In this document: piece after piece, positions 1 through 64,000 of the stretch
How the letters are laid out: the number at the start of each line of letters is the position of its first letter
Numbering within the stretch: the first letter of the stretch is position 1
Assembly (NCBI GenBank): GCA_011524535.1
Contig: WTKD01000003.1
Span: 1-64,000, forward strand
DNA length: 64,000 nucleotides
From: Spirochaetaceae bacterium
GTDB lineage: Bacteria; Spirochaetota; Spirochaetia; WTKD01
Direction of reading: 5' to 3'
Made by a program: the position numbers and the translations under genes
Notes under the pieces: model-generated
What the model was told of the DNA's origin: nothing
Seen by the model: the letters and a program-made list of their open reading frames with translations, nothing else
Databases searched by the model: none

Positions 1-120
1 AAGAATGAGGAATTAAACCCTACCCATGAGTAAGTTTGAGTAGGTTTTAAGGAACAGTTGACGCATGAAACTATGGTTAGATCGCAAATAAATATTTAAT
101 GATTTTCTGTAAAAAAATAA

Positions 121-594
121 ATGGTAGATATTTTATCACTTGCTAACTTGGTCATAGAACGCAGCAGTTTTAAGATTTCAAATCTTAGGCTACAAAAATT
201 GTTGTATTATGTGTATGGCATAATGGTCGCGGTTGACGATGATCTTATTATCAATGAGTACCCGGAAGCGTGGGAATACGGGCCCGTCTTTCCAACCGTG
301 TATCATACATACAAACACTTTGGCATTGATAGAATAAAGTCTACTGACGGAACACCAGCATATTATAGTGATCTGTCCATAAGCGCCGTTAATGCGGTGG
401 TTGAAGGATTCGGCACGTTAAAAGACTTTGAGATAGTAGCTCGAACACACCAACCACGCGGCCTATGGCGTCAAACTTATCGTCACGGCATAAAAAATAA
501 CACTATAAGCATAGAAAAAATAAAAAAGCACTTTAGGAAAAACATACTGATTGATAATGAAGACACCAAGATAATAAGCAACAACATTTTATGA
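121..594 (+). CDS. Panacea-domain (DUF4065) protein, SocA-like antitoxin family
   Basis: The 157-residue protein shows the Panacea/DUF4065 signature: an N-terminal stretch with LRLQKLLYYVYG, then EAWEYGPVFPTVYHTYKHFG. This family is known from phage Gp-type proteins and from antitoxins that pair with many unrelated toxins, or that act as proteolytic adaptors (SocA). The C-terminal 60 residues are lysine- and asparagine-rich. No Shine-Dalgarno sequence is visible before the ATG. No intact toxin partner lies downstream; only a decayed ORF follows. It stands alone at the accessory left edge of the window, so it may be an orphan antitoxin. The family call is fairly secure; the role is inferred. 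Confidence 0.75.
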   Translation: MVDILSLANLVIERSSFKISNLRLQKLLYYVYGIMVAVDDDLIINEYPEAWEYGPVFPTVYHTYKHFGIDRIKSTDGTPAYYSDLSISAVNAVVEGFGTLKDFEIVARTHQPRGLWRQTYRHGIKNNTISIEKIKKHFRKNILIDNEDTKIISNNIL

Positions 595-655
595 TAATTA
601 TCTGAAGTTAGTAGACAGAATATACCTTTAACGAACTTACTAAGTTTTCTTTTTT

Positions 656-880
656 ATGAGCATTTCACTTAATTCTATAGTAAAAAGAGTATCAATAAGG
701 AATACTTTCTGGGAGTAGATATATTTGGGTCAATTTTCGGCGATTTTTTTTTGAGTAAATGTACTTTATCCTATTGATATTTCTGAAGCAGAAAAAACAT
801 TTTTCGGTATAGATAAGAATTCTAGTAATGCCGATGGTAATTCATTTGAAGAGAAAACTTATAGTGTTCCATTTGAATAA
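656..880 (+). pseudogene. Possible decayed ORF downstream of the Panacea gene
   Basis: One reading frame starts at an ATG, is broken by two stop codons (TAG at 716, TGA at 752), then runs open for about 40 codons to TAA at 880. The last part reads protein-like (YPIDISEAEKTFFGIDKN, then a polar tail). I do not recognise the family. It could be the remnant of a toxin partner of the upstream Panacea gene, or chance. The stretch from 600 to 656 holds a weak 6-bp stem (TTAGTA/TACTAA) followed by T-rich sequence, a poor terminator candidate. Confidence 0.3.
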
Positions 881-1264
881 GTTTGAATTCATTCGTGTGA
901 TACATGATACAAAGTAATTTCTTGCTTTTTTCAGTATTTTCTATGGTATATTTTGAGGTCAAATGCGAATGTTTTTCTGTGCCATCTCTGTCACTATTGT
1001 CTTTGAAGACGAAGAATACATGTTTCTACGAGAAAAAAACCTCCGAAATAATGAGAATGGAGTACATGAGCAGCGGAAAGCAACGGCAAAAAGAAAACTA
1101 TTCGCTTCTTTGTTTTCTTCTTGTGGCAAATTTTTTCATGTAGGTGCATTTTCATGAAGAGTCTTTTTTAATCGTGCACGTGCGAAATTTTTTTCGAAGA
1201 AATGGAATTTTTTTGCGCTATTATATTTTTCACTCCTTCTTGAGAACCGAAAGGGGTGTGACTT
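881..1264. other. Non-coding or decayed stretch
   Basis: Only short overlapping frames of about 60-80 codons occur on both strands, and none has a recognisable domain or a convincing start. A TATTATATTT block near 1219 and an AAGGGG block near 1253 resemble a -10 box and a ribosome binding site before a 42-codon plus-strand ORF at 1265. That ORF is antisense to the small membrane ORF on the minus strand, and only one of the two can be real. Confidence 0.4.
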
Positions 1265-1281
1265 ATGTCGGTACAGGGGGT

Positions 1282-1485
1282 TCAAAGAATTGCGGGGTTA
1301 TCTAAGGTGGCAATGAATGCAGTGCCGACAAGAAAAATTGTTAAAAGTGCAGTAATCCCGAAAAGAAAAGGATTTAGCGATTTTTCTTGAACCTTAGGAA
1401 AAGAATAGGTAAAAAAGTCACAATAATAGGTATTATAAAGATATAAAGAGTTTACTTTTTTGTCTTCATTGTGCGATGCTCTCAA
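1282..1485 (-). CDS. Small putative membrane protein or truncated transporter N-terminus
   Basis: This 67-codon frame opens with TTG. It has a polar N-terminal half and one strong hydrophobic segment (about residues 40-60, FLFGITALLTIFLVGTAFIA). It lies about 115 bases downstream of the sugar ABC permease on the same strand. The hydrophobic block after a short basic-polar stretch vaguely resembles the first helix of a BCCT-type transporter cut short, but I cannot support that. A competing 42-codon ORF lies on the opposite strand. Treat it as a hypothetical. Confidence 0.25.
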   Translation of the reverse strand: MRASHNEDKKVNSLYLYNTYYCDFFTYSFPKVQEKSLNPFLFGITALLTIFLVGTAFIATLDNPAIL

Positions 1486-1599
1486 TTCCTCGGTATTGTT
1501 CCAGCTTTATGGGGGTCGAGCCTTGCTGAAAGCACAGCAGGACAGGGTTAGCAATAGACAAGTAGTGAAAGTCGGTTTTGCTTGCGCTAGTCCCCTGCC

Positions 1600-2439
1600 C
1601 TATTCTTTTATGGCACCTGCCGTTAGTCCTGCTATGAATTGCCGAGACATAAGAACATAAACGATAACAACGGGAAATGAGCCAAGTGTCAGGGTTGCGA
1701 GAATACGTGTCCAGTTTGTTTGGTATTGTCCAAAGAGATGCGAAATGCCGAGCATCAGGGTTCGCTGGCTTTCGTTTTGGATGAGAATAAGGGGAAACCA
1801 GAGATCATTCCAAAACAATACGATATGGATGATGGCAACCGTTGCAAGCCCTGGTTGGATGAGCGGGAGTAGGATGCGTAGATACGTGCCAAATCGTGAT
1901 GCCCCATCGATACGGGCAGCATCGTATAAAGCGGTTGGGACTCTCCTAATCAATTCGGTGAGCACCAGAACGCCAATGGGGATGCCCATTGAAACATATA
2001 TCGGGAGGAGGCTCCAGAAGGAATCGATAAGTCTCAGTGTTTTGCTGAGCTGTAAGAGGTAGATGCTCCCGATTCTCAGAGGAATGAGGAGACCTGCGAG
2101 AAAAAAGACGGATAAAAGTGAGGCTATGCGGTTTTTCCAGCGAACAATGGCATAAGATGCCAAAGAAGTAACCAAGAGGATAAGCGCTATTGAAGCAAAT
2201 GTGATAATGATGCTGTTCAAAAAATAGAGCAGAAATGAGCTGTTTTGAAACACCGAGAGGTATCCCGAAAAATCAAAGCTGGTTGGGAGATTCAGTGGAC
2301 TGCGATAGATTTCAACACGGGCCTTGAATGAATTGATAATCATAATCCACAGGGGCAAAAGCACCAATAAAGACCAGAGACTGAGTATGCTGATTCGTAT
2401 AATCGCTCCGATGGAAATGTTCTTTTTCAATTTTGCCAT
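1600..2439 (-). CDS. Carbohydrate ABC transporter permease, MalG/UgpE-like (CUT1)
   Basis: One of two inner-membrane channel subunits of a CUT1-type sugar importer. The 279-residue protein has about six hydrophobic segments and the EAA loop used to dock the ATPase (YDAARIDGASRFGTYLRILL, about residues 190-210). The N-terminus, with a helix followed by LPLWIMIINSFK, is typical of the MalG family. It starts 11 bases after the stop of the partner permease, so the two are co-transcribed. No ATP-binding subunit is encoded nearby. As is common for CUT1 importers, a shared MsiK-like ATPase may be encoded elsewhere. The substrate cannot be read from the sequence. Confidence 0.92.
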   Translation of the reverse strand: MAKLKKNISIGAIIRISILSLWSLLVLLPLWIMIINSFKARVEIYRSPLNLPTSFDFSGYLSVFQNSSFLLYFLNSIIITFASIALILLVTSLASYAIVRWKNRIASLLSVFFLAGLLIPLRIGSIYLLQLSKTLRLIDSFWSLLPIYVSMGIPIGVLVLTELIRRVPTALYDAARIDGASRFGTYLRILLPLIQPGLATVAIIHIVLFWNDLWFPLILIQNESQRTLMLGISHLFGQYQTNWTRILATLTLGSFPVVIVYVLMSRQFIAGLTAGAIKE

Positions 2440-2450
2440 GGCAACCTGGG

Positions 2451-3356
2451 TTAATTCCGTTCACGCGTAAAGACGCGGATGAGCATAACTCCCAAAAATA
2501 GAAACAAAAAGACAAGGCTGGCGACCGTTGCGCCGAGACCGACGTTTGGAATTCCTACGGGGTGCTCCCCGGCGATACCTATACGATAAAAATAGGTTCC
2601 CAATATATCGGTGCTGTATACCGGGCCTCCGTTTATTCCCGCCATCGCAAAGACAATATCAAAGGCATTAAAATTCCCCGTAAATGTAAGGATAGCAACA
2701 ACACCTATGATAGGACGCACCAATGGTAGTTTTATATACCAAAAAACCTGCCACCAGGTGACTCCATCGATCGCTGCTGCTTCAAAAAGATCGTTTGGGA
2801 TACTTTGTAGGCTTGCAAGAAATATCATGGTTGGTATACCAACCCATTGCCACGAAGAAATCAGGGATATTGTTATAAGGGCAGATTCTGAGTTACCTAG
2901 CCATGGCTGGGCTAGTTCTGGGTGGATTGCGGCTGCAATCATCGTGATGACGCCCCATTGCGGGTTTAACAACAGTTTCCAAAGAAAGCCTGTTACCAAG
3001 ATGGCGAGTGTGCTTGGAAGAAAAATCATGGTTCGATAAAAAGAGCCCCATTTTCCTGTTTGCGCCAGCAAAAGGTTCGCAAAGAGAATACCAAGGGTAT
3101 TTTGCACAAGCATATGAACGAGAAAAAACACCCAGGTGTTTCCAAAGGCATTCCAAAAATTTTCTGAAATCAATGGATCAAAAAATAGTCTTCTGTAATT
3201 TTCAAAACCAACGAACGTGTCCAAATTGAATCCGCTGCCTTGAAAAAAACTCATACGGAGCGAATTTGCGATTGGGAATATGGTAAAAACGATATAGATA
3301 ATGAGTGCGGGAAGAAAATAGAAAAACCAAGAAGACTGTCTTTGAAGTAGTTTCAT
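2451..3356 (-). CDS. Carbohydrate ABC transporter permease, MalF/UgpA-like (CUT1)
   Basis: The second channel subunit of the importer, 301 residues with six predicted membrane helices. The EAA docking loop reads FEAAAIDGVTWWQVFWYIKL around residues 200-220. It lies between the binding-protein gene (upstream) and the MalG-like permease (downstream) on the minus strand. A 124-base gap containing a strong hairpin terminator separates it from the binding-protein gene. That layout normally makes the binding protein more abundant than the permeases. No clear ribosome binding site precedes the ATG. Confidence 0.93.
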   Translation of the reverse strand: MKLLQRQSSWFFYFLPALIIYIVFTIFPIANSLRMSFFQGSGFNLDTFVGFENYRRLFFDPLISENFWNAFGNTWVFFLVHMLVQNTLGILFANLLLAQTGKWGSFYRTMIFLPSTLAILVTGFLWKLLLNPQWGVITMIAAAIHPELAQPWLGNSESALITISLISSWQWVGIPTMIFLASLQSIPNDLFEAAAIDGVTWWQVFWYIKLPLVRPIIGVVAILTFTGNFNAFDIVFAMAGINGGPVYSTDILGTYFYRIGIAGEHPVGIPNVGLGATVASLVFLFLFLGVMLIRVFTRERN

Positions 3357-3433
3357 ACGGTATTTTTTATTAAATTAAACCTGCCCTTGATAAATGCAGT
3401 GGAAATTTTGTTACAATAAGTCTAAGGTAATCT

Positions 3434-3473
3434 CAAGAAAAAATGCAATGGGCTTTTCATACCCATTGCATTG
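3434..3473 (-). terminator. Intrinsic terminator between the binding-protein and permease genes
   Basis: A perfect 11-bp inverted repeat (AATGCAATGGG and its complement at 3442-3452 and 3462-3472) encloses a 9-base loop. On the minus strand it is followed directly by a run of five Ts. It starts 8 bases beyond the stop codon of the solute-binding protein. Partial read-through would give a high binding-protein to permease ratio. Confidence 0.85.
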
Positions 3474-3480
3474 TATTCAG

Positions 3481-4731
3481 CTATTGCGCTGGCGCGTACC
3501 ACAAGGCGAGTCCGTCCTGAAAGGAGTTCGCGGCCTCGGTTGGGGTTGCACGATCCGTAAGTACGGCAACCGAAGCTTCTTGGATTAATTGATATCCACT
3601 CGGATTTCCTTCCATCATTGAAGGCCATGTCCAACGTACATCAAGTCCACGACCCTTATTCAAGCCAAGGAACTCGTTTGAATACGCATTATTCAAAACC
3701 GGCGGGTTGCTCTTCATAGGAAAAAATCCGGGAAGTTGGTCAGCAACAGCCTTTGATCCTGCGTCTCCGGCCAACCATTCAAGGAATAATTTTGCTTCCT
3801 GTGGATGATCGGTGGCTGGGTTTATAGCGATTCCATTATCGGGATGGAATGTGATATATTGTTCATCGGTTGGTGACGGTGGTGCAAAAATGCCCCATTT
3901 GAATGCATCGATGGCATCTTCATGCTCCTTGATAGTCCAAGAACCATCAAACATCATAGCTGCATCTCCGAGTTGAAATAATGCTTTACTATCGTTGTAG
4001 CCGATTGCTTCGTAGCCATTCGGTAAAAAAGGCTGGAGGCTGTCTATGGCTTCAAAGAGAGAAACTACATATTCATCATTGAACGTGCGCTCAGAATTGT
4101 CATATGCTTCACGCCCTTCTTGTCCACCGATAAAGTTTGGAGCTATATTCATGAAAACAACTTCGGTTATGTCCCATTGATCGGCAAGCGCGTTGGCAAC
4201 CGGGATATATCCGGCATCTTTGATAGTTTGGGCCACTGAAATAAATTCATCCCATGTAGTTGGTATAGAGAGGTTTAATTCCTCGAAAATGTCCTGGTTA
4301 TAGTAGACACCGTGTGAAACCGCTAGGAATGGCATCGCAAAGACCGAACCATCTCCAGAAGTCCATGGACCTTGTGCTCCATCTGCATAGGTCTGATCCA
4401 AAACATCCCAATCATTGAGGGCTAACATGAATCCATCTTCGTACAGCTGTACGCCAGTTGCATAGGATCGAGCATAAAAAATGTCGGGCCCAGTACCGCT
4501 TTCGAGGCGTAGGCGCAACGATGCATTGTAATCAGGCGGGTTGGTTGGTTCGAAACTAACCGAAATTTCGGGATACTCAGCCTCGAACAATGCGATGACT
4601 TCGTTCATTTTTTCTGTGTCATCAGTTCGCCAAGAACCCATTTCCAATGTTACTTTTTCTTCCTGACCTCCTGCAGACAAAAAGAAAAACAATGCTAATA
4701 CGACTAATGTTATCTGTAATATCCTAGACAT
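3481..4731 (-). CDS. Extracellular sugar-binding protein, ABC importer family 1
   Basis: Periplasmic substrate-binding component of the importer, 416 residues from the chosen start. The start MSRILQITLV is preferred because GAGGAG sits 3 bases upstream; an in-frame ATG 13 codons earlier has no such site. The signal peptide ends ...FFFLSAGGQEEK with no lipobox cysteine, so the mature protein should be cleaved by signal peptidase I rather than lipidated. The body has the family-1 pattern: a tryptophan-rich start (SWRTDDTEKMNEVI), a middle GSWTIKEH, and DNGIAINPATDHPQEAKLFLEWLAG near the C-terminus. It lies downstream of mtlF on the same strand but separated by 124 bases, so it probably has its own promoter. 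Confidence 0.92.
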   Translation of the reverse strand: MSRILQITLVVLALFFFLSAGGQEEKVTLEMGSWRTDDTEKMNEVIALFEAEYPEISVSFEPTNPPDYNASLRLRLESGTGPDIFYARSYATGVQLYEDGFMLALNDWDVLDQTYADGAQGPWTSGDGSVFAMPFLAVSHGVYYNQDIFEELNLSIPTTWDEFISVAQTIKDAGYIPVANALADQWDITEVVFMNIAPNFIGGQEGREAYDNSERTFNDEYVVSLFEAIDSLQPFLPNGYEAIGYNDSKALFQLGDAAMMFDGSWTIKEHEDAIDAFKWGIFAPPSPTDEQYITFHPDNGIAINPATDHPQEAKLFLEWLAGDAGSKAVADQLPGFFPMKSNPPVLNNAYSNEFLGLNKGRGLDVRWTWPSMMEGNPSGYQLIQEASVAVLTDRATPTEAANSFQDGLALWYAPAQ

Positions 4732-4742
4732 TAACTCCTCCA

Positions 4743-4814
4743 ATTTGGGAGAATTGTAACTTAAAAACAAAAAAAGGTATACTCCAGAAAAAAATTAGAG
4801 TACATCTCCCAAAT
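4743..4814. promoter_or_regulatory. Inverted-repeat pair upstream of the sugar-binding protein gene
   Basis: Two perfect 10-base arms (ATTTGGGAGA at 4743-4752 and its complement at 4805-4814) are 52 bases apart in the leader of the ABC operon. A possible minus-strand -10 box (TACAAT) adjoins the near arm, just upstream of the GAGGAG ribosome binding site. A 10-bp palindrome, ATAGTACTAT, lies next to the far arm (4818-4827). The arms could be paired operators for a looping repressor. The regulator is not identifiable here. Confidence 0.4.
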
Positions 4815-4855
4815 AGAATAGTACTATAAAGAGAGTAACTTTTAGAATTGAAAAA

Positions 4856-5272
4856 TTAGGACGGCAGTAATGCGTCGAAAAAATCTTGAACGTTGCTTGT
4901 ATTTGCCAACAGATTAGATTTTTCCTCGTCTAAAACAACCTGTGTAAGTTTTTCCATAACAGGAATATGCTCTGCTGCATTTGCCGCAATACCGACAACA
5001 ACCGTGGCAGGATCGCCATCCCAATCAACAGGAGGCTTACATTGGACTACAATAAGCCCTGTCTTTTTCACCATGTGGACTTCACTTTTTCGTCCATGTG
5101 GAATAACAACACCGTTTTTTAGATAGGTGCAGGTTTCGGCTTCACGAGCGTTTAAGCTATCGAGGTACCCTTCTTCGACCAAATCGTTTTCACGCATTTT
5201 TTCATAGAGGAATTCCATAACCGCAGACTTATTCGAGAGTGATATATTGAGATGAACATGAATTAGTGACAT
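4856..5272 (-). CDS. mtlF: Mannitol-type PTS enzyme IIA component
   Basis: A 138-residue IIA protein of the fructose/mannitol family. It accepts phosphate from HPr and passes it to the IIB domain of MtlA. The phospho-accepting histidine lies in NGVVIPHGRKSEV (about residue 60), preceded by the conserved LNAREAET block. It is divergent from mtlA, and the two form a complete mannitol permease with IIA on a separate chain. The start codon lies only 5 bases after a TATAAT -10 box and has no ribosome binding site, which suggests a leaderless message. Moving the start downstream would remove the conserved first strand. Confidence 0.92.
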   Translation of the reverse strand: MSLIHVHLNISLSNKSAVMEFLYEKMRENDLVEEGYLDSLNAREAETCTYLKNGVVIPHGRKSEVHMVKKTGLIVVQCKPPVDWDGDPATVVVGIAANAAEHIPVMEKLTQVVLDEEKSNLLANTSNVQDFFDALLPS

Positions 5273-5277
5273 GAATC

Positions 5278-5306
5278 ATTATAAGGTACATATTCTTTTT
5301 ATTCAA
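5278..5306 (-). promoter_or_regulatory. Promoter of mtlF, leaderless type
   Basis: On the minus strand the -35 box TTGAAT (5301-5306) and the -10 box TATAAT (5278-5283) are 17 bases apart. The mtlF ATG begins 5 bases after the -10 box, which is where transcription should start. This is one of the best promoter matches in the window. It lies 20 bases from the divergent mtlA promoter. Confidence 0.75.
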
Positions 5307-5326
5307 TATTCATTTATTTTCAATTC

Positions 5327-5355
5327 TTGTGTCCTGTATGAATGTGTGATACAAT
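5327..5355 (+). promoter_or_regulatory. Promoter of mtlA-mtlD
   Basis: The -35 box TTGTGT (5327-5332) and the -10 box TACAAT (5350-5355) are separated by 17 bases. Transcription would start near 5362, giving mtlA a leader of about 23 bases with a GGAGG site. This contrasts with the leaderless layout of the opposing mtlF promoter. Confidence 0.7.
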
Positions 5356-5384
5356 TAAACATACAAAAATCTATGGAGGTATAT

Positions 5385-6752
5385 ATGGATTTTAGGACAC
5401 GTGTCCAAAAATTTGGTTCATTTCTCAGTGGGATGGTTATCCCGAACATTGGGGCATTTATTGCATGGGGGCTTATCACCGCTTTATTTATCCCAACAGG
5501 TTGGATACCCAATGAGAACCTTAGCGCTCTAGTAGGGCCAATGATTGTGAATCTGCTACCACTTCTTATCGGATTTACCGGTGGAAAGATGGTATATGGT
5601 CATCGAGGAGGTGTACTAGGAGCAGTAGCAACGATGGGTGTTGTTGTTGGATCGACTATACCAATGTTCCTTGGAGCTATGTTAGTAGGTCCATTAGCTG
5701 GTAAATTGATGGAAATGGTCGACCGAATGTTCGAAGGAAAAGTGAAAGCTGGCTTTGAGATGTTGGTCAACAATTTCTCAGCTGGAATCTTAGGATTAGG
5801 TATAGCTTTGCTTTCATATCTCGTTATTGGTCCAGTTGTTTCTTGGTTCACTGGCTTGGTTACTGCCGGGGTTGAATTTCTCGTTGCAAGTAGACTCCTC
5901 CCATTAGCTAGTGTTTTGATAGAACCAGCTAAGGTTCTCTTCTTGAATAATGCCTTGAATCATGGTGTTCTTGGTCCAATTGGTGTTGAGCAAGCAGAAA
6001 CTGCAGGAAAATCAATTATGTTCTTGCTCGAAACGAATCCAGGTCCAGGACTTGGTTTGTTGCTTGCATACATGTTTTTCAGCAAAAGCGTCACTGCAAA
6101 AAGATCAGCTCCAGGAGCGATTATCATTCACTTCTTTGGTGGTATTCACGAATTGTACTTTCCGTATGTCTTGATGTACCCACGAACCATTATCGCCGTT
6201 ATTCTTGGTGGAATGGTCGGAGTTTTGACCTTCTTGGTTACCGGTGCTGGACTTTCTGCAACTCCTTCTCCTGGAAGTATTTTTGCGTTGCTAGCGCTTA
6301 CCCCTCCTGGAAACTTCTTTGGAGTTCTCGCAGGTATAACACTTAGTGCAACTGTTTCATTCTTGGTTTCAATGATACTCTTGCGATCGCAGAAAGCAGA
6401 ACAAGTAAGTCTTGGTGAAGCCGTTGATAGTGTGTCTGCTATGAAAGGTAAGACCAGCCATGCTGCAACATTGACAGGTGTTGAAGAAATCATCTTTGCC
6501 TGTGATGCTGGTATGGGTTCAAGTGCTATGGGTGCTTCTCTTCTTCGTAAGAAAGTAACCGAATCTGGACTAAATATTTCAGTGGTTAACAAATCAATCA
6601 ATGATTTGAGTGGAAACGAAAAACTTATCGTTACTCATAAAACACTTGAAAGTAGAGTCAAGCAAAAATCACCAAACGCAAAAGTATTCCTTGTGGATAA
6701 TTTCCTCGATGAATCTCTATACGACTCTGTCGTAAGCAGTATCCGAAGCTAA
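5385..6752 (+). CDS. mtlA: Mannitol PTS permease, enzyme IICB
   Basis: Membrane transporter that takes up mannitol and phosphorylates it to mannitol 1-phosphate. From the chosen start (GGAGG 5 bases upstream) it has 455 residues. The N-terminal IIC domain carries several membrane helices and the GGIHELYFPYVLMYP motif near residue 250. The C-terminal IIB domain carries the phosphocysteine in IIFACDAGMGSSAMGASLL (about residue 368). There is no IIA domain at the C-terminus; mtlF supplies it. The 38-codon upstream extension of the frame crosses the promoter and is not part of the gene. mtlD follows after one base. Confidence 0.95.
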   Translation: MDFRTRVQKFGSFLSGMVIPNIGAFIAWGLITALFIPTGWIPNENLSALVGPMIVNLLPLLIGFTGGKMVYGHRGGVLGAVATMGVVVGSTIPMFLGAMLVGPLAGKLMEMVDRMFEGKVKAGFEMLVNNFSAGILGLGIALLSYLVIGPVVSWFTGLVTAGVEFLVASRLLPLASVLIEPAKVLFLNNALNHGVLGPIGVEQAETAGKSIMFLLETNPGPGLGLLLAYMFFSKSVTAKRSAPGAIIIHFFGGIHELYFPYVLMYPRTIIAVILGGMVGVLTFLVTGAGLSATPSPGSIFALLALTPPGNFFGVLAGITLSATVSFLVSMILLRSQKAEQVSLGEAVDSVSAMKGKTSHAATLTGVEEIIFACDAGMGSSAMGASLLRKKVTESGLNISVVNKSINDLSGNEKLIVTHKTLESRVKQKSPNAKVFLVDNFLDESLYDSVVSSIRS

Positions 6753-6753
6753 A

Positions 6754-7863
6754 TTGACAGCAATACACTTTGGTGCTGGTAATATTGGAAGAGGGCTTAT
6801 TGGCCCTCTTCTTTATTGGTCGGGATACACAACAACATTCATCGATCTGAACGAAGAACTGATCGGATTCCTTTCAACAACAGATGGATACAGTATTATT
6901 CGAGAAGGCGAGAAACATCGAATCTCGAATATAGATGGGTGTCATGCCAGAAATACAGAGAAACTCATGAAGGCATTCCTGGACGCTTCACTCATTACGA
7001 CCGCAATTGGTCCAAATATTCTCAAGCACATAGCACCCACAATTGCGCAAGGTTTGGAGGCGCGTAAAAAGGCAGGACTCCCCTGTATTCCGATTATTGC
7101 TTGTGAAAATATGATAAACGCCAGTTCACAACTACGGGCATTGACTAAAGAGCATATGAATCTTACTGAAGACGAATACAATGCAGCTGCCATCTTTCAT
7201 AATTGTGCCATTGATTGTATCGTCCCCCCACAAAAACCTGATTTCAACCTGGTATACACAGAGGCACATCATGAATGGGTAGTTGAATCTATTCCTGAGT
7301 CTCCGCTTGGCGAAATACAAGGGATGAAACTCGTGCCTACCCTCACCCCTTATATGGAAAGAAAACTTTTTTCTCTCAATCTTCCCCATGCTGCGACGGC
7401 CTATGCTTCATACCGGTTAGGCTATACAACAATACCCGAGGGGTTGCGTGACTCAAAGGTGTTGGACCATGTTAATGCTGTTTTCAGTGAGATTTCTCAC
7501 TATATAATAACGGTGCATGGATTTTCTCAAGAAGAACAAGATACATATGTAACCAACACATTGGAGCGATTTAGAGCCATCGATGATGCTGTTGTAAGGG
7601 TTGCTCGAGCTCCCATCCGCAAACTTCAAAAAAGTGAACGATTTGCACTTCCAATACAGAAACTGTCCTCATTAGAAATGAATTTCTCTGCTATCGGACA
7701 GGGGCTTTTGAACTTGCTAGCATTTGACTTTGACGGTGATGAGGAAGCGGTAGTGTTGCAAAATGAGATTGAAGAATTAGGAATCGCTACAGTGATAAAA
7801 AAACACGCCGATTTCAATGACCAACTCGTCTCTAAAATACTGGATCAAAAGTCAATTTTTTAA
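6754..7863 (+). CDS. mtlD: Mannitol-1-phosphate 5-dehydrogenase
   Basis: Converts mannitol 1-phosphate to fructose 6-phosphate with NAD. The 369-residue protein has the N-terminal NAD-binding motif FGAGNIGRG (residues 6-14) and the polyol-dehydrogenase catalytic motif K-x4-N-x2-H in ERKLFSLNLPHAATAY near residue 210. It opens with a TTG codon one base after the mtlA stop and lacks a strong ribosome binding site, so its translation is probably coupled to mtlA. It ends 10 bases from the convergent gene at 7874, with no terminator hairpin visible between them. Confidence 0.95.
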   Translation: MTAIHFGAGNIGRGLIGPLLYWSGYTTTFIDLNEELIGFLSTTDGYSIIREGEKHRISNIDGCHARNTEKLMKAFLDASLITTAIGPNILKHIAPTIAQGLEARKKAGLPCIPIIACENMINASSQLRALTKEHMNLTEDEYNAAAIFHNCAIDCIVPPQKPDFNLVYTEAHHEWVVESIPESPLGEIQGMKLVPTLTPYMERKLFSLNLPHAATAYASYRLGYTTIPEGLRDSKVLDHVNAVFSEISHYIITVHGFSQEEQDTYVTNTLERFRAIDDAVVRVARAPIRKLQKSERFALPIQKLSSLEMNFSAIGQGLLNLLAFDFDGDEEAVVLQNEIEELGIATVIKKHADFNDQLVSKILDQKSIF

Positions 7864-7873
7864 TTCGTACTTC

Positions 7874-8152
7874 CTATTTTTTCCGGCTATAATATATACT
7901 GGAAATCGCTAAAGCAACCAACAGAGCAGAAAACAAGGGAGGATACGCGTTTACTTGTCCGAACAGTCTAGACAGCGTACCACCAAGAAATTCTTCGAAA
8001 AGGCTGTAGAAAACTCCTCCAATTATGCTGGATATGAGTGAAACCAAGAAAGCTCCAACAACCCCCCCAGGAAACTTTATCTGTAAAAGGGTCACAAGAA
8101 TTACAGCCGTCATACCAGCAATTCCCATGTATACGATCGTAAAATAAAGCAT
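7874..8152 (-). CDS. Small integral membrane protein
   Basis: The 92-residue protein has about three hydrophobic segments, with glycine-rich turns (FPGGVVGAFLVSLISSIIGGVF) and a basic tail (YYSRKK). I do not recognise the family; the glycine-rich helices loosely recall GlsB/YeaQ-type proteins. It starts one base after the stop of the upstream lipoprotein-like gene and is the last gene of the long minus-strand run that begins with recA. Confidence 0.6.
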   Translation of the reverse strand: MLYFTIVYMGIAGMTAVILVTLLQIKFPGGVVGAFLVSLISSIIGGVFYSLFEEFLGGTLSRLFGQVNAYPPLFSALLVALAISSIYYSRKK

Positions 8153-8153
8153 T

Positions 8154-8885
8154 TTACTCTTCTACCATGTTTTTAGAGAGTGTTTCAGCAAGCAATATAG
8201 GTAGGCCATATATTGTTGATTGTTCTGCGGTTGTTATCCCCAATGGTATTAACGCAAAGGCGATTTCGGTAATATTTATGTCGTCTTCTTCTGTTGTTTC
8301 TCGGATATCTTCATCTTCATCGGTGTAGGAAGTGAATTTTTTGTAACTTTCAGGAGAAGGGTTATTTGCATCTGACGTGTTGCGTCGCAATTTTACGTAA
8401 CTACTTGAATTCCCTTGGGAAATTTCCAAGATGAGTTCATCCCCTTCTGAGAAACGTAGTTGATAGACAATTGATTCGCTTTTTTCTGTCAGCGAGATTT
8501 CACCCTCTATGTTTTCCCTGGTAAATGAAGAAGTATCAATGCTTATATCAGCTCCAGATCCTATGAAATTTTCTTCTTCCCCTACGACAATAGGTCGAAA
8601 AGAGCGATCTGTTAGTATGTCTGTGTCGTATTGACTATTGCCTTCGATGGCTTGTTTATCCTGGTTGTACAGCGAAGATTCTTCGAATCCTCGATATAAT
8701 TTGTAATAGAGCAAATAGCTTTGGAACTCTAAGATGTCGTTTCTGGTATCATGTTCGAATGATACCAAGTCTCCGGATTGAGTGAGATCAATGGGAGAAT
8801 ATAGTATCACCGCATAGGGAATACCACAGGCAACCGCAAGGATAACCCAAAAAAACATAAAAAAACTAACAGAAAATCTTTTCAA
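8154..8885 (-). CDS. Putative acidic lipoprotein
   Basis: A 243-residue protein with an N-terminal hydrophobic signal ending in ILAVAC, a reasonable spirochaetal lipobox with cysteine at residue 20. The mature part is acidic and serine-rich, with a DE-rich linker near residues 185-205, and it ends in a mildly hydrophobic stretch. No known domain is visible. It lies between a TPR membrane protein and a small membrane protein in one operon, which suggests an envelope function. Confidence 0.6.
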   Translation of the reverse strand: MKRFSVSFFMFFWVILAVACGIPYAVILYSPIDLTQSGDLVSFEHDTRNDILEFQSYLLYYKLYRGFEESSLYNQDKQAIEGNSQYDTDILTDRSFRPIVVGEEENFIGSGADISIDTSSFTRENIEGEISLTEKSESIVYQLRFSEGDELILEISQGNSSSYVKLRRNTSDANNPSPESYKKFTSYTDEDEDIRETTEEDDINITEIAFALIPLGITTAEQSTIYGLPILLAETLSKNMVEE

Positions 8886-8930
8886 GAAGAACCTATTTCC
8901 TTTATTTAACTTCTCTGCAGGAGTGAAAGA

Positions 8931-9749
8931 TCACTCTTCGGTCTCGGTTGGAGAGTCTTTTTCTGGTGCATAATCACGGAGTGAAATCATGCGCGTTTTT
9001 GCTAGTTCAGCGTATATAGAGGATCCATCGTCTATATACAATTGCTCAAATTGGCTATATGCCTCTTCTTTTCTTCCAAGGCTATCGAGCAATCGTCCGA
9101 TTGCAAATTTTGTTGCATTTGGAGCATAGAGCTCGCTGCTATCAATCTCTAGAAGCGACTGGTAGTATTCCAGGGCTTCCTCCTGGCGACCAAGTTCTTC
9201 TAGTGCTACAGGAGCAGCATTGCGTGATAGGACAGCAAGATAATTTGATGGAAAATTGGTCACAATATCATCAAAATATTGGAATGCTTCTTCATAATCC
9301 TCGGTGTCCCAGGCTGTAATTGCCAACAGATAACGAGCTCGGATACTGCCATATTGACGAGGGTATGTAGTAATAACATCTTTCAGTTCCTGCTTTAGCG
9401 TCTCTATTTGTTTTGTATTATCATCCGCTTCAGATGTTTGCTGAGCGTTGCTATCATCTACTGAGAGCAGTTCTCCATCCGGGGTTACTCCGTCTCCATA
9501 CTCTCCCACTAAAGGCAGCTCGGAACTGCTTAAGATCGAATCACCAAGTAATTCTCTAAGTGTCGTCTCTATACCATAGATTTGCTCGATTGCATCCTCT
9601 GAACGAGATTGATCAACAACCATCACTATGAAGAAAGCGATAAGCGCCACAATCAGCAAAAGAAATAGAGCGATAAGAGGTATTTTTGCTCGGTTTAAAT
9701 AATCAAGTAATGTAGCTTTTTGTGTCTCGGTTGCACGCGGTGTTGCCAT
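8931..9749 (-). CDS. Membrane-anchored TPR protein
   Basis: The 272-residue protein has a cytoplasmic start (MATPRATETQKATLLDYL), one membrane helix at about residues 24-47, then an extracytoplasmic part with at least two or three TPR-like repeats (AITAWDTEDYEEAFQYFDDI; EEALEYYQSLLEID). The layout resembles YfgM-type periplasmic TPR proteins. Its start overlaps the stop of the sigma-54 activator gene, so the two are translationally linked. Its specific function is unknown. Confidence 0.7.
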   Translation of the reverse strand: MATPRATETQKATLLDYLNRAKIPLIALFLLLIVALIAFFIVMVVDQSRSEDAIEQIYGIETTLRELLGDSILSSSELPLVGEYGDGVTPDGELLSVDDSNAQQTSEADDNTKQIETLKQELKDVITTYPRQYGSIRARYLLAITAWDTEDYEEAFQYFDDIVTNFPSNYLAVLSRNAAPVALEELGRQEEALEYYQSLLEIDSSELYAPNATKFAIGRLLDSLGRKEEAYSQFEQLYIDDGSSIYAELAKTRMISLRDYAPEKDSPTETEE

Positions 9750-11293
9750 TATGTACTCCTGTCTATGTTCAATTCCTTGAGAAGTCGCGACAAATATGTT
9801 CTTTGAATTCTAAGTATGTTTGAAGTTTTCACTAAATTCCATTTATTGTATCGCAGCTCGGTGGAGATGATCAAGCGTTTGCATTGGGTAAGTCGCTCTT
9901 TTAACGATGCAGTAGTTCCAGATGCATTTGTCGAAATAGATTCTATTGATTGATCTGTGGAATTATGAATTGCACCTGATTTTTCTTCTTGAGAATCGGC
10001 AAGATCTAAGTCATGTGGCTCAATAATGGGTTCTTTTGCCATTATTATTCCCCTTTGAATTACGTTTTGTAATTCTCTGACATTGCCAGGCCAAGAATAC
10101 TCTTCCAACTGAAATTTTGCAGATTCTGAAAACCCTTCAATATCCTGTCTCTGCAGGCTCCATTTGAAAGTATCTAAAAAATGGCTTGCAAGTTCGAGTA
10201 TCTCTGGCTTGCGCTCGCGAAGAGGGAGAATATGAACCGGAAGCACGTGTAAGCGATAATACAGATCCTCTCTGAATTTGTTTTCTTGTATAAGCTTCAT
10301 GAGATTTCGATTTGTTGCGGCAATGATACGCACATCGACATCGACAGATTCATCAGATCCTACTGGTTCGATGGTTTTATTTTGTAGTACCCGTAGCATT
10401 TTTGCCTGTAATTGCAAAGACATTTCGCCTATTTCATCCAGGAATATGGTTCCTTTATTGGCAGAAAGGAATTTCCCCTTACGATTTTGTACAGCATTCG
10501 TAAAAGCTCCTTTGCGATGACCAAATAATTCACTTTCTAACAAATTATCTGGTACAGCTGCACAATTTATTTTTAAAAATGCCTGATTTGCTCGGAGGCT
10601 ATTTTGATGGATTCTATCAGCAAGAACCTCTTTCCCTACTCCACTTTCGCCATATATGAGAACCGTTGTATCGGTCGTGGCAATACGATCTGCGATTGCA
10701 AGCATGTTTTTTGTGGGCAATGAAGCTCCAAGGTATTCAGGTCCATGCTGAGAAAATGAATCAATACGACTGCGTCCTGCTGGCTGCGCATGGCGCTGTT
10801 GCATGGTATTCATCAATTCAGTGAAATAAGCAATGAGAGTCCGTATTTCGTCTAATCTTCCCGCTATTCGTGCAAAATCTTCCTCAGACCAGGCAATAAG
10901 CCATACGGTATCCACCTCCTGGTGGTACAGCAAATCGCTATATACCTTGTAGCTAGGACCATTAGACAGTTGAACCGTTAGTATGGATAGGTTTTCTGAA
11001 GGATTATGCTTGGAGTATTCTTGGTTTAGGTAACCCGCTGGCAAGTGCTGGGGAAGCTCATTCTCTAGGTAGACCGAGTTATTATTTCTTTCAGAATGTA
11101 TTGGGTGTAGAATGGTCCATTGCTTCGGCTCACTTTGAATGGTTTTCTTGCAGAAAGAGCAAAAAGAAGCATTTAGCATTTCTAAGGCGAGGTTGTTAAG
11201 CCAGAATAGGGCGTCTTCTAGAGATTTCGAGGGTTTGTTGATATATGATTGCAGCTTGGTTAGTTTTTCTAGGTGCTGCAGATCAATATTCAT
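9749..11293 (-). CDS. Sigma-54-type transcriptional activator (AAA+, Fis-type HTH)
   Basis: A bacterial enhancer-binding protein of 514 residues. Residues 1-185 are a sensor region, GAF-like in size, with a CSFCKK cluster near 45. Residues 190-420 are the AAA+ ATPase: Walker A GESGVGKE (216-223), Walker B IFLDEIGEM, sensor RIIAATNRN, and arginines in FREDLYYRL. A Fis-type helix-turn-helix ends the protein (LVKTSNILRIQRTYLSRLLKEL). The sigma-54 contact loop reads GAFTNA instead of GAFTGA (262-267). It follows rpsA by 10 bases. Its target is unknown. Confidence 0.9.
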   Translation of the reverse strand: MNIDLQHLEKLTKLQSYINKPSKSLEDALFWLNNLALEMLNASFCSFCKKTIQSEPKQWTILHPIHSERNNNSVYLENELPQHLPAGYLNQEYSKHNPSENLSILTVQLSNGPSYKVYSDLLYHQEVDTVWLIAWSEEDFARIAGRLDEIRTLIAYFTELMNTMQQRHAQPAGRSRIDSFSQHGPEYLGASLPTKNMLAIADRIATTDTTVLIYGESGVGKEVLADRIHQNSLRANQAFLKINCAAVPDNLLESELFGHRKGAFTNAVQNRKGKFLSANKGTIFLDEIGEMSLQLQAKMLRVLQNKTIEPVGSDESVDVDVRIIAATNRNLMKLIQENKFREDLYYRLHVLPVHILPLRERKPEILELASHFLDTFKWSLQRQDIEGFSESAKFQLEEYSWPGNVRELQNVIQRGIIMAKEPIIEPHDLDLADSQEEKSGAIHNSTDQSIESISTNASGTTASLKERLTQCKRLIISTELRYNKWNLVKTSNILRIQRTYLSRLLKELNIDRST

Positions 11294-11303
11294 TGATCTC
11301 TTG

Positions 11304-13010
11304 TTATTTCATGTAATCGCCCAAGCGAATTGTTGAGCTATCCGAATCATCCTCTAGGTATTTTTCAATACTCGATGCCTCACTCATTTCGATGTGAGTT
11401 CTGACCGATAGAGACAGCCTGTATCGAGCAGGTAAAAATTCTTTGATGACCGCCTTAAGGGTGGTGCCTGTTGGATATTTTGAGAAGAGGTCTTGATCGT
11501 TGATCGGCTCATTTGAAAGCTGTGATCGATGTATGAACCCTTCTAAGCTATATGGGGCACTAACGATGAGCCCGTGTTGATTATGATTTATAACAGAGCA
11601 CTCTATTGCGTCTCCAACACCGTATTCTTGAGCAAATAGATTCCAAGGGTCTTCGGATAATTTTTTTATACTTGCCTTTATTCGGCGTTGTATAGAATTC
11701 AACTCAATAATAACGAATTCGATTTCTTGTCCAACTTCGTAGGCGCCTTGAGTGGGTTTTCCTCTATCTGTCCAAGAAAGTTCCTCGTTTGGGATAAATG
11801 CATCAAAACACTCATCAAGCCTTACAAACATACCATGCTGCGAAATTTTTGCGATTTCAGCCTTAAGGACGGCTCCAACCGAAAATTTCTCCACCGCATC
11901 GTACCATGGATCATCCAATGTACGTTTTATGCTGAGAGAAATGCGCTCTGATTCTAAATTATAATCAATTATGACAACTTCTACCGACTGACCGACTGAG
12001 AACTGATCCGAGAAAGTAGTGGGTGTCCGAGACCAGTTTATTTCGGTATAGTGGACGAGTCCCTCGATACTGGGCTCTAATTCAACAAAAAGACCGAAAT
12101 CTGTTATTTTTGTAACGGTCGCTGTGAGACGCTGGTTGCGAGTGTATCGTTCTTCAAAAGAAAGCCAAGGACTTTTGGTGAGAGCTTTCATCGAAAGACA
12201 GATTTTCTCTGAATCACTATCAATGTCTATGATTTTTACTTTGATTGTTTGTCCTTTCTTTAAAATGCTTTTTGGTCGAGGATGATGACCCCACATCGTT
12301 TCGTGCAAATGAAGTAGTCCATCAAATCCGCCAAGATCGACAAAAACACCAAAAGCAACAAAGTTTTTCACTATCCCTTCGACTACGTCGCCAACTTCAT
12401 GTTTTTCAAAGAATTCTGTTGTTTTTTGTTCTCGTTGCTTTTCAAGCCATCCCCTACGGGAGAGCAATATATCTTTCTTTTTATTTTTGTATAGGCGTTC
12501 AATAAGAAATTCTGATTCCAAATGTATGTATTTATCTGGGTTTTGAATTCGTTCAATATCAACCTTTGACATCGGGAGGAAGGCAGTAACACTACTTTGT
12601 AACGTTACTTCGAATCCGCCATTAATTTTTTTTGTGATAGTACCCGATATCGGTTCCTTGTTCGTAAAGGCGTCACGAAGTATCTTCCAAAAATTCTTTT
12701 CTTGGGCTCGTTTATAAGAGACTTGCACACCTCCATTCCGGATATCGTTATGAAGAATCATTACAGACACGGTGTCTCCGATTTTTGGTGTTTCTGGGAA
12801 TTCTTCCACAGGAACCTGACCTTCGGCCTTGTGACCAGTGTTCACAAAAACATCGGTATCCGTAATTTGTATCACTACCCCCTCGATTATCTTACCTACT
12901 TCGAGCGTTCCCATATCATCCTGGGACTTATTCGAAAGGTAATCTTTCATGGTAGTATCTAGAGTAATTAACTCTGCAGAGTTTTTTTTGTTACTTACTA
13001 TTTCTGACAT
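11304..13010 (-). CDS. rpsA: 30S ribosomal protein S1
   Basis: The 568-residue protein carries six S1 RNA-binding repeats, recognisable by recurring G-x-V...GxFVxLxxxxxGLVHxxE patterns starting near residues 40, 120, 205, 290, 380 and 465. Repeats 3 and 4 are the most canonical (NFVAFGVFVDLGGFDGLLHL; TDFGLFVELEPSIEGLVHYTE). S1 helps mRNAs load on the 30S subunit. The start overlaps the 3' end of cmk by 20 bases in a different frame. In Treponema pallidum these two genes are, to my knowledge, fused. Confidence 0.95.
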   Translation of the reverse strand: MSEIVSNKKNSAELITLDTTMKDYLSNKSQDDMGTLEVGKIIEGVVIQITDTDVFVNTGHKAEGQVPVEEFPETPKIGDTVSVMILHNDIRNGGVQVSYKRAQEKNFWKILRDAFTNKEPISGTITKKINGGFEVTLQSSVTAFLPMSKVDIERIQNPDKYIHLESEFLIERLYKNKKKDILLSRRGWLEKQREQKTTEFFEKHEVGDVVEGIVKNFVAFGVFVDLGGFDGLLHLHETMWGHHPRPKSILKKGQTIKVKIIDIDSDSEKICLSMKALTKSPWLSFEERYTRNQRLTATVTKITDFGLFVELEPSIEGLVHYTEINWSRTPTTFSDQFSVGQSVEVVIIDYNLESERISLSIKRTLDDPWYDAVEKFSVGAVLKAEIAKISQHGMFVRLDECFDAFIPNEELSWTDRGKPTQGAYEVGQEIEFVIIELNSIQRRIKASIKKLSEDPWNLFAQEYGVGDAIECSVINHNQHGLIVSAPYSLEGFIHRSQLSNEPINDQDLFSKYPTGTTLKAVIKEFLPARYRLSLSVRTHIEMSEASSIEKYLEDDSDSSTIRLGDYMK

Positions 13011-13632
13011 GCCTTTCCTTAACTACAAGCTTATTCAGTGTCTCAAAAACGGTATCTATCGTCAAGTGCGATGTATCAACAAGTATGGTATCAGCGGAGT
13101 GTTGAGTCTTGTTTCTCCGATTTTCTCCAGCTTCACGTATATAAAGGGTTTTTTTGTTGGTTTCAAGCGTATTATTTCTTGTTTGTATCCTCTTTAGCCG
13201 TATGGATTCTTCTGCAATGAAATAGAATTTTAGATCAGCGTTTGGAAAAATGTTTGTCCCAGCGTCCCTTCCATCGATTATTGCCATGGTCTGTGCTCCA
13301 ATGTTCCGAATTGATCTATTAATTGCATCTCTCAAAGATTGATTGTCTGCATAACCGCTAATGTGTTGATCAACCAAATTACTAAAGAGTAAGTCCTGAT
13401 TTTCTACAGACGTACAGACAATGGTTCCTTTTTCTGAAAAGAATTCGATATTGTGGAGTGTCTTGAGTAATTTTTCCGTGTCTTTTGGTTCAATTTTCTG
13501 TTGAAGTGCGAAAAAAGTAACAGAACGGTACCATAAACCCGAATTTATGTGAATGCAAGAAAAATGTTTACTGAGTCGTTTTGCAACAGTAGTTTTTCCA
13601 CTGCCTGGTTGTCCATCAATGCATATGTGCAT
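12991..13632 (-). CDS. cmk: Cytidylate kinase
   Basis: Phosphorylates CMP and dCMP. At 213 residues it is a normal length. The P-loop is IDGQPGSGKTTVAK (4-17). IDGRDAGTNIFPNADLKFYF (about 125-144) is the signature matching D-G-R-D-x-G-T in Cmk. The start overlaps the rluB-type gene by 17 bases and the end overlaps rpsA by 20. The lid region is divergent from the enterobacterial form, but the kinase core is clear. Confidence 0.93.
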   Translation of the reverse strand: MHICIDGQPGSGKTTVAKRLSKHFSCIHINSGLWYRSVTFFALQQKIEPKDTEKLLKTLHNIEFFSEKGTIVCTSVENQDLLFSNLVDQHISGYADNQSLRDAINRSIRNIGAQTMAIIDGRDAGTNIFPNADLKFYFIAEESIRLKRIQTRNNTLETNKKTLYIREAGENRRNKTQHSADTILVDTSHLTIDTVFETLNKLVVKERHVRNSK

Positions 13633-14338
13633 AGGTCAATGCGTCTCGTTCCTTTGGATGAAGATCACGATGGGCTCCACTTTCAAGCGAAGCTAGCGAT
13701 AATGTTCCAACTGACACCCTATGTATGGAGTGTAACCGAATTTTGAAATATCTGCATAGGTTTCTGATTTCGCGATTCTTCCCTTCTACCAAAACAATAG
13801 CGATAGAAATTTTCGAAAGTCTTTTTACCGAAAAAGGCTTGTAGGATATTCCGTCTATCGTATTTTCTTTCCGTAATTCACGAATTCTCGTGTCTGATAT
13901 ATAGTCCAGGGCTGTTACATGGTATTCTTTTTTTATGTTGTGCGAAGGATGCGAAATTTCATGTATAAATGCTCCATCATTACTCAGTATGATAAGACCA
14001 CTGGTTAGATAATCTAATCGCCCGCAGGAGTTGAGTCCTTTGATTGGTGGTAAGAGAGAGTATATTGTTTTTTGATTTCGAAAGGATTTATGGCTACAAA
14101 TATATTGTGGTGGTTTATTGAATGCGATATATCGGTGAGCGGTAATGGGGGCAATGGGCGTATTACGAAACAGCACCGAGTCGGTAGATTCTACACGATA
14201 CCCGAAATCACGTATGATCTCTCCATTGACCTTGATAAGGCCGCCAGCGATCAGATCATCGGCCTTTCTTCTGGAACATATTCCTGAATGGCTTATATAG
14301 GCGTTAAGGCGTAGATTTTTTTTGTCTTGTTTCTGCAT
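13616..14338 (-). CDS. rluB: rRNA pseudouridine synthase, RluB/RsuA family
   Basis: The 240-residue enzyme has an N-terminal S4 RNA-binding domain (AYISHSGICSRRKADDLI...GLIKVNGEI, residues 12-45) and a pseudouridine synthase core. The catalytic aspartate is in GRLDYLTSGLIILSNDG (about residues 100-116). The motif ILVEGKNREIRNLC near 180 is the family's second signature. Position next to scpB and cmk is common for rluB, but RluE/RsuA-like specificity cannot be excluded. It overlaps scpB by 35 bases. Confidence 0.85.
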   Translation of the reverse strand: MQKQDKKNLRLNAYISHSGICSRRKADDLIAGGLIKVNGEIIRDFGYRVESTDSVLFRNTPIAPITAHRYIAFNKPPQYICSHKSFRNQKTIYSLLPPIKGLNSCGRLDYLTSGLIILSNDGAFIHEISHPSHNIKKEYHVTALDYISDTRIRELRKENTIDGISYKPFSVKRLSKISIAIVLVEGKNREIRNLCRYFKIRLHSIHRVSVGTLSLASLESGAHRDLHPKERDALTYAHMH

Positions 14339-14867
14339 GTGCTTGAGGACCGTTCAAAAGATTGGTTGTATGGGCATCCAGTGGAGGTAAATCCTCTATG
14401 GATCTAAGAGAAAATCGAGTAAGAAATTTTTGTGTGACGCTGTACAAAAAAGGATTTCCTGGTACGTCTTTTTTGCCAACTTTTCTTATATATTCTTCTT
14501 TTAAGAGTTTTTGAATTGCATAGGAACAAGACCCTCCCCGCAATTGTTCAAGGCTTGCCTTGGTGGTCGGTTGGGTATATGCGATCATGCTCAATATTTC
14601 TAAGAGGTGCTTTGAGATATGTTCGGGTTTTTCCTTGTATATGGATTGAAGAATGGTTTGTATTTTTTCCGAAGCGATAAAACTGCAATGCGATTTGCTC
14701 CGTAATATGCGTACACCCGAGACATATTTTTGTTCCAAGACATCAAGTGAAGCCTGAACGGATCTAACATTCGTGTCGATACGCTGGGCCAATTCTTTTA
14801 TCGATAGGCCCTCTGGCTCTAGAAAAAGTATAGCTTCAATGACTTCGGTTAGAATTTCTTCTTGCAT
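14304..14867 (-). CDS. scpB: Segregation and condensation protein B
   Basis: Kleisin-associated subunit of the SMC-ScpAB condensin complex, 187 residues with two winged-helix domains. The family motif LEILSMIAYTQPTTKASLEQLRG lies near residues 88-110, followed by the second-domain signature GNPFLYSVTQKFLTRFSLRSIEDLPPL. It lies 23 bases downstream of the scpA-like gene and overlaps rluB, matching the conserved scpA-scpB-rluB order. Confidence 0.92.
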   Translation of the reverse strand: MQEEILTEVIEAILFLEPEGLSIKELAQRIDTNVRSVQASLDVLEQKYVSGVRILRSKSHCSFIASEKIQTILQSIYKEKPEHISKHLLEILSMIAYTQPTTKASLEQLRGGSCSYAIQKLLKEEYIRKVGKKDVPGNPFLYSVTQKFLTRFSLRSIEDLPPLDAHTTNLLNGPQAHAETRQKKSTP

Positions 14868-14890
14868 TAATGGAGTTCCTTTTTTGATTG

Positions 14891-15661
14891 TTAGGGGCTA
14901 TATACAAAAGTAAAGTCTTGCCAAGGGGTCTCTTGCTGTATGCTCACCTGCTGATTGGTACACATGAGCAGGATAGAAAAGAAATTCACACAGATTTTTC
15001 GTTTATTGCCAGCAGGTACTCTTTTTTGAAGAAATGTAGAGAAGCTGTAGACATGATTTTTTTTGAAGAAGCTGTGTAATTCCTGCACACACCGCTCGAC
15101 CAACACTTCCCTATTTACATCTTTTGCTACCGTAAGGGGTAATGCTTCCTGGGTATCGTTGCTCTTGGCTACGATTAATGAGGGCAAAACAGATGGTGGA
15201 TATGGTGCGGCATCGGGTATGACCATTGATTTCACCGATCGACTTAAAAAGAGAGCAGAATCGCGATCCTGGAGAAAAGACACTGCCCTGTCTAAGATAT
15301 ATTTTGGTAGAGGTTCGTTAGGAACTGCATCCGGGGTGAGCTGTGGTTCGAGTTCTTCATCTTCAATATGGTGTTTCAACAAGAAAGCAAGTTTATACAA
15401 GAGCATACGGGTAAGAACATGCATGAGCCCGAGTACCGGAAGAATAGGAATTACGATATCATCTTCTTGATGCAAGACAAAGTTTCGAAGATCGGCTGTA
15501 TATTGAGATAATCTAAGATCGAGAAGCTCCTCTTTCGACTGTTTTTGATGAATGGAGCTTGAAAAAGTAATGAGATGTTCTGCAAGCGATAATAATTCGC
15601 TAGCTGACTGCCTGGGAATTACTCCCAATTGAGTATGTTGTTCTTGTAATTGATTGGACAC
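14891..15661 (-). CDS. scpA: Divergent ScpA-like kleisin
   Basis: The 256-residue protein sits where scpA is expected, directly upstream of scpB. The C-terminal 45 residues fit the ScpA winged helix (KRKICVNFFSILLMCTNQQV...QETPWQDFTFV). The N-terminus lacks the usual EGPLDLLLHLI start and KSRxLLP motif and instead shows a helical stretch with PVLGLMHVLTRMLLYKLAFLL. The start overlaps folK by 62 bases and no later ATG is suitable. The assignment depends on context plus the C-terminus, so it is less sure than for scpB. Confidence 0.65.
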   Translation of the reverse strand: MSNQLQEQHTQLGVIPRQSASELLSLAEHLITFSSSIHQKQSKEELLDLRLSQYTADLRNFVLHQEDDIVIPILPVLGLMHVLTRMLLYKLAFLLKHHIEDEELEPQLTPDAVPNEPLPKYILDRAVSFLQDRDSALFLSRSVKSMVIPDAAPYPPSVLPSLIVAKSNDTQEALPLTVAKDVNREVLVERCVQELHSFFKKNHVYSFSTFLQKRVPAGNKRKICVNFFSILLMCTNQQVSIQQETPWQDFTFVYSP

Positions 15662-16115
15662 CTATTTTTTTCCAGAATACCGAGAAAGGTTTCTTTTCAA
15701 AAGGATGAACTAAATTGGGATTTAATTCAAGCAGGGGCTCTAAAACAAACCGACGTTCGATGCATCTTATGTGTGGAATGGTTAGGACAGGTGTTCTAAT
15801 AATGGCATTTCCCAAGAGAAGTATATCAATATCGAGCGGCCTAGGACCATTGCGAAAATTCTTTTTTCGTCCAAATGCTTTTTCTATATGCTTGCAATGA
15901 TGAAATAATGCAAAAGGATCCAGACTAGAAATACATTCGTATACCGCATTCAAAAAATCTGGTTGTTTTGCATAATACATCGCAGAAGTTTCATACACGG
16001 ATGAAGAGTGGAGGGATCGAGTTGAAGACAATGCAAAAAGCTTGTCAAATGCAGTACAAAGAGCTGCAAAACGGTCCCCTTGATTGGAACCTATGCCAAG
16101 GTAATATGTGTACAA
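15600..16115 (-). CDS. folK: 2-amino-4-hydroxy-6-hydroxymethyldihydropteridine pyrophosphokinase
   Basis: Folate-pathway enzyme (HPPK), 171 residues. The start YYLGIGSNQGDR is the conserved N-terminal motif. SVYETSAM and QPDFLNAV follow near 40-55, and the Mg-binding signature GPRPLDIDILLLGN lies near residues 92-105, then PHIRCIERRFVLEPLLEL. It lies 9 bases after recA and overlaps the scpA-like gene. No other folate genes are in the window. Confidence 0.94.
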   Translation of the reverse strand: MYTYYLGIGSNQGDRFAALCTAFDKLFALSSTRSLHSSSVYETSAMYYAKQPDFLNAVYECISSLDPFALFHHCKHIEKAFGRKKNFRNGPRPLDIDILLLGNAIIRTPVLTIPHIRCIERRFVLEPLLELNPNLVHPFEKKPFSVFWKKIGVQSITRTTYSIGSNSQAVS

Positions 16116-16123
16116 TTACTGAA

Positions 16124-17185
16124 TTACCTGGGTTTTTCCTGCTCGCTGGATTCAAGCACATTTTTCACATTGGGGAATATGAGTTCACGCAATTTATTTT
16201 CCAGGCTTTCGAATATTTTTGGATTTTCTTTCAGAAAGTTTTTTACATTTTCACGCCCCTGCCCGATTCTCTCGTTTCCGTATGAGTACCATGAGCCACT
16301 TTTCCCGATGAGATCGAAGCGAATTGCTGCGTCTAGGAGCGAAGCTTCGGCAGAAATCCCCTGTCCAAATAGTATCTCGAGCTCTGTTTTTTTGAAGGGA
16401 GGCGCCATTTTATTTTTTACTACTCTGACTCGGACCCTATTTCCAAGAACTTCATCGCTACCACTACGAGTAATACTTTCGATTCTTTTTACCTCGATAC
16501 GTATCGATGCATAGAATTTGAGAGCATTTCCACCGGTTGTAGTTTCTGGATTTCCATAGACTACTCCGATTTTCATACGGGTTTGGTTTATGAAAATGAG
16601 AGCACAACTCGATTTCGAGACAATCCCGGTTAATTTTCTTAGAGCTTGGCTCATGAGACGAGCTTGCAGCCCCATATGTGAGTCACCCATTTCACCACGA
16701 ATTTCGGCCTGCGGGGTGAGTGCGGCGACGGAGTCGACAACGATGAGGTCTATGCCACCAGAACGGATGAGTTGTTCGGTTATTTCAAGCGCTTGTTCTC
16801 CACTATCGGGCTGTGAGACCCATAATTCATCGATATTTACACCCAACTTTGCTGCGTATGAGGGATCTAGCGCATGCTCGGCATCTATAAAGGCAGAAAC
16901 TCCACCTTTTTTTTGGGCTTCTGCGATAGAATGCAATGCTAATGTCGTTTTTCCCGATGATTCATGCCCATAAATTTCTATAACCCTTCCCTGAGGATAG
17001 CCTCCTACGCCGATGGCTTCATCCAATAACAATGAACCGGTTGGAATGACAGGTATTTTCACACCACCTGGGCGTTCACCCAACTTCATGATGGAACCTT
17101 TTCCATATTGTTTTTCAATCTTAAGTCTAGTAGTTTCTATGGCTTGTTCTTTTTCATCTAACTGGTTTGCATTTTTTTCACTCAT
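16124..17185 (-). CDS. recA: Recombinase RecA
   Basis: Strand-exchange ATPase for homologous recombination. At 353 residues it is a usual length. Walker A reads GHESSGKT (about 75-82), with histidine in place of the frequent proline. Walker B is [11 protein letters not shown], and the DNA-binding loop region contains [25 protein letters not shown] ribosome binding site precedes the ATG by 6 bases. The promoter region is shared with the divergent prs and holds a palindrome. folK, scpA-like and scpB follow closely. Confidence 0.97.
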
Positions 17186-17205
17186 CGATTTCTCCGAATA
17201 ACTTA

Positions 17206-17235
17206 TTGTAAGTGTGAAGATACACTGTGTATACT
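17206..17235 (+). promoter_or_regulatory. prs promoter (leaderless type) with palindrome in the recA-prs gap
   Basis: The -35 box TTGTAA (17206-17211) and the -10 box TATACT (17230-17235) are 18 bases apart, and the prs ATG begins 5 bases after the -10 box. A perfect inverted repeat ATACAC-T-GTGTAT (17220-17232) overlaps this promoter. A minus-strand TACAAT (17205-17210) could be the recA -10 box, so the palindrome would fall in its spacer or -35 area. It is a candidate operator acting on both genes. Confidence 0.5.
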
Positions 17236-17240
17236 TGTAT

Positions 17241-18338
17241 ATGCACGGATCTTTGCGAATTGCTTCAACTTTATCGATGGTTGAGTACGCAAAGTCGATG
17301 AGTTATCACATACAAACATTCCCCGATCAATACAAAAAGCAGAAAAAAAACCTGCTCGTACAAATGAATAAACGATGGTTTGCGGATGGGAGCTTTGAAG
17401 TTTTGGTAGAAGAATCGGTAAGAGATAACGACGTAGTATTGGTGACCGGTTCTTCGCGAACCGAGGAAACTTCGTTTGCGGATAACGAACTCGAATTGTA
17501 TTACACAATAGATGCTTTACGTAGGGCTTCTCCGTCGCGATTAACAGTATTTGAACCCTATTGTGCGGTTTCTCGATCAGACCGTGCTACTACCAGAAAC
17601 AGTGTTGGCATGTGGGTGCATTACAAAATCTTGCAGAGTTTGGGCATGGATCATTACATGACATATATGTTGCATTCGGATAAATCAAAATCGATTTTTG
17701 ATCCCACACGTTCCGTTATTGATGATCTTCCTACTTCCCCACTTATTATTGAGTATATTTTGGATGAATTCATTATAAAAAGTGGTCTAACACTTGAAGA
17801 AGTGCGCAAGAACTGGGTTTTTTGTGCAGTGGATGCAGGTGGTGCTGGCGTTGCGCGACTCTATGCCAATACATTTGGTACTCCCCTTGTTGTTGCGCAT
17901 AAAATTCGTAATCATAAGAAACCGAATCAGGTAGATTCGATAAAAATTCTGTCTAGCGTCTCACTTGAAGGGAAAATAGTATGGGTAGTTGATGATATGG
18001 TGGACACTGGGGGTTCCATTCTCATACTGATGCAAGAACTAAAAAAACAAGGAGCTTCTCGCATAAATGTGGCTATTTCTCATGGGGTTTGTTCACCTCC
18101 TGCGCTGGCTCGACTGCAAGATGCCTACGAGAAGGATATATTTGAATCTTTTGTCATAACCAATACGATTTTGCCACCAGGCATAAAGGATGTTCCGTTT
18201 GTACGGATTATCGACACAACTCGCCACGGGGCTTCGGTTCTTATTCGTATGCACGAGGGGGAAAGTTTGTCACCTTTCTTTGATCCTTTTGATGTAGAGA
18301 GACACATAGAGCAGTCCGCACATAAATTTGATCATTAA
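17241..18338 (+). CDS. prs: Ribose-phosphate pyrophosphokinase
   Basis: Makes PRPP from ribose 5-phosphate and ATP. The protein of 365 residues from this start is longer than the usual 310-320. The PRPP-binding loop is [12 protein letters not shown] (about residues 251-262). The ATP-loop region is visible as [35 protein letters not shown]. The start [17 protein letters not shown] is chosen because the conserved first strand begins there and the -10 box lies 5 bases upstream. The GTG nine codons earlier would fall upstream of the predicted transcript start. Confidence 0.92.
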
Positions 18339-18405
18339 CTTCTATTTTTAATTTCCGCTTTAATCGCGATACTTTGTCGATTGCCATGTCTATCGTGCCA
18401 CTAGA

Positions 18406-18861
18406 TTAGGTATGGTGCGAGAGATGATCGCTTGTGACTATGAGCGTCACGGGTCCATCGTTTGTATAGGTTACTTTCATATGCTCACCGAAGATTCCTT
18501 TTTCAACAGTGACGTATTCAGCGCATTTCTCGCAAACCTCGTCGTACAAGGGGCGTGCTCCTTGTGGCTTCGCAGCAGAAAAATAGTCTGGACGATTGCC
18601 TCGTATGAGGCTTCCAAACAATGTGAACTGTGAAATAATGAGCAGAGAACCACCTACATCGATGACAGATAGATGCATGGGTTTTTCATCTTCGGGATAT
18701 ACACGCATACGAAGTATTTTTTTTGTTATATAGTCACTATCTAGAGAATTGTCATCACCGTGAACTCCCAGATAAACAAGGAGCCCTTTTTGAATACTGC
18801 CAACAATGCTCCCTCCGACCGAAACACTCGCATCATAAACTCTTTGTACTACAGCGCGCAC
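18406..18861 (-). CDS. dtd: D-aminoacyl-tRNA deacylase
   Basis: Removes D-amino acids (and glycine from tRNA-Ala) wrongly attached to tRNA. At 151 residues it has the usual size. Both hallmark motifs are present: SQFTLFG (about 78-84) and the cross-subunit NDGPVT (about 136-141; the family motif is N-x-GPVT). It starts MRAVVQRV as typical. It lies 2 bases after a TPR membrane protein gene. The 67-base gap to the convergent prs contains only a weak AATCG/CGATT stem. Confidence 0.95.
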   Translation of the reverse strand: MRAVVQRVYDASVSVGGSIVGSIQKGLLVYLGVHGDDNSLDSDYITKKILRMRVYPEDEKPMHLSVIDVGGSLLIISQFTLFGSLIRGNRPDYFSAAKPQGARPLYDEVCEKCAEYVTVEKGIFGEHMKVTYTNDGPVTLIVTSDHLSHHT

Positions 18862-18863
18862 AA

Positions 18864-19952
18864 TTAGTTCTCTGCTATATTTTTGCGAATGGAAACAGCA
18901 TTGATATAAAAAGACTGCTGGTCTGGGGTTACTATTCCTAGAATTTCCACAGAATCTTCGTTTTCTAAGGAAATAGGAAAAGGAACTCTAACTTCTACGA
19001 TCCCCTCTAATAGTTGCTGGTTAACATAGCCAATGAGGAAATCAAATTCAAATCGTGTATCGTTTGATCGTATATTTGCGATCTTTCCGCTCCAAGAGAC
19101 GGCTACTTCTTCGTACAAGAGAGGATATTCCAAAACATCTTGATAGGTCACTTCTGGAATATGATCGAGAAAATTAGGCTCATCGTTTAAGAGGGTTTTG
19201 ACATGTTCGGCTTTTGTCCTTACTTCGGTGGTGACATCTGAAAGTAGAATCGAGTTGAGGAGAATTCTTGCTTGGGCATCTTTTTCGGAGAGAAATAAAT
19301 CTTCAATTTCCTTGAACGTGCTTCTCACATCATCTGAAGTATACAATAGCTCTGCCCTATTCGTGGAATTGGTATCCTCACTCGATTGATTGATGAGCTG
19401 CCCCTTAGGTAGCGAAAAAACAACATCGGGTTCCGGAAGCAATATGGGATACAGAAAATAACCAAGCACGGCGAGTAGGATCACACCAACGGGTGTGATA
19501 GTCCAGGTAAGTATTTTTGATACATTCGCAGGAACGACTTTGGGTAAGGTTTTTGTACGAAGGTATGAAGAGTTATCTCGACCGCGCCCTTGGTCGGTTC
19601 TTATATGAGACAACAATTTTTTGCTTAGTTGATGCGTGTCTTGAAATGAAATGGCTAGTAATAAGTATTTTATGGCATCAGGTATTCGACCACGTAGAAA
19701 ATGCACTAGGCCAAGACAATACAGAATGTTTGCGTCTTCCTTATGCAATTCATGGGCCTTTAAGAAATAGGTATAGGCCGCCGAATAGTCATTCTGCAAA
19801 ATAAAAGCAGAAGCTAGAACCATATAATACACATTGCTTTCGCGGTAATTATACAAAAGAGGTTCTAGCAAGTTTGTTACTGCTTGATACTTTTTTCTAC
19901 GATAGAATTCAAATGCTTCCAGTAGCACTCGATCTTTGATAATTTTTGGCAT
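18864..19952 (-). CDS. TPR protein with a central membrane helix
   Basis: The 362-residue protein has TPR-like repeats in its first 120 residues (VLASAFILQNDYSAAYTYFLKAHEL; DANILYCLGLVHFLRGRIPDAIKYLLLAI), one membrane helix near 150-170, then an extracytoplasmic acidic part. Cytoplasmic TPRs on a membrane anchor suggest an assembly or scaffold role. It is flanked by a secreted TPR protein and dtd in one operon. The precise role is unknown. Confidence 0.7.
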   Translation of the reverse strand: MPKIIKDRVLLEAFEFYRRKKYQAVTNLLEPLLYNYRESNVYYMVLASAFILQNDYSAAYTYFLKAHELHKEDANILYCLGLVHFLRGRIPDAIKYLLLAISFQDTHQLSKKLLSHIRTDQGRGRDNSSYLRTKTLPKVVPANVSKILTWTITPVGVILLAVLGYFLYPILLPEPDVVFSLPKGQLINQSSEDTNSTNRAELLYTSDDVRSTFKEIEDLFLSEKDAQARILLNSILLSDVTTEVRTKAEHVKTLLNDEPNFLDHIPEVTYQDVLEYPLLYEEVAVSWSGKIANIRSNDTRFEFDFLIGYVNQQLLEGIVEVRVPFPISLENEDSVEILGIVTPDQQSFYINAVSIRKNIAEN

Positions 19953-19959
19953 CGATATG

Positions 19960-20727
19960 TCACATACTGTTAATAGTACTGTTTATTTGACGCTCCAACA
20001 GTTGTATGGTCTCCAACATAGCCTGTATGTCTCCGATCAAAAACTCTTTATCTATGACCGTTGAACTTTCAAGTTGTTGGAGCAGAAGTGCATGTTGGTT
20101 TGCAAGATTCTCAACACTTCGAGCATATAATCGCAGCTCGTTTTCGGTACGCTGTTGTTCTTCTACCGTTGTCCCCAGATCTGATTGCCTTGTAACAATG
20201 AGTGATTGACGACTGCGCGCTTCTTTTACATAGGGATGTTCGGGATAATCGATTATGATACGACGATACAATTCGTATGAGTCATCATAGTATCCGAGAG
20301 CGTAGAAACGCTCAGCAACCCAAAACAGAGCATCCGGAAAAAACTTGGAGTCAGGATATTCTTTGAGAAAATCATTCATCTGTAGAAGCCCTTCGGTGGT
20401 AGATTTTTCTTCAAGATCCAAGCGGGCCAATCGATATTTCATTTCATCCGTATATTCACTATATGGAAATGCTTCCAAATGTATCGAAATCATACTTCTG
20501 GCCAGCGAACTTCTCTTCAACTCGTCAGCAGATCTAGCGTATCCGTATAGTATTTCTGATACTTCGGAAGTGCTTACCTCCTCTAAACTATTGACTAAAT
20601 CTTCGTATAGAATCATTGCATCTTCATAATTCTCATTGTCTAAGTGTCTCTGTGCCAAAGCAAGGCTTTCCGATTGGGCAAAGCATACTGCTCCGGCGCA
20701 GAACAATATTGGTAATATATATTTCAT
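19960..20727 (-). CDS. Secreted TPR protein, YbgF/CpoB-like
   Basis: The 255-residue protein has a signal peptide (MKYILPILFCAGAVCFAQSES, cleavage near residue 18) and three to four TPR repeats (AQRHLDNENYEDAMILYEDL; MKYRLARLDLEEKSTTEGL; ALFWVAERFYALGYYDDSYELYRRI). A coiled-coil-like C-terminus follows from residue 175. The organisation resembles periplasmic YbgF/CpoB or BamD-like proteins, but with the coiled coil at the other end. It has no lipobox. It follows rpe by 17 bases. Confidence 0.7.
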   Translation of the reverse strand: MKYILPILFCAGAVCFAQSESLALAQRHLDNENYEDAMILYEDLVNSLEEVSTSEVSEILYGYARSADELKRSSLARSMISIHLEAFPYSEYTDEMKYRLARLDLEEKSTTEGLLQMNDFLKEYPDSKFFPDALFWVAERFYALGYYDDSYELYRRIIIDYPEHPYVKEARSRQSLIVTRQSDLGTTVEEQQRTENELRLYARSVENLANQHALLLQQLESSTVIDKEFLIGDIQAMLETIQLLERQINSTINSM

Positions 20728-20744
20728 TTGGTTCCTCTCTTACT

Positions 20745-21392
20745 TTATATATCGCAAAATTCTGCATGCGTTTCACTATTAAAAAATGAATTTCCGCTAA
20801 CGACATACGTAGCACCCTTTTCTACAAGACGTCTAATATTTTTTGGCGTAATTCCCCCATCAACCGATATTTCGAATGAAAAGCCTGATGAACATTTAAA
20901 TGCGTGCAGTTGTTCAATTTTTTCTTCTGTGGTTTTTATTATTTTTTGACCGCCATAACCTGGGTCTACAAGCATTATTACTATCAATTGTAGCTTATCA
21001 GCTATATTTTTTATCGATTCAATCGGAGTATTTGGGAGAAGTGCGACCCCTGCATGCATGTTCTCCTTACGTATTTGGTCGATCAAGCGGTGCGGATGGT
21101 AGGTAGTTTCAAGATGAAAAGTACAAGCATTGCACCCAGCATTCGCACATTGTGTCACATGGCGCTCTGGGTTTGTCACCATAAGATGCGCATCAAAATA
21201 CAAAGATTCCCGTTTCCTCAAGGATTCTATGATTGGATATCCCATACTAATCGGAGGAACAAAATGTCCATCCATAATATCTAGATGTACTCGTTCGATT
21301 CCTGATGAATGTATCAAAGCAAATGCATCCTTTAAATGATAAAAATCGGCACCCAAAAGTGAAGGAACTAGGTATTTCTTGCAAAATTTCAT
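20745..21392 (-). CDS. rpe: Ribulose-phosphate 3-epimerase
   Basis: Interconverts ribulose 5-phosphate and xylulose 5-phosphate. The 215-residue TIM-barrel protein carries VPSLLGADF at the N-terminus, the metal ligands in VHLDIMDGHFVPPISMG (about 36-52), FDAHLMVTNPE (about 68-78), and SVDGGITPKNI near 173-183. The start is preceded by TATACT six bases upstream and by no ribosome binding site, so it may be leaderless. It is divergent from the 21483 TPR gene. Confidence 0.95.
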   Translation of the reverse strand: MKFCKKYLVPSLLGADFYHLKDAFALIHSSGIERVHLDIMDGHFVPPISMGYPIIESLRKRESLYFDAHLMVTNPERHVTQCANAGCNACTFHLETTYHPHRLIDQIRKENMHAGVALLPNTPIESIKNIADKLQLIVIMLVDPGYGGQKIIKTTEEKIEQLHAFKCSSGFSFEISVDGGITPKNIRRLVEKGATYVVSGNSFFNSETHAEFCDI

Positions 21393-21398
21393 TGAATC

Positions 21399-21427
21399 AG
21401 TATATCGTTACATCATAACTAGATAAA
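21399..21427 (-). promoter_or_regulatory. Candidate rpe promoter, leaderless type
   Basis: On the minus strand the -10 box TATACT (21399-21404) ends 6 bases before the rpe ATG. The -35 position at 17-base spacing reads TTTATC (21422-21427), a weak match. On the other strand TTGACT (21440-21445) and TACCCT (21463-21468) at 17-base spacing could drive the TPR-greA operon with a leader of less than 10 bases. Confidence 0.45.
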
Positions 21428-21482
21428 TACTTCACAAAGTTGACTAAGCATCTCTGCAGTGGTACCCTAAATATATAGAATA

Positions 21483-22409
21483 ATGCATCGACAAAGTGTA
21501 CTTAGACAACTTACTGAAAGCATCAGGAGCCACGATTTGTACGATGCTAAAGATCAATGTGAAGAGCTCATATCAACCGAAAGTGAGAAATCTGACTTTT
21601 TAGTGGTGCTCAAATATCTTTTGTACTGGCTTGATGTAGAAGAAGATGCTAAACTTACGAAAGATCATTTCGAAGCTGCTTTGAAATATATACATTCCTG
21701 GAAATCTTTTGAACAGTATGCACAAACTCTGTCACCTTTGTGTTTATATGCATTTTACGCAATGCAATTTCATGCATATACTTCTGCGATTGCCTTATTC
21801 CAAGCGATATACGAGCGTGGGAGTGAAGAAAAACAACAGATGCTTCTTCATATCGGTAGAGCTTATAGAAAGATTGGAAACTACGAAGAAGCAATAAAAA
21901 ACTATCTCAATTTCATAAAAGTAAGTTCTCAATTTTCAGCATCCGTATATGCGGAGCTTGGGGATGCCTATGCGATGTGTGGGGAATTAGTTAGAGCGAA
22001 GGTCTTTTTTAGAGAGGCTTTTTCATTGAGTCCGCAGGAAATAGATTTGCAGAGTTTGGAATCTGATCTTCTTATAAAACTTGTTGAGAAGGTTAAATCC
22101 ATAGAGCCGGATGTACAGCTCGCAAAAGAATGGATACCCGTATACGCGGTAATTTGGGGGATTTTTAGCGTAAAACGTGAATTAAGACAAATTGAAGTTG
22201 TGCAGATGAAGCAGAGTATAGTTCAATTAGAACAAGAGTATCAGGAACATCCCGAAGAGCGAAAGTTCTTATTGCCCCGTTTGATAAATCATTATATACG
22301 ACTCATAGAGCATTATGGTGCTTCTGCTTTTCCAGGTGAACATACAAAAGAACTCTTATTAAAAATTCAGTCAATTTGCCCAGAAATATATAATCAATAT
22401 ATACAATAG
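21483..22409 (+). CDS. TPR protein upstream of greA
   Basis: The 308-residue soluble protein is mostly helical, with TPR-type repeats (LLHIGRAYRKIGNYEEAIKNYLNFI, about 120-145; VYAELGDAYAMCGELVRAKVFFREAFSL, about 155-182). No signal peptide or membrane helix is present. It lies 6 bases before the long greA and is co-transcribed with it, so a role alongside transcription is possible but not shown. No ribosome binding site precedes the ATG. Confidence 0.7.
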   Translation: MHRQSVLRQLTESIRSHDLYDAKDQCEELISTESEKSDFLVVLKYLLYWLDVEEDAKLTKDHFEAALKYIHSWKSFEQYAQTLSPLCLYAFYAMQFHAYTSAIALFQAIYERGSEEKQQMLLHIGRAYRKIGNYEEAIKNYLNFIKVSSQFSASVYAELGDAYAMCGELVRAKVFFREAFSLSPQEIDLQSLESDLLIKLVEKVKSIEPDVQLAKEWIPVYAVIWGIFSVKRELRQIEVVQMKQSIVQLEQEYQEHPEERKFLLPRLINHYIRLIEHYGASAFPGEHTKELLLKIQSICPEIYNQYIQ

Positions 22410-22415
22410 GATCAT

Positions 22416-25124
22416 ATGAGTGTTACTGTAAAGTCAAAAATAGAAACTATATTACAAGAAGAGAAATGGACTCGTGCTCCACTCTCTAGCTATACCGAAG
22501 CAACTATCAATAAGCTTCATGAGCTGGTTGATTCGGCTGAAATAGAACATACGCCAACCATTCTTTCGATATGTGAAGAGCATTTACAACAAAATAAAAA
22601 CAGCATTCCTGCATTGTATATAGGAGGCGTTCTTTCTATTCGCCATCACAAGGAAGATGATGGGTATCTTGTGAAACTCATAAAATTATTATTTGACAAT
22701 CAACGTAAAGCCTTGGTTGAGATCATAATGAAACTGAACTCAAACCTATACAACAGTGAATTTGCACTCCGTATGCTTGCTACTATTCTCGAAGAAAGAA
22801 ATGCAACAGAAGAACTGATGCAAATCAGAGAAATGATTACAGCGGTAGATCCGAGTGAAACAGATCTTTTGATTCGTATTGCTCAAGAAAAAGAGCGCAA
22901 TCGAGACAAAGAAGGTGCGATTAATGATCTAAAAAATTTGATACATCGTCTGCTTTTGAAGAAACAATTTTCAAAAATACGAGATACATGGCTTCATTTG
23001 ATTCGTTTGGTTCCAAAAGACATAGAATTCTTTTATCTCACGCTTGAAAAAGTTAGTGAATTGTTGTCAACAGAACGCGCATTACAGCTTATGGAACTGT
23101 ATTATCCAACGATAGAGGGTAATTTTTCCTATGATGAGATTACACAATACAACAAAAAGATGCTCTTTCTTGATCCTTCCAATGTACAAGCAAGGAACAG
23201 GTTGGTTGATGTATATCGAAAAAAGTATTCAGAAAACAAGAACCTGGAAAAATTTATCAGTGATGCTCAAATCTTAGGCGACTGGAGAGATATTCACGAA
23301 GCCATTGCAGATTTTGAACGCCATATCGCTTTTGCTGAGGGTAATTTCGTATTTCATAAAAGCTGGGGAGTGGGAATTGTTAGGGGTATTTCTTCAAATG
23401 GATTAACTCTCGACTTTCCTAAAAAACGAAAGCATGTTATGAGTTTTCACATGGCCTCAAAGGCTCTTGAACTTTTGTCGAAGGATCATATAAAAGTTTT
23501 GAAGAGCTTGGTTAAACCACAAGTCTTAATTACTCGAGTAAAAAAGAATCCTCTATGGACTCTTGAAGTAATTCTAAAGAGTTATGGCGGGAAGGTAGAT
23601 CTCAAGACGATACGAGCAGAATTGGTTCCTTCGGTTCTTTCTTCAAAGGAATGGGCTAACTGGGGTACCAAGGCTCGTTCCCTTCTTAATTCGGATACCC
23701 GTTTTGGTGTTTCTGCAGAATCCTCGGATATGTATGTGTTAAAAGAAGCTCCGAGTTCCCAAATCGATCATACCCTTGGAAGATTTCACAGTTATACGCG
23801 GTTCGATGATCGAGTTTCGGTATTAGAACAACATATTCAAACGGAAGATACCACCCTATCTAAAGAAAGCATAGAAGTCATAGTTCCAATGCTTGAATAT
23901 TTTGCAAAATACACAAAACAGGAACCGGTTAATGCTGAAAGTATTGCTAGTTCCCTCCTGCTCAGCCAATATGCAACGGTATTGCAAGATAACATGGTCG
24001 ATTTTCGTACTACAGACGATTTATTGACATCATTAGATGACATATTTCCTGTTTTTTCTGATTTGAAATCGACAGGTATGAAAAAGAAACTACTCACAAT
24101 CTTGCTCTCAGACGCCAATCTCAAAGATGAGAAAATATATTCTTTGTTCCCAAGTTTTATTTCAAGAGATTTTCTCCGTATTCTGGAAGAACAAAGAGGG
24201 AAAGAAAGAGTCCAGGGATTATATGAGTATCTTCTACAAAACTCTGTGGATTTGCGATTCCCATTCATCTGGCTTGCTCGTACTTTGAAAATAGATGAAA
24301 CATTCGATGATTTCGAAATTTCATTGAGCGATACATTTCTTGCAACATTAAACCTTCTTATTCTATCTCATCGTGAAATCACAAGTGATATCAATCTTGG
24401 GTTGAATAGAAAAATATTAAAATACGGACAAGATTTTTTGTATGATTCCGGTAATCTGGCGAGATTTTTCTCATCGAATGACTGGACGACGGTCCACCCG
24501 GTGTACACACTTATACAAACGAATTCACCGTTTAGTGCACGAATTACGGTGGAGCTTGCGCAGCTTGTAACAAAGACTCATAAAGATCTTGCCACAACAC
24601 ATCAAGTCCTACAGGAAGCTGCTCCGAAAGCACAAAGTTTGATAGCTACCAAGGCGTCTATCGAAGAAAAACGTGCTTTGTTATTGCAATATACCGAAGT
24701 GGACATACCGCGTATCAGTAAGGAAATTGAAAAGGCCCGATCGTTCGGTGACTTGAAAGAAAATGCAGAGTATAAAGCTGCAAAAGAGCAGCAAGCAAAT
24801 ATTTCAGCCAGGATCAAAACGTTGAGTAGCGAATTGCAACAGGTTGTTGCATTCTCACCAAGCGAGAAAAAACCAAACACTATTCAATTTGGTACTACGG
24901 TTACGCTTGAGCATACAGAAAAAGCTGAAAAGAAAAGTTCGGTTGAATACACTATACTAGGGCCCTGGGAATCAAATCCGGAAATGAATATTATTTCTTA
25001 CCTATCCCCCCTTGGAACCCAATTGACTTCACTTAAAATAAACGATACCCTTACGCTTACAATCGATTCAGAAGAAATCAATTATCGTGTGTCCTCTATC
25101 GAAGCAGTCAGTGATTTGAAATAA
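22416..25124 (+). CDS. greA: Long spirochaetal GreA, transcription elongation factor with N-terminal extension
   Basis: At 902 residues it is far larger than ordinary GreA (about 158), but in the size range of GreA proteins annotated in Treponema and Borrelia. The last 160 residues are the GreA module: an N-terminal coiled coil with the acidic tip GDLKENAEYKAAKEQ (about 775-789) and the C-terminal FKBP-like domain. The preceding part is helical, TPR-like. A central block near 308-345 (FHKSWGVGIVRGISSNGLTL) looks like a small beta domain. It should rescue backtracked RNA polymerase; the role of the extension is unknown. Confidence 0.92.
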   Translation: MSVTVKSKIETILQEEKWTRAPLSSYTEATINKLHELVDSAEIEHTPTILSICEEHLQQNKNSIPALYIGGVLSIRHHKEDDGYLVKLIKLLFDNQRKALVEIIMKLNSNLYNSEFALRMLATILEERNATEELMQIREMITAVDPSETDLLIRIAQEKERNRDKEGAINDLKNLIHRLLLKKQFSKIRDTWLHLIRLVPKDIEFFYLTLEKVSELLSTERALQLMELYYPTIEGNFSYDEITQYNKKMLFLDPSNVQARNRLVDVYRKKYSENKNLEKFISDAQILGDWRDIHEAIADFERHIAFAEGNFVFHKSWGVGIVRGISSNGLTLDFPKKRKHVMSFHMASKALELLSKDHIKVLKSLVKPQVLITRVKKNPLWTLEVILKSYGGKVDLKTIRAELVPSVLSSKEWANWGTKARSLLNSDTRFGVSAESSDMYVLKEAPSSQIDHTLGRFHSYTRFDDRVSVLEQHIQTEDTTLSKESIEVIVPMLEYFAKYTKQEPVNAESIASSLLLSQYATVLQDNMVDFRTTDDLLTSLDDIFPVFSDLKSTGMKKKLLTILLSDANLKDEKIYSLFPSFISRDFLRILEEQRGKERVQGLYEYLLQNSVDLRFPFIWLARTLKIDETFDDFEISLSDTFLATLNLLILSHREITSDINLGLNRKILKYGQDFLYDSGNLARFFSSNDWTTVHPVYTLIQTNSPFSARITVELAQLVTKTHKDLATTHQVLQEAAPKAQSLIATKASIEEKRALLLQYTEVDIPRISKEIEKARSFGDLKENAEYKAAKEQQANISARIKTLSSELQQVVAFSPSEKKPNTIQFGTTVTLEHTEKAEKKSSVEYTILGPWESNPEMNIISYLSPLGTQLTSLKINDTLTLTIDSEEINYRVSSIEAVSDLK

Positions 25125-25129
25125 CGTTT

Positions 25130-26458
25130 TTAGCGATTTAAAGTTTGGAGTGCAACGCGTGCCTCGTGTTGTATGACCCGTGGTAATCGTTCATTTATGT
25201 GTTGTTCTATCACATTTTCTAATGATGCAACAAACCCATTATTCGTCGCTGTTCGTATTCCAGAGAGTATTAATGCCTGGGATGTACTTTCCAGAAAATA
25301 GAGGCAAATAGGCATCATGTTTTTGTTTGTGATCTCAGGTAGACGTTTTGCTATATATCCAAGTTCTTCAGAATTTTGACGAAGGCTTGTAATATAGGGA
25401 TAGACAAGTTCCATAGCATTGGCATTGTTGGTTTTGAGTAGCTCAATAGCAATCGCAGCTCTCATTCTTGTGTTGCTCTGTAATTGTGTTGATAGCTCTT
25501 GATAGGCACTACGTGGATCAAAAGACACAGTAACTTCCAAAGCTTTCTCTTGGACCCTTCGAACAGGGTCATGCCGAAGGGTAAAAGAAACCGCTGATTG
25601 CAATGTATTAATTGACTGTTGTTTTATTCCCTCTAATGCTTGGAGTCTTACTCGCCAACTATCATCGCGAAGCCCTTGTTTGTAATAAGTAACAGTTTTT
25701 TCATCTGAAACATGTACAAGTGCGGCAAAGGCATTGCTTCTGGTTAATTCATTCGAATCAGTAAGGTATGGTTCAATGATTTCAAAGATAGAAGACCCCT
25801 GCTCTTGCGTGTTGACTGCAAGCCCTATAAGTGCAACCTGTACCAAATCTTTGTCTTGCGAATATTCTTCTATTACTTTTTTTAAAAAACCAACAGCCTG
25901 TTGATTAGATGATTGTGTAAAACTATCCAAGATAATTAACCGCCTATTACGGGTTGCTTGGTTACTCCAAAATTCTTTATCTAAGCGATCAATGATCATG
26001 GCATTGGATTTTTTTCCTAGCACAACAGCAATATAATTGCCCAAAACGGGGGTATCCAACTGCCCTATCAAGAAATCGAGGATAGGATCAACAGATTTAT
26101 CCTGATTGGCGATGTACAGTAAAACGGCTCTCATCATATCGGGATTTGAGTCGCTACTTGTTTCTACAAGTTCGAATGCGTAATCAATTGCTTCTCTATA
26201 ATCTATTTCCCTAAAGTATTCAAAAGCGACCATGGTCAAGGGGTCTTTTTTTGATTCTATAATTCTTTGTAAAATGACAGGGGCTAATGAAATTTCTCCG
26301 CTATCTTGTATTTCAGATATAATGCCCGCGACTTGATCATCAAGACCATATTCCAAAACAGAACGCCAAAGATCAATAACATCTGTTTCATCGGCGAAAG
26401 AAATAGCTCCTAAGAGACAAAAGAACAGCAGTATCGATACAATACGTAGGAAACCCAC
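25130..26458 (-). CDS. Secreted HEAT-repeat protein
   Basis: The 442-residue protein has a signal peptide (MGFLRIVSILLFFCLLGAISFADE, cleavage near 22) followed by HEAT/PBS-lyase-like helical repeats throughout (for example NAFAALVHVSDEKTVTYYKQ; DDSWRVRLQALEGIKQQSIN; DPVRRVQEKALEVTVSFDP). No catalytic motif is visible, so it is probably a periplasmic scaffold. It follows murJ by 4 bases and converges on greA with only 5 bases between the stop codons. Confidence 0.75.
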   Translation of the reverse strand: MGFLRIVSILLFFCLLGAISFADETDVIDLWRSVLEYGLDDQVAGIISEIQDSGEISLAPVILQRIIESKKDPLTMVAFEYFREIDYREAIDYAFELVETSSDSNPDMMRAVLLYIANQDKSVDPILDFLIGQLDTPVLGNYIAVVLGKKSNAMIIDRLDKEFWSNQATRNRRLIILDSFTQSSNQQAVGFLKKVIEEYSQDKDLVQVALIGLAVNTQEQGSSIFEIIEPYLTDSNELTRSNAFAALVHVSDEKTVTYYKQGLRDDSWRVRLQALEGIKQQSINTLQSAVSFTLRHDPVRRVQEKALEVTVSFDPRSAYQELSTQLQSNTRMRAAIAIELLKTNNANAMELVYPYITSLRQNSEELGYIAKRLPEITNKNMMPICLYFLESTSQALILSGIRTATNNGFVASLENVIEQHINERLPRVIQHEARVALQTLNR

Positions 26459-26462
26459 AATA

Positions 26463-28001
26463 CTACTTCGGAGCTTCTAGGGTGTACTTTAATACGCGTA
26501 TTTTGATAAGTCGATACAGACCAAGAATGACTAAGGAATATATAATTCCAGTTATAGAAAGGATTAAGCCGTGATGAAGGCGTGTGTTGTTTGAGAATAG
26601 GGTTCTAAAAATTTCTGTAGATATAAAAAGAACTGCATACCCTATGCAAAATACCAGGGTTGTTTGGAAAAAACGTAGAAAGATGTGAGAAAAAATAGGT
26701 TTCTCTTTGTGATTACGTAGAAATTGAAAGAGTAATACGAGAGCACAGACAGTATTTGCAACAAAGAATGCGATGGGCAATCCATTCACACCGAGCCTTG
26801 TGCGGATAAGTATGATGGACAAAACTACATCAACAACAAAAAACAGGGCACTAATTGACAATAGTTTTTTTGTATCGGCTATTCCTATGTAATACCGGAG
26901 ATGCTGGAGATATACTGCCGCTGGAAATAGAGACGCTGCGTAGTATTGTAGTACGCGAGCGGCATTACTAAGATCTTGTGGATTGGTGCGCTCAGGGCTC
27001 AATATAAGTGAGAGGAGACTTTCGGCATGAGTAATCATATACAAAGTACTCGGAATCAGTAAAACCCAGAACTGTAATGTCGCCCATCCCATGATTTTTA
27101 ATACTTTTCTGTGCTGTTGTTTATGATTTGCTTCACTAAGATTAGGAAAGAATACAGTCAAAATGCTATTTGTAAAAATACCTACGGGAAATTGAAAAAA
27201 TGTAAGAGCATAATTGAGATAGGATACGCTACCAACAGGAAGCTCACTCGCTAGAGATACGCTCCATTGGTTCACAAGAATTCCTGCGATGGTTGGAATG
27301 GATAACAGAACCCATCGCTTTAACATATACCAAATTCGACGCCAATTTGGATGGAAGGTAGGCCGAATAGAATACCCCATGAGACGATAGGGAATATAAT
27401 GGACAAGAAATTGCCCGATGGCTCCTATCGTGGCACCGATAACAAAGGCCTCTACTCCTAATCTCTCTGCGAAAAAAAGCAAGGCAAGAATTACTGCTCC
27501 GGTAAATATGAGCGGAGCAACTGCGCCGGGGATAAAAGAACGTTTGATATGTAGGACTATCAGGGATACAGCAGGAAGGACCAAAAACAAGATATGGAGA
27601 AAAATCCATCGAAAGAGAGATGTGAGGGTTTCCATCTGTTCTGGTTGAGGAAACCGATACAAGAGAGTAACTATTTGTCTGGAGAAGAAGAATCCGAAAA
27701 GACATACTATACTGACTCCACACCAATGAATGAACAATGTTTCACGGAGTCGTGTGCGGAAAGCTTGTTCAGATGGGGCGGATACTAATCTCGGGATAAA
27801 AACGGATGAGAAAGCCCCCTCGGTTAGCAGTCGGCGGACTTGACTTGGAAACATATACAATGTATTTATTATGTCAGCATCCGCGCTGACTCCAAAGAAG
27901 TAGGTGATGATATTAATTCGAAGAAAACCAAATATCCGAGACAATAAAGTCAGTGAAGAGAGATAAATAGGAGCAAAGCGGGATTTTTGTTTTTTATTCA
28001 T
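26463..28001 (-). CDS. murJ: Lipid II flippase MurJ
   Basis: Flips lipid-linked peptidoglycan precursor across the inner membrane. The 512-residue protein has about 14 membrane helices. Its N-terminus has the family pattern LSRIFGFLRINIITYFFGVSADADIINTLYMFPSQVRRLLTEGAFSSVFIP, with conserved arginines near 22, 28 and 56 and the acidic residues of ADADI. Its presence supports a peptidoglycan-containing cell. A TATAAT lies 3 bases before the ATG, too close for a normal start, so the promoter is unclear. Confidence 0.93.
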   Translation of the reverse strand: MNKKQKSRFAPIYLSSLTLLSRIFGFLRINIITYFFGVSADADIINTLYMFPSQVRRLLTEGAFSSVFIPRLVSAPSEQAFRTRLRETLFIHWCGVSIVCLFGFFFSRQIVTLLYRFPQPEQMETLTSLFRWIFLHILFLVLPAVSLIVLHIKRSFIPGAVAPLIFTGAVILALLFFAERLGVEAFVIGATIGAIGQFLVHYIPYRLMGYSIRPTFHPNWRRIWYMLKRWVLLSIPTIAGILVNQWSVSLASELPVGSVSYLNYALTFFQFPVGIFTNSILTVFFPNLSEANHKQQHRKVLKIMGWATLQFWVLLIPSTLYMITHAESLLSLILSPERTNPQDLSNAARVLQYYAASLFPAAVYLQHLRYYIGIADTKKLLSISALFFVVDVVLSIILIRTRLGVNGLPIAFFVANTVCALVLLFQFLRNHKEKPIFSHIFLRFFQTTLVFCIGYAVLFISTEIFRTLFSNNTRLHHGLILSITGIIYSLVILGLYRLIKIRVLKYTLEAPK

Positions 28002-28130
28002 ATAATTATACTTTTCAGTGTATTGAAAATATTCTAGCTAATACAGTGCTAGATATCGTATCTTGAAAAGATATAGTCATTGTTAATTTCTACAGGAAGT
28101 AATTTCTATAGATATAGAAATAGTTTGTCA
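28002..28130 (-). terminator. Hairpin-rich gap between tgt and murJ
   Basis: Three stems lie in 129 bases: ATTTCTATA/TATAGAAAT with a 2-base loop (28102-28121), TATCTT/AAGATA with a 3-base loop (28059-28073), and CTAGC/GCTAG (28034-28052). On the minus strand the last is followed by AATATTTT. They could terminate the lpt-tgt operon before murJ. None is a textbook GC-rich terminator, so confidence is moderate. Confidence 0.4.
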
Positions 28131-29267
28131 TTATTTTCTTGCAAACAAGGTGTTCATACGTAGATAATAATCCTCAAATTCGTCGCTTTCTATTGATGAA
28201 CGTATTTCTGCACAGAATTGATGCATAAATCGGAGATTAATCTGACTTGCAATCATTGTAGCCAGAATTTCTTTTGCACGAAATAAATGATGCAAATAAG
28301 AATATGTATAGCCTTGTTCCTCGGCATAGAAAGTAGGTAGAATACGGAAATCATGGGCAAACCGAGCGTTTTTTATGTTTATTGTTCCCTCGGTCAGGGT
28401 AAGTAACCGTCCATTTCTTGCGCATCGCGTTGGATACACCGAATCAAAAATGTCGACACCGTTACGTACGGCTTCAAGAATGAAATCAGGACTCCCAATC
28501 CCCATGGCATAATGTATCCGTGTAGAGTCTAGCAATGGAGCAAGATACTCTAATTGTTTTGCATATTCCGCAAATGATTCTCCTACTGCGAGCCCCCCTA
28601 TGGCAATACCTTCAAAGGGTATTGATTGTATGTGTTCGGAACTTTCTGAACGTAGATCCGCGTAAAATCCTCCTTGAATGATGCCAAATTGATGTAGCGG
28701 CCAATCTGATTGTGTCTTATTTCTTTTGGATTCGAATGCGTCTCGCGCTCTTCTCGCCCATCGATGCGTTTGTTTCATTGCATGACTTGTTTCTTCGTGG
28801 GATATTCCAGGAGGCACACATACATCGAGAACCATTTGAATATCACTTCTTAAGCTGGTCTGAATATCAACAACCTTTTCAGGAGTAAAAAGATGTTTTG
28901 TTCCATCTAGATGTGATTGAAACAATACGCCTTCATCCTGTATTTTTCGTAATTTGTGTAGGCTCATGACTTGATATCCCCCCGAATCGGTTAGAATTGC
29001 CTGTTTCCAATGAATAAAATCATGCAAAGAACCGACCTCTTCTATAATCTCCAAACCTGGACGCAGAAAAAGATGATACGTATTTCCCAGTATCAATCCG
29101 TAGCCCCTCTTGTTCAAGTCTTTTAATTCGATGGCCTTTACGTTACCAAGCGTTCCCACCGGCATGAACATGGGGGTATTAATGCTTTGATTATGTAAGC
29201 GAAGTATGCCTGTTCTTGCGCGACTGCGTGCACAAGAGATCTCAAATAGTGGATTAGGTCGGTGCAT
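28131..29267 (-). CDS. tgt: Queuine tRNA-ribosyltransferase lacking the zinc cysteines
   Basis: Exchanges guanine 34 of tRNAs for preQ1. It has 378 residues from the chosen ATG, which overlaps the upstream permease by 14 bases; the 29-codon extension of the frame runs through that permease. The base-recognition aspartate is in LTDSGGYQVMSL (about 90) and the nucleophile in DIFDSVYPTRCARNG (about 260). The zinc site of the family (C-x-C-x2-C...H) is missing: the stretch before YLHHL reads PTFYAEEQGYTYS, with no cysteine. Only the histidine remains. The queA gene elsewhere in the window supports queuosine synthesis. Confidence 0.92.
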   Translation of the reverse strand: MHRPNPLFEISCARSRARTGILRLHNQSINTPMFMPVGTLGNVKAIELKDLNKRGYGLILGNTYHLFLRPGLEIIEEVGSLHDFIHWKQAILTDSGGYQVMSLHKLRKIQDEGVLFQSHLDGTKHLFTPEKVVDIQTSLRSDIQMVLDVCVPPGISHEETSHAMKQTHRWARRARDAFESKRNKTQSDWPLHQFGIIQGGFYADLRSESSEHIQSIPFEGIAIGGLAVGESFAEYAKQLEYLAPLLDSTRIHYAMGIGSPDFILEAVRNGVDIFDSVYPTRCARNGRLLTLTEGTINIKNARFAHDFRILPTFYAEEQGYTYSYLHHLFRAKEILATMIASQINLRFMHQFCAEIRSSIESDEFEDYYLRMNTLFARK

Positions 29268-30336
29268 AGAAAAAGAGCAGAATACCCACAGCAAGGAAAA
29301 GGAAAACAGGAATCCAGGCTGCAACAATGGGGCTAAAGATACCATCTGCAGCAAGAATTATAGCAGTACTTTCCGCTACGAAATAAGCAACAGCCAAGAA
29401 CAAAGAAATTAATAAACTCATAAGAATAGCATTTTTGCGAAACCTGCCAGTAAGCGAAGAAGCCAATAAGAATACTACCAAGGGAGTTAATGCAAACGAA
29501 TACCGCGAAAGATACTCTGCACTCTGTCGTTGGTACTCTGCGCCTGCATCCATTAGGACTTCTATCCAGACCTCGGCTTCTGCAATGGTGAGTTCATCTA
29601 TATCTTTATTCTTTTTTTGAAATGATTCCGGTTTTATATTGAATTCTGAACTTTCTATTTCTTGTATTCGCTCTGTTTCGATGTTATCATAGGAAACGAA
29701 AGAGTATTGAATAATTCCCTTTAAATCCCAGGAACTTGTTTCAGTATTCCATGTTGCTTGCTCAACATCGAGTCTCCGTTCCATATACCCTTCTTCATCG
29801 AGGACAACAATGATCACATCGGATAATTCCCGATCAATATCATTATAATAATCTGCATAATATACATGTCTTCCTTGGTTTCCTCTAACAGCCACATTAT
29901 TTGCATTGAAATTTCTATCACGTACCAAGAGAAGATCAGAAACTCTATTTTTTTCTCTGAATGTGGGTATTACAACATACTCTTCGAAAAAAAATGAAAA
30001 GAAACTTAGCAAAATTCCAAATGCGACTATAGGCATTATTGTGCGATACAGAGACCGCCGGCTGGAAAAAATAATGATCATTTCATTGTTTGCAGATAGA
30101 TTTGCGAGTACATATGAAGCTGCAAACAAAGAAGCGATGGGCAATGAATATGAAATGCTTTTCGGGAGGAATAGCCACTGAATATACAAGATTTGTGAAG
30201 TAGTTATTTCCTCATCTTGGTATCGCGTTAGATTTGAAAAAAGGTCTATCATTTCGATAATTAAGACAAAGAAGGCAAGTGCAAAAATTAGGGTAATCGC
30301 TACATTTTGAAGAATATATCGATCTAATGTGTTCAT
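29254..30336 (-). CDS. LptF/LptG family permease (second copy, LptG-like)
   Basis: The 360-residue inner-membrane protein of the YjgP/YjgQ family has three N-terminal helices (residues 10-110), a large extracytoplasmic domain (about 130-265) and three C-terminal helices. The start MNTLDRYILQNVAITL matches the family's typical opening. It shares a 4-base ATGA overlap with the upstream paralogue. These proteins form the membrane part of the LPS export ABC system; in spirochaetes the exported lipid is uncertain. No LptB is seen here. Confidence 0.85.
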   Translation of the reverse strand: MNTLDRYILQNVAITLIFALAFFVLIIEMIDLFSNLTRYQDEEITTSQILYIQWLFLPKSISYSLPIASLFAASYVLANLSANNEMIIIFSSRRSLYRTIMPIVAFGILLSFFSFFFEEYVVIPTFREKNRVSDLLLVRDRNFNANNVAVRGNQGRHVYYADYYNDIDRELSDVIIVVLDEEGYMERRLDVEQATWNTETSSWDLKGIIQYSFVSYDNIETERIQEIESSEFNIKPESFQKKNKDIDELTIAEAEVWIEVLMDAGAEYQRQSAEYLSRYSFALTPLVVFLLASSLTGRFRKNAILMSLLISLFLAVAYFVAESTAIILAADGIFSPIVAAWIPVFLFLAVGILLFFYAPT

Positions 30337-31595
30337 TGGCGCATTTTCCTTAGAAAAATAATAGTTCCTCCTATTACAACCAATATATTTCCTGTCCACA
30401 CAGCAATGAATGGGTTCAAATACACGTCTGAAAGTCCAAATCCCCTTCCAAGAACGAGTAGTCCCCAATACGCTGTTGCTACAAGAAGCCCAATACCAAA
30501 TCCAACAGAACGACCACTACGTTTAGAAAGAAGTCCGAGAGGAAACGAGAGAAATATAAAAAACAAGCATGCGAAAGGCACAGCAAGTTTGCTCTGAAAT
30601 TCGATTTTTCTTAGTTGGAGGCTAAACGTTGTAGGATGTTCAACTAATAGATTTTCATAGCTGTTTTTACTATTTTGAAAAACTGTATCTTCAAGCCCAG
30701 CATAAAAAATAGCGATTCCATGGGTCCCTCGTGCACGGGAAATATTTCTTTGGTAACTTTCCATAACTCCCGCATAATATATCTCTAATTCGGCCATTTC
30801 TGTCCGAAGTTCTGCAACGCTCATTTCAGAAGGTGAAGGATTACGTACGGAGGAAGGCGCCAAATCGCCAAGAAGAAAGTTATAGTGAAGATTTTCAGCA
30901 ACACTGAATTCATAATCTTCTTGAATGTCTCTCTTGGGGGTATGTACTTGCACGTCATTTAACTGAATGGTAGCAACGTTTCTAATTTCTCGATCTGTAT
31001 TTAGTTCACCACTAATTGCATTTATAGTACGTAAATTTCCGTCTTCATCTGGATCAATGACAAATAATGAATCATATATACCGTCTTCAAATCCCCCGGT
31101 TATGATGATAGCATCTTGGTATTTTGTGACAGAATAGGGACGTAAAACCAATTCCGGACTTTCGAAAAAAAGATATACGTACAAATTCACAAAACGTGAA
31201 GTACCAATGGGAAGAAAATAGTCGTTTACAAAAAATGAGGCAACCGAAATGACGGCTCCAGCAACTAAAAATGGGACAAATGCAACAGTTATAGATGTGC
31301 CTGTAGCGCGCAAGGCCATCATTTGATGTTCGGAGGTTAGTCTTCCGACCGCCATTAAGCATGCTACCAGGCTTGCATAGGGAGCTGAATGATATACTAC
31401 GGTGGGTAAGGAATAAATAATCAGTTGTACCACTGAAAAGAATGGTATATTGCTCAGCAAGGCCCTTTCTGAAAGTAGTATGAGCTGATTAACAAAGAAG
31501 ACGAAAAAGAAGAATAGAAAGGATACTAAGAATGAGAAAAGGTATTCTTTTAAGAGATGGAACCAGATAGTAAATGGAAGGTTTCCCCTACGCAT
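30333..31595 (-). CDS. LptF/LptG family permease (first copy, LptF-like)
   Basis: Membrane protein of 420 residues with the same layout as its downstream paralogue: an N-terminal helix cluster, a long periplasmic beta-rich region (about 115-320, here extended), and a C-terminal helix cluster with FIFLSFPLGLLSKRSGRSVGFGIGL. The last is the best family motif. The pair probably forms the LptFG heterodimer. It lies 11 bases downstream of dut. Confidence 0.85.
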   Translation of the reverse strand: MRRGNLPFTIWFHLLKEYLFSFLVSFLFFFFVFFVNQLILLSERALLSNIPFFSVVQLIIYSLPTVVYHSAPYASLVACLMAVGRLTSEHQMMALRATGTSITVAFVPFLVAGAVISVASFFVNDYFLPIGTSRFVNLYVYLFFESPELVLRPYSVTKYQDAIIITGGFEDGIYDSLFVIDPDEDGNLRTINAISGELNTDREIRNVATIQLNDVQVHTPKRDIQEDYEFSVAENLHYNFLLGDLAPSSVRNPSPSEMSVAELRTEMAELEIYYAGVMESYQRNISRARGTHGIAIFYAGLEDTVFQNSKNSYENLLVEHPTTFSLQLRKIEFQSKLAVPFACLFFIFLSFPLGLLSKRSGRSVGFGIGLLVATAYWGLLVLGRGFGLSDVYLNPFIAVWTGNILVVIGGTIIFLRKMRQ

Positions 31596-31606
31596 GTGTC
31601 CTTATG

Positions 31607-32059
31607 TTATACGCCTGTTGAACCAAATCCGTTCGCACCCCGCCTGGTGAGAGACAGATCAGCACTTTCTAAGGTCGGGAAGGCCCGATATGTACGTGCG
31701 AATGATATCTGTGCAATTCTGTCGCCGTGATTAATGAGGAAGGAAGAAGTTCCTGCATTATACAAGAGAACGTTTAATTCGCCACGATAATCTGAATCGA
31801 TAGTCCCTATTGAATTTAGCAACATTATTCCATGATTAAAAGCAAGCCCAGACCTTGCTCTTATTTGTCCTTCGTATCCATATGGTATCTCAAGAAAAAT
31901 TCCAGCTGGAATCTTAGCCCATTTATTTGGAGCTATAGAAATTGTTTTAGAGGATATACAGGCATTGATATCTGCCCCACTAGATCCTTCAGTTTGATAC
32001 TTCATGCCACAGGAACAATTTGGGGATCGCTTCTTGTATAATACACGCAATGTGTTCAT
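31607..32059 (-). CDS. dut: dUTP diphosphatase
   Basis: Hydrolyses dUTP to dUMP, keeping uracil out of DNA and feeding thymidylate synthesis. It has 150 residues. All five trimeric dUTPase motifs are present: SSGADI (1), RARSGLAFNHG (2), GTIDSDYRGE with the catalytic aspartate (3), GDRIAQISF (4) and RGANGFGSTG (5). The ATG is chosen over a TTG one codon earlier. It starts 3 bases after the pnp stop. Confidence 0.97.
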   Translation of the reverse strand: MNTLRVLYKKRSPNCSCGMKYQTEGSSGADINACISSKTISIAPNKWAKIPAGIFLEIPYGYEGQIRARSGLAFNHGIMLLNSIGTIDSDYRGELNVLLYNAGTSSFLINHGDRIAQISFARTYRAFPTLESADLSLTRRGANGFGSTGV

Positions 32060-32062
32060 CAA

Positions 32063-34183
32063 TTATCGTTTCTTGTGTGGTCCACTCGCATTTCTTCTGC
32101 GATTAGAATGTTCAACGACACGGGAGTCTAAAACCATGCTAAGATTTACCCTGCCCATGCGGTCGATTTCAATGATTTTTATATCAACCGTATCACCGAC
32201 AGAAACATGATCTTCAACAGATTCAACACGCTCTTTTGATATTTTGCTTATATGGCAAAGACCTTCTTTTCCAGGAAGGAACTCAATGAAGGCTCCAAAA
32301 TCGGTGATTCTACGTACGGTCCCAGTATAGATCTTGCCTATTTCAGGGTCTTCAAGGAGTTTTTCGATCGTTGATTTCGTTTCACTTACAGATGATTGAT
32401 TTTTTGCATATATGGTTGTTTTACCATCTGGATCAATTACTATCTCTGAACCCGATTTTTCTGAAATGGACTTGATGGTCTTACCACTGGGTCCAATGAG
32501 TGTTCCTATCTTGTCAGTATCTATGTAGAAAGAAAATATTCGCGGAGCATGTTCCGAGAGATCTTCACGATGTGTAGGTATTGCAACCTCGAGCTTGTCC
32601 AAGATGTATAAACGACCTTTGTAAGCCTGTTCCAATGCGAGTTTGAGTATATCGGTGCTAACATTTTTTAATTTTATGTCCATCTGGAACGCAGTAATGC
32701 CCTTTTCTGTGCCCGCCACCTTAAAGTCCATATCACCTAGATGATCTTCTTCTCCGAGGATATCACTCAAAACGGCAAAGGAGTTTCCTTCTTTTACCAA
32801 TCCCATGGCAATACCAGCAATTTGATTTTTTACTGGAACACCAGCCATTCGTAGGGCCATGGATGATGCACAGATGGTTGCCATAGAAGAAGAGCCATTC
32901 GATTCCAAAACCTCAGAGACCAATCGCAGAGTATAAGGAAAATCCTTTTTTTCGGGAAGTATTGCCTTTACCGCACGGTGAGCAAGATGACCATGTCCGA
33001 TTTCGCGTCTTCCTGTTGCAAGACGACCGGTTTCTCCCACGGAATAAGGAGGGAAATTATAGTGAAGCATGAAGTGTTCTCTTCTGTCTCCCTCTATGTC
33101 ATCCATTATTTGTTCATCAAGAGAAGTTCCAAGTGTTACTATAGCCAAGGCCTGGGTCTCACCACGAGTAAATACCGCCGATCCATGGGTTCTTGGTAAG
33201 TAATCTACTATGCAGTTGATGGAGCGTATTTCGTCCAATGCTCTTCCATCTGTTCTTGTCTTTTGTTCAAGAATAGATTTTCTGACTATAGATCGCTCAA
33301 CATCTCCGACGAGCGTTTTGAAAAGTTTTTGATCAAATTCGGTGAATTCTTCTCCATATTTCTCAAGAATGCTACTTGTTTCTTTTTTGATCGCTTCAAC
33401 CCTTTCACTTTTTCCTCGAACAAAGCAGGCTTTTTGAAGTTTTTCGTGTAATTCTTTTTCGATGGCTTCTTGATCTTTAAGCACAGGCGCAGAATCTTCG
33501 ATGACAAACTTTTCTTTTCCACAAAGAGAACGAAGTTCTAATTGCATATTGCAAAGGTCTGCGATTGGAGATCGGGCAAATTCGATTGCTTCAATAAGAA
33601 CATCTTCTGAAATTTCTTTACCTCCACCTTCTACCATAGTAATCCCATCCAAATTTCCGGCAACAACCAAGTCTAATTCGAGCTCGGTGTTTTGGAGCGG
33701 GTTGATTATGAATTCTCCGTCTGAAAGTCCGATCCTTACCGCGCCAATGGGGCCGTCAAATGGGATATCCGAAATAAGGACTGCAGTTGAAGCAGCGTTT
33801 ATTGCTATGATGTCTGGTTGATTGCACATATCGGTCGAGATCACAGTTGGAATCAACTGAATATCTCGTTTTATATTTTTTGGGAATAGCGGTCGAAGTG
33901 GACGGTCTATCAATCGTGAAACGAGGATTTCTCGTTCTTTTGGGCGCCCTTCTCGTTTAAAAAAGCCACCAGGAATTTTTCCTGCAGCATAGTACTTTTC
34001 ATTGTATTCTACTTGAAGTGGGACATAATCAAGATCTTCGTTTGGGGTTGAAGAGCAACAAATCGTTGCTAATACCCTTGATTCTCCACACTTTGCTATT
34101 ACCGAACCATTTGCTTGCTTTGCAAGCAATCCCGACTCAAGGACAAGCGTTTCTTGTCCAATTTTTTTTTCTACTTTATGCAT
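32063..34183 (-). CDS. pnp: Polyribonucleotide nucleotidyltransferase
   Basis: Phosphorolytic 3'-5' exoribonuclease, 706 residues. Two RNase PH domains frame an all-helical linker. The second holds the catalytic region EEDHLGDMDFKVAGTEKGITAFQMDIKL (about 478-505). A KH domain follows (IGTLIGPSGKTIKSISEKSG, about 560), then an S1 domain (GKIYTGTVRRITDFGAFIEFLPGKEGLCHISKI, about 620-655). The order rpsO-pnp is the classic one. Confidence 0.97.
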   Translation of the reverse strand: MHKVEKKIGQETLVLESGLLAKQANGSVIAKCGESRVLATICCSSTPNEDLDYVPLQVEYNEKYYAAGKIPGGFFKREGRPKEREILVSRLIDRPLRPLFPKNIKRDIQLIPTVISTDMCNQPDIIAINAASTAVLISDIPFDGPIGAVRIGLSDGEFIINPLQNTELELDLVVAGNLDGITMVEGGGKEISEDVLIEAIEFARSPIADLCNMQLELRSLCGKEKFVIEDSAPVLKDQEAIEKELHEKLQKACFVRGKSERVEAIKKETSSILEKYGEEFTEFDQKLFKTLVGDVERSIVRKSILEQKTRTDGRALDEIRSINCIVDYLPRTHGSAVFTRGETQALAIVTLGTSLDEQIMDDIEGDRREHFMLHYNFPPYSVGETGRLATGRREIGHGHLAHRAVKAILPEKKDFPYTLRLVSEVLESNGSSSMATICASSMALRMAGVPVKNQIAGIAMGLVKEGNSFAVLSDILGEEDHLGDMDFKVAGTEKGITAFQMDIKLKNVSTDILKLALEQAYKGRLYILDKLEVAIPTHREDLSEHAPRIFSFYIDTDKIGTLIGPSGKTIKSISEKSGSEIVIDPDGKTTIYAKNQSSVSETKSTIEKLLEDPEIGKIYTGTVRRITDFGAFIEFLPGKEGLCHISKISKERVESVEDHVSVGDTVDIKIIEIDRMGRVNLSMVLDSRVVEHSNRRRNASGPHKKR

Positions 34184-34213
34184 TCCGTGCGCCTGTTTAC
34201 TGAATTATTATAA

Positions 34214-34483
34214 TTATTTTCGTAATGAAAGTTCTTGTATAATTGTTCTATACCTATGAACATCTTTTTTCTGCAAATATCTGAGTAATCTTCTGCGTTT
34301 TCCAACTATTTTTAGAAGTCCCACTTTCGAGTGGTTATCCTTTTTGTGGTCTTTAAAATGGGTGTTTAAATACTTTATTCTCTCGGTCAATAGAGCAATT
34401 TGCACTTCTGGCTTACCAGTGTCCTCATGTGTATTTCCGTGTGTTCTTACAATTTTATCAGTTGCAACTTTCTCTTTTCCCAT
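34214..34483 (-). CDS. rpsO: 30S ribosomal protein S15
   Basis: Primary rRNA-binding protein of the small subunit, 89 residues. It has the family pattern [21 protein letters not shown] (about 19-39), [16 protein letters not shown], and [10 protein letters not shown] (about 61-70). An AAGGA site precedes the ATG by 8 bases. In many bacteria S15 represses its own message, but no specific leader structure is obvious here. Confidence 0.97.
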
Positions 34484-34516
34484 GTCTTATCCTTAGTATG
34501 AAGGATAAAGTATGCG

Positions 34517-35446
34517 TTAAAGGATGTCAAGACGCCTATATCTGAAATGACCTTTATAAAATCTTATAAGTATATGTATTGAATTATCTCGAGAACATGC
34601 GACAGCGTAGATTGATTCTTGCAATTTTTTGGAACTCGATTTCTCAAGTGCCTGGGCTACGAATTGGTTGGGGTCGTGAATGTCTTGTTGATGTAATTCT
34701 GCTCCTTGTAGGGCTTTTTTTTCTCCAATAGGATTCAGTAATAGTTTTGTAATATGAAGATTCTGCAAAAGATATGTGAGTGAATGTTTACGGAGAGTAT
34801 TTTTTTCAAGCTCCTTTTCGAGAGATTGTAATGTATAAGATTCGGATATATGAAATGCGCCAAGGGAAACGCGTTGAAGTCGTTTTACATGTGCGACGCC
34901 TCCCCATTGTTCGGCAAGGCTTCGTGCATATGACCGAATATAGGTCCCTTTTGAAACGGTTAGTTCAATGAAGGCTTCGTAGTGAGAAGCATAGAGTAGT
35001 TTTGCATCATAGATTCTGACATTTCGTGGGACTGGTTCGATAAGTATCCCTTTTCGCGCTAGGTCAGAATATCGATTACCATCAATTTTTAAGGCAGAAT
35101 AAATAGGAGGCCTTTGTGTTATCACACCGGTGAGTGTATCGACGGCTTCAAATATTTGGTGAGCTTGAGGATATACTGGCACAACTCGAGGAATACCATA
35201 GGGATCCAAAGTGTCGGTGGTTATACCAAAACGTATTAAAGCACGATAGGTTTTTTTTTGCTTCATACAAATTTCTGATAGTCTGGTTGCCGGTCCTATA
35301 AGCAATAAAAGTATTCCTTCAGCAAAAGAATCCAAAGTGCCTGTATGACCAATTTTTTTTGTATTTAGTATTCTTTTTACCTGTGAGACGAGAGCTGTAG
35401 ATCTTATGCCAGCTGGCTTATATATTGGAATACAAGACAGATTCAT
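34517..35446 (-). CDS. truB: tRNA pseudouridine-55 synthase
   Basis: Makes pseudouridine 55 in the T-loop of tRNAs. It has 309 residues. The catalytic aspartate is in KKIGHTGTLDSFAEGILLLLIG (about residue 38), preceded by YKPAGIRSTALV, and SKGTYIRSYARSLAE lies near 165. The C-terminal extension (about 215-309) is longer and more divergent than in E. coli. It lies 8 bases after rbfA. RibF, often next in this operon, is absent. Confidence 0.95.
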   Translation of the reverse strand: MNLSCIPIYKPAGIRSTALVSQVKRILNTKKIGHTGTLDSFAEGILLLLIGPATRLSEICMKQKKTYRALIRFGITTDTLDPYGIPRVVPVYPQAHQIFEAVDTLTGVITQRPPIYSALKIDGNRYSDLARKGILIEPVPRNVRIYDAKLLYASHYEAFIELTVSKGTYIRSYARSLAEQWGGVAHVKRLQRVSLGAFHISESYTLQSLEKELEKNTLRKHSLTYLLQNLHITKLLLNPIGEKKALQGAELHQQDIHDPNQFVAQALEKSSSKKLQESIYAVACSRDNSIHILIRFYKGHFRYRRLDIL

Positions 35447-35454
35447 GCGAAAAT

Positions 35455-35832
35455 TTAGTTGGGAATTGAGTCAATTAATGTAAGAACTTTCTTTGTGTCA
35501 GAGATGTTGTTATCTGTTACAAAGTGAATCATCGGAGCACGCCGCATTTGCAACTGCTGCGCTATATCGGTTTGAATCATTCCAGCACGTGCATTGAGTT
35601 TGACTAAAGCCGATGAAGACAAGGCTTGTCCGTTCGCTCGTGTAATAAGTATCTGTGCTACCGAAAAATCTGGAGATAGTGTCACTTTCTCAATATGAAG
35701 CACCCCTGCTCGGGCGTTTGAGAGGCGTCCCATACTGCAATGAGCCGACACTATATTGTAAATTCGTTTTTGAAATCGCAGTCTTCTGATCGATGAATAC
35801 TTATTTCCGTTCTCGAACCTCATAGGCCTCAT
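35455..35832 (-). CDS. rbfA: Ribosome-binding factor A
   Basis: Small-subunit maturation factor, 125 residues. It has the RbfA pattern RRLRFQKRIYNIVSAHCSMG near the start, then the KH-like core VLHIEKVTLSPDFSVAQILITR and the C-terminal RRAPMIHFVTDNNI. The ATG at 35832 is chosen because AGGTGA lies 6 bases upstream; a GTG three codons earlier and an ATG three codons later are alternatives. It overlaps the infB 3' end by about 30 bases. Confidence 0.9.
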   Translation of the reverse strand: MRPMRFENGNKYSSIRRLRFQKRIYNIVSAHCSMGRLSNARAGVLHIEKVTLSPDFSVAQILITRANGQALSSSALVKLNARAGMIQTDIAQQLQMRRAPMIHFVTDNNISDTKKVLTLIDSIPN

Positions 35833-37972
35833 ATATGTCACCTACTTTGATGTCATGGAATCGATCTACTCCAATTCCACACTCATACCCGTTTTGAACT
35901 TCTTTTGCGTCGTTTTTCATACGTTTCATGGAAGAAATTTTACCAGCATGTATTTCTATTCCCTCTCGATATATTCGGATAAGTGAATTGCTAGTTACCT
36001 TTCCCTCCGTTACAAAACAACCAGCGATGATTCCGATTTTTGGAATTTTGAAGGTGTCGCGAACCTCAACTTTACCAGTTATTTCCTCATACGTTTCCGG
36101 TGCGACCATACCCTTCATCGCGGCATCAATACGCTCTATGGCTTCATAAATGATGTTAAACCTGAGTATGGTAACGCCCTCTTTGTCGGCTAGGTGTTGT
36201 AGTTTTCCGCCTGCATTTACATGAAATCCAAGAAGTATGGCATTTGAGACAGAAGCAGCCATAACATCGGTTTCATTTATTGCTCCTGGACCAGCATGAA
36301 CTATTACAATGCGTATGTTTTGATGCGAAAGCTTAAGAAGGCTTGCTTGGAGGGCTTCAACAGAACCTTGGGTATCGGCTTTTATAATGAGCTTCAATTC
36401 ACGTTGTTCATTTTCCTGAATGCTTTCATAGAGGCTATCGAGTGAAACAGTTGTTTTCTTTCCCTGTAAGGAATCGACACGCTTTCTCATGTTTCGTTGT
36501 TCACTGATTTGCTTTGCCAGTTTTTCTGTGGGAGAAACCTGAAAAAAATCGCCAGGTTCGGGTATGCTGTCAAAGCCAAAAACTTGAACAACGGAAGAAG
36601 GTCCAGCATGAGTCAATTTTGTCGATCTGTCATCGAGTATGGTTCTAATTTTGCCATAAGATGCACCAACCACAAATGAATCTCCGACCGATAAGACACC
36701 TCGTTGAACAAGGAGGGTCGAGAGTCTTCCTAGTCCCGGATTTATCGTGGACTCTAGAATAATTCCTTCTGCACGTCCCTTTGTACGGGCTTTTAATTCT
36801 AATAATTCTGCCTGCAAGAGCACCGCGTCGAGCAGTTTATCTACACCTTCACCCGTTTTTGCTGAGATAGGAATAAGCATTATTTGACCACCCCATTCTT
36901 CTACAATCAGGTTATGGGTAGAAAGGTCTGTTTTTATTTTTTCTATATTGTTTTCGGGAAGATCTATCTTTGTAACAGCCACTACGATGGGAACCTTGGC
37001 GTCAAGCGCATAATTCAAGGCTTCGACAGTTTGAGGCATGACACCATCATCGGCTGCAACGACTAGAATAACAACATCGGTGACTTGCGCTCCCCGTGCT
37101 CTCATCAAAGTAAATGCTTCGTGACCGGGTGTGTCTATAAAAGTTATGATTCCTTTTTCTGTTGTGACCTGATATGCGCCGATGTGTTGGGTAATTGCTC
37201 CAGCCTCACCTTCGGTTATGTTTGAATTTCTTAGATAATCGAGGAGTGTTGTTTTTCCATGATCTACGTGTCCCATAACCGTAACAACGGGTGGGCGAGG
37301 ATGAAGATCTTCTTCGGAGTAAGTCTCTTCTTCGATTGTTTTTTCTTCAAAATCACTAACAATTTTCACCGTACTTTTGAATTCGCCAACCAAGAGCTCC
37401 ACAGTTTCTGAATCGAGATGGTCATTGATGGTAACCATCATTCCCATGCCCATCAATTTTTTTATAAGCTCGGAAGCCTTTAGATTCATTTTTTTTGCAA
37501 GGTTAGATACGGTAATACCTTCGGCAAGAATTTCTATCACGGCTGGAATAGGGTTTTTCTTAACCAATACAGGTTCTTGTTTTTTTTGCTTTATTTCACG
37601 TTCGTGCTGCTTTTTTTTGACAAAAACTTTTTGAGTAGTTTTTTTTACAAAACGCTTTGGTTTTCGCTGCGGAGTTGGGCTGGTGGAGGGTTCTACATTG
37701 ACCCTCTTTATTATTTCTGCCTCTTTGACCGGTGAGGCTGACCCTCTAGTGCGAGTAGAATTATTATTGGTTTGATTGGATTTTTTCGATGTCTGTGACA
37801 AACGCTCTGGAGCCTTAGGTTTTTTTTCGGAAGGACTTTTCTCTTTTGTCTTTTTTTCAGGAATCGCTGCTGCGGGTTTTTTTTTGAGAAATATCTTTAT
37901 TTTTTTCGTAGGTTTGCCATCTGGCTTTGGCTGCTTTTTTATTAATGTTGCCTTTGGCTTTTGTTCATCCAA
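35801..37972 (-). CDS. infB: Translation initiation factor IF-2
   Basis: GTPase that brings initiator tRNA to the ribosome, 723 residues. The first 130 are a lysine/proline-rich low-complexity tail, then a small IF2-N helical domain (VSNLAKKMNLKASELIKKLMGMG). The G domain has G1 GHVDHGKTT (about 231-239), G3 DTPGHEAF (about 277-284), and G4 reading TKID (VAVTKIDLPENN) where NKxD is usual. Domains II-IV follow, including the C-terminal tRNA-binding barrel. It follows nusA by 10 bases. Confidence 0.96.
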   Translation of the reverse strand: MDEQKPKATLIKKQPKPDGKPTKKIKIFLKKKPAAAIPEKKTKEKSPSEKKPKAPERLSQTSKKSNQTNNNSTRTRGSASPVKEAEIIKRVNVEPSTSPTPQRKPKRFVKKTTQKVFVKKKQHEREIKQKKQEPVLVKKNPIPAVIEILAEGITVSNLAKKMNLKASELIKKLMGMGMMVTINDHLDSETVELLVGEFKSTVKIVSDFEEKTIEEETYSEEDLHPRPPVVTVMGHVDHGKTTLLDYLRNSNITEGEAGAITQHIGAYQVTTEKGIITFIDTPGHEAFTLMRARGAQVTDVVILVVAADDGVMPQTVEALNYALDAKVPIVVAVTKIDLPENNIEKIKTDLSTHNLIVEEWGGQIMLIPISAKTGEGVDKLLDAVLLQAELLELKARTKGRAEGIILESTINPGLGRLSTLLVQRGVLSVGDSFVVGASYGKIRTILDDRSTKLTHAGPSSVVQVFGFDSIPEPGDFFQVSPTEKLAKQISEQRNMRKRVDSLQGKKTTVSLDSLYESIQENEQRELKLIIKADTQGSVEALQASLLKLSHQNIRIVIVHAGPGAINETDVMAASVSNAILLGFHVNAGGKLQHLADKEGVTILRFNIIYEAIERIDAAMKGMVAPETYEEITGKVEVRDTFKIPKIGIIAGCFVTEGKVTSNSLIRIYREGIEIHAGKISSMKRMKNDAKEVQNGYECGIGVDRFHDIKVGDIYEAYEVRERK

Positions 37973-37982
37973 CTCCGTACCC

Positions 37983-39515
37983 CTACTCCTCGTCTACCAC
38001 GTTCACACTTTCTTCGATGATCTGTTTTAATTCAGCAAATTCATCTTCAGTGAGTTTTGCATTCTCTTTCAGCTCTTGGTCAGAAGTACTTATCAAATCG
38101 ACGATATATTTAAATCCTGATTGCGTTAGTTTTTCCAAAACGGCGGTATCGATGTTCGGTAATTTGTCCACAGTCAAGTCTTCTGAATCTTCTTCATCAT
38201 CGCTTGCAGCCTCTTCGCTGAGCTCTGAATCTAAGACTTCTATGCCTTCTCGTATAATACCTTCGAGAGTTTGGGCATCAGCTTCGGTAAAGCCTTTCAA
38301 TGCCCGTATAGTGGTTGAATCTAGAGAGACCAAGTCCTCAATACGCGTTATATTGTTTGCTCTCAATAGCGAAACTAGATCATCGGTTATGTTTGGAAGT
38401 TCCGAAACATCACTAATTTCTTCTTCTGAAATTTCAGAAAATAAGGAAGAGGCGGTCAGACTTGATGTAGAACTTATATCCATTTCTTCGAATTGGGCTT
38501 CCGTTTTTACATCAAGATTCCAATCCGTGAGTCTGCTTGTGAGTCTCACATTGAGTCCCATTTTTCCTATACACAAAGAAAGTTGGCTTTCGGGGACAAC
38601 CACCAAGGCTTGTTTGGCTTCTTCGTTTGTCAATATTATATTTTTTACTGTTGCAGGTGCTAGTGAATTTTTTATCAATTCTCTCGGGTCCGGGCTATAT
38701 TTGATAATATCAATTTTCTCTCCCTCGAGTTCGCGAATAACAGACAATATCCTAACTCCACGCACGCCAACACAAGCCCCAACGGGGTCTACTTCGCTTC
38801 TGTTGGAACGAACTATGACCTTGGTCCTGTATCCGGGTTCCCTGGTTACTTTTAGGATTTCCAGCGTTCTATCAAAAATTTCTGGAACTTCAAATTCAAA
38901 TATACGTTTTACAAATTCAGGATGGGTACGTGAAAGAACTATTTGCAGCTCGGATTGAGCACGTTCAACTTTGTATATAAGAGCTTTTATTCGATCACCC
39001 TGACGATAAGATTCACGAGGTGACTGAAATCGCTTTGGTAAAATACCTTCTACATTCCCAAGATCAATAAAGATGGCGCCTTTTTTTTCTCTCTGGTAAT
39101 ACCCGACTACCATGGCGCCTATTTTTTCCTTATATTCTGAAAACAAGGCATCGTGTTGGATGTCACGGAGCGTTTGTTTTGCATTTTGTTTTGCGGTTTG
39201 AATGGCAAGTCTGCCAAATAGTTTTGGATCTATCTCGATCAATAAATGATCCCCGAGTTCACACTCGTTATCTAGTTTTAATGCTTCCTCTAAAGATATT
39301 TCCAAAGAATCGTCTTCAACTATTTCAACTATTTTTTTTTGCGCAAAAAGCTCTACGTTTGTTTCCGAAAAACGAATTACCGCATTTTCATCGGTGCCAA
39401 ACGTTTTTTTGTAAGCAACAAGAAGAGCACGCTCCACGGTCTTTTGTATTAGCTCCTGTGAAACTCCCTGATCGCTCACCAGCTCTGAGATGGCTTCGGT
39501 TAAACTATGTGTCAT
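37983..39515 (-). CDS. nusA: Transcription termination/antitermination factor NusA
   Basis: The 510-residue protein has the NusA N-terminal polymerase-binding domain (1-125), an S1 domain (KIGAMVVGYYQREKKGAIFIDLG, about 133-200), KH1 with RTKVIVRSNRSEVDPVGACVGVRGVRI (about 230-256) and KH2 (PESQLSLCIGKMGLNVRLTSRLTDW, about 305-330). Two helix-hairpin-helix repeats separated by an acidic linker (SEEAASDDEEDSEDL) form the C-terminus. An AAGGA site precedes the ATG. It is followed by infB. The usual upstream partner rimP is missing, and a comF-like gene lies there instead. Confidence 0.95.
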   Translation of the reverse strand: MTHSLTEAISELVSDQGVSQELIQKTVERALLVAYKKTFGTDENAVIRFSETNVELFAQKKIVEIVEDDSLEISLEEALKLDNECELGDHLLIEIDPKLFGRLAIQTAKQNAKQTLRDIQHDALFSEYKEKIGAMVVGYYQREKKGAIFIDLGNVEGILPKRFQSPRESYRQGDRIKALIYKVERAQSELQIVLSRTHPEFVKRIFEFEVPEIFDRTLEILKVTREPGYRTKVIVRSNRSEVDPVGACVGVRGVRILSVIRELEGEKIDIIKYSPDPRELIKNSLAPATVKNIILTNEEAKQALVVVPESQLSLCIGKMGLNVRLTSRLTDWNLDVKTEAQFEEMDISSTSSLTASSLFSEISEEEISDVSELPNITDDLVSLLRANNITRIEDLVSLDSTTIRALKGFTEADAQTLEGIIREGIEVLDSELSEEAASDDEEDSEDLTVDKLPNIDTAVLEKLTQSGFKYIVDLISTSDQELKENAKLTEDEFAELKQIIEESVNVVDEE

Positions 39516-39557
39516 GTAGCATCCTTACAGATACTCTATCTCAGCACTGGGTCACTG

Positions 39558-40250
39558 TCAATAATTTGTAGTTTTGGCGATACAGATCACAATGCAGGTT
39601 CTTACACCGTATTCCTTTAACAAGGATGCACAGGTATTTACGGTTGCCCCTGTGGTACAGACATCGTCGAGGATTATAACGGTTGGATGAGATCCTAATT
39701 GCGATTGAATTGAGGAATATATGTACAATTTATTTTGCAATGCTTTTTGCCTACCGACATAATCAAGCTTTTTTTGTGATAAACCTCTTTTCCTTCCTAT
39801 ACATGGCATAATTTTGGATCCGAATTTTTTTTCTAAGACACGCGCAATGAGAAGTACAGGGTCGAAACCTCTCTTTTTTTTGTTGTCTGGAAGACATGGC
39901 ACGGGGATTACCGGATAAACTCCTCCGATACCTTGCATTTCGGTGTTTATAAATCCCGCAAATAAATGAGATAGATCTCGTCTTCCCGTTTTCTTAAATG
40001 TGTATACGATTTCTGATAAAGGAAGCTCAAAGAAGAAGGTAGAGTGCAACGTATCTACGGGTATTTCTTTTTCAGTACATCTCCAACATATTTCTTTTGG
40101 TGTTACTGCTATGTTTCCGCATCTGTGGCAGTAATTTCCGTTGGTGAAAGGTAGCGATTCCCAGCAATTATTACACAGTTCCCAGGAATTATTCTCTTGT
40201 ATTGGTATTCTTCCGCATCCCGCACAGGGTTGATGAAAAAAATGCGTCAA
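39558..40250 (-). CDS. ComF-family phosphoribosyltransferase-like protein
   Basis: The 230-residue protein has N-terminal zinc-type cysteine pairs (CAGCGRIP, LCNNCWESL, YCHRCG, ICWRC within the first 65 residues) and a C-terminal phosphoribosyltransferase domain with the PRPP loop VIILDDVCTTGATV (about 193-206). ComF proteins act in DNA uptake in naturally competent bacteria, but many spirochaetes and others carry them without known competence. The start codon is TTG. A TATACT box lies 18 bases upstream. It sits between mutS and nusA. Confidence 0.88.
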   Translation of the reverse strand: MTHFFHQPCAGCGRIPIQENNSWELCNNCWESLPFTNGNYCHRCGNIAVTPKEICWRCTEKEIPVDTLHSTFFFELPLSEIVYTFKKTGRRDLSHLFAGFINTEMQGIGGVYPVIPVPCLPDNKKKRGFDPVLLIARVLEKKFGSKIMPCIGRKRGLSQKKLDYVGRQKALQNKLYIYSSIQSQLGSHPTVIILDDVCTTGATVNTCASLLKEYGVRTCIVICIAKTTNY

Positions 40251-40324
40251 GATGTATTCTCTTTGCTCAGTATATGATCCATATGCTGAATAAACAGTGT
40301 AATTGGAAGTTATAATTGACTTTA

Positions 40325-42889
40325 TTATTCGAGGTAGGAATTTTTTAAATGAATGACATATTCTAGGGCATCTAGAGGACTCATTGCGTTTGGTTCGATA
40401 GATGCCAGGTCATCGAAGAGTTTCTGTTTTTTTACATCAAGCTGATTGTTTTCGTTTTGTTTTTGCTGAAGTTCCGTAATTATTTCCTTTTGTGAAATAG
40501 TTTTTTCGAATTTATCTGCAGAAGTTGGTGTATTTTGATTGGCAAGGAGTATGTCTAATTTTTTCTGTGCATACGTGAGGACTTTTTTTGGTAATCCCGC
40601 CATGCGAGCTACTTCTATGCCAAACGAATGTGGAATGATTCCTTGACTTATTTTTCTCAAGAATTCCAATTCTCCCCCATTACGAAAAGCTTGTAAAGAA
40701 AAGAAACGTACATTGTTGTGTTGCAATGCGGCGAAATCGTGAAAATGGGTTGCAAACAAACAAAATGTATTGCTAGTCTCCAGAATATACTGAACAATAG
40801 CCCAGGCTATTGCAAATCCATCCAGACTACTGGTTCCTCGCCCAATTTCATCAAATACTACAAAGCTCTTTGGACTGATGTGGCGAAGTATATAGGCTGT
40901 TTCTAGCATTTCCAACAAGAATGTTGACTCACCTCTTGTGATGTTGTCGGCGGCACCCATACGACAAAATAATGCATCACGAAGAGGTATGTCTGCCCTT
41001 GTGGCGGGCACATAGGACCCTATATGAGCAAGCAATATGATCAGTGCATTCTGGCGCAAAAAGGTAGATTTCCCCGCCATATTTGGCCCAGTGATGATAT
41101 GTAGATTTGAATCCTCGGTAAGCAAGAGGTCATTTGGAACAAATGCGGTGTGGTGTAGATGCGTTTCAAGTAGCGGATGTCTGCCATTGACTATCTCGAG
41201 TGAAGCCCCAGTGTGAAGCGTTGGACAGACGAAATTCTGTTGTTCGGCTACGGTCGCCAATGCTTGTATGAAATCCACATATGCAATTTCATGTGATAAA
41301 GAAGTTATATCAGCCGTTCGCGCAATGACTTCTTGTAATAGTTCTGCCAATACTATAGCTTCGAGCTGTTCAATTTTTTCTTCTGTTAGTATTTTTTTTG
41401 TTTCTAATTCTTGAAGATGGCGGGTTGTATAGCGAAAAACTTCCTTTAGCTGTTGCCTGAGTATAAATTCTTGTGGAATAGCGCTAGTTTTTGACTGTCT
41501 AATCTCAATAAAATGCCCGAGTACACGATTGTACCCAAGTTTCACCGCGCCTCCCAATTCATTGTTTTTTGAGATATCTTGGATATAGATATCTAGTAAT
41601 TGCTGATGTTCTTGTTTCAAAGTGTACAGACTATCTAGTTCCTTGTTGAAATGGGGACGTATATTGCGTGAAGATTCATTGCTTGGTTCTAAAGCACGAT
41701 AGAGCATCTGAAATAGTCGGTGTATGGCCTCTGTATCCAATATTTCCTGAAAATTCCAAGGATGCATGACCAGCAAGGTGCATATGTCCAGAGCATATTT
41801 CAAGGAATGTAATAACATAATAAGGAGATGCTGTGATCCCTTACCTACCGAGCAGCGTGCTGTAATTCTTTGAATATCTTTTACCTGTTTAAGGTATTCA
41901 GAACATTGTTTTCTTATTTCAGAATTTGAAAAAAAATTGGTCACATGGGCTTGTCTGATTTCAATTTCTTCTTGGTCTGCCAGTGGCTGGCTTAGAGATT
42001 CTTTCAAAAATCTCATACCCATGGGCGTATGACATTTATTTAGGAGTTTGTACAAAGAGATATCTGTATGGGCATCGATGACTTGCAGCTCTTCCAACGT
42101 TTTTTTGTCGATACGAAGGCGTGATTGTTCATTATCGTGAAGTTCCAACTGCTGTATATGCGAGCATGAGCCAAGTGCTAAACGTCGTATATATCGAAAA
42201 AAGCCCGCAATAACAAGAATTCGAGGGTCTTCTTTTTCTAAGCCATACCCTTTTAGGCTGGAAACAGAAAATTGTTCACATATTTCTTCGAATGCCATGG
42301 GTGATTCAAATAGCCAAGAATCGGCATTGTGCAATGTATAGGACGTGTTTTGTGACGAAAACCATTCGTACAAGGACTCATCGAGAATCAATTCTCGGGG
42401 TTCTATTTTTGACAGTTCGGCTTGTATATCGTGTAATGAGTAATTTTGAGGAAATATCTGTGCATGTATTGTTGTGGTCGAGATATCTGCCCAGGAAAAT
42501 AGAAAACGCCCCCTTTTTTGAAGCAATAATCCGAGATAATTATATTCGCTGGGGTTGAGAAAGATACCGTTCGTTATGGCTCCAGGGGTCAACACTTCTG
42601 TGACCTTTCTTTCAACAAGTTTTACATCCTTATTGGGCTGTGAAACTTGATCGCAAATGGCTACGGAATGTCCTGCTTTTACCAATTGATCAACGTATTT
42701 TTCCATTGCACGTACAGGCACTCCGCACATAGGAATTCCTTGACGTTGAGTGAGTGTTAATAAAAGCGTTTTCGATGCGACTTTTGCATCTTCAAAAAAG
42801 AATTCATAAAAATCACCCAATTGAAATAATAGGAGTTGTGATGGATGTTCCTTTTTTATTTGGTCATATTGCCTAATTAGAGGAGTCAT
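40325..42889 (-). CDS. mutS: DNA mismatch repair protein MutS
   Basis: Mismatch-recognition ATPase, 854 residues. The mismatch-binding motif is near the N-terminus (LLFQLGDFYEFFFEDA, with the intercalating phenylalanine of G-D-F-Y-E-F). Walker A is ITGPNMAGKSTFLRQ (about 603-617), Walker B VVFDEIGRGTSSLDG (about 681-695), then FATHFHD. It begins inside the 3' end of skp (17-base overlap), matching the skp-mutS neighbourhood of Treponema. No mutL is present in the window. Confidence 0.97.
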   Translation of the reverse strand: MTPLIRQYDQIKKEHPSQLLLFQLGDFYEFFFEDAKVASKTLLLTLTQRQGIPMCGVPVRAMEKYVDQLVKAGHSVAICDQVSQPNKDVKLVERKVTEVLTPGAITNGIFLNPSEYNYLGLLLQKRGRFLFSWADISTTTIHAQIFPQNYSLHDIQAELSKIEPRELILDESLYEWFSSQNTSYTLHNADSWLFESPMAFEEICEQFSVSSLKGYGLEKEDPRILVIAGFFRYIRRLALGSCSHIQQLELHDNEQSRLRIDKKTLEELQVIDAHTDISLYKLLNKCHTPMGMRFLKESLSQPLADQEEIEIRQAHVTNFFSNSEIRKQCSEYLKQVKDIQRITARCSVGKGSQHLLIMLLHSLKYALDICTLLVMHPWNFQEILDTEAIHRLFQMLYRALEPSNESSRNIRPHFNKELDSLYTLKQEHQQLLDIYIQDISKNNELGGAVKLGYNRVLGHFIEIRQSKTSAIPQEFILRQQLKEVFRYTTRHLQELETKKILTEEKIEQLEAIVLAELLQEVIARTADITSLSHEIAYVDFIQALATVAEQQNFVCPTLHTGASLEIVNGRHPLLETHLHHTAFVPNDLLLTEDSNLHIITGPNMAGKSTFLRQNALIILLAHIGSYVPATRADIPLRDALFCRMGAADNITRGESTFLLEMLETAYILRHISPKSFVVFDEIGRGTSSLDGFAIAWAIVQYILETSNTFCLFATHFHDFAALQHNNVRFFSLQAFRNGGELEFLRKISQGIIPHSFGIEVARMAGLPKKVLTYAQKKLDILLANQNTPTSADKFEKTISQKEIITELQQKQNENNQLDVKKQKLFDDLASIEPNAMSPLDALEYVIHLKNSYLE

Positions 42890-43427
42890 CGAAAGAATTA
42901 GAGTTCTGAGCTCTTTGACGATTTTCCACGAGGTGCTTTACTATTAAATCACTAATATCAACCTGTGCAGACCACCATTGTAAACCAGCAGTATCTTTCC
43001 GTAAAACAAGAGTATATCCATTTTGTTCGCTTACAACACGGATCGACTCTTGTAGATTCCTGTAGAAATCATCAGATAGGAGTTTTTTCTGCGCTTCGTT
43101 TATTTCATTTTTATACTGCGCATTTAGAGATTGACTATATTCTGTAATACGCTTTATTTCGGCGTCTAATCGGGCAACCTCCGATCTGTTTCCTGCCTGC
43201 TGTTCTTCAAAACGCTTTCTTTGTAAATCTGATGACCTGTTTCTAAGAACTTCCAGTTCTTGGGAAAATTTCTTTTCTTTTTCCTCAACTTCGCGAAGTT
43301 CTGCGGTCTCTCTGTAAAAGAACGTGAAAATTTTTGAAATATCCACAACCGCCACAGTGGTAAATTGTTGTGCAATAATGACCGGTTGTAGTGCCAATAA
43401 AAGAATAGGTAGTAATTTGTATTTCAT
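42873..43427 (-). CDS. skp: OmpH/Skp-family periplasmic chaperone
   Basis: Escorts unfolded outer-membrane proteins to BamA. The 184-residue protein has a signal peptide (MKYKLLPILLLALQPVIIAQQ), then the family opening FTTVAVVDISKIFTFF and a long charged coiled coil (about 45-125) forming the chaperone tentacles. A GAGGTG site precedes the ATG. It is directly downstream of bamA, the conserved position. Confidence 0.88.
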   Translation of the reverse strand: MKYKLLPILLLALQPVIIAQQFTTVAVVDISKIFTFFYRETAELREVEEKEKKFSQELEVLRNRSSDLQRKRFEEQQAGNRSEVARLDAEIKRITEYSQSLNAQYKNEINEAQKKLLSDDFYRNLQESIRVVSEQNGYTLVLRKDTAGLQWWSAQVDISDLIVKHLVENRQRAQNSNSFDDSSN

Positions 43428-43454
43428 AGAATCACCTCAAAATAGCATTTGCTG

Positions 43455-46154
43455 TCAAAAAAAGTCAGCATCAATAGAAAAAATGTAATCAACCCCACGC
43501 CCCTCAATCTTACCAGGGTTGATATTGCCCGTCTCCCACACCAAGCCATCTGTTTCATCTATAGAAAATCTTTTTCCAATATAAAATCTAAATGGCAATT
43601 GCGGTGTAAGCAATCGTATTCCAGCACCAATGGTAAATTGCATGTCAGACCATTTAATTTTTGTGAAATCTTCCCTGGATTCCCATAACCCGGCAACTTC
43701 GAAAAAAGTAGTGAAATCCAAAAGAGTTTCTACTATAGGCATTCTCAATTCCAGAAAACTGTTCCATCGGACATAGCCATCACCACTCGATGGCCATCCA
43801 CGCGCATTGTATATTCCGTTTAGAGAAAGAAGTTCTCGAGATAACGCGCCCTCAGTTTCTTCATTTCCCCCGTTAGGGTAGTACAATGTGGGCAAAATTA
43901 CGTCAAAAGTGCTTTGAACTGCAAGAACACCTTTCCAGGACCAGCTATCCGTCACTGGGAGATCAAATACAGTGTGGTAATAATCTCCTCGGGTTGTCAA
44001 TGTTATGAAAGATCGATCACCCTGTAAAATTCCTCCGGTCAATCTATACGATTGTTTTATGTAGTAACCAGATGAGGGATTGTATCGTATATCTCTATTG
44101 TCTAATTCAAGACTTAGAGTTATGTTATTCACAACGCCGGTCTTGCCTAATGCTTCCCTCAGTTGGGGGTTGTATGGTCTATCTTGGGTTACGTCGTAAT
44201 ATATCCATTCAAGAAAAAGCCCATAACTTACTCTGGGGACGAGAAGTCCTATCGGTGTTCGTAATGCATAGGCTATGGAAGGGGAAAAGGAAAGTGTATA
44301 GAGGCCATAATTCATATCTGTCAAAGAACTACTGACTTTCCTTAAATCTTTGGCATGTTGGTAATCAGTTACTAGATCATACGTCGAAATATCTTGATCT
44401 GAAGGCACAGTAGGAAATTTATCCCCAGCGGAATATGCTATTCCATTTAGGGCGGTGTCTTCTGAGAATACGTATTCGCCAGTAAATGGGTCTGGAAATT
44501 CTCCTAAGTATGGTGGCACTTGATCTTGTGCGGTAGTATTAATGCTGCGATGATTAAAAGACACTGAGACACCAACCGTGATCGGAAAGCTGTCGATGTA
44601 AGCTGTAGAAAAGCTGGTAGTTAAGATTTGACTTTGACTAGAAAGCTTAGTGTTAATTGAGGCTTGATATCCTAACCCTAGAAAGTTTATATCGGATATA
44701 CCTAGAGTCAAAGAAAGGGGGAAAGGAGAATTAAGAGTATATCCAATACCGCCTTGTAGCGAAATGGTATTTTTTTCTTCAACCGTTATTACGATGTCTA
44801 CCAATCCCTCGGCTTCTCCAACAGGAGTACGGACATCAATATTGGAAAAATACTTTAAGTTTGCAAGGTTGTAATATGTTTGACGGAGTTCTCTTGTGCT
44901 AAAGACAGCACCGATATCCTGTGTTATTTCCCGAAATATAACGGTGTCATCCGTTTTTTCATTTCCAATAAGTACAATATTGGAAACGTGCGCCCTTTTA
45001 CGTTCATTTATTCTAATCCTATACAAGACATACTGACCCTCTCGTCTACTTTGTGGATCTATTTCGCTGAACACATATCCATTACTCTTATACGCGTCTA
45101 CCAAAAGATTAACATCTGATGTGAGTGCAATTTCATTGAGAACATCTCCTTCTTCTAAAGAAATGAATGCAGATAGTTCGTCCTCAGAAAAAATTACGTT
45201 ACCCTCAAATTCAATACTTCCAAAACGAAACTGACTTCCTTCTTCTAGGTATATATTTAACGTGAGCAATGTTCGTTGAGTTTCCTCTTCAAGGGCTTCT
45301 GTAACAACTGTGTCTACAATCTTGGCGTCTATATATCCTTCTGATCGATAAAAATTAACAATTTTTTGTTTGTCAGCTTCAAATACTCTTTCTCGATATG
45401 TTCCAGCGCTAAAAAAACCTCGTTCTCGAGTTTCCATAACATTAAGTATTCTATTTGTAGCAATTTTTTCTGTGCCATAGATGAGTATCTTATCTACAAC
45501 GAATTCTCGCCCTTCGGAAATCAAAATAATAACATCTGTTTCTTCCGATTCGATACTAACTGTACTGTTGAGAAATCCTTTACTTTTGAGGAGCTGGGAA
45601 ACTAGTTGTTCGTCTTCGCGTAATTGGGTTATAGTTAGGAAATCACCCACCTTTATTTTCATGGCGTTTAAGATTTCTTGCCTTGATAATCGTATGTTTC
45701 CTTCAACAGTAATGTTGGTAATTACTGGTCTTTCTTTTACGGTGAAGGTTAGCAGAACAGATTCCCTACTACCTTCGAATTCCTCCGCACTTGGAATTAT
45801 TTCCAAGAAGAAGTCTAATGCATATAGTTTACTTTGCAAGGCGAAAAAAGCCTCTTCGGTGAAAGGAATACCTATATATTCATCCAAAATTGGTTTTAAT
45901 TCTTGAAAATCTATTGTTTCTAGACCGAGAATTCTTATTTCTTCTATTTCTTTATCGAGATACCAAGAATCTTCTTGTGCAAAAATGTGCGTAGTAATCC
46001 CCAAGCAAATGAGTAATATAAGAATAAATAGCAATCTTGAAGCAAGGAATGGTGAAGAAAAAACAGTAAAAAAGTTTCTGTGCTTCGATGGTTTTGTCTT
46101 GTACACACGATACATGCTTGAAAGTGATGAAGACCGTTTATTCTTAGAGCACAT
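43455..46154 (-). CDS. bamA: Outer-membrane protein assembly factor BamA
   Basis: Inserts beta-barrel proteins into the outer membrane. It has 899 residues from the chosen start. After a signal-anchor region (about 35-58, ending THIFAQ) come five POTRA domains (for example ILGLETIDFQELK; ITVEGNIRLSRQEILNAMK; ISNIVLIGNEKTDDTVIFRE-type repeats) and a C-terminal barrel ending in phenylalanine (IFSIDADFF), the usual insertion signal. The start MCSKNKRSSS is chosen because a promoter lies 5 bases upstream. It gives an unusually long signal n-region of about 35 residues; the ATG 13 codons later would shorten it. Confidence 0.92.
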   Translation of the reverse strand: MCSKNKRSSSLSSMYRVYKTKPSKHRNFFTVFSSPFLASRLLFILILLICLGITTHIFAQEDSWYLDKEIEEIRILGLETIDFQELKPILDEYIGIPFTEEAFFALQSKLYALDFFLEIIPSAEEFEGSRESVLLTFTVKERPVITNITVEGNIRLSRQEILNAMKIKVGDFLTITQLREDEQLVSQLLKSKGFLNSTVSIESEETDVIILISEGREFVVDKILIYGTEKIATNRILNVMETRERGFFSAGTYRERVFEADKQKIVNFYRSEGYIDAKIVDTVVTEALEEETQRTLLTLNIYLEEGSQFRFGSIEFEGNVIFSEDELSAFISLEEGDVLNEIALTSDVNLLVDAYKSNGYVFSEIDPQSRREGQYVLYRIRINERKRAHVSNIVLIGNEKTDDTVIFREITQDIGAVFSTRELRQTYYNLANLKYFSNIDVRTPVGEAEGLVDIVITVEEKNTISLQGGIGYTLNSPFPLSLTLGISDINFLGLGYQASINTKLSSQSQILTTSFSTAYIDSFPITVGVSVSFNHRSINTTAQDQVPPYLGEFPDPFTGEYVFSEDTALNGIAYSAGDKFPTVPSDQDISTYDLVTDYQHAKDLRKVSSSLTDMNYGLYTLSFSPSIAYALRTPIGLLVPRVSYGLFLEWIYYDVTQDRPYNPQLREALGKTGVVNNITLSLELDNRDIRYNPSSGYYIKQSYRLTGGILQGDRSFITLTTRGDYYHTVFDLPVTDSWSWKGVLAVQSTFDVILPTLYYPNGGNEETEGALSRELLSLNGIYNARGWPSSGDGYVRWNSFLELRMPIVETLLDFTTFFEVAGLWESREDFTKIKWSDMQFTIGAGIRLLTPQLPFRFYIGKRFSIDETDGLVWETGNINPGKIEGRGVDYIFSIDADFF

Positions 46155-46159
46155 AAAAA

Positions 46160-46188
46160 ATAGTAATAAGCAAATGAGAAAGAAACAA
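46160..46188 (-). promoter_or_regulatory. bamA promoter, leaderless type
   Basis: On the minus strand the -35 box TTGTTT (46183-46188) and the -10 box TACTAT (46160-46165) are 17 bases apart. Five Ts separate the -10 box from the ATG at 46154. No ribosome binding site is present. Confidence 0.6.
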
Positions 46189-46482
46189 GCCACACCAGGA
46201 GAGGGGCTTTATGGACGTCATCGGTGTCTGGAATGAAAAACGATAGAACGTTTGAACATATGTAAATTGTGTGCAAAAATAACGGAATTCCTTCATCTTT
46301 CTACATAACCAATGAAAAAAACAGTGGTTACATATTTTATACCAACGTGAATCCTCTATTCCTTGGCGTTTAGATATTGTGTTAGTGATACTGTGCGATA
46401 GGCAAATGTGCATTAATGTTTTCATCAGTCAAGAAGATCGGATATGCATATCTCCTTGGCCTTCATTAGTAGGTTGTGGATA
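46189..46482. other. Intergenic region between the lipoprotein gene and bamA
   Basis: No gene is visible. It contains a perfect 12-bp palindrome, GATATGCATATC (46441-46452), a stem TAACCA/TGGTTA around an A-rich loop near 46305-46330, and a short ATACTA/TAGTAT hairpin over the lipoprotein stop codon (46480-46494). These may end the upstream transcript. None is followed by a strong T-run. Confidence 0.45.
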
Positions 46483-47061
46483 CTATTCTAGTATAGAGTA
46501 TTGTGGAGATCTATAGAATACCTGGGGAGCATAGATTTCCTCATCTCCTTCTTCATACGAGAAATAGAACAAAAATCTATCCAGATTCGATTGTTCGAAA
46601 TCAATTTTTACAATAGGGTCGTAGTAATCGGTTGTCCCTGCTCGTAATTTGTATTCGTCTCCACTTTCTACATATTTCTTGCCATTATTGTCCGTGATGA
46701 TTGCAGAAAGTAACTGTAATGTGAAGATGGAACCTTGTATTGATTCTATCGAGTATATTGAAGAAAAATACTTTCCATAGGCATTAGCCCCAAGCAATTG
46801 AACAGCACCAGCATAGTATGCCGTTTGTAATGTGAATACCATAAGAGCGGTGTCTATTTTTATTGTTATTTCTTCGAAAATTGGATCGTTCAAAGAACCA
46901 TCTAAAATCCAGATACCCATGTAATCTTCTTTTAGTATAGGGTTGATTATATTTGATTCTTCCGAAAAATCATCGAGTTCATTATCAACTGAAACACAAC
47001 CGAGGCAGACGTATATACAAAATGCAAGAATTGAAACTAGTGAATTCTTGTAAATATTCAC
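46483..47061 (-). CDS. Putative lipoprotein between tamB and bamA
   Basis: The 192-residue protein starts at GTG. Its signal sequence ends YVCLGCVS, a good lipobox with cysteine at about residue 22. The mature part contains YMGIWILDGS and repeated aromatic strands (GKYFSSIYSIESIQGSIFTLQLLSA), a pattern like small lipocalin/LipL-type beta proteins. I do not recognise the family. TATTAT preceded by TTTACA at 18 bases could be its promoter, giving a leader of about 30 bases. It separates tamB from bamA, which are adjacent in Treponema as far as I recall. Confidence 0.65.
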   Translation of the reverse strand: MNIYKNSLVSILAFCIYVCLGCVSVDNELDDFSEESNIINPILKEDYMGIWILDGSLNDPIFEEITIKIDTALMVFTLQTAYYAGAVQLLGANAYGKYFSSIYSIESIQGSIFTLQLLSAIITDNNGKKYVESGDEYKLRAGTTDYYDPIVKIDFEQSNLDRFLFYFSYEEGDEEIYAPQVFYRSPQYSILE

Positions 47062-47162
47062 ATTTATTTTTTCGGTTTATTGTAAATAATACTTAATGAG
47101 CTGGACGGTTGTAAATAGTCTTGCATTAGATTTTTTTAAAAGCCCTGGAAGAATTCAATCGG

Positions 47163-50100
47163 CTATTCTAGGCTGAAATCCCAAGAAAAGCCTACTTCTT
47201 GGCTTCTTATAAATTCTTGATCTGAAGATGTTGGAAAAATCCTCCAATCTAGTAAATAGAGCGGGGTTTGTAGGGCAAAGTGTATTTCGGTAAAAAGATC
47301 GAGATTGCCTTGACTAGCATAGAGGTTCTCTTTTTCTCTGAGATGCAAGAAGGCTTCCGCATATAAATAATCCGTAATACTATTACCAATGGTAAAATAG
47401 GCATTGTGAAAAATGGTGCTCAGAACGGTATTAACTGCATTTCTATTGAGAGATGTTCGAGTCTGATCTAGAGCGTATAATTGATATGCAAGATTCGGAA
47501 TAATAGAAAAACGGAAATCGAGGGTATCAACCCCAAGTTCTGTCCGTATATAATCCAGAGCCTCTGATGTTCCTGATGGAGAACCGTTTAATAAGACGGT
47601 ATCTAGGAATCCAAATAGGTTATAGAGACTATTTGAATTGTCTATATCATCATCTAGTCCAATACTGGCTAGTAGTTCTGGTCCTGAAATATCTGAATTT
47701 GAGCTTAGTTGAGGTGAATAGGTTATGAGAGGTTCTTGGAGAGCTGTTAAGAAAATGGATGTGTTCTGGCCATTGATAAACTCTTGAGATACACCAACGT
47801 GTGAAACAAGAATCTCAAGCTCATTTTGCCTATCGACGAACTGTATATTTCCTTCGCGTAGCCGGAACAAGCGATTAAAATAGACGATATCTCCACTCCT
47901 GATAGCCAGATTACCATCTACTCGAAATTTCCCGGTGGCATTATTTCTTGTAAGGTGCAATGCTTGGTTTTTATATGCGACCATACGTAGTATGGGGGAA
48001 TCATTAAATGGCCAAACAAATCGCACAGAATCTCCAGCGAGAATAGTTAAATCAAGCGAATCTACAACAAAAGGGTCTCCATCTAAAATGAGTGAGAATT
48101 CAGCGTTATCAACTTTTATACCTCCCGTAAAATTGATGGTGTCTGGACCACCTGATATCTGTACTTCTCCTCTGGCAAATCCATCAGCATAAATGGGAGC
48201 AAAGAGGTATTTGATATGTATTCCGTTTGGATCATCGGATTTGATGTCCATCCTGTAGTATTTTAGCTCGTTATCATCAAGAAAAAATTCTGCAGCGAAA
48301 AAAGCCGATCCTTTTCCATTTACGAGGTAAAATTCGGGGATAAATACTCTATTATTGTCGAATACTATCTCGATATTGGCTGGTCCTAGAGCTTCTGGTG
48401 AAAAGATTGTAGTTCCGCGTACTCCGTTAACGCTTATTTTTCCAGAAAACACCGGTTCATAATAGAATCCTTCTAGACTAAGAGTTCCAGAAGCTATTCC
48501 TTCATGGGCTTCAAACACATCAAAAAAGTTTACGGAATCTAATGATATTACGTTGAGATAATACAATGAAATTGTTCCGTCTAACGCGCCAGAAGACCCT
48601 ACACTGAGTGAAACAGATGCAGAACCAAATGAGTCTGGTGTGTAGATTGCTTCGATTTGTCTAGTTTTTGGTTGATACAGTATTTCTATCGTTTGATTGC
48701 TATCTCGCAGTAGTATGTAGTTTCTGGCGTCGTTGGTGTCAGTGTGTGGAGATTGAATCAAAAAGGTATTGTCTGGTTTTCCCGTTTCAGCATCACTGAC
48801 ACCGATTTGTACGGACATGGGTACTACCGAATGACCAATATTTTGCACAAGGTTCATGATTGGTACGGTTCCATCTATGCTAAGTTGCCGTGTGTTTCTC
48901 GTAAATTCATTCCTTATAGAGGCAAAGCCAGTTAATGAAGTAGAGAGAAAATCATAAGAAATAGTATCGATTGAGATATCGTTGTTTGGAACGGAGAATT
49001 GAGAATCGTATACATTGAGTGTGTCTTCAATAATGGACAGGTTAACATCCCCTGAAAAAGAATTCTCATTTGTAATGTACTTGAGATACATGTCTTCTAG
49101 AAAATACTTACTCTCGTGATCAAATTGAAGTTCTCCCGAAAGGATACCTTCCAAGGTAGGCGAAAATCGTTCTGCTTGTATATTTTGTAACAGCACTTGG
49201 GTTTGATTTTGTGGTGACGATGGATCGGGGCTTATTCGAATTTCTTCATTGCCGCTCCGTAATAGACCAGAAAATCCTTGTCCCGGTAAGCGATATATGC
49301 TTCCTACTAGGGTATCCGATCCCAATCTCCAATGTATGTTTTCTATTTGCAGTGAATCATTTGAAAATGACCCAGAGGCAGTGAATTCTCTGTTTTGTTC
49401 TATATTATGTATACGAACGAAAGGAAGAGCAATTGACCATTCATTATCGGTTATATTGCCTAGAAGAGATGCATCGAGAGTAGAATTCTGGAATGGAGGA
49501 AATGGGCTTGAGAATTTCTCTATTTGTACTGTAAGTGAATTATTCGATTCGGATGCAGCATTGTACTCAATAGTTATAGAACTAGCACCGTATGGTTCCT
49601 CCATGATTTGCAATCTTGTTAATTGATCCGATATCAAACCGTCCAGAGCATATTGATATTGTTCTAAAATCATTGTGCCTGTAATGTCTTGCGAGTCTAG
49701 GTTGTAGGTGAATGAAGCGGAGTATGGGATATCTTGACCAGGAGCCTGTATATGTAATTGATTAGCGGTAAAGATATTGTTTGCGTAGACAAAATCCATA
49801 CTCATTAGGGATTCTTGTCGTAGCAAAACTTCTGCACTAGCTCCTATACTCGGAGTAAGCAAAAGATTGTTGTCGAACCATATATCAGCCTCAAGATTTA
49901 CCATGATTTCGTCTAGTTGGCTGTAATTCAAAAATTCGGAATATTCGCTGTCTCCGTCAAGAAATATCTTTGCGAGTTCCGCTATCGTTTTTCCGCGAAT
50001 ATTATTCGTAGTAAATCTATAGCTGGCAATTTCTTCTATTTCTGCAGGCTCTAATTGAAGTATTTGGTCCTGTGACAATTCAATAAATAGTGAACTATTG

Positions 50101-51485
50101 CTAATTATGTCCTGTGTGGAAAATGATGCATCGATGTTTTCCACAAGCAAATTATTCACAAACAAATCAAAGCCAACAACAGAATAAATGCCCTCCGGCG
50201 ATACGTTGATGTTGAGCATCCCGCTGAAGTTTTGTATATATGGGAGTATGGTAAGCGATTGAGCTTCAAGAATTCCCTCTGCATATCTATCGTTCATACG
50301 CATGGTTCCAGAAAAATTTGCTGAATTTTCTTCAGATTGAGATAGACGAGCATTGTTTATGGTGAGTAAATCTTGGTTTCCAATTGCATCGAGTAAAAGG
50401 ACAGGTTCTTCCTTTGTTTCAGAAGTAAGCGCAAGTATTGTAGAGTATTCAAAGGTATTCAGAGTTCCTTCTGCCTCAATATTTGTAGCAATAGAAAACG
50501 TGGAATCGCTTTCGCCAATGAGCGCTTCTGTCAAATTGAACTGTCGAATCGTGGAAAGCTCGGTAGAGATAGGATTTTCTGTGTCTAAAAGATATCGATT
50601 TGCCTCTAATGCATTTGTCTGCATACGCAAAGACCAAGAATTATCTGGAAAAAACATATTTCCGGAGATCTCAAGTTCATCCGATTGTTCATTATTTCCC
50701 ATAACTTGGAGAGAAGTATCTGTTCCCTGGACACGTAGCCGTTGAGAACTGATTTTGAGGCCTAAGATATCGATTTGTCCAAGGTTGATCTCCATTTCAA
50801 ATTCTTCAAAACCATCAAAAATGGTTGTTTCGAGTTCGCCTGCGACAAATACGGTCAAGAAATCGTTAACTCTTAGATCTACATGCACACTTGAATCTAG
50901 AGCAAATGTATTTTCTTCTTTCGGTGTATAGGAGAAATCTGAAAGCATTCCGTTCCATTGAACATTTTCTTGCTCATATGAATACATGATTTGATCAACG
51001 TATATTCCTGGTGGAGAGAATGGTTCATCTAATGGAGAAGTATTCTCTGCGTCAAAAAGCATTTCTATATCTTGTCTGAGGTCAGTAATTCTTTCGGATA
51101 ATTGATTAAAATCTTCTTCCTCTTCAAGCAGATCAAACGTGATATTTTTTATGTATATGTTTTGGATGATGGGTGATTCTGATCCCAGAAAAAACTGAAA
51201 AACGTTAAATTCTAGGGTCATTCTATCTAACATTGCCATCGCATCTTCTGAACTTTCCCCAAAGGCAACGTTATGCAATGCGATAGAATTTATACTTTGC
51301 AAAGTGATTAATTCATACTGAAATAAATTTTGTATACTACTTGGAATCGCGTCGGTAAATACATCTTCGAGGTATTGGAATCCAAGTGAGGTAGCAAAAA
51401 CAGTGAGGCATGAAAAAAGAAATATGCTCCCTACTAGTAACCAATACTTGTAGGTTTTTTTCTCTATTCTTTTTATAGGTACCAT
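47163..51485 (-). CDS. tamB: TamB-like translocation and assembly module protein (DUF490)
   Basis: A very long (1440-residue) envelope protein that bridges inner and outer membranes and is linked to lipid transport and outer-membrane assembly. It has one N-terminal membrane helix (about 14-34) and then almost only beta strands. The C-terminal DUF490 part contains IRSGDIVYFNRLFRLREGNIQFVDRQNELEI. The start MVPIKRIEKK is chosen because GAGGAAG precedes it; the 64-codon extension runs across the tmk promoter region. Its position upstream of bamA and skp matches Treponema. Confidence 0.88.
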   Translation of the reverse strand: MVPIKRIEKKTYKYWLLVGSIFLFSCLTVFATSLGFQYLEDVFTDAIPSSIQNLFQYELITLQSINSIALHNVAFGESSEDAMAMLDRMTLEFNVFQFFLGSESPIIQNIYIKNITFDLLEEEEDFNQLSERITDLRQDIEMLFDAENTSPLDEPFSPPGIYVDQIMYSYEQENVQWNGMLSDFSYTPKEENTFALDSSVHVDLRVNDFLTVFVAGELETTIFDGFEEFEMEINLGQIDILGLKISSQRLRVQGTDTSLQVMGNNEQSDELEISGNMFFPDNSWSLRMQTNALEANRYLLDTENPISTELSTIRQFNLTEALIGESDSTFSIATNIEAEGTLNTFEYSTILALTSETKEEPVLLLDAIGNQDLLTINNARLSQSEENSANFSGTMRMNDRYAEGILEAQSLTILPYIQNFSGMLNINVSPEGIYSVVGFDLFVNNLLVENIDASFSTQDIISNSSLFIELSQDQILQLEPAEIEEIASYRFTTNNIRGKTIAELAKIFLDGDSEYSEFLNYSQLDEIMVNLEADIWFDNNLLLTPSIGASAEVLLRQESLMSMDFVYANNIFTANQLHIQAPGQDIPYSASFTYNLDSQDITGTMILEQYQYALDGLISDQLTRLQIMEEPYGASSITIEYNAASESNNSLTVQIEKFSSPFPPFQNSTLDASLLGNITDNEWSIALPFVRIHNIEQNREFTASGSFSNDSLQIENIHWRLGSDTLVGSIYRLPGQGFSGLLRSGNEEIRISPDPSSPQNQTQVLLQNIQAERFSPTLEGILSGELQFDHESKYFLEDMYLKYITNENSFSGDVNLSIIEDTLNVYDSQFSVPNNDISIDTISYDFLSTSLTGFASIRNEFTRNTRQLSIDGTVPIMNLVQNIGHSVVPMSVQIGVSDAETGKPDNTFLIQSPHTDTNDARNYILLRDSNQTIEILYQPKTRQIEAIYTPDSFGSASVSLSVGSSGALDGTISLYYLNVISLDSVNFFDVFEAHEGIASGTLSLEGFYYEPVFSGKISVNGVRGTTIFSPEALGPANIEIVFDNNRVFIPEFYLVNGKGSAFFAAEFFLDDNELKYYRMDIKSDDPNGIHIKYLFAPIYADGFARGEVQISGGPDTINFTGGIKVDNAEFSLILDGDPFVVDSLDLTILAGDSVRFVWPFNDSPILRMVAYKNQALHLTRNNATGKFRVDGNLAIRSGDIVYFNRLFRLREGNIQFVDRQNELEILVSHVGVSQEFINGQNTSIFLTALQEPLITYSPQLSSNSDISGPELLASIGLDDDIDNSNSLYNLFGFLDTVLLNGSPSGTSEALDYIRTELGVDTLDFRFSIIPNLAYQLYALDQTRTSLNRNAVNTVLSTIFHNAYFTIGNSITDYLYAEAFLHLREKENLYASQGNLDLFTEIHFALQTPLYLLDWRIFPTSSDQEFIRSQEVGFSWDFSLE

Positions 51486-51560
51486 ATCTTCCTCAATGAG
51501 CTTAAATTTACAACATAAGCGCATTTTCGACATAACAATTATAACAGCGATGTAGTTACG

Positions 51561-51590
51561 TTGACCATAGAGACCATAACGACTGACAAT
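51561..51590 (+). promoter_or_regulatory. tmk promoter, leaderless type
   Basis: The -35 box TTGACC (51561-51566) and the -10 box GACAAT (51585-51590) are 18 bases apart. The ATG follows the -10 box by 5 bases. No ribosome binding site is visible. The region also serves the divergent tamB. Confidence 0.5.
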
Positions 51591-51595
51591 GTAGT

Positions 51596-52219
51596 ATGCC
51601 ATTCGTATTTCCAAAGGATCAACCGATAGCAAAGAACATGATTGTCCTTGAAGGAATCGACGGTGCAGGAAAATCACAACTTACCCGAGCATTGAGTACA
51701 AAGACAGTACGCGGAACATCAATTTTTACAACGCAGGAACCGACGGATGGTCTAATAGGAACATTGTTAAGAAAATATCTAGATTCAAGTTCTCATTTAT
51801 TTTCTCCTAGGACAGCAGCCTATTTGTTTGCTGCTGATCGATACGAACATTTGCACGGTTCAGACGGTATTCTTTCTAAAAACGATACTTCATATGTTCT
51901 CATTGATCGGTACATCTTTTCTTCTTTTGCCTACCAAGGGTTGAATGTAGGTTATAAGGTTCTCTGGGATCTCAACAGGGAATTCCCTTTTCCAGAAACG
52001 TTGATATATCTCGATCTGCCAATCGAAGTTGCCTGGCAACGAATACGAAAGAATAGAATGGCAAAGGATCATTTTGAGACGATAGCGTTGTTGGAGAAAA
52101 TAAAAGAACGATATGAAGAGATTCTACGCTTATTGGAAGATAGCGAGGTAAATATTCTCCGTATACAAGCAGATATTCCTCCAGAAAGACTGGCCGAAGT
52201 GGTTATACAAGCATTATAA
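51596..52219 (+). CDS. tmk: Thymidylate kinase
   Basis: Phosphorylates dTMP to dTDP. It has 207 residues from this ATG. The P-loop is VLEGIDGAGKSQLT (about 17-30), the DRY-type motif is VLIDRYIFSSFAYQG (about 100-114), and DLPIEVAWQRIRKNRM lies in the lid region. The first ATG adds 14 residues before the canonical MIVLEGIDG; it is chosen for its fit to the promoter, but 51638 is possible. The next gene follows after 17 bases. Confidence 0.93.
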   Translation: MPFVFPKDQPIAKNMIVLEGIDGAGKSQLTRALSTKTVRGTSIFTTQEPTDGLIGTLLRKYLDSSSHLFSPRTAAYLFAADRYEHLHGSDGILSKNDTSYVLIDRYIFSSFAYQGLNVGYKVLWDLNREFPFPETLIYLDLPIEVAWQRIRKNRMAKDHFETIALLEKIKERYEEILRLLEDSEVNILRIQADIPPERLAEVVIQAL

Positions 52220-52236
52220 ACTGTCGAAACAGTAAT

Positions 52237-52848
52237 ATGCGGCGGATATTCTCTTTGTGGGCAATCTTTCTTATTTTTTTGACAACAGATAATTCGTCAG
52301 TACACGCGTATAGATTGATATACAAAGAACAATTATATGAATTGTATCACGTTCATCTATACCAGCATCCAACAAGAATAGCAGAAAATATTTATTATCT
52401 AGAGCAGGTTCTGCGTGCAGATTTTGCGAATCCACTCTATGCATTGGCGCGAATAACTACAAAAAAAGAATGGGAATGGTATCGTCATTTGTTTATGATG
52501 CATGTAAATCTGAAACTTGTTGAATTATATTTGCGCTGGGGAAGTAAATACATGAAATTTGAGGCCTATTTTTACAATTATCCGTGGAAACGTCAGAATC
52601 TTGAGAGTTTGGAGAAGGCAGAATCATTGTTTCGGTTTGCAACGGTGTATTGGGAAGAAGCCTTGGATTATTCCGACCGAGCGAAGGATACTAGATATTT
52701 GCATCTTCAAGACATTCAAAATTGGGAAGATGAACATGCACGTATTCAAAATGGAGACCTCGATTACGATTTCATTATCAATAGCCATCTTGAAAAATTA
52801 AAGAATGTGCGTGAGGCTTTCGAAGAAATGGACGCATCCACATATTAA
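52237..52848 (+). CDS. Exported protein of unknown function downstream of tmk
   Basis: The 203-residue protein has a signal peptide (MRRIFSLWAIFLIFLTTDNSSVHA) and a helical mature part rich in aromatic and charged residues, including WEWYRHLFMMHVNLKLVELYLRWGSKYMKFEAYFYNYPWKRQN. The family looks like a conserved spirochaetal exported protein associated with tmk, but I cannot name a function. It is followed by a bidirectional terminator. Confidence 0.65.
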   Translation: MRRIFSLWAIFLIFLTTDNSSVHAYRLIYKEQLYELYHVHLYQHPTRIAENIYYLEQVLRADFANPLYALARITTKKEWEWYRHLFMMHVNLKLVELYLRWGSKYMKFEAYFYNYPWKRQNLESLEKAESLFRFATVYWEEALDYSDRAKDTRYLHLQDIQNWEDEHARIQNGDLDYDFIINSHLEKLKNVREAFEEMDASTY

Positions 52849-52902
52849 TACATGAAAAGATCCTCTGTGTTCATGCTCTTATTTTTAAAAGGATGTTCAT
52901 TG

Positions 52903-52956
52903 CAATAAAAAGTTGCGTAGAGCCTTACAAATCATGAAGTAGCCGCAATTTTATTG
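52903..52956. terminator. Bidirectional terminator between the tmk operon and queA
   Basis: The arms CAATAAAAAGTTGCG (52903-52917) and CGCAATTTTATTG (52944-52956) pair over 13 positions with small bulges, around a 26-base loop. The gap lies between convergent genes, and each strand reads into A/T-rich sequence. Confidence 0.55.
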
Positions 52957-52964
52957 TTATGGCA

Positions 52965-53969
52965 TTAGCGCATGAATGAATCTATGAGCATCGCGTCGCC
53001 GTATGAAAAAAATCGAAATCCTCTACGTACAGCATTTTTGTAATGACCAATCATTTGATCATATCCGATAAGCGAAGCAATCAATACGAGTAGTGTGGAA
53101 AATGGTGTGTGGAAATTCGTAAATAGAGAAGTTATGGTCTTGCAGGTATATCCAGGGGTTATAAATAAACGTGTATCGGCTTTTCCCGGGGTTATATTTC
53201 CCTGGGAATCAGTCGCGGATTCAATACAACGAAGGCTTGTGGTCCCGATTGCCAAAATTTGATTTTTGTTTTCTTTGGCTCTATTAATTATTCTAGCTGT
53301 TTGTTCAGAGATGCTGTATTTTTCGGTGTGCATAGGGTGTTTGTCTATGTTGGCCGTTTTTATGGGCGTAAACGTTCCTAACCCGGTATGTAAAATAATG
53401 GGAGCGATTGTTATCTCTTTCATAGTGCATTGTGTAAGCAGAGAATCGGTAATATGTAACCCTGCTGTTGGTGCAGCAGCGGAGCCTAGGATATCTGCGT
53501 ATATGGTCTGGTAGCGGGTATCATCTGCGGTTTCTGTTTTTCTTCGAATATAGGGGGGGAGTGGAATGTTGCCGTGTTCTTCTATATACGATTCTGTGAG
53601 TGGTAGATCGCAGTGAAGTTTTCCTTCACTGTACAGAGCTGACATACCTCCTTCCAGCACATAGGATTCTCCCGATTTTGTTTTCCGTGAAATAACAGAC
53701 CATGTTTGTTCTGTTTCCTGTTCCAGGAGTAAGAATTCTACTTTTTTGTTCGTTTTTGCATGCCGAGCAAAGATTCGAGCTTTTCGAACTTTTGATGTAT
53801 TAATGACAATAACTGTTTTTCTTTTTAGAAAATGGATAAGAGATTCAACGGTTGTACATAATGCATGTTCGTCTTTGAGGACCATTAATCGGGCTCTTTC
53901 CCGTTGCTCATGAGGATACTGTGCTATGAGATGCGGAGGCAGATCAAAGAAAAGTTTGCTGGTCTTCAT
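52965..53969 (-). CDS. queA: S-adenosylmethionine:tRNA ribosyltransferase-isomerase
   Basis: Builds epoxyqueuosine from preQ1 on tRNA using the ribosyl group of SAM. It has 334 residues. It opens FFDLPPHLIAQYPHEQRERARLMVL, the conserved N-terminus, and has AAPTAGLHIT (about 164-173) and LHTGLGTFTPI (about 193-203). It works in the same pathway as tgt. The start overlaps ruvB by 26 bases; the ruvB-queA order is common. Confidence 0.96.
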   Translation of the reverse strand: MKTSKLFFDLPPHLIAQYPHEQRERARLMVLKDEHALCTTVESLIHFLKRKTVIVINTSKVRKARIFARHAKTNKKVEFLLLEQETEQTWSVISRKTKSGESYVLEGGMSALYSEGKLHCDLPLTESYIEEHGNIPLPPYIRRKTETADDTRYQTIYADILGSAAAPTAGLHITDSLLTQCTMKEITIAPIILHTGLGTFTPIKTANIDKHPMHTEKYSISEQTARIINRAKENKNQILAIGTTSLRCIESATDSQGNITPGKADTRLFITPGYTCKTITSLFTNFHTPFSTLLVLIASLIGYDQMIGHYKNAVRRGFRFFSYGDAMLIDSFMR

Positions 53970-54981
53970 TACGTTGCTCCGAATGCAGCATTTCTTTTTC
54001 TTCCCCTAATAACTCATAGGCGGCTGCGGTTGCAATTCTCCCCTTTGACGTACGTTGCAGAAATCCTTTTCTTATGAGATAAGGTTCATAGTATTGCTCA
54101 ATGCTGTCCTGACTTTCTCCAATGGCTATGGCTATACTTTGAACTCCCACCGGCCCACCATTAAAATGCTGTATAATTTTCTTTAAAATAACCTTATCTT
54201 GCAATTCGAGGCCGTTTTTGTCGATTTCTAACGCGTTGAGTGCGCGCTCTATTACATCGAGCGTCAACCTATGATGACCTGCTACTTGTGCAATATCACG
54301 AATACGTCTCAAAAGGCGGTTGGCAACACGCGGAGTCCCTCGACTTGATTCGGCGATTCTTTTATACGCGTTTGGTTCAACTTCTATAGAGAGGAGGTCT
54401 GCCGATCTAGCCAGAATCTGTTCAAGCTCGGCGTCTGTGTAATATTGCAAACGAAAATTTATTCCAAATCGATTTCTCATCGGTTCACTAACAGCTCCAG
54501 GGCGCGTTGTCGCTCCTACGAGGGTACATTTTGGCAATGGAATTCGTATCGTGCGTGCTGCTGGTCCTTGACCGATGATCCAATCCAAGGCGCGTTCTTC
54601 CATCACGGTGTATAATAGCTCTTCGATCGCAGGTCGCAGGCGATGCAATTCGTCGATAAACAAGACCCCAAATTCAGGGATTGTGGTGAGTATGCCAGCC
54701 AGGTCCTTTGGTTTTTCCAATGCGGGAGCTGACGTTATACGTATCTCGCTGTCGAGTTCTTTTGCAATGATACTTGCTAATGTCGTTTTTCCCAATCCGG
54801 GAGGACCGCTAAGCAATACATGGTCGAGTGATTCATTGCGTTGTTTTGCAGCCAGAATAAATGTTCCAAGGTTTTGTTTGATGGCACCTTGCCCTGCAAA
54901 TTCGGATAAATACTGCGGTCTCAACGCAGGATTTATTGAATCGTCTTCGAGGGTTTCTTCGCTTTGTAATATCTCATTCAT
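53944..54981 (-). CDS. ruvB: Holliday junction branch-migration helicase RuvB
   Basis: AAA+ motor of the RuvABC resolvasome, 345 residues. Walker A is LSGPPGLGKTTLASI (about 56-70). Walker B reads VLFIDELHRLRPAIEE, with DELH in place of the usual DEIH. TLVGATTRPGAVSEPMRNRFG is the sensor region. The C-terminal winged helix (LIRKGFLQRTSKGRIAT) is intact. It overlaps ruvA by 4 bases (ATGA). Confidence 0.97.
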   Translation of the reverse strand: MNEILQSEETLEDDSINPALRPQYLSEFAGQGAIKQNLGTFILAAKQRNESLDHVLLSGPPGLGKTTLASIIAKELDSEIRITSAPALEKPKDLAGILTTIPEFGVLFIDELHRLRPAIEELLYTVMEERALDWIIGQGPAARTIRIPLPKCTLVGATTRPGAVSEPMRNRFGINFRLQYYTDAELEQILARSADLLSIEVEPNAYKRIAESSRGTPRVANRLLRRIRDIAQVAGHHRLTLDVIERALNALEIDKNGLELQDKVILKKIIQHFNGGPVGVQSIAIAIGESQDSIEQYYEPYLIRKGFLQRTSKGRIATAAAYELLGEEKEMLHSEQRNEDQQTFL

Positions 54982-55565
54982 ATCGAACGCCCGCCCAGTT
55001 TTTTTAGAAGAAGCCTAAAAATTTCGTCTTCAGGCATATCCTTGGCTATTTCAGGAGTATTTTCCATTGCTTCATAGACCTCATCATGAGTGTACCCCAT
55101 ATGAACCAATCCAAGAATGATGTCCGAGCGAATGTCTGAACTTTTTTCTACAGGCTGCTCATCGGGAAGATTATCTTTGAGTTGTACAAATATTTGTTCT
55201 ATTTTCTTTTTCCCCAGTCCTGAAACGGTTGAAAGAGGTGCAAAATCCTTTGTTTTAATACTACGCCAGACATAAGATACATCGAGTTCGGATACAATGC
55301 CAAGTGCTTGTTTTGGCCCAATACCATTTACTTTTTGCAAAGACAAAAAGGTTTCTCTTACGAAGCTGGAGGAAAATCCAAACAATTTCATCGTATCTTC
55401 TCTGTGCAGGAGGTGTATGTATATGACTTTTTTTGTTCCTTCCTGCTGCATGATTATAGCTTTGCAACGTTCTCCCATACTTATATCCCATTCGATGAAT
55501 GATGAATGCAAAAGAATGCGTTTTTCCCCACCATCGCTAACTGTTCCCCACAGCTTGTTTATCAC
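54978..55565 (-). CDS. ruvA: Holliday junction DNA-binding protein RuvA
   Basis: Tetrameric junction-binding subunit, 195 residues. It has an N-terminal OB domain (MINKLWGTVSDGGEKRILL), a helix-hairpin-helix domain (LQKVNGIGPKQALGI, about 76-90, and LSTVSGLGKKKIEQIFVQLKD, about 110-130), and a C-terminal RuvB-binding domain (DIILGLVHMGYTHDEVYEAM). The start is a GTG that overlaps the ruvC stop (GTGA). Confidence 0.94.
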   Translation of the reverse strand: MINKLWGTVSDGGEKRILLHSSFIEWDISMGERCKAIIMQQEGTKKVIYIHLLHREDTMKLFGFSSSFVRETFLSLQKVNGIGPKQALGIVSELDVSYVWRSIKTKDFAPLSTVSGLGKKKIEQIFVQLKDNLPDEQPVEKSSDIRSDIILGLVHMGYTHDEVYEAMENTPEIAKDMPEDEIFRLLLKKLGGRSI

Positions 55566-56044
55566 ACTGGAACCCCATTATGCGATAGAATATGGGTCAA
55601 GGCCACCGCAATAGCATCGCTGGCATGTGATGGAATATTTTTTACAGGGATTTTCAATATGATGGAAATCATCGTATTTACCTGGTGTTTACTGGCTTTC
55701 CCTATTCCCGCAACACATTTTTTCACCTCATTTGGAGAATAATTCATAATCGAAAGCCCGCCATGGATTCCAGCAAGGCGAATAACACCGATTGCTTCAG
55801 ATACCGCGAAAGCGCTCGAAACATTTATACCAAAATACAATTTTTCGAGTGCGATCGCACGCACATTGTACTCTTTGATGAGTAAGCAACATGTAGTATA
55901 TATGTGGTTTAGCCGGTGTTCGATGGGCTCAGTACTACTTGTAGAAATGACCGATTGATGGAGTATTTTTGGGCGTTGGGCGTTCATCTCTAATACGGCA
56001 ACGCCGGTAGACGCAATCCCTGGATCTATTCCCATGCACGTCAT
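55562..56044 (-). CDS. ruvC: Holliday junction resolvase RuvC
   Basis: Endonuclease that cuts Holliday junctions, 160 residues from this ATG. The acidic residues are in MGIDPGIASTGVAVLE (first Asp), ALEKLYFG (Glu) and SHASDAIAVAL (last Asp). The third catalytic position is histidine (HASD), the arrangement known from some RuvC enzymes instead of DAAD. A GTG one codon earlier overlaps the yebC stop and could also serve. Confidence 0.94.
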   Translation of the reverse strand: MTCMGIDPGIASTGVAVLEMNAQRPKILHQSVISTSSTEPIEHRLNHIYTTCCLLIKEYNVRAIALEKLYFGINVSSAFAVSEAIGVIRLAGIHGGLSIMNYSPNEVKKCVAGIGKASKHQVNTMISIILKIPVKNIPSHASDAIAVALTHILSHNGVPV

Positions 56045-56772
56045 CACTCAACGATGCATTCGGGATCCAAATTGTTGGCAACTTCTTGAACATCATCGTT
56101 GTCTTCCAACAATTCAATGATTTTTAATACTTTTGCTGCTTTTTCGCTATCAAGAGAAATAAAATTGTCTGGAAGCAATGCCTGTTCGGCGTAGAGGGGG
56201 CTAAAGGACTGTAATGCTTGGTGGACTTCATCAAAGCTGTTCGATTCTGTAATTACAGTGAATTCTTTTTGCTCGGTTTCAACATTCTCTGCACCAGCCT
56301 CAAGCGCGGCTTCAAAGAGTTCGTCTTCCGACACATTGTCAGAAGAAATGCGAATGATGCCTTTTCGCGCAAACATATACGAGACACAGCCGTTTTCGCC
56401 GAGATTCCCCCCGTGCTTGTTGAAAATACTTCTCACATCGGCAGTGGTTCGATTTTTATTATCGGTTAAGCATTGAATAAGGAGGGCCACTCCACCCGGA
56501 CCATAGCCTTCAAAGGAACATTCTTCATACTGAACGCCTTCTAATTCCCCAGTACCCTTCTTTATGGCGCGCTCGATATTATCATTGGGCATGTTTACCC
56601 CACGGGCCTTAATAATCGCGTTTCTCAATGCTGGATTTGCATCCATCGATCCGCCACCTGCACGTGCAGCAACGGAGATTTCACGAATGATTTTGGTGAA
56701 AAGTTTGCCCCTTTTAGCGTCTTGTGCACCCTTTTTGTGTTTTATGGTTGACCATTTACTATGTCCGGACAT
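56044..56772 (-). CDS. yebC: YebC/PmpR family protein
   Basis: The 242-residue member of the YebC family (also linked to relief of ribosome stalling at proline runs) opens [32 protein letters not shown], the invariant N-terminus, and has [29 protein letters not shown] near 88-115. The next gene, ruvC, is the usual neighbour. A promoter with a -10 box ending 8 bases before the ATG suggests a leaderless or near-leaderless message. Confidence 0.96.
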
Positions 56773-56780
56773 GTACAGTT

Positions 56781-56809
56781 AGCGTACAAGCAGAAGCATA
56801 GGTTGTCAA
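56781..56809 (-). promoter_or_regulatory. yebC-ruvCAB-queA promoter, near-leaderless
   Basis: On the minus strand a consensus -35 box TTGACA (56804-56809) and -10 box TACGCT (56781-56786) are 17 bases apart. The ATG lies 8 bases after the -10 box, so the transcript would carry 0-2 untranslated bases. No ribosome binding site fits. Confidence 0.65.
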
Positions 56810-56856
56810 TATTTTCGGTATCTGCATAGCTATTGTGCAGGTAGTGTACTCAGTAA

Positions 56857-56878
56857 GAAGGCTATACCTAGAGCCTTC
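56857..56878 (-). terminator. Hairpin after the signal-peptidase paralogue
   Basis: A 7-bp stem (GAAGGCT/AGCCTTC) with an 8-base loop lies about 20 bases beyond the stop codon of the 56898 gene. It has no T-run on the minus strand, so it may be a weak or Rho-independent-like terminator, or a processing end. Confidence 0.4.
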
Positions 56879-56897
56879 CATACAATGAATAAAGGGC

Positions 56898-57614
56898 CTA
56901 GTATGCCTTATACATATGAATAGGCCAATACCGAAAGACGACCAGGGAACGTATTGATGAGATAGGAAGGCTGCTCCAATATCGTGAATCAAGACCCTCT
57001 TTTCGATTGTCAGATAACACGAATACATGCCCCTCGGGGACACGTATCTCATCGAATGTGCCGGTATATGGGGCATTGATACTGGATGTAGTCGAAAGAT
57101 CGGACCGAATGGAATATGCAGCATCAATCAATTCAAATTCTGATCGTGGGGAAGAGCTATCCTCAGTGAAAATGGATGCTTCAAATGTATTCATCGAAAT
57201 CCTTTCGTATTCAAATGCAATTATTCTTCGTAATGCAAGCTTGCGTATATCTGTAGGGTATATTCCAAAACTGATAGCATCGAGTAACAATTCCAAGGCA
57301 ACAGTGTTAAAAGAGCCTTCCTGTATACGAACAGCAACTATACGGCCGCGAAGATTCGTTTTGTTTTCCTTCTTCAATGCATCTCGTGCGAACCATCCGG
57401 CAAGCGGGCTCACAACGACCCTGTCTCCAGGGAGTAATTCCGGATTCATCTGCGCTGAAGAAATACCCACGGGATAGCCTAGGAATTGCACAAGAAAGAG
57501 GCGCATTGCAACGGTTAAAATATATAAATATATAACACGACGCAAAATACCCCGTGATTGACGACCCCTCCCCCTATTCGATTTATATACTTGAAATCGT
57601 GGGTATATAGCCAT
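56898..57614 (-). CDS. Signal peptidase I paralogue lacking the catalytic dyad
   Basis: The 238-residue protein aligns with LepB: one N-terminal membrane helix (about 26-46), the box GISSAQMNPELLPGDRVVV matching the family's P-x-G-S-M-x-P-x-L-x-x-G-D, and a C-terminal box VLSDNRKEGLDSRYWSSLPISSI matching GDNRxxSxDSRxxG. The nucleophile serine is glutamine (AQM, codon at 57450-57452), and the general-base lysine of KRVxGxPGD is arginine (LRRIIAFEYER). It should therefore be inactive as a peptidase. It starts 1 base after the lepB stop and is co-transcribed with it. Confidence 0.8.
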   Translation of the reverse strand: MAIYPRFQVYKSNRGRGRQSRGILRRVIYLYILTVAMRLFLVQFLGYPVGISSAQMNPELLPGDRVVVSPLAGWFARDALKKENKTNLRGRIVAVRIQEGSFNTVALELLLDAISFGIYPTDIRKLALRRIIAFEYERISMNTFEASIFTEDSSSPRSEFELIDAAYSIRSDLSTTSSINAPYTGTFDEIRVPEGHVFVLSDNRKEGLDSRYWSSLPISSIRSLVVFRYWPIHMYKAY

Positions 57615-57615
57615 C

Positions 57616-58575
57616 CTATTCTATGCTTCCGAATCTATTGAAAGGGAAAAATCTAAATAAGGGGCGCCCTATGAGCAATTCGTTGTCTACAGCGCCGAAA
57701 AAACGAGCATCACGCGAATTGTCCCTGTTGTCACCCATGGGAAAAAATTGATCTTGTCCGACATGCCATCCTTGGCTGTATAGTTTATAGCGCATTGCTT
57801 CTGATACGCTGTAGGGAGCAATTTGTAACCCGGCTTGATGCCTTATTATTCCATAGAAAAATGGGTCGATTTGCTGCGAAACTGCAAAGTCTTCTAGTCT
57901 TTGTTGTTCTTGTATATCGAGGATACCGTAGTCTGCTCTGGCAGAGAGGGCTATGTATTCTTCTAGTAGTTCTTTGTCTTCATCGGATTCGCGATAGTTG
58001 ACCGCTGTTTTGCTAAACCGCATTATTTCTCTCTCATCGAACCATGCATCAGTCCCTGCCGGTGATAGATATACCTTTCCCTGTTCGTATCTAAGCGAAT
58101 CTCCAGGCAAGCCCACGACGCGTTTTACCAATAATTCGGCTCGTATTTGCCCATCCCTATCGCGATCTATATTTACGGTTCCAAGCGAAAGAAGGTGGAG
58201 AAAACGCTGTATTATTGTGAATAGAGAGCCCTGTGGACGATAGCTGGGGTTTTGAAAAACAACTATTTCCCCCCGTTTTGGAGCACGTATAGAGGGTATT
58301 TTTGCAAAATAAGGGATTAACACTGGCCCGAAGGTTACTTTCTCGACAAATATTCTGTCATTTAATGCAAATACTGGAATCATGGAACCGGTAGGTATGA
58401 CGTATGCCTGAAGAACTAGCTGATTTATTAGAAATACAACTCCAATTGCCCAAAGAAATTCATACAGAAATAGGAGGATTTTTGATCTTCCTTTTCTTTT
58501 TTCCTCTCTCCGTTTTTTGCGGTATTTTCTATAACTAAGAAACGATTCGGTGACATGAATCATCCATTGTGTCAT
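57616..58575 (-). CDS. lepB: Signal peptidase I
   Basis: Membrane serine protease that removes signal peptides of secreted proteins, 319 residues. It has a basic N-terminus, one membrane helix (about 32-54), the nucleophile box VIPTGSMIPVFALNDRIFV (Ser near 73), the lysine box LVKRVVGLPGDSL (about 150-162), and MGDNRDNSRDARFFGAV near 277-293. An insertion of about 80 residues lies between the last two boxes. The -10 box ends 6 bases before the ATG. Confidence 0.95.
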   Translation of the reverse strand: MTQWMIHVTESFLSYRKYRKKRREEKRKGRSKILLFLYEFLWAIGVVFLINQLVLQAYVIPTGSMIPVFALNDRIFVEKVTFGPVLIPYFAKIPSIRAPKRGEIVVFQNPSYRPQGSLFTIIQRFLHLLSLGTVNIDRDRDGQIRAELLVKRVVGLPGDSLRYEQGKVYLSPAGTDAWFDEREIMRFSKTAVNYRESDEDKELLEEYIALSARADYGILDIQEQQRLEDFAVSQQIDPFFYGIIRHQAGLQIAPYSVSEAMRYKLYSQGWHVGQDQFFPMGDNRDNSRDARFFGAVDNELLIGRPLFRFFPFNRFGSIE

Positions 58576-58581
58576 AGGCTA

Positions 58582-58610
58582 AGCATATCGGAGAGTGTCT
58601 TACCGAACAA
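58582..58610 (-). promoter_or_regulatory. lepB promoter, leaderless type
   Basis: On the minus strand the -35 box TTGTTC (58605-58610) and -10 box TATGCT (58582-58587) are 17 bases apart. The ATG follows after 6 bases. It is divergent from the 58623 promoter, with only 12 bases between their -35 boxes. Confidence 0.6.
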
Positions 58611-58622
58611 GTCCGGTTGGTA

Positions 58623-58651
58623 TTGACAGAAGGTATACCTGCTACTATTAT
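58623..58651 (+). promoter_or_regulatory. Promoter of the 58660 gene-smpB operon, near-leaderless
   Basis: A consensus -35 box TTGACA (58623-58628) and -10 box TATTAT (58646-58651) are 17 bases apart. The ATG lies 8 bases after the -10 box, so transcription should begin at, or up to two bases before, the start codon. No ribosome binding site is present. Confidence 0.7.
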
Positions 58652-58659
58652 ATTCTTAC

Positions 58660-60129
58660 ATGCAGCGAGAGCGGGTCGTTCTAAAGCCGATTCTATCAAT
58701 GCGACCCACTGTGTATATTCCTATCATATGGGGAGTTCTTGGTATTGCAATAATCTTCCTTGTTTTTCTTCTCCATGGTATAAGGAACCGAGGCAGCATT
58801 GTAGAGATCACTGTTAGCCCTCCAAAAGCCAGTATTTTTGTAGATAACGAGTTTTTTGGCACCGATGCAGATAAATCGTTTTTGCCTTCTGGTTCGTATA
58901 CGTTGGAAGTACAAAAAACTGGGTATGTTCCTCATATAGAAAATCTAAAGACTTCAAATCGAATATTTGGAACCCTTTTCTTCCCATCCCGTAAGCGTAT
59001 TTCAGTGGAACTACAGCTGAAAGACGAAAATATCGTTCTTGGTTCTGCAATAAATGACTTTTCCTGGAGCAGTGATATAAATGAAAACGTGGTCTTTGGA
59101 TCAAAATTACCGCTCACCGAGACCGTGTCCGAAGTTCTTATGATTGGTAACACCGATCTTGCGCTTCGCTTACTTACAAAGGCGATCCCCTTCCTACCTG
59201 GAGAGAAAAATCATTACGATTTTCTTACCGCCCTGGACAGGTTAGAGGAATACGACCCGGCGGTTTTCGCCGATGCATTATCTATCTTTGCTTCTATGCA
59301 TCCGTATCTAGCACATTCTGAGGGGCGAATCTCCGCCGAAGTTTTGCAACGTATGGAAATTGGTTTGACTACAGGATCAAACGAAGAATCGGTAAGAACT
59401 ACCCATAATTACCTTACACAGATGGCAGAAAGGCAACAGGAATCTGGCGATCCGCTTGTTATTGCTGGAATAGAATTTAGCTCATTGCGAGGTGGGTTAT
59501 CGTATATGTTTGGAGAAAACGGAATCATATACCCCCAGCCCTATGATTTACCCGATTTTTTTATCATGCAAGATGAGATAAGCATAGCGCAGTATGAGCA
59601 GTTTTTTTCCTCCCCGTTTGCTTCAGGATATCCAGAAGATATACGTGCATCGTATGCTTCGTTCGACGAACTTGATGCATCAGTCGATGAAGAGGATGCT
59701 ATGCGCTTTGTAAGTCTTGCGGGGGCGCGTGCATTCGCTGATTATATAAACGAACTTCTTTCTGAAACGACGTACGGAAATGATTGGATTGCACGCTTAC
59801 CTTATGCCCATGAATGGGAGTATGCAACCCAGATTAACAACAGTCATGGCGCAATTTCAACAAAAACAGAGGCTTTGAATAGCGAATCAATAGGATTACG
59901 CGATCTAACCGGGGGAGTCTGGGAATGGATGGAGCAGCCGTATAATCCGCTGTACGGTTTTGTGAATGATAAGGACCTTGTATCAGTAGACTTACAGGAA
60001 GTACGTGGAGGGGCAACACACAGTGAAGAAGAGACTTTCTCTCCCCAGATTCGCGGAATGCAGGAGGTCGATTGGAAAACCGAATTTTTGGGTTTTAGAC
60101 TGGTTTTGGTTCCGAAACAAGAAGAATAG
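58660..60129 (+). CDS. Membrane-anchored PEGA / FGE-sulfatase-domain protein
   Basis: The 489-residue protein has one membrane helix near residues 20-42, then a PEGA domain (VEITVSPPKASIFVDNEFFG...LPSGSYTLEVQKTGYVP, about 47-95), a helical middle part, and a C-terminal formylglycine-generating-enzyme-like (SUMF1) fold: EISIAQYEQFF, ARLPYAHEWEYATQ, GLRDLTGGVWEWMEQPYN, VRGGATHSEEE, FLGFRLVLV. The two copper-binding cysteines of true FGE are not seen, so it is probably a structural or ligand-binding variant. It is followed by smpB after 20 bases. Confidence 0.85.
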   Translation: MQRERVVLKPILSMRPTVYIPIIWGVLGIAIIFLVFLLHGIRNRGSIVEITVSPPKASIFVDNEFFGTDADKSFLPSGSYTLEVQKTGYVPHIENLKTSNRIFGTLFFPSRKRISVELQLKDENIVLGSAINDFSWSSDINENVVFGSKLPLTETVSEVLMIGNTDLALRLLTKAIPFLPGEKNHYDFLTALDRLEEYDPAVFADALSIFASMHPYLAHSEGRISAEVLQRMEIGLTTGSNEESVRTTHNYLTQMAERQQESGDPLVIAGIEFSSLRGGLSYMFGENGIIYPQPYDLPDFFIMQDEISIAQYEQFFSSPFASGYPEDIRASYASFDELDASVDEEDAMRFVSLAGARAFADYINELLSETTYGNDWIARLPYAHEWEYATQINNSHGAISTKTEALNSESIGLRDLTGGVWEWMEQPYNPLYGFVNDKDLVSVDLQEVRGGATHSEEETFSPQIRGMQEVDWKTEFLGFRLVLVPKQEE

Positions 60130-60149
60130 GTTTTGAGGAACAATCTCTC

Positions 60150-60599
60150 ATGACTAAAGAACCGCATAAGCAATTTTCCTTGGTGAATCGGAAGGCTTTT
60201 CATGAATATCTTGTCATTTCTACACTGGAATGTGGGTTGGAATTGCGGGGCACCGAGGTTAAATCAATCCGGGCATCGCAGGTTTCTTTTGCAGGAGCCT
60301 ATGGAAACATAGAAGCTGGCGAATTGTGGTTGATTGGCATGCATGTTGCTGAGTATTCCCACAAGGGTCATACAACACACGAATCCTTACGCAAGAAAAA
60401 ACTCCTTGTAACAAAGCGTGAGCTGCATAAACTCTCACGTCAGACCGCTGAGAAAGGGTTAACACTAATTCCCCTAAAATTATACGAGAAATCGCACAGG
60501 TTAAAGCTTGAACTGGGTGTGTGTAGGGGCAAGCGTTACCACGATAAGCGCCAAACAGAAAAGGAAAAAACACAAAAAAAGGAAATGACGGAGGAGTAA
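60150..60599 (+). CDS. smpB: SsrA-binding protein SmpB
   Basis: Escorts tmRNA to stalled ribosomes. It has 149 residues. The start VNRKAFHEYLVISTLECGLELRGTEVKSIRASQVSF is the family core, then HKGHTTHESLRKKKLLV, and a basic C-terminal tail (GVCRGKRYHDKRQTEKEK) that enters the mRNA channel. GAGGAAC precedes the ATG. Its partner ssrA lies 0.9 kb downstream on the same strand. Confidence 0.97.
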   Translation: MTKEPHKQFSLVNRKAFHEYLVISTLECGLELRGTEVKSIRASQVSFAGAYGNIEAGELWLIGMHVAEYSHKGHTTHESLRKKKLLVTKRELHKLSRQTAEKGLTLIPLKLYEKSHRLKLELGVCRGKRYHDKRQTEKEKTQKKEMTEE

Positions 60600-60603
60600 A
60601 TCT

Positions 60604-61416
60604 ATGAAAAGCCCGGCTGATTATATTCAATTTCCAAAGAATGAAAAGAAGAGAACCCCTGAGGGGGTGACCCTATTTCTTGATTTTTCCACAACAGTCT
60701 TGCTGAAAGCAGGAGAAATCGCCCGTTCCTATTTCGATGCAAAATATACTGTTGAAGTAAAAAAAGATAGCTCTTTTGTCACGCAGGTCGACAAAGAAAT
60801 TGATCTTTATATACGTGAAACTATTGAACAACGCTTTCCTGATCACGGGATATTTAGCGAAGAATATTCCGAAAAGTCTTCGAGCTCTTCTTCATATAGA
60901 TGGATTCTAGATCCTATAGATGGTACTTTCTCCTTTTTGTCGGGTATTCCCTTCTATTCCATCTTGCTCGCTCTCGAGGTAGATGATCAACTTGTTTTTG
61001 GAGCCATGGCCTTCCCTGAACTTCACCGCATATACTCCGGCGGTATAGGATGCCCACCCGAATGCAATGGGAAACCGCTTTTAAATACTCGTAGACAATC
61101 CCTGTCTTCTTCGCTTATCTTAACGACCGATCCCTGTAGTTTGTATTCCCATGATCAACCTTTTACAACCGCTCTATTCAAGGGGTGCAAGGCAATGCGT
61201 ACATGGGCGGATTCCTATGCTTATGCAATGTTGCTCGATGGAAAGGCTGATATTGCCCTCGATTTCGGTATGAAACTCTGGGATTGTGCGGCAATCATCC
61301 CGATATTAGAAGCATCCCAATGTGTGTACGATTTCCGTAAACGGACTGCTGACACGTATGATCTAATATCAGCCACACACGATACATTGTTGCAAGAAGT
61401 CCTGGCTTTGCGTTGA
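60604..61416 (+). CDS. Inositol-monophosphatase family protein
   Basis: A 270-residue Mg-dependent phosphatase. The metal sites are visible: a glutamate region GIFSEEYSE (about 80-88), WILDPIDGTFSFLSGIPFYS (about 101-120) and LWDCAAIIPILEAS (about 222-235; the family has WDxAAG). Candidate substrates include inositol phosphates and PAP (CysQ-like), and the sequence does not decide between them. GGAGGAG precedes the ATG by 6 bases, and it follows smpB by 4 bases. Confidence 0.87.
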   Translation: MKSPADYIQFPKNEKKRTPEGVTLFLDFSTTVLLKAGEIARSYFDAKYTVEVKKDSSFVTQVDKEIDLYIRETIEQRFPDHGIFSEEYSEKSSSSSSYRWILDPIDGTFSFLSGIPFYSILLALEVDDQLVFGAMAFPELHRIYSGGIGCPPECNGKPLLNTRRQSLSSSLILTTDPCSLYSHDQPFTTALFKGCKAMRTWADSYAYAMLLDGKADIALDFGMKLWDCAAIIPILEASQCVYDFRKRTADTYDLISATHDTLLQEVLALR

Positions 61417-61464
61417 GAAGATATTATTTGCAGGCCTTAATGGCTTTGTTTTACGTTTCAGAAA

Positions 61465-61493
61465 TAGACAATACCTCTTTTGTTGTATATTAT
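61465..61493 (+). promoter_or_regulatory. Candidate tmRNA promoter
   Basis: TAGACA (61465-61470) and TATTAT (61488-61493) are 17 bases apart. The mature tmRNA 5' end is 10 bases beyond the -10 box. An overlapping TATGTA at 61491-61496 would fit the start more closely. Confidence 0.5.
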
Positions 61494-61503
61494 GTATAGC
61501 TAC

Positions 61504-61840
61504 GGGGGTGTACTGGATTCGACTGGTCAGATCTCCGTGATGAGTGCAAGGAGAGCGTCTACTCTATAAACAGGCAAAAAATATAATTGACAACAATCAA
61601 TTAGCATTGGCTGCATAATAACATAGTAGCCCGGGTCTTCACGAAACGTTTACGACGTGCTGACTTGTTAGATAGTAAACTGTCCTTGCGAGCGTTTGCC
61701 AGCCTCGGAGGGGAGAAACTGGCAAAACCAGCTTGAAGTCATGTGTACCGGTGAGTCTTGCTGGAACCCTACGTGGTACTAACCTTGTAGAGCTTGTTAC
61801 GTTGCTGGTTAGGACGCGGGTTCGACTCCCGCCACCTCCA
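61504..61840 (+). ncRNA. ssrA: Transfer-messenger RNA (tmRNA)
   Basis: Rescues stalled ribosomes. The 5' end GGGGGTG...CTGGATTCGAC and the 3' end GGTTCGACTCCCGC followed by CACCTCC form the tRNA-like acceptor (7 pairs, one G-U) and T-arm. The tag reading frame begins at GCA (61574) and encodes AKNIIDNNQLALAA, then two TAA stops (61616-61621). The LALAA end is the typical ClpXP degron. The discriminator A is the last templated base; the terminal CCA appears not to be encoded as such. The size (337 nt) and the pseudoknot-rich middle are normal. Confidence 0.96.
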
Positions 61841-61929
61841 TCGCTTCATTACATGACTGGTAGTAAAAAAACATATGCGCCCACCCGGTAGAGGAATTTG
61901 AATGCGAGATAGTTACTTTGTTATTTCTG

Positions 61930-62357
61930 CTATGAAAGGATTGGCCAAGAATTAGAATCATCCAGTATCCAATATAGAGCATCTTCCCCAGAAACATCGA
62001 AGTTAAAATTTTAAAATGCCTCTTCAGTAAAACCGCCCTCTGTCAATGCCGAGGTTCCAGCAGGATTGTGATTTTCGTTCCACTTATGATTCCAACTGCA
62101 TTAGGAATGGGGTTTCCTGGCTGCTTCTGTATGTATTCTCTCAGAAATGCTTCCAATCAATCCGCCTACACGTCCAGTACCCGTGATCTTGATCTCCCCG
62201 CTAACATACCTGGTTCTGATGACGAGTGTTTTCTAGACTCATCAGAGAGACTATTTTCCAAAAAGTCTCCGATAAAGTCCCATACAGAGCCATTAATCGA
62301 TGAGACATTACCGCTACCATAGCTATCGCTAATCGTGCCACTACTGCTTTTAGACAT
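61930..62357 (-). pseudogene. Decayed GLUG-repeat gene, paralogue of the adjacent lipoprotein
   Basis: One minus-strand frame from 62208 to 61930 reads through as a GLUG-type C-terminus: YVSGEIKITGTGRVGGLIGS, then NPAGTSALTEGGFTEEAF, then FDVSGEDALYWILDDSNSWPILS. It is interrupted by two TAA codons. The upstream part, in a shifted frame (SSSGTISDSYGSGNVSSING), needs at least one frameshift. The end SWPILS matches the C-terminus SWPILSWE of the intact gene next door. This is a degraded tandem copy whose end lies 90 bases from the tmRNA 3' end. Confidence 0.75.
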
Positions 62358-62398
62358 GGAACGGGCATACCTATTCCCAGGAAAGGATTGGCCAAGAA
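61934..62398. repeat. 18-bp direct repeat flanking the GLUG remnant
   Basis: GAAAGGATTGGCCAAGAA occurs at 61934-61951 and 62381-62398. Both copies encode the same C-terminal SWPILS segment, so the repeat most likely reflects gene duplication rather than an attachment site. Confidence 0.8.
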
Positions 62399-63765
62399 CC
62401 AGAATTTCCTACGAAGTATGGCTCGGTGTTGGAAACTTCTGTGAGATCATCAAAAGCTTTACTTTTATCTTTGTTGATGTCAACAAGTCCTAGTGCTTTA
62501 GTGTTTTCAGGGGTACCCTGCTTTGGTGATCCGATTCCTGGGAGATAATAAGAACCACCTATTCTCTTGAAAAAAACTTTACCGCTAACAGTTTCACCAT
62601 TTTTTTCACCGAAGACAATTTGTGGAGGAAATCCAACACCCCAAGCATCCGTATTCACGTAACCAATCAGTATACCCACCGCGCCGCTAGAGGTGCTGCC
62701 TGAAACGGTTCCGCTTACATAGCTAAACGTGCTAAAAATTCCAGTATTAATATTCATATTCCCAACAAGTCCACCTACACGATTATCTCCAGAAACAGTA
62801 CCGTTCATGTAGCTAGTTTTGATATACAAATTACTCAGAATCTTCATATCTCCAACAAACCCCCCAACATGCTGTCCCTTTTTAGAAGAAACCTCAGCAC
62901 CCACAGAGCTAGCGGTGATCTCTAGACGATTCGACCCGGAGATGTATCCAACAAACCCACCTACCTCATTTGCACCCAAAATCTCGCCTCGCACGTAGCT
63001 TTTCTCTATTGTTGTACTCCCTTTATGATTAGAGGCCCCCCCGGCAAGACCGCCCACTTGGTTACGACCTGTTATTTTTACATTGTCCAGACGCACATTT
63101 TTAAGGGTTGCACCCGATATGGAACGAAAAAGTCCAACTTCGTCTTGCTCTGGTCTATTAATCACGAGGTTATTGATTGCATGTCCTTTTCCATCGAAGA
63201 TTCCCTTGAATGAAATTTTCTTGGGTAAACTACCAATCGGTAAGAAATTAAGTTCTTCTTCGTTCTTTTTGACTTGACTATCATCAGCAGATTCAGCATT
63301 AAGATCGTCTTTAAGACCACTATCAGGTTCAACCTCTTCTGTGTTCTCCAGAGGCAGAGGGAAATTTATGTCTCCTGTAAGTTCATAATGTCCATCATTA
63401 GGAGCTTCTGAAGTTCCAAACTTACCGCTATTACTCAAAAATTCGAGATCACGCCATGTGCTGATAAGGTATACGATCTTACCATTTTCACTTCTTGTTT
63501 TAAGACTAGTTGGCTTTGGTATATTCCAGAGAGAGGTGTGGGATTGAGAAGCTCCTCTTCCCGAATTAGAACCATCATTTGGTGGAGGAGTTCCCGGAGC
63601 GTTTTGTGGGCTGGGGTCTTCACCTCTAGATAGACCCGAACCGCCAGTGACAGAATCATCATTAGGGTCAATGCTACCCGAACCACCAGAGCCAGTACTA
63701 CTGCACGTGCCAATCAGTATTACACTGATAATCATAACTAATATGTATATTGCTTTTTTCTTCAT
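62371..63765 (-). CDS. GLUG-repeat surface lipoprotein
   Basis: The 464-residue protein has a signal ending LIGTCSSTGSGGSGS (lipobox cysteine near residue 21), a low-complexity Gly/Ser/Asn/Pro linker (about 22-80), then a region with GLUG motifs (VGGLAGGASN, VGGFVGYISG, VGGFVGDMKI, VGGLVGNMNI) spaced 35-45 residues apart from about 235 to 345. Such repeats form beta-helix or adhesin-like surfaces. FNGKGHAINNLVINRP-type sequence precedes the repeats. It is likely a surface lipoprotein; its ligand is unknown. The C-terminal WPILSWE is shared with the neighbouring remnant. Confidence 0.85.
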   Translation of the reverse strand: MKKKAIYILVMIISVILIGTCSSTGSGGSGSIDPNDDSVTGGSGLSRGEDPSPQNAPGTPPPNDGSNSGRGASQSHTSLWNIPKPTSLKTRSENGKIVYLISTWRDLEFLSNSGKFGTSEAPNDGHYELTGDINFPLPLENTEEVEPDSGLKDDLNAESADDSQVKKNEEELNFLPIGSLPKKISFKGIFDGKGHAINNLVINRPEQDEVGLFRSISGATLKNVRLDNVKITGRNQVGGLAGGASNHKGSTTIEKSYVRGEILGANEVGGFVGYISGSNRLEITASSVGAEVSSKKGQHVGGFVGDMKILSNLYIKTSYMNGTVSGDNRVGGLVGNMNINTGIFSTFSYVSGTVSGSTSSGAVGILIGYVNTDAWGVGFPPQIVFGEKNGETVSGKVFFKRIGGSYYLPGIGSPKQGTPENTKALGLVDINKDKSKAFDDLTEVSNTEPYFVGNSGSWPILSWE

Positions 63766-63799
63766 CTATAAAAATCTCTTTGTGTACCGTATGATAGTA

Positions 63800-63828
63800 A
63801 TCATATATATATACACGTTTTCTTGCAA
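63800..63828 (-). promoter_or_regulatory. Promoter of the GLUG lipoprotein gene
   Basis: On the minus strand TTGCAA (63823-63828) and TATGAT (63800-63805) are 17 bases apart. The leader is about 28 bases and carries AGAGA about 12 bases before the ATG. This is a conventional, leadered promoter. Confidence 0.5.
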
Positions 63829-63903
63829 GCAGATTATACCTATAATAAAATTATAGGCTCTTTTGCATAGAGTTGAATGGTGAATATCTGCTTTATTTAT
63901 AGA

Positions 63904-64000
63904 TTATATCGGCGGAACATTGATATTTTGCTCTTTGGCAAAAAGAATCACTTTGCACCCCATCCATGCGTTAGAATTATACCATGTGTTGCGCAAATTT
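63904..64000 (-). CDS. C-terminal end of an unidentified gene running off the window
   Basis: The minus frame is open from the window edge for 31 codons to TAA at 63904 and reads protein-like (TWYNSNAWMGCKVILFAKEQ, then a short tail ending PPI). It is partial and too short to assign. It is upstream of, and on the same strand as, the GLUG lipoprotein gene, which has its own promoter. Confidence 0.35.
   Translation of the reverse strand, partial: NLRNTWYNSNAWMGCKVILFAKEQNINVPPI

What the first reader, a model, noticed from the sequence alone, without database searches (positions are those of the whole stretch)
5272..58660. Repeated leaderless-mRNA layout at operon-leading genes of a spirochaete
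At mtlF, prs, tmk, bamA and lepB a -10 box (TATAAT, TATACT, GACAAT, TACTAT, TATGCT) ends 5-6 bases before the start codon. A -35-like hexamer lies 17-18 bases further upstream, and there is no Shine-Dalgarno sequence. yebC and the 58660 gene have TTGACA-17-(TACGCT/TATTAT)-8-ATG. rpe has TATACT-6-ATG with a poor -35 box. Transcription would begin on or within about two bases of the start codon. Operon-internal genes and some leading genes keep ribosome binding sites, so both modes coexist. Leaderless genes of this kind are known in Deinococcus, actinobacteria and archaea. I am not aware of a systematic description for this spirochaete group.
Basis: partly seen in the sequence, partly recalled or inferred. 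Interest (0 to 1): 0.75.

Follow-up and report, generated by a model that had tools for sequence, protein, structure and literature searches.

The report
Leaderless genes common in a spirochaete
In this deep-branching spirochaete about a third of operon-leading genes have their promoter pressed against the start codon, so their messages should begin at the start codon without a ribosome landing site; this is a known type of gene, but it is unusually frequent here, and for a few housekeeping genes it is conserved across the whole spirochaete class.

Summary
In 684 kb of the window's 1.42-Mb genome, a free-position motif search on operon-leading genes finds TAtaaT with a sharp peak 5-8 bases before the start codon (34% of 289 leading genes; shuffled upstreams mean 9%, maximum 24%). 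It is absent before operon-internal genes. A -35 box sits 17 bases further upstream (p = 1e-4). Genes led by a divergent neighbour are leaderless-type in 75 of 150 cases. E. coli shows no peak; Deinococcus deserti does. Six of eight other Spirochaetia genomes show the same peak. Conservation is gene-specific: rpe has no Shine-Dalgarno in 28 of 28 relatives, pyrG keeps TTGACA-17/18-NATAAT-8-ATG in 26-27 genomes of 18 families, and yebC is Shine-Dalgarno-led in 28 of 29 relatives and leaderless only in the window's lineage. Leaderless initiation is therefore the best explanation. It is a known kind: Spirochaetes were listed in a 2011 survey, and Leptospira transcript mapping found about 440 genes with 5' UTRs under 10 nt. 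New here are the high frequency, the class-wide gene-specific conservation, and a possible CTP-sensing start-site switch at pyrG. tmk and bamA are weak cases because their start codons are uncertain. No transcript 5' ends are available.

The parts
5301..5306 (-). -35-like hexamer TTGAAT, PTS IIA (mtlF-like) gene
   Evidence: spacer 17
5278..5283 (-). -10 box TATAAT, 5 bases before ATG (5272) of PTS IIA gene 4856-5272
   Evidence: leaderless posterior 0.96
17206..17211 (+). -35-like hexamer TTGTAA, prs
   Evidence: spacer 18
17230..17235 (+). -10 box TATACT, 5 bases before ATG (17241) of prs 17241-18338
   Evidence: posterior 0.82; Pfam Pribosyltran_N
21399..21404 (-). -10 box TATACT, 6 bases before ATG (21392) of rpe 20745-21392; poor -35 (TTATCT)
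   Evidence: posterior 0.97; rpe orthologues lack SD in 28 of 28 relatives
51561..51590 (+). TTGACC-18-GACAAT before ATG 51596 of tmk; weak case, start may be 51638
   Evidence: posterior 0.44; dTMP kinase
46160..46188 (-). TTGTTT-17-TACTAT, 5 bases before ATG 46154 of bamA; weak case, start uncertain
   Evidence: OM_YaeT
56804..56809 (-). -35 box TTGACA, yebC
56781..56786 (-). -10 box TACGCT, 8 bases before ATG (56772) of yebC 56044-56772; no SD, unlike the relatives
   Evidence: posterior 0.78
58582..58587 (-). -10 box TATGCT, 6 bases before ATG (58575) of lepB 57616-58575; weak -35 TTGTTC at 58610-58605
   Evidence: posterior 0.79
58623..58628 (+). -35 box TTGACA of the 58660 gene
58646..58651 (+). 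-10 box TATTAT, 8 bases before ATG (58660) of gene 58660-60129 (FGE-sulfatase domain protein)
   Evidence: posterior 0.80
16124..17185 (-). recA: leading gene that keeps a Shine-Dalgarno sequence (contrast)
   Evidence: SD posterior 0.97

Best explanation
Roughly a quarter to a third of operon-leading genes in this spirochaete are transcribed from sigma-70-type promoters (TTGACA-like, 17 bp, TAtaaT-like) whose -10 box ends 5-8 bases before the start codon. RNA polymerase therefore starts on, or within about two bases of, the A of AUG and makes leaderless mRNA. Such mRNA would be translated by ribosomes recognising the 5'-terminal AUG, while operon-internal genes and the remaining leading genes use Shine-Dalgarno sites. 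The layout is old in class Spirochaetia for some genes (rpe, pyrG, probably lepA) and was extended to others such as yebC in the window's own lineage. Shown by sequence: promoter geometry, restriction to leading genes, lack of SD, and conservation. Inferred: the actual 5' ends and leaderless translation.
For: Free-position EM: TAtaaT peak at spacing 5 (25%), 6, 7 and 8; 34% of 289 leading genes against shuffles with mean 9% and maximum 24%; motif absent at internal genes. Fixed-matrix test p = 1.4e-5 for leading genes and p = 0.53 for internal genes. -35 enrichment, most often at spacer 17, p = 1.1e-4. Divergently led genes 75 of 150 leaderless-type, against 27 of 139 after a same-strand gap. 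Only 2 of 102 predicted leaderless genes have an SD match. Controls: E. coli none, D. deserti peak at 6. The same peak, with -35, in six of eight Spirochaetia genomes. Pyrimidine at -1 before leaderless-type starts in relatives, 68 of 88 against 161 of 313 for SD genes, p = 1.6e-5, fitting a start site on the A of AUG. Orthologues: rpe SD 0 of 28 with -10 score p = 2e-6; pyrG p = 8e-6; yebC SD 28 of 29 in relatives. Preferred start site 7 bp downstream of the -10 (PMC5730371).
Against: No mapped transcript 5' ends. Gene starts come from a simple home-made caller. In the window's own genome the pyrimidine preference at -1 does not differ between leaderless-type and SD genes (66 of 102 against 76 of 116), and AUG is not more frequent in leaderless-type genes (90 of 102 against 100 of 116). 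The fixed-matrix test was not individually significant in several 200-kb relatives. The absolute fraction depends on method: about 5% of all genes by the conservative count, 18% by EM.
Confidence: 0.87

Rival explanations
1. The start-adjacent AT-rich hexamers are unstructured or S1-binding stretches before non-SD leadered genes, and transcription starts further upstream.
For: Leading upstreams are AT-rich; non-SD initiation with AT-rich -20 to -10 is known in other phyla (PMC5397173).
Against: The motif is a positioned TA...T hexamer with a -35 at 17 bp, not general AT richness. Dinucleotide shuffles do not reproduce it. It is absent before internal genes. rpe and pyrG keep promoter spacing across families.
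Confidence: 0.06
2. Real promoters, but wrong start codons: the true starts lie downstream and the mRNAs have ordinary leaders.
For: Likely for some cases (tmk, bamA); the caller's starts are imprecise.
Against: yebC (MSGHSKW), pyrG (MKKYIFVTGG) and rpe have conserved N termini that fix the start. Few SD sites are associated with the leaderless class.
Confidence: 0.04
3. Chance: in a 40% GC genome TATAAT-like hexamers turn up near starts.
For: A reader choosing among about 24 leading genes would find some by chance; the raw pattern over all genomic ATGs shows little.
Against: exceed the shuffled, shifted-position and internal-gene controls.
Confidence: 0.01

Closest known systems
Bacterial leaderless genes with a start-adjacent -10 motif (Deinococcus-Thermus, PMC12340547; Actinobacteria; survey PMC3160421)
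   Same: TANNNT-type -10 about 12 bp upstream of the start, no SD, operon-first genes, coexistence with SD genes
   Different: Here in a 40% GC spirochaete, with recognisable -35 boxes and a spacing mode of 5 rather than 6-7
Leptospira interrogans leaderless transcriptome (PMC5243855)
   Same: Same phylum; about 440 genes with 5' UTR under 10 nt, 170-184 starting exactly on the start codon, by dRNA-seq
   Different: Different class; that study found no E. coli-like promoter motif, whereas here the promoters resemble sigma-70
E. coli/Salmonella pyrC and pyrD nucleotide-sensitive start-site switching (cited in PMC5730371)
   Same: Compared only with Spirochaetia pyrG: C or A-C at positions 7-8 after the -10 and a purine at position 9
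   Different: No leader, hairpin or SD to sequester; the proposed output would be presence or absence of a 1-2 nt leader; untested
Bacillus/Streptococcus pyrG CTP-sensitive reiterative attenuation (PMC4448216)
   Same: Same gene, control thought to act at initiation
   Different: No room for a G-run start or terminator between the -10 and AUG in the spirochaetes

Membership tests
Bacterial leaderless genes (-10 adjacent type) | -10 hexamer ending about 5-8 bases before the start codon, above background, at leading genes only | tested here: met
Bacterial leaderless genes (-10 adjacent type) | No Shine-Dalgarno sequence at the same genes | tested here: met
   2 of 102 have an SD match; rpe 0 of 28
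Bacterial leaderless genes (-10 adjacent type) | Box looks like a sigma-70 promoter (-35 at about 17 bp) | tested here: met
   sequence only: p = 1.1e-4; pyrG -35 at 17/18 bp
Bacterial leaderless genes (-10 adjacent type) | Initiator context (-1 pyrimidine, +1 A of AUG) | tested here: inconclusive
   met in six relatives (p = 1.6e-5), not distinct from SD genes in the window's genome
Bacterial leaderless genes (-10 adjacent type) | AUG used almost exclusively | tested here: inconclusive
   ATG in 90 of 102 against 100 of 116 in SD genes
Bacterial leaderless genes (-10 adjacent type) | Mapped transcript 5' end at the start codon | not testable with these tools
   no RNA data
Bacterial leaderless genes (-10 adjacent type) | Translation from the 5'-terminal AUG | not testable with these tools
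   needs reporters or ribosome profiling
pyrC-type nucleotide-sensitive start-site switching (for Spirochaetia pyrG) | C at positions 7-8 and purine at position 9 after the -10 | tested here: met
   -1 C in 26 of 26, -2 A or C in 26 of 26, +1 A in 25 of 26
pyrC-type nucleotide-sensitive start-site switching (for Spirochaetia pyrG) | Leader hairpin that sequesters the ribosome site | tested here: not met
   only 8 bases between the -10 and ATG
pyrC-type nucleotide-sensitive start-site switching (for Spirochaetia pyrG) | Start site shifts with CTP level | not testable with these tools
   needs primer extension or RNA-seq under pyrimidine limitation

The most novel reading that the evidence does not exclude
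Across class Spirochaetia, CTP synthase (pyrG) is controlled by a leaderless start-site switch. With ample CTP, transcription starts at the invariant (A/C)C just before AUG, giving a 1-2 nt leader that is poorly translated. With low CTP it starts on the A of AUG, giving truly leaderless, well-translated mRNA. This would be end-product control in which the output is the presence of a leader, without repressor, hairpin or Shine-Dalgarno sequence.
Probability: 0.17. Interest if true: 0.75.

Novelty: new member of a known kind. Interest (0 to 1): 0.5.

Why it matters
Leaderless initiation in bacteria is usually associated with Actinobacteria and Deinococcus. Here a spirochaete with no close relative in the collection uses it at a rate comparable with those groups. 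Gene-by-gene conservation in its class (rpe and pyrG anciently leaderless, yebC converted in one lineage) gives a natural series for asking how 5' leaders are lost and kept. It also affects annotation: start codons and ribosome-site models trained on Shine-Dalgarno sequences will misplace starts in these genomes. The invariant bases before pyrG suggest a simple testable regulatory switch.

Tried and rejected
Counting TATAAT-N5-ATG over all genomic ATGs was too noisy to use, and the strict promoter pattern had no match in the genome. The D. deserti positive control failed with my own start calls and worked with annotated starts. De novo single-motif EM mostly found the SD motif. No 16S rRNA in the assembly, so the anti-SD tail and a 16S placement could not be checked. 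The genome-contig scan returned no close relative, and every held relative is listed only as same class. G020 gave no peak and looked odd in gene layout (13 internal genes of 125); not pursued. Reiterative-attenuation control of pyrG was rejected for lack of a leader.
Full report
What the window is. The window is contig C7:1-64000 of a 1.42-Mb, 14-contig genome (about 40% GC, 96% complete). A long GreA fusion protein (NF011309) at 22416-25124 finds homologues in 40 of 41 relatives, all labelled only 'same class'. A scan of named genomes gave Treponema, Spirochaetaceae and other Spirochaetia records at about 30-36% identity. It is therefore a deep lineage of Spirochaetia with no relative of the same order among those held. 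It has no 16S gene in the assembly.

Checking the observation. Six are well supported individually (IIA/mtlF, prs, rpe, lepB, yebC, 58660; leaderless posterior 0.78-0.97). tmk is ambiguous because the usual Tmk start (MIVLEGIDG) lies at 51638, and bamA because its signal peptide is preceded by an unusually long N-terminal stretch. The -35 boxes of rpe and lepB are poor. recA and several other leading genes keep Shine-Dalgarno sites.

Is it more than chance? I took 31 stretches of 20 kb plus the window (684 kb), called 561 genes with a simple coding-potential caller that does not look at upstream motifs, and split them into 289 leading and 198 internal genes. A two-motif expectation-maximisation with a flat positional prior converged on TAtaaT at spacing 5 (25%), 6 (15%), 7 and 8 (9% each), and on AGGAG at 4-6. 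The leaderless-type share of leading genes was 34%, against a mean of 9% and maximum of 24% in 20 dinucleotide shuffles. At internal genes the first motif dissolved. A cruder fixed-matrix count gave 55 hits at spacing 5-8 against 27.4 expected (p = 1.4e-5) at leading genes and 13 against 12.9 at internal ones. Predicted leaderless genes have a better TTGACA match upstream than at shifted positions (p = 1.1e-4), most often at 17 bp, and only 2 of 102 have an SD match. Genes with a divergent upstream neighbour are leaderless-type in 75 of 150 cases, against 27 of 139 after a same-strand gap over 60 bp. Estimates for the whole gene set run from 5% (crude excess) to 18% (EM); about 13% is a fair middle value.

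Controls. E. coli (200 kb) has no peak (2 hits against 8.7 expected). Deinococcus deserti plasmid 3, with annotated starts, has a peak at 6 and 17% of leading genes by the same EM. With my own start calls the Deinococcus signal was lost, so the caller underestimates rather than creates the signal.

Other Spirochaetia. Eight further genomes of the class were sampled (165-200 kb each). Six show TATAAT- or TATACT-type peaks at 6-8 (leaderless-type share 12-34% of leading genes), each with -35 enrichment. G018, whose 917,330-bp contig suggests Borrelia (from memory), and G020 do not. Individually only G026 is significant with the crude test (p = 7e-5). In the six, the base before the start codon is a pyrimidine in 68 of 88 leaderless-type genes against 161 of 313 SD genes (p = 1.6e-5), the expected initiator context if transcription starts on the A of AUG. 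In the window's own genome this last contrast is not seen.

Gene-specific history. Genes with fixed N termini were compared across the class. yebC: 28 of 29 relatives have a Shine-Dalgarno sequence and none has a start-adjacent -10; only the window's genome has TTGACA-17-TACGCT-8-ATG without SD. rpe: 0 of 28 relatives have SD, and the -10 score at 5-9 bases far exceeds other positions (p = 2e-6). pyrG: the -10 is start-adjacent in 27 of 46 upstreams (2.3 expected), nearly always at exactly 8 bases, with -35 at 17 or 18 bp, in 18 of 29 families; SD-like sequences in 9, including the Borrelia-like family. lepA: intermediate (9 of 21, p = 4e-3). greA: none. Among reciprocal best hits leading in both genomes the table is LL/LL 7, LL/SD 9, SD/LL 4, SD/SD 27. 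So some genes are anciently leaderless in the class, and the window's lineage has converted more.

How it most likely works. Sigma-70-type RNA polymerase prefers to start 7 bp downstream of the -10 box (PMC5730371). With 5-8 bases between the -10 and AUG, it starts on or within two bases of the A. The resulting mRNA has no room for an SD and would be bound by ribosomes through its 5' AUG, as in Deinococcus and Mycobacterium. Geometry, restriction to leading genes and conservation are shown here; 5' ends and translation are inferred.

A side finding at pyrG. In the 26 distinct pyrG upstreams with the 8-base spacing, bases -3, -2 and -1 are Y, A/C and C without exception. In leaderless-type genes generally, C and T at -1 are equal (34:34), and at rpe C is 3 of 21. 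Positions 7-8 after the -10 would need CTP as first or second nucleotide; position 9 is the A of AUG, and 24 of 26 have no C in the first 11 coding bases (partly dictated by the protein sequence). This resembles E. coli pyrC/pyrD start-site switching (references cited in PMC5730371; the details of positions are from memory) and suggests a CTP-sensitive choice between a 1-2 nt leader and none. It is untested, and the window's own pyrG has lost the pattern (TACAAT-ACATT-ATG).

Comparison with what is known. Start-adjacent -10 boxes as a mark of leaderless genes were described in 2011 in 207 of 953 bacterial genomes, including 6 of 18 Spirochaetes at 1.8-6.9% of genes (PMC3160421), and tested experimentally in Deinococcus (PMC12340547). 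In Leptospira interrogans dRNA-seq found about 440 genes with 5' UTRs under 10 nt and 170-184 starting exactly on the start codon (PMC5243855). A literature search found no transcript map for a Spirochaetia species reporting leaderless genes (only open-licence papers searched).

Verdict. Observation confirmed, interpretation supported, novelty moderate. The frequency, the class-wide gene-specific conservation and the pyrG pattern are the parts worth pursuing.

Noticed in passing
pyrG upstreams in L252-L280 and L320-L346: Spirochaetia pyrG has an invariant Y-(A/C)-C before ATG and exactly 8 bases after the -10 box in 26 distinct upstreams from many families; possible CTP-sensing start-site switch.
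   Followed up: partly
window 5270-5273: The divergent PTS IIA gene (-) and the EIIBC gene (+) have start codons that overlap in one CATG; the EIIBC start has no clear promoter or SD and may lie downstream.
   Followed up: no
window 56898-58575: Two adjacent signal peptidase I genes (56898-57614 and 57616-58575) on the minus strand.
   Followed up: no
window 51596-51677: tmk (+) and the 1504-aa gene 47163-51677 (-) have overlapping 5' ends if the longest frames are used, so one or both starts are shorter.
   Followed up: partly
window 61504-61843: tmRNA gene (Rfam RF00023).
   Followed up: no
G000 against G026, G024, G007, G025, G023, G006: The commonest -10 to start spacing is 5 in the window's genome and 6-7 in the relatives, hinting at a one-base shift in preferred start-site position.
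   Followed up: partly
window 121-594: Small gene with an antitoxin SocA-like Panacea domain near the window edge.
   Followed up: no

What the first reader, a model, noticed from the sequence alone, without database searches (positions are those of the whole stretch)
56898..57614. Catalytically dead signal peptidase paralogue in operon with lepB
The fold boxes of signal peptidase I are present, but the Ser nucleophile is Gln and the general-base Lys is Arg. The gene is kept intact, one base from active lepB. It may be a partner or regulator of LepB, or bind signal peptides without cutting them.
Basis: partly seen in the sequence, partly recalled or inferred. Interest (0 to 1): 0.6.

Follow-up and report, generated by a model that had tools for sequence, protein, structure and literature searches.

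The report
Spirochaete dead signal peptidase twin
The gene encodes a membrane-anchored copy of the enzyme that trims exported proteins but has lost both cutting residues; across spirochaetes this second copy has lost its cutting residues many separate times yet is kept intact, which points to a conserved job other than cutting.

Summary
Window 56898-57614(-) encodes a 238-aa S26 signal peptidase paralogue, one base after lepB, with Gln55 and Arg129 where the Ser/Lys dyad belongs. LepB itself keeps Ser/Lys.

The paralogue is one ancient clade in class Spirochaetia, usually directly behind lepB. Of 103 orthologues from one class-wide survey only 38 keep Ser+Lys; the rest are S/R 21, A/K 20, T/R 6 and rarer states. 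All 77 readable LepBs are Ser/Lys. A tree of 101 paralogues needs at least 20 changes of dyad state, and a single dead clade is rejected (p-AU 3e-61). Dead copies stay full length under purifying selection (dN/dS mostly 0.09-0.33; 0.2-0.55 in Borrelia-like genomes). They keep the S26 core near-invariantly (Arg130, Asp202, Arg204, Met56, Pro58).

So this is an inherited pseudo-signal-peptidase, not a fresh decay. Best reading: a peptide-binding or LepB-assisting membrane pseudoenzyme, like S. pyogenes SipA and S. aureus SpsA. Its exact client is unproven. The window copy is fast-evolving, but so is its LepB. It is a new variant of a known kind: the class-wide, repeatedly inactivated family was not found described in the open-access papers searched.

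The parts
56898..57614 (-). Pseudo-signal-peptidase: S26 paralogue, 238 aa, one predicted membrane helix (residues 16-44) plus an extracytoplasmic S26 core
57450..57452 (-). Codon 55 CAG (Gln) at the position of the nucleophilic Ser
57228..57230 (-). Codon 129 CGA (Arg) at the position of the general-base Lys
57616..58575 (-). lepB, active-type signal peptidase I, 319 aa, Ser64/Lys151 intact; first gene of the pair
56044..56772 (-). yebC, next gene downstream on the same strand; conserved neighbourhood, not part of the mechanism
   Evidence: named from its sequence ([15 protein letters not shown])

Best explanation
The gene is the window's copy of an ancient, vertically inherited second S26 protein of Spirochaetia that has turned from an enzyme into a pseudoenzyme many times. 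It sits in the inner membrane by one N-terminal helix with the signal-peptidase core outside. It keeps the S26 core around the peptide-binding groove but cannot cut, because both members of the Ser-Lys dyad are gone. The most likely job is to hold or steer exported polypeptides, or LepB itself, at the exit of the Sec pathway: a binding or assembly factor that works like S. pyogenes SipA, co-expressed with the working LepB. Shown here: the sequence, the fold prediction, the dyad loss, single ancestry, repeated change of the dyad, purifying selection and neighbourhood. Inferred: loss of activity (from residues), topology (from the model), peptide or LepB binding, and which client.
For: S26 profile and fold: (Z 14.3, 2.4 A over 146 residues to 1t7d; Z 12.7 to SipA 4n31). 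Dyad table: 38 of 103 S/K in the paralogue against 77 of 77 in LepB. One clade separate from LepB, SH-aLRT 98 for each. Minimum 20 changes of S/K state, 26 of the Ser column, 12 of the Lys column; one dead clade rejected, p-AU 3.3e-61, and seven families hold both live and dead copies. Dead copies keep Arg130, Gly90, Glu159, Asp202 and Arg204 in 63/63, Asp209 62/63, Met56 61/63, Pro58 59/63. Among LepB-invariant columns kept at 97-100% in the paralogue are Met66, Arg153, Asp283, Arg285, Asp290 and Pro312 (LepB numbering), while Ser is kept at 62%, Lys 61%, and the two residues that support the Lys (E. coli Ser278 and Gly272 equivalents) at 43% and 47%. Lys and its partner Ser go together: Ser kept in 38/62 with Lys, 5/39 without. 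dN/dS of dead pairs 0.09-0.33, in the range of intact pairs 0.07-0.22; Borrelia-like copies with Glu/Asp and Ala/Ser, 8 of 8 genomes, 0.2-0.55. 71 of 72 loci that hold both genes have them adjacent on one strand. SipA precedent: dead dyad, conserved cleft, essential for pilus polymerisation, catalytic-site mutants without effect (PMC4049620).
Against: No binding partner or phenotype is known. The Pro before the nucleophile box (LepB Pro62) is absent in every paralogue, so the groove's entry differs from LepB and signal-peptide binding is not assured. The window copy has lost further near-invariant residues (PGD, Gly214) and has the longest branch. The paralogue is missing or barely recognisable in some families (f3, f9, f10, f17, f20), so the function is dispensable in places. 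No near relative of the window is held, so selection on this very copy could not be measured.
Confidence: 0.6

Rival explanations
1. Relaxed, slowly decaying duplicate: lepB alone suffices, the second copy has no needed function and is lost step by step, the dyad first; the window copy is further along in a fast-evolving reduced genome.
For: Many states of decay exist: intact, one residue lost, both lost, barely recognisable (L242, L253, L268), absent. The window copy lost other invariant residues. Its branch is the longest of 101.
Against: Dead copies stay full length with dN/dS 0.09-0.33, are held by 8 of 8 Borrelia-like genomes and by 16 treponeme-type genomes (family f24) including a 1.14-Mb one. 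Replacements are mostly conservative (Ala for Ser, Arg for Lys) with neighbours invariant. The window's LepB is almost as fast: end branch 1.86 against a median of 0.23, third of 77, so the long branch is genome-wide.
Confidence: 0.2
2. Non-cutting subunit of a two-part signal peptidase: it pairs with LepB and tunes substrate choice or stability, like the accessory subunits of the eukaryotic signal peptidase complex.
For: Adjacent to lepB with overlapping or near-touching frames in 71 of 72 loci holding both. S. aureus has a dead SpsA beside active SpsB (inactive per PMC12445088; gene order from memory).
Against: In treponeme-type and other families the paralogue survives at the smpB-hemW locus without lepB; those genomes use a 480-700-aa LepB elsewhere. 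SpsA is reported dispensable. No complex could be modelled here.
Confidence: 0.25
3. Still a peptidase through other residues or assisted by its substrate.
For: Lys->Arg can leave slow activity in the related Ser-Lys protease LexA (from memory); 25 of the non-S/K copies in the alignment keep Ser.
Against: No column gains Lys/His in most Lys-less copies (maximum 44%) nor Ser/Thr/Cys in most Ser-less copies beyond 53%. The window copy lacks both residues plus the Lys-coordinating Ser. SipA with a similar loss shows no detectable peptidase activity.
Confidence: 0.07

Closest known systems
Streptococcus pyogenes SipA (pilus-locus signal peptidase homologue, PDB 4n31)
   Same: S26 fold without the Ser-Lys dyad, membrane anchor, conserved groove; second-best fold family (Z 12.7)
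   Different: SipA lies in pilus clusters and serves sortase-built pili (PMC4049620); here the gene sits with lepB, yebC and ruv genes in a spirochaete
Staphylococcus aureus SpsA
   Same: Signal peptidase I homologue lacking both catalytic residues, in an organism with an active SpsB (PMC12445088); gene adjacency from memory
   Different: SpsA is reported dispensable; the spirochaete family spans a class and changed dyad state many times; gene order differs (dead copy downstream here; SpsA upstream, from memory)
Bacterial type I signal peptidase LepB (Peptidase_S26, E. coli 1b12/1t7d)
   Same: Profile, fold, box E core, single-helix anchor as in the neighbouring LepB
   Different: No Ser nucleophile, no Lys base, no Lys-coordinating Ser, altered box B entry
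Fungal RNase II-like pseudonucleases (PMC8097288)
   Same: Same evolutionary pattern as titled and summarised there: repeated independent loss of catalysis in a retained family
   Different: Unrelated fold and substrate; comparison of pattern only

Membership tests
Peptidase S26 (signal peptidase I) fold family | Match to the family profile above the curated cut-off | tested here: met
   PF10502 62.5 bits (cut-off 22.9), TIGR02227 62.9 (cut-off 47)
Peptidase S26 (signal peptidase I) fold family | S26 three-dimensional fold | tested here: met
   AF2 model pLDDT 87.7; Z 14.3 to 1t7d
Active type I signal peptidase | Ser nucleophile in box B and Lys base in box D | tested here: not met
   Gln55 and Arg129
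Active type I signal peptidase | Cleavage of preproteins | not testable with these tools
   needs protein
Pseudo-signal-peptidase kind (SipA, SpsA) | S26 fold with the dyad missing in a cell that has an active-type signal peptidase | tested here: met
SipA (pilus assembly) | Gene inside a pilus cluster with pilins and sortase | tested here: not met
   Neighbours are lepB, yebC, ruvC, ruvA and ruvB by sequence; conserved neighbours smpB, hemW and yebC
Conserved spirochaete paralogue clade | Groups with the paralogues and not with LepB; downstream of lepB | tested here: met
   Paralogue profile 212 bits against LepB profile 37 bits (the window row is among the 30 that built the paralogue profile); paralogues form one clade, SH-aLRT 98, in a sample tree without the window row

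The most novel reading that the evidence does not exclude
Spirochaetes run a two-component signal peptidase system in which a class-wide, mostly non-cutting S26 protein (including the copies in treponeme- and Borrelia-like genomes) is a standing subunit or client-holding factor of protein export, and loss of catalysis was favoured repeatedly because the binding function alone is needed.
Probability: 0.25. Interest if true: 0.75.

Novelty: new variant of a known kind. Interest (0 to 1): 0.55.

Why it matters
Catalytically dead signal peptidases are known as isolated cases in Gram-positive bacteria. Here one inherited family across a class of spirochaetes holds live and dead members side by side, with at least 20 changes of dyad state, and LepB as an invariant internal control. 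That makes the question 'what does a signal peptidase fold do when it does not cut?' testable by comparing live and dead orthologues. It also warns that the copy in treponeme-type genomes (Arg for Lys) and in Borrelia-like genomes (Glu/Asp for Ser, Ala/Ser for Lys) should not be annotated as a second active signal peptidase I.

Tried and rejected
Family- and order-wide searches hold only the window's own genome, so dN/dS of the window copy itself could not be measured. Searches for papers on the spirochaete pair (TP0185, BB0030/BB0031, Treponema LepB and so on) gave no description; only open-access papers are held. A compensating Lys/His or Ser/Thr/Cys elsewhere was sought and not found as a general feature. 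'Window gene is a decaying relic because of its long branch' was checked against LepB of the same genome, which is nearly as long-branched. The root of the live/dead changes is not inferred: the counts are minimum changes and cannot by themselves tell loss from regain; loss is assumed because the dyad defines the wider enzyme family.

Full report
What is there. On the minus strand, lepB (58575-57616, 319 aa) is followed after one base by a 238-aa frame (57614-56898), then yebC, ruvC, ruvA and ruvB by sequence. Both first genes match Peptidase_S26 well above the curated cut-offs, and they are the only two such matches in the 1.42-Mb genome, which is the only genome held of its family and order. 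In the second gene box B reads SSAQM and box D reads LRRII: Gln55 and Arg129 replace the Ser nucleophile and the Lys base, while LepB keeps both.

Fold. AlphaFold2 with 101 orthologues gives pLDDT 87.7, pTM 0.82, one long N-terminal helix (16-44) and a beta-rich core. The best solved matches are E. coli signal peptidase (1t7d, Z 14.3, 2.4 A over 146 residues), then S. pyogenes SipA (4n31, Z 12.7) and S. aureus SpsB (Z 11).

Orthologues. A search of 198 genomes of the class found matches in 159; I fetched the loci and classified frames with two profiles, paralogue and LepB. 103 paralogues could be read. Dyad states: S/K 38, S/R 21, A/K 20, T/R 6, A/R 3, T/K 3, S/S 3, S/L 2, and one each of Q/R (window), G/F, V/K, V/S, G/L, G/K and A/G. 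All 77 LepBs in which both columns are readable are S/K. A second round added more dead states and eight Borrelia-like genomes (0.9-Mb chromosomes; identity inferred from architecture), all of which keep the downstream copy with Glu or Asp for Ser and Ala or Ser for Lys.

History. Paralogues form one clade and LepBs another, SH-aLRT 98 each, in a tree of 50 rows with seven outgroup sequences. On the tree of 101 paralogues, built with the two dyad columns masked, S/K versus not needs at least 20 changes, the Ser column 26 and the Lys column 12. Holding all dead copies as one clade is rejected (p-AU 3.3e-61; the group was defined by residue state, not from the tree), and seven of 28 families contain both live and dead copies. 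The tree is a quick one with many open forks, so the exact count is soft; recurrence is not, given the within-family mixtures.

Constraint. Among columns invariant in LepB, the paralogues keep Met66, Arg153, Asp160, Glu182, Asp283, Arg285, Asp290, Gly295 and Pro312 at 97-100% (numbering, one more than the 319-aa protein). They keep Ser at 62%, Lys at 61%, and the two residues that attend the Lys (E. coli Ser278 and Gly272 equivalents) at 43% and 47%. The catalytic apparatus is dismantled as a unit: the Ser278 equivalent is Ser in 38 of 62 Lys-bearing copies and 5 of 39 Lys-less ones. Only 23 of 101 paralogues have all four residues, against 77 of 77 LepBs. Dead pairs have dN/dS 0.09-0.33, like live pairs (0.07-0.22), and LepB 0.05-0.19. 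Borrelia-like copies have 0.2-0.55 and their LepB 0.09-0.24. So the dead proteins are selected for something other than cutting.

Neighbourhood. In 71 of 72 loci that hold both genes they are adjacent on one strand. Downstream on the same strand a hemW-like gene (82 loci) or yebC (50 loci) recurs (names read from sequence). In treponeme-type genomes (f24) and in f6, f31, f36 and part of f26 the paralogue remains between smpB and hemW without lepB; a large LepB (480-700 aa), with Ser and Lys intact where the boxes could be read, lies elsewhere. One of these genomes has 1,139,633 bp, the size of Treponema pallidum (identity from memory); its paralogue is S/R. Hence the paralogue's function does not need the neighbouring LepB gene as such.

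The window copy. It has the longest branch of all paralogues (2.34, median 0.40), but LepB of the same genome is also extreme (1.86, median 0.23, third of 77). The extra losses (PGD to EYE, Gly214 to Ser) may therefore reflect a fast genome rather than a dying gene; this cannot be settled without close relatives.

Mechanism. Known precedents show that an S26 fold without its dyad can be needed. SipA has Asp and Gly at the dyad, a conserved peptide-binding cleft, and is essential for pilus polymerisation, while catalytic-site mutants have no effect (PMC4049620). SpsA of S. aureus is listed as inactive and dispensable (PMC12445088). I therefore favour a peptide- or partner-binding membrane pseudoenzyme at the Sec exit. 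That it binds signal peptides is an inference; the box-B entry differs from LepB in all paralogues (LepB Pro62 kept in 0%).

Verdict. A real, ancient and constrained pseudo-signal-peptidase family; the window gene is a strongly diverged, doubly dead member. The kind is known; the class-wide family with repeated inactivation was not found described in the papers searched.

Noticed in passing
L223-L236 (loci of families f24, f6, f31, f36, f26): LepB of treponeme-type and some other spirochaetes is 480-700 aa, with a large insert between the box D region and box E; the boxes that could be read keep Ser and Lys.
   Followed up: partly
L118, L122, L126, L129, L130, L135, L139, L140, L142: A third, small S26 protein of about 170-200 aa occurs in many treponeme-type genomes and relatives.
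   Followed up: no
L269-L276: Borrelia-like genomes keep a downstream S26 frame with Glu/Asp for Ser, Ala/Ser for Lys and a broken box E; likely to be annotated as an active signal peptidase in records (not checked).
   Followed up: partly
L242, L253, L268: Strongly degenerate copies behind lepB, possibly late stages of loss.
   Followed up: no
window 58660-60129 (+): Divergent gene opposite lepB whose protein looks like a PEGA-type repeat plus a formylglycine-generating-enzyme-like domain (judged by eye).
   Followed up: no
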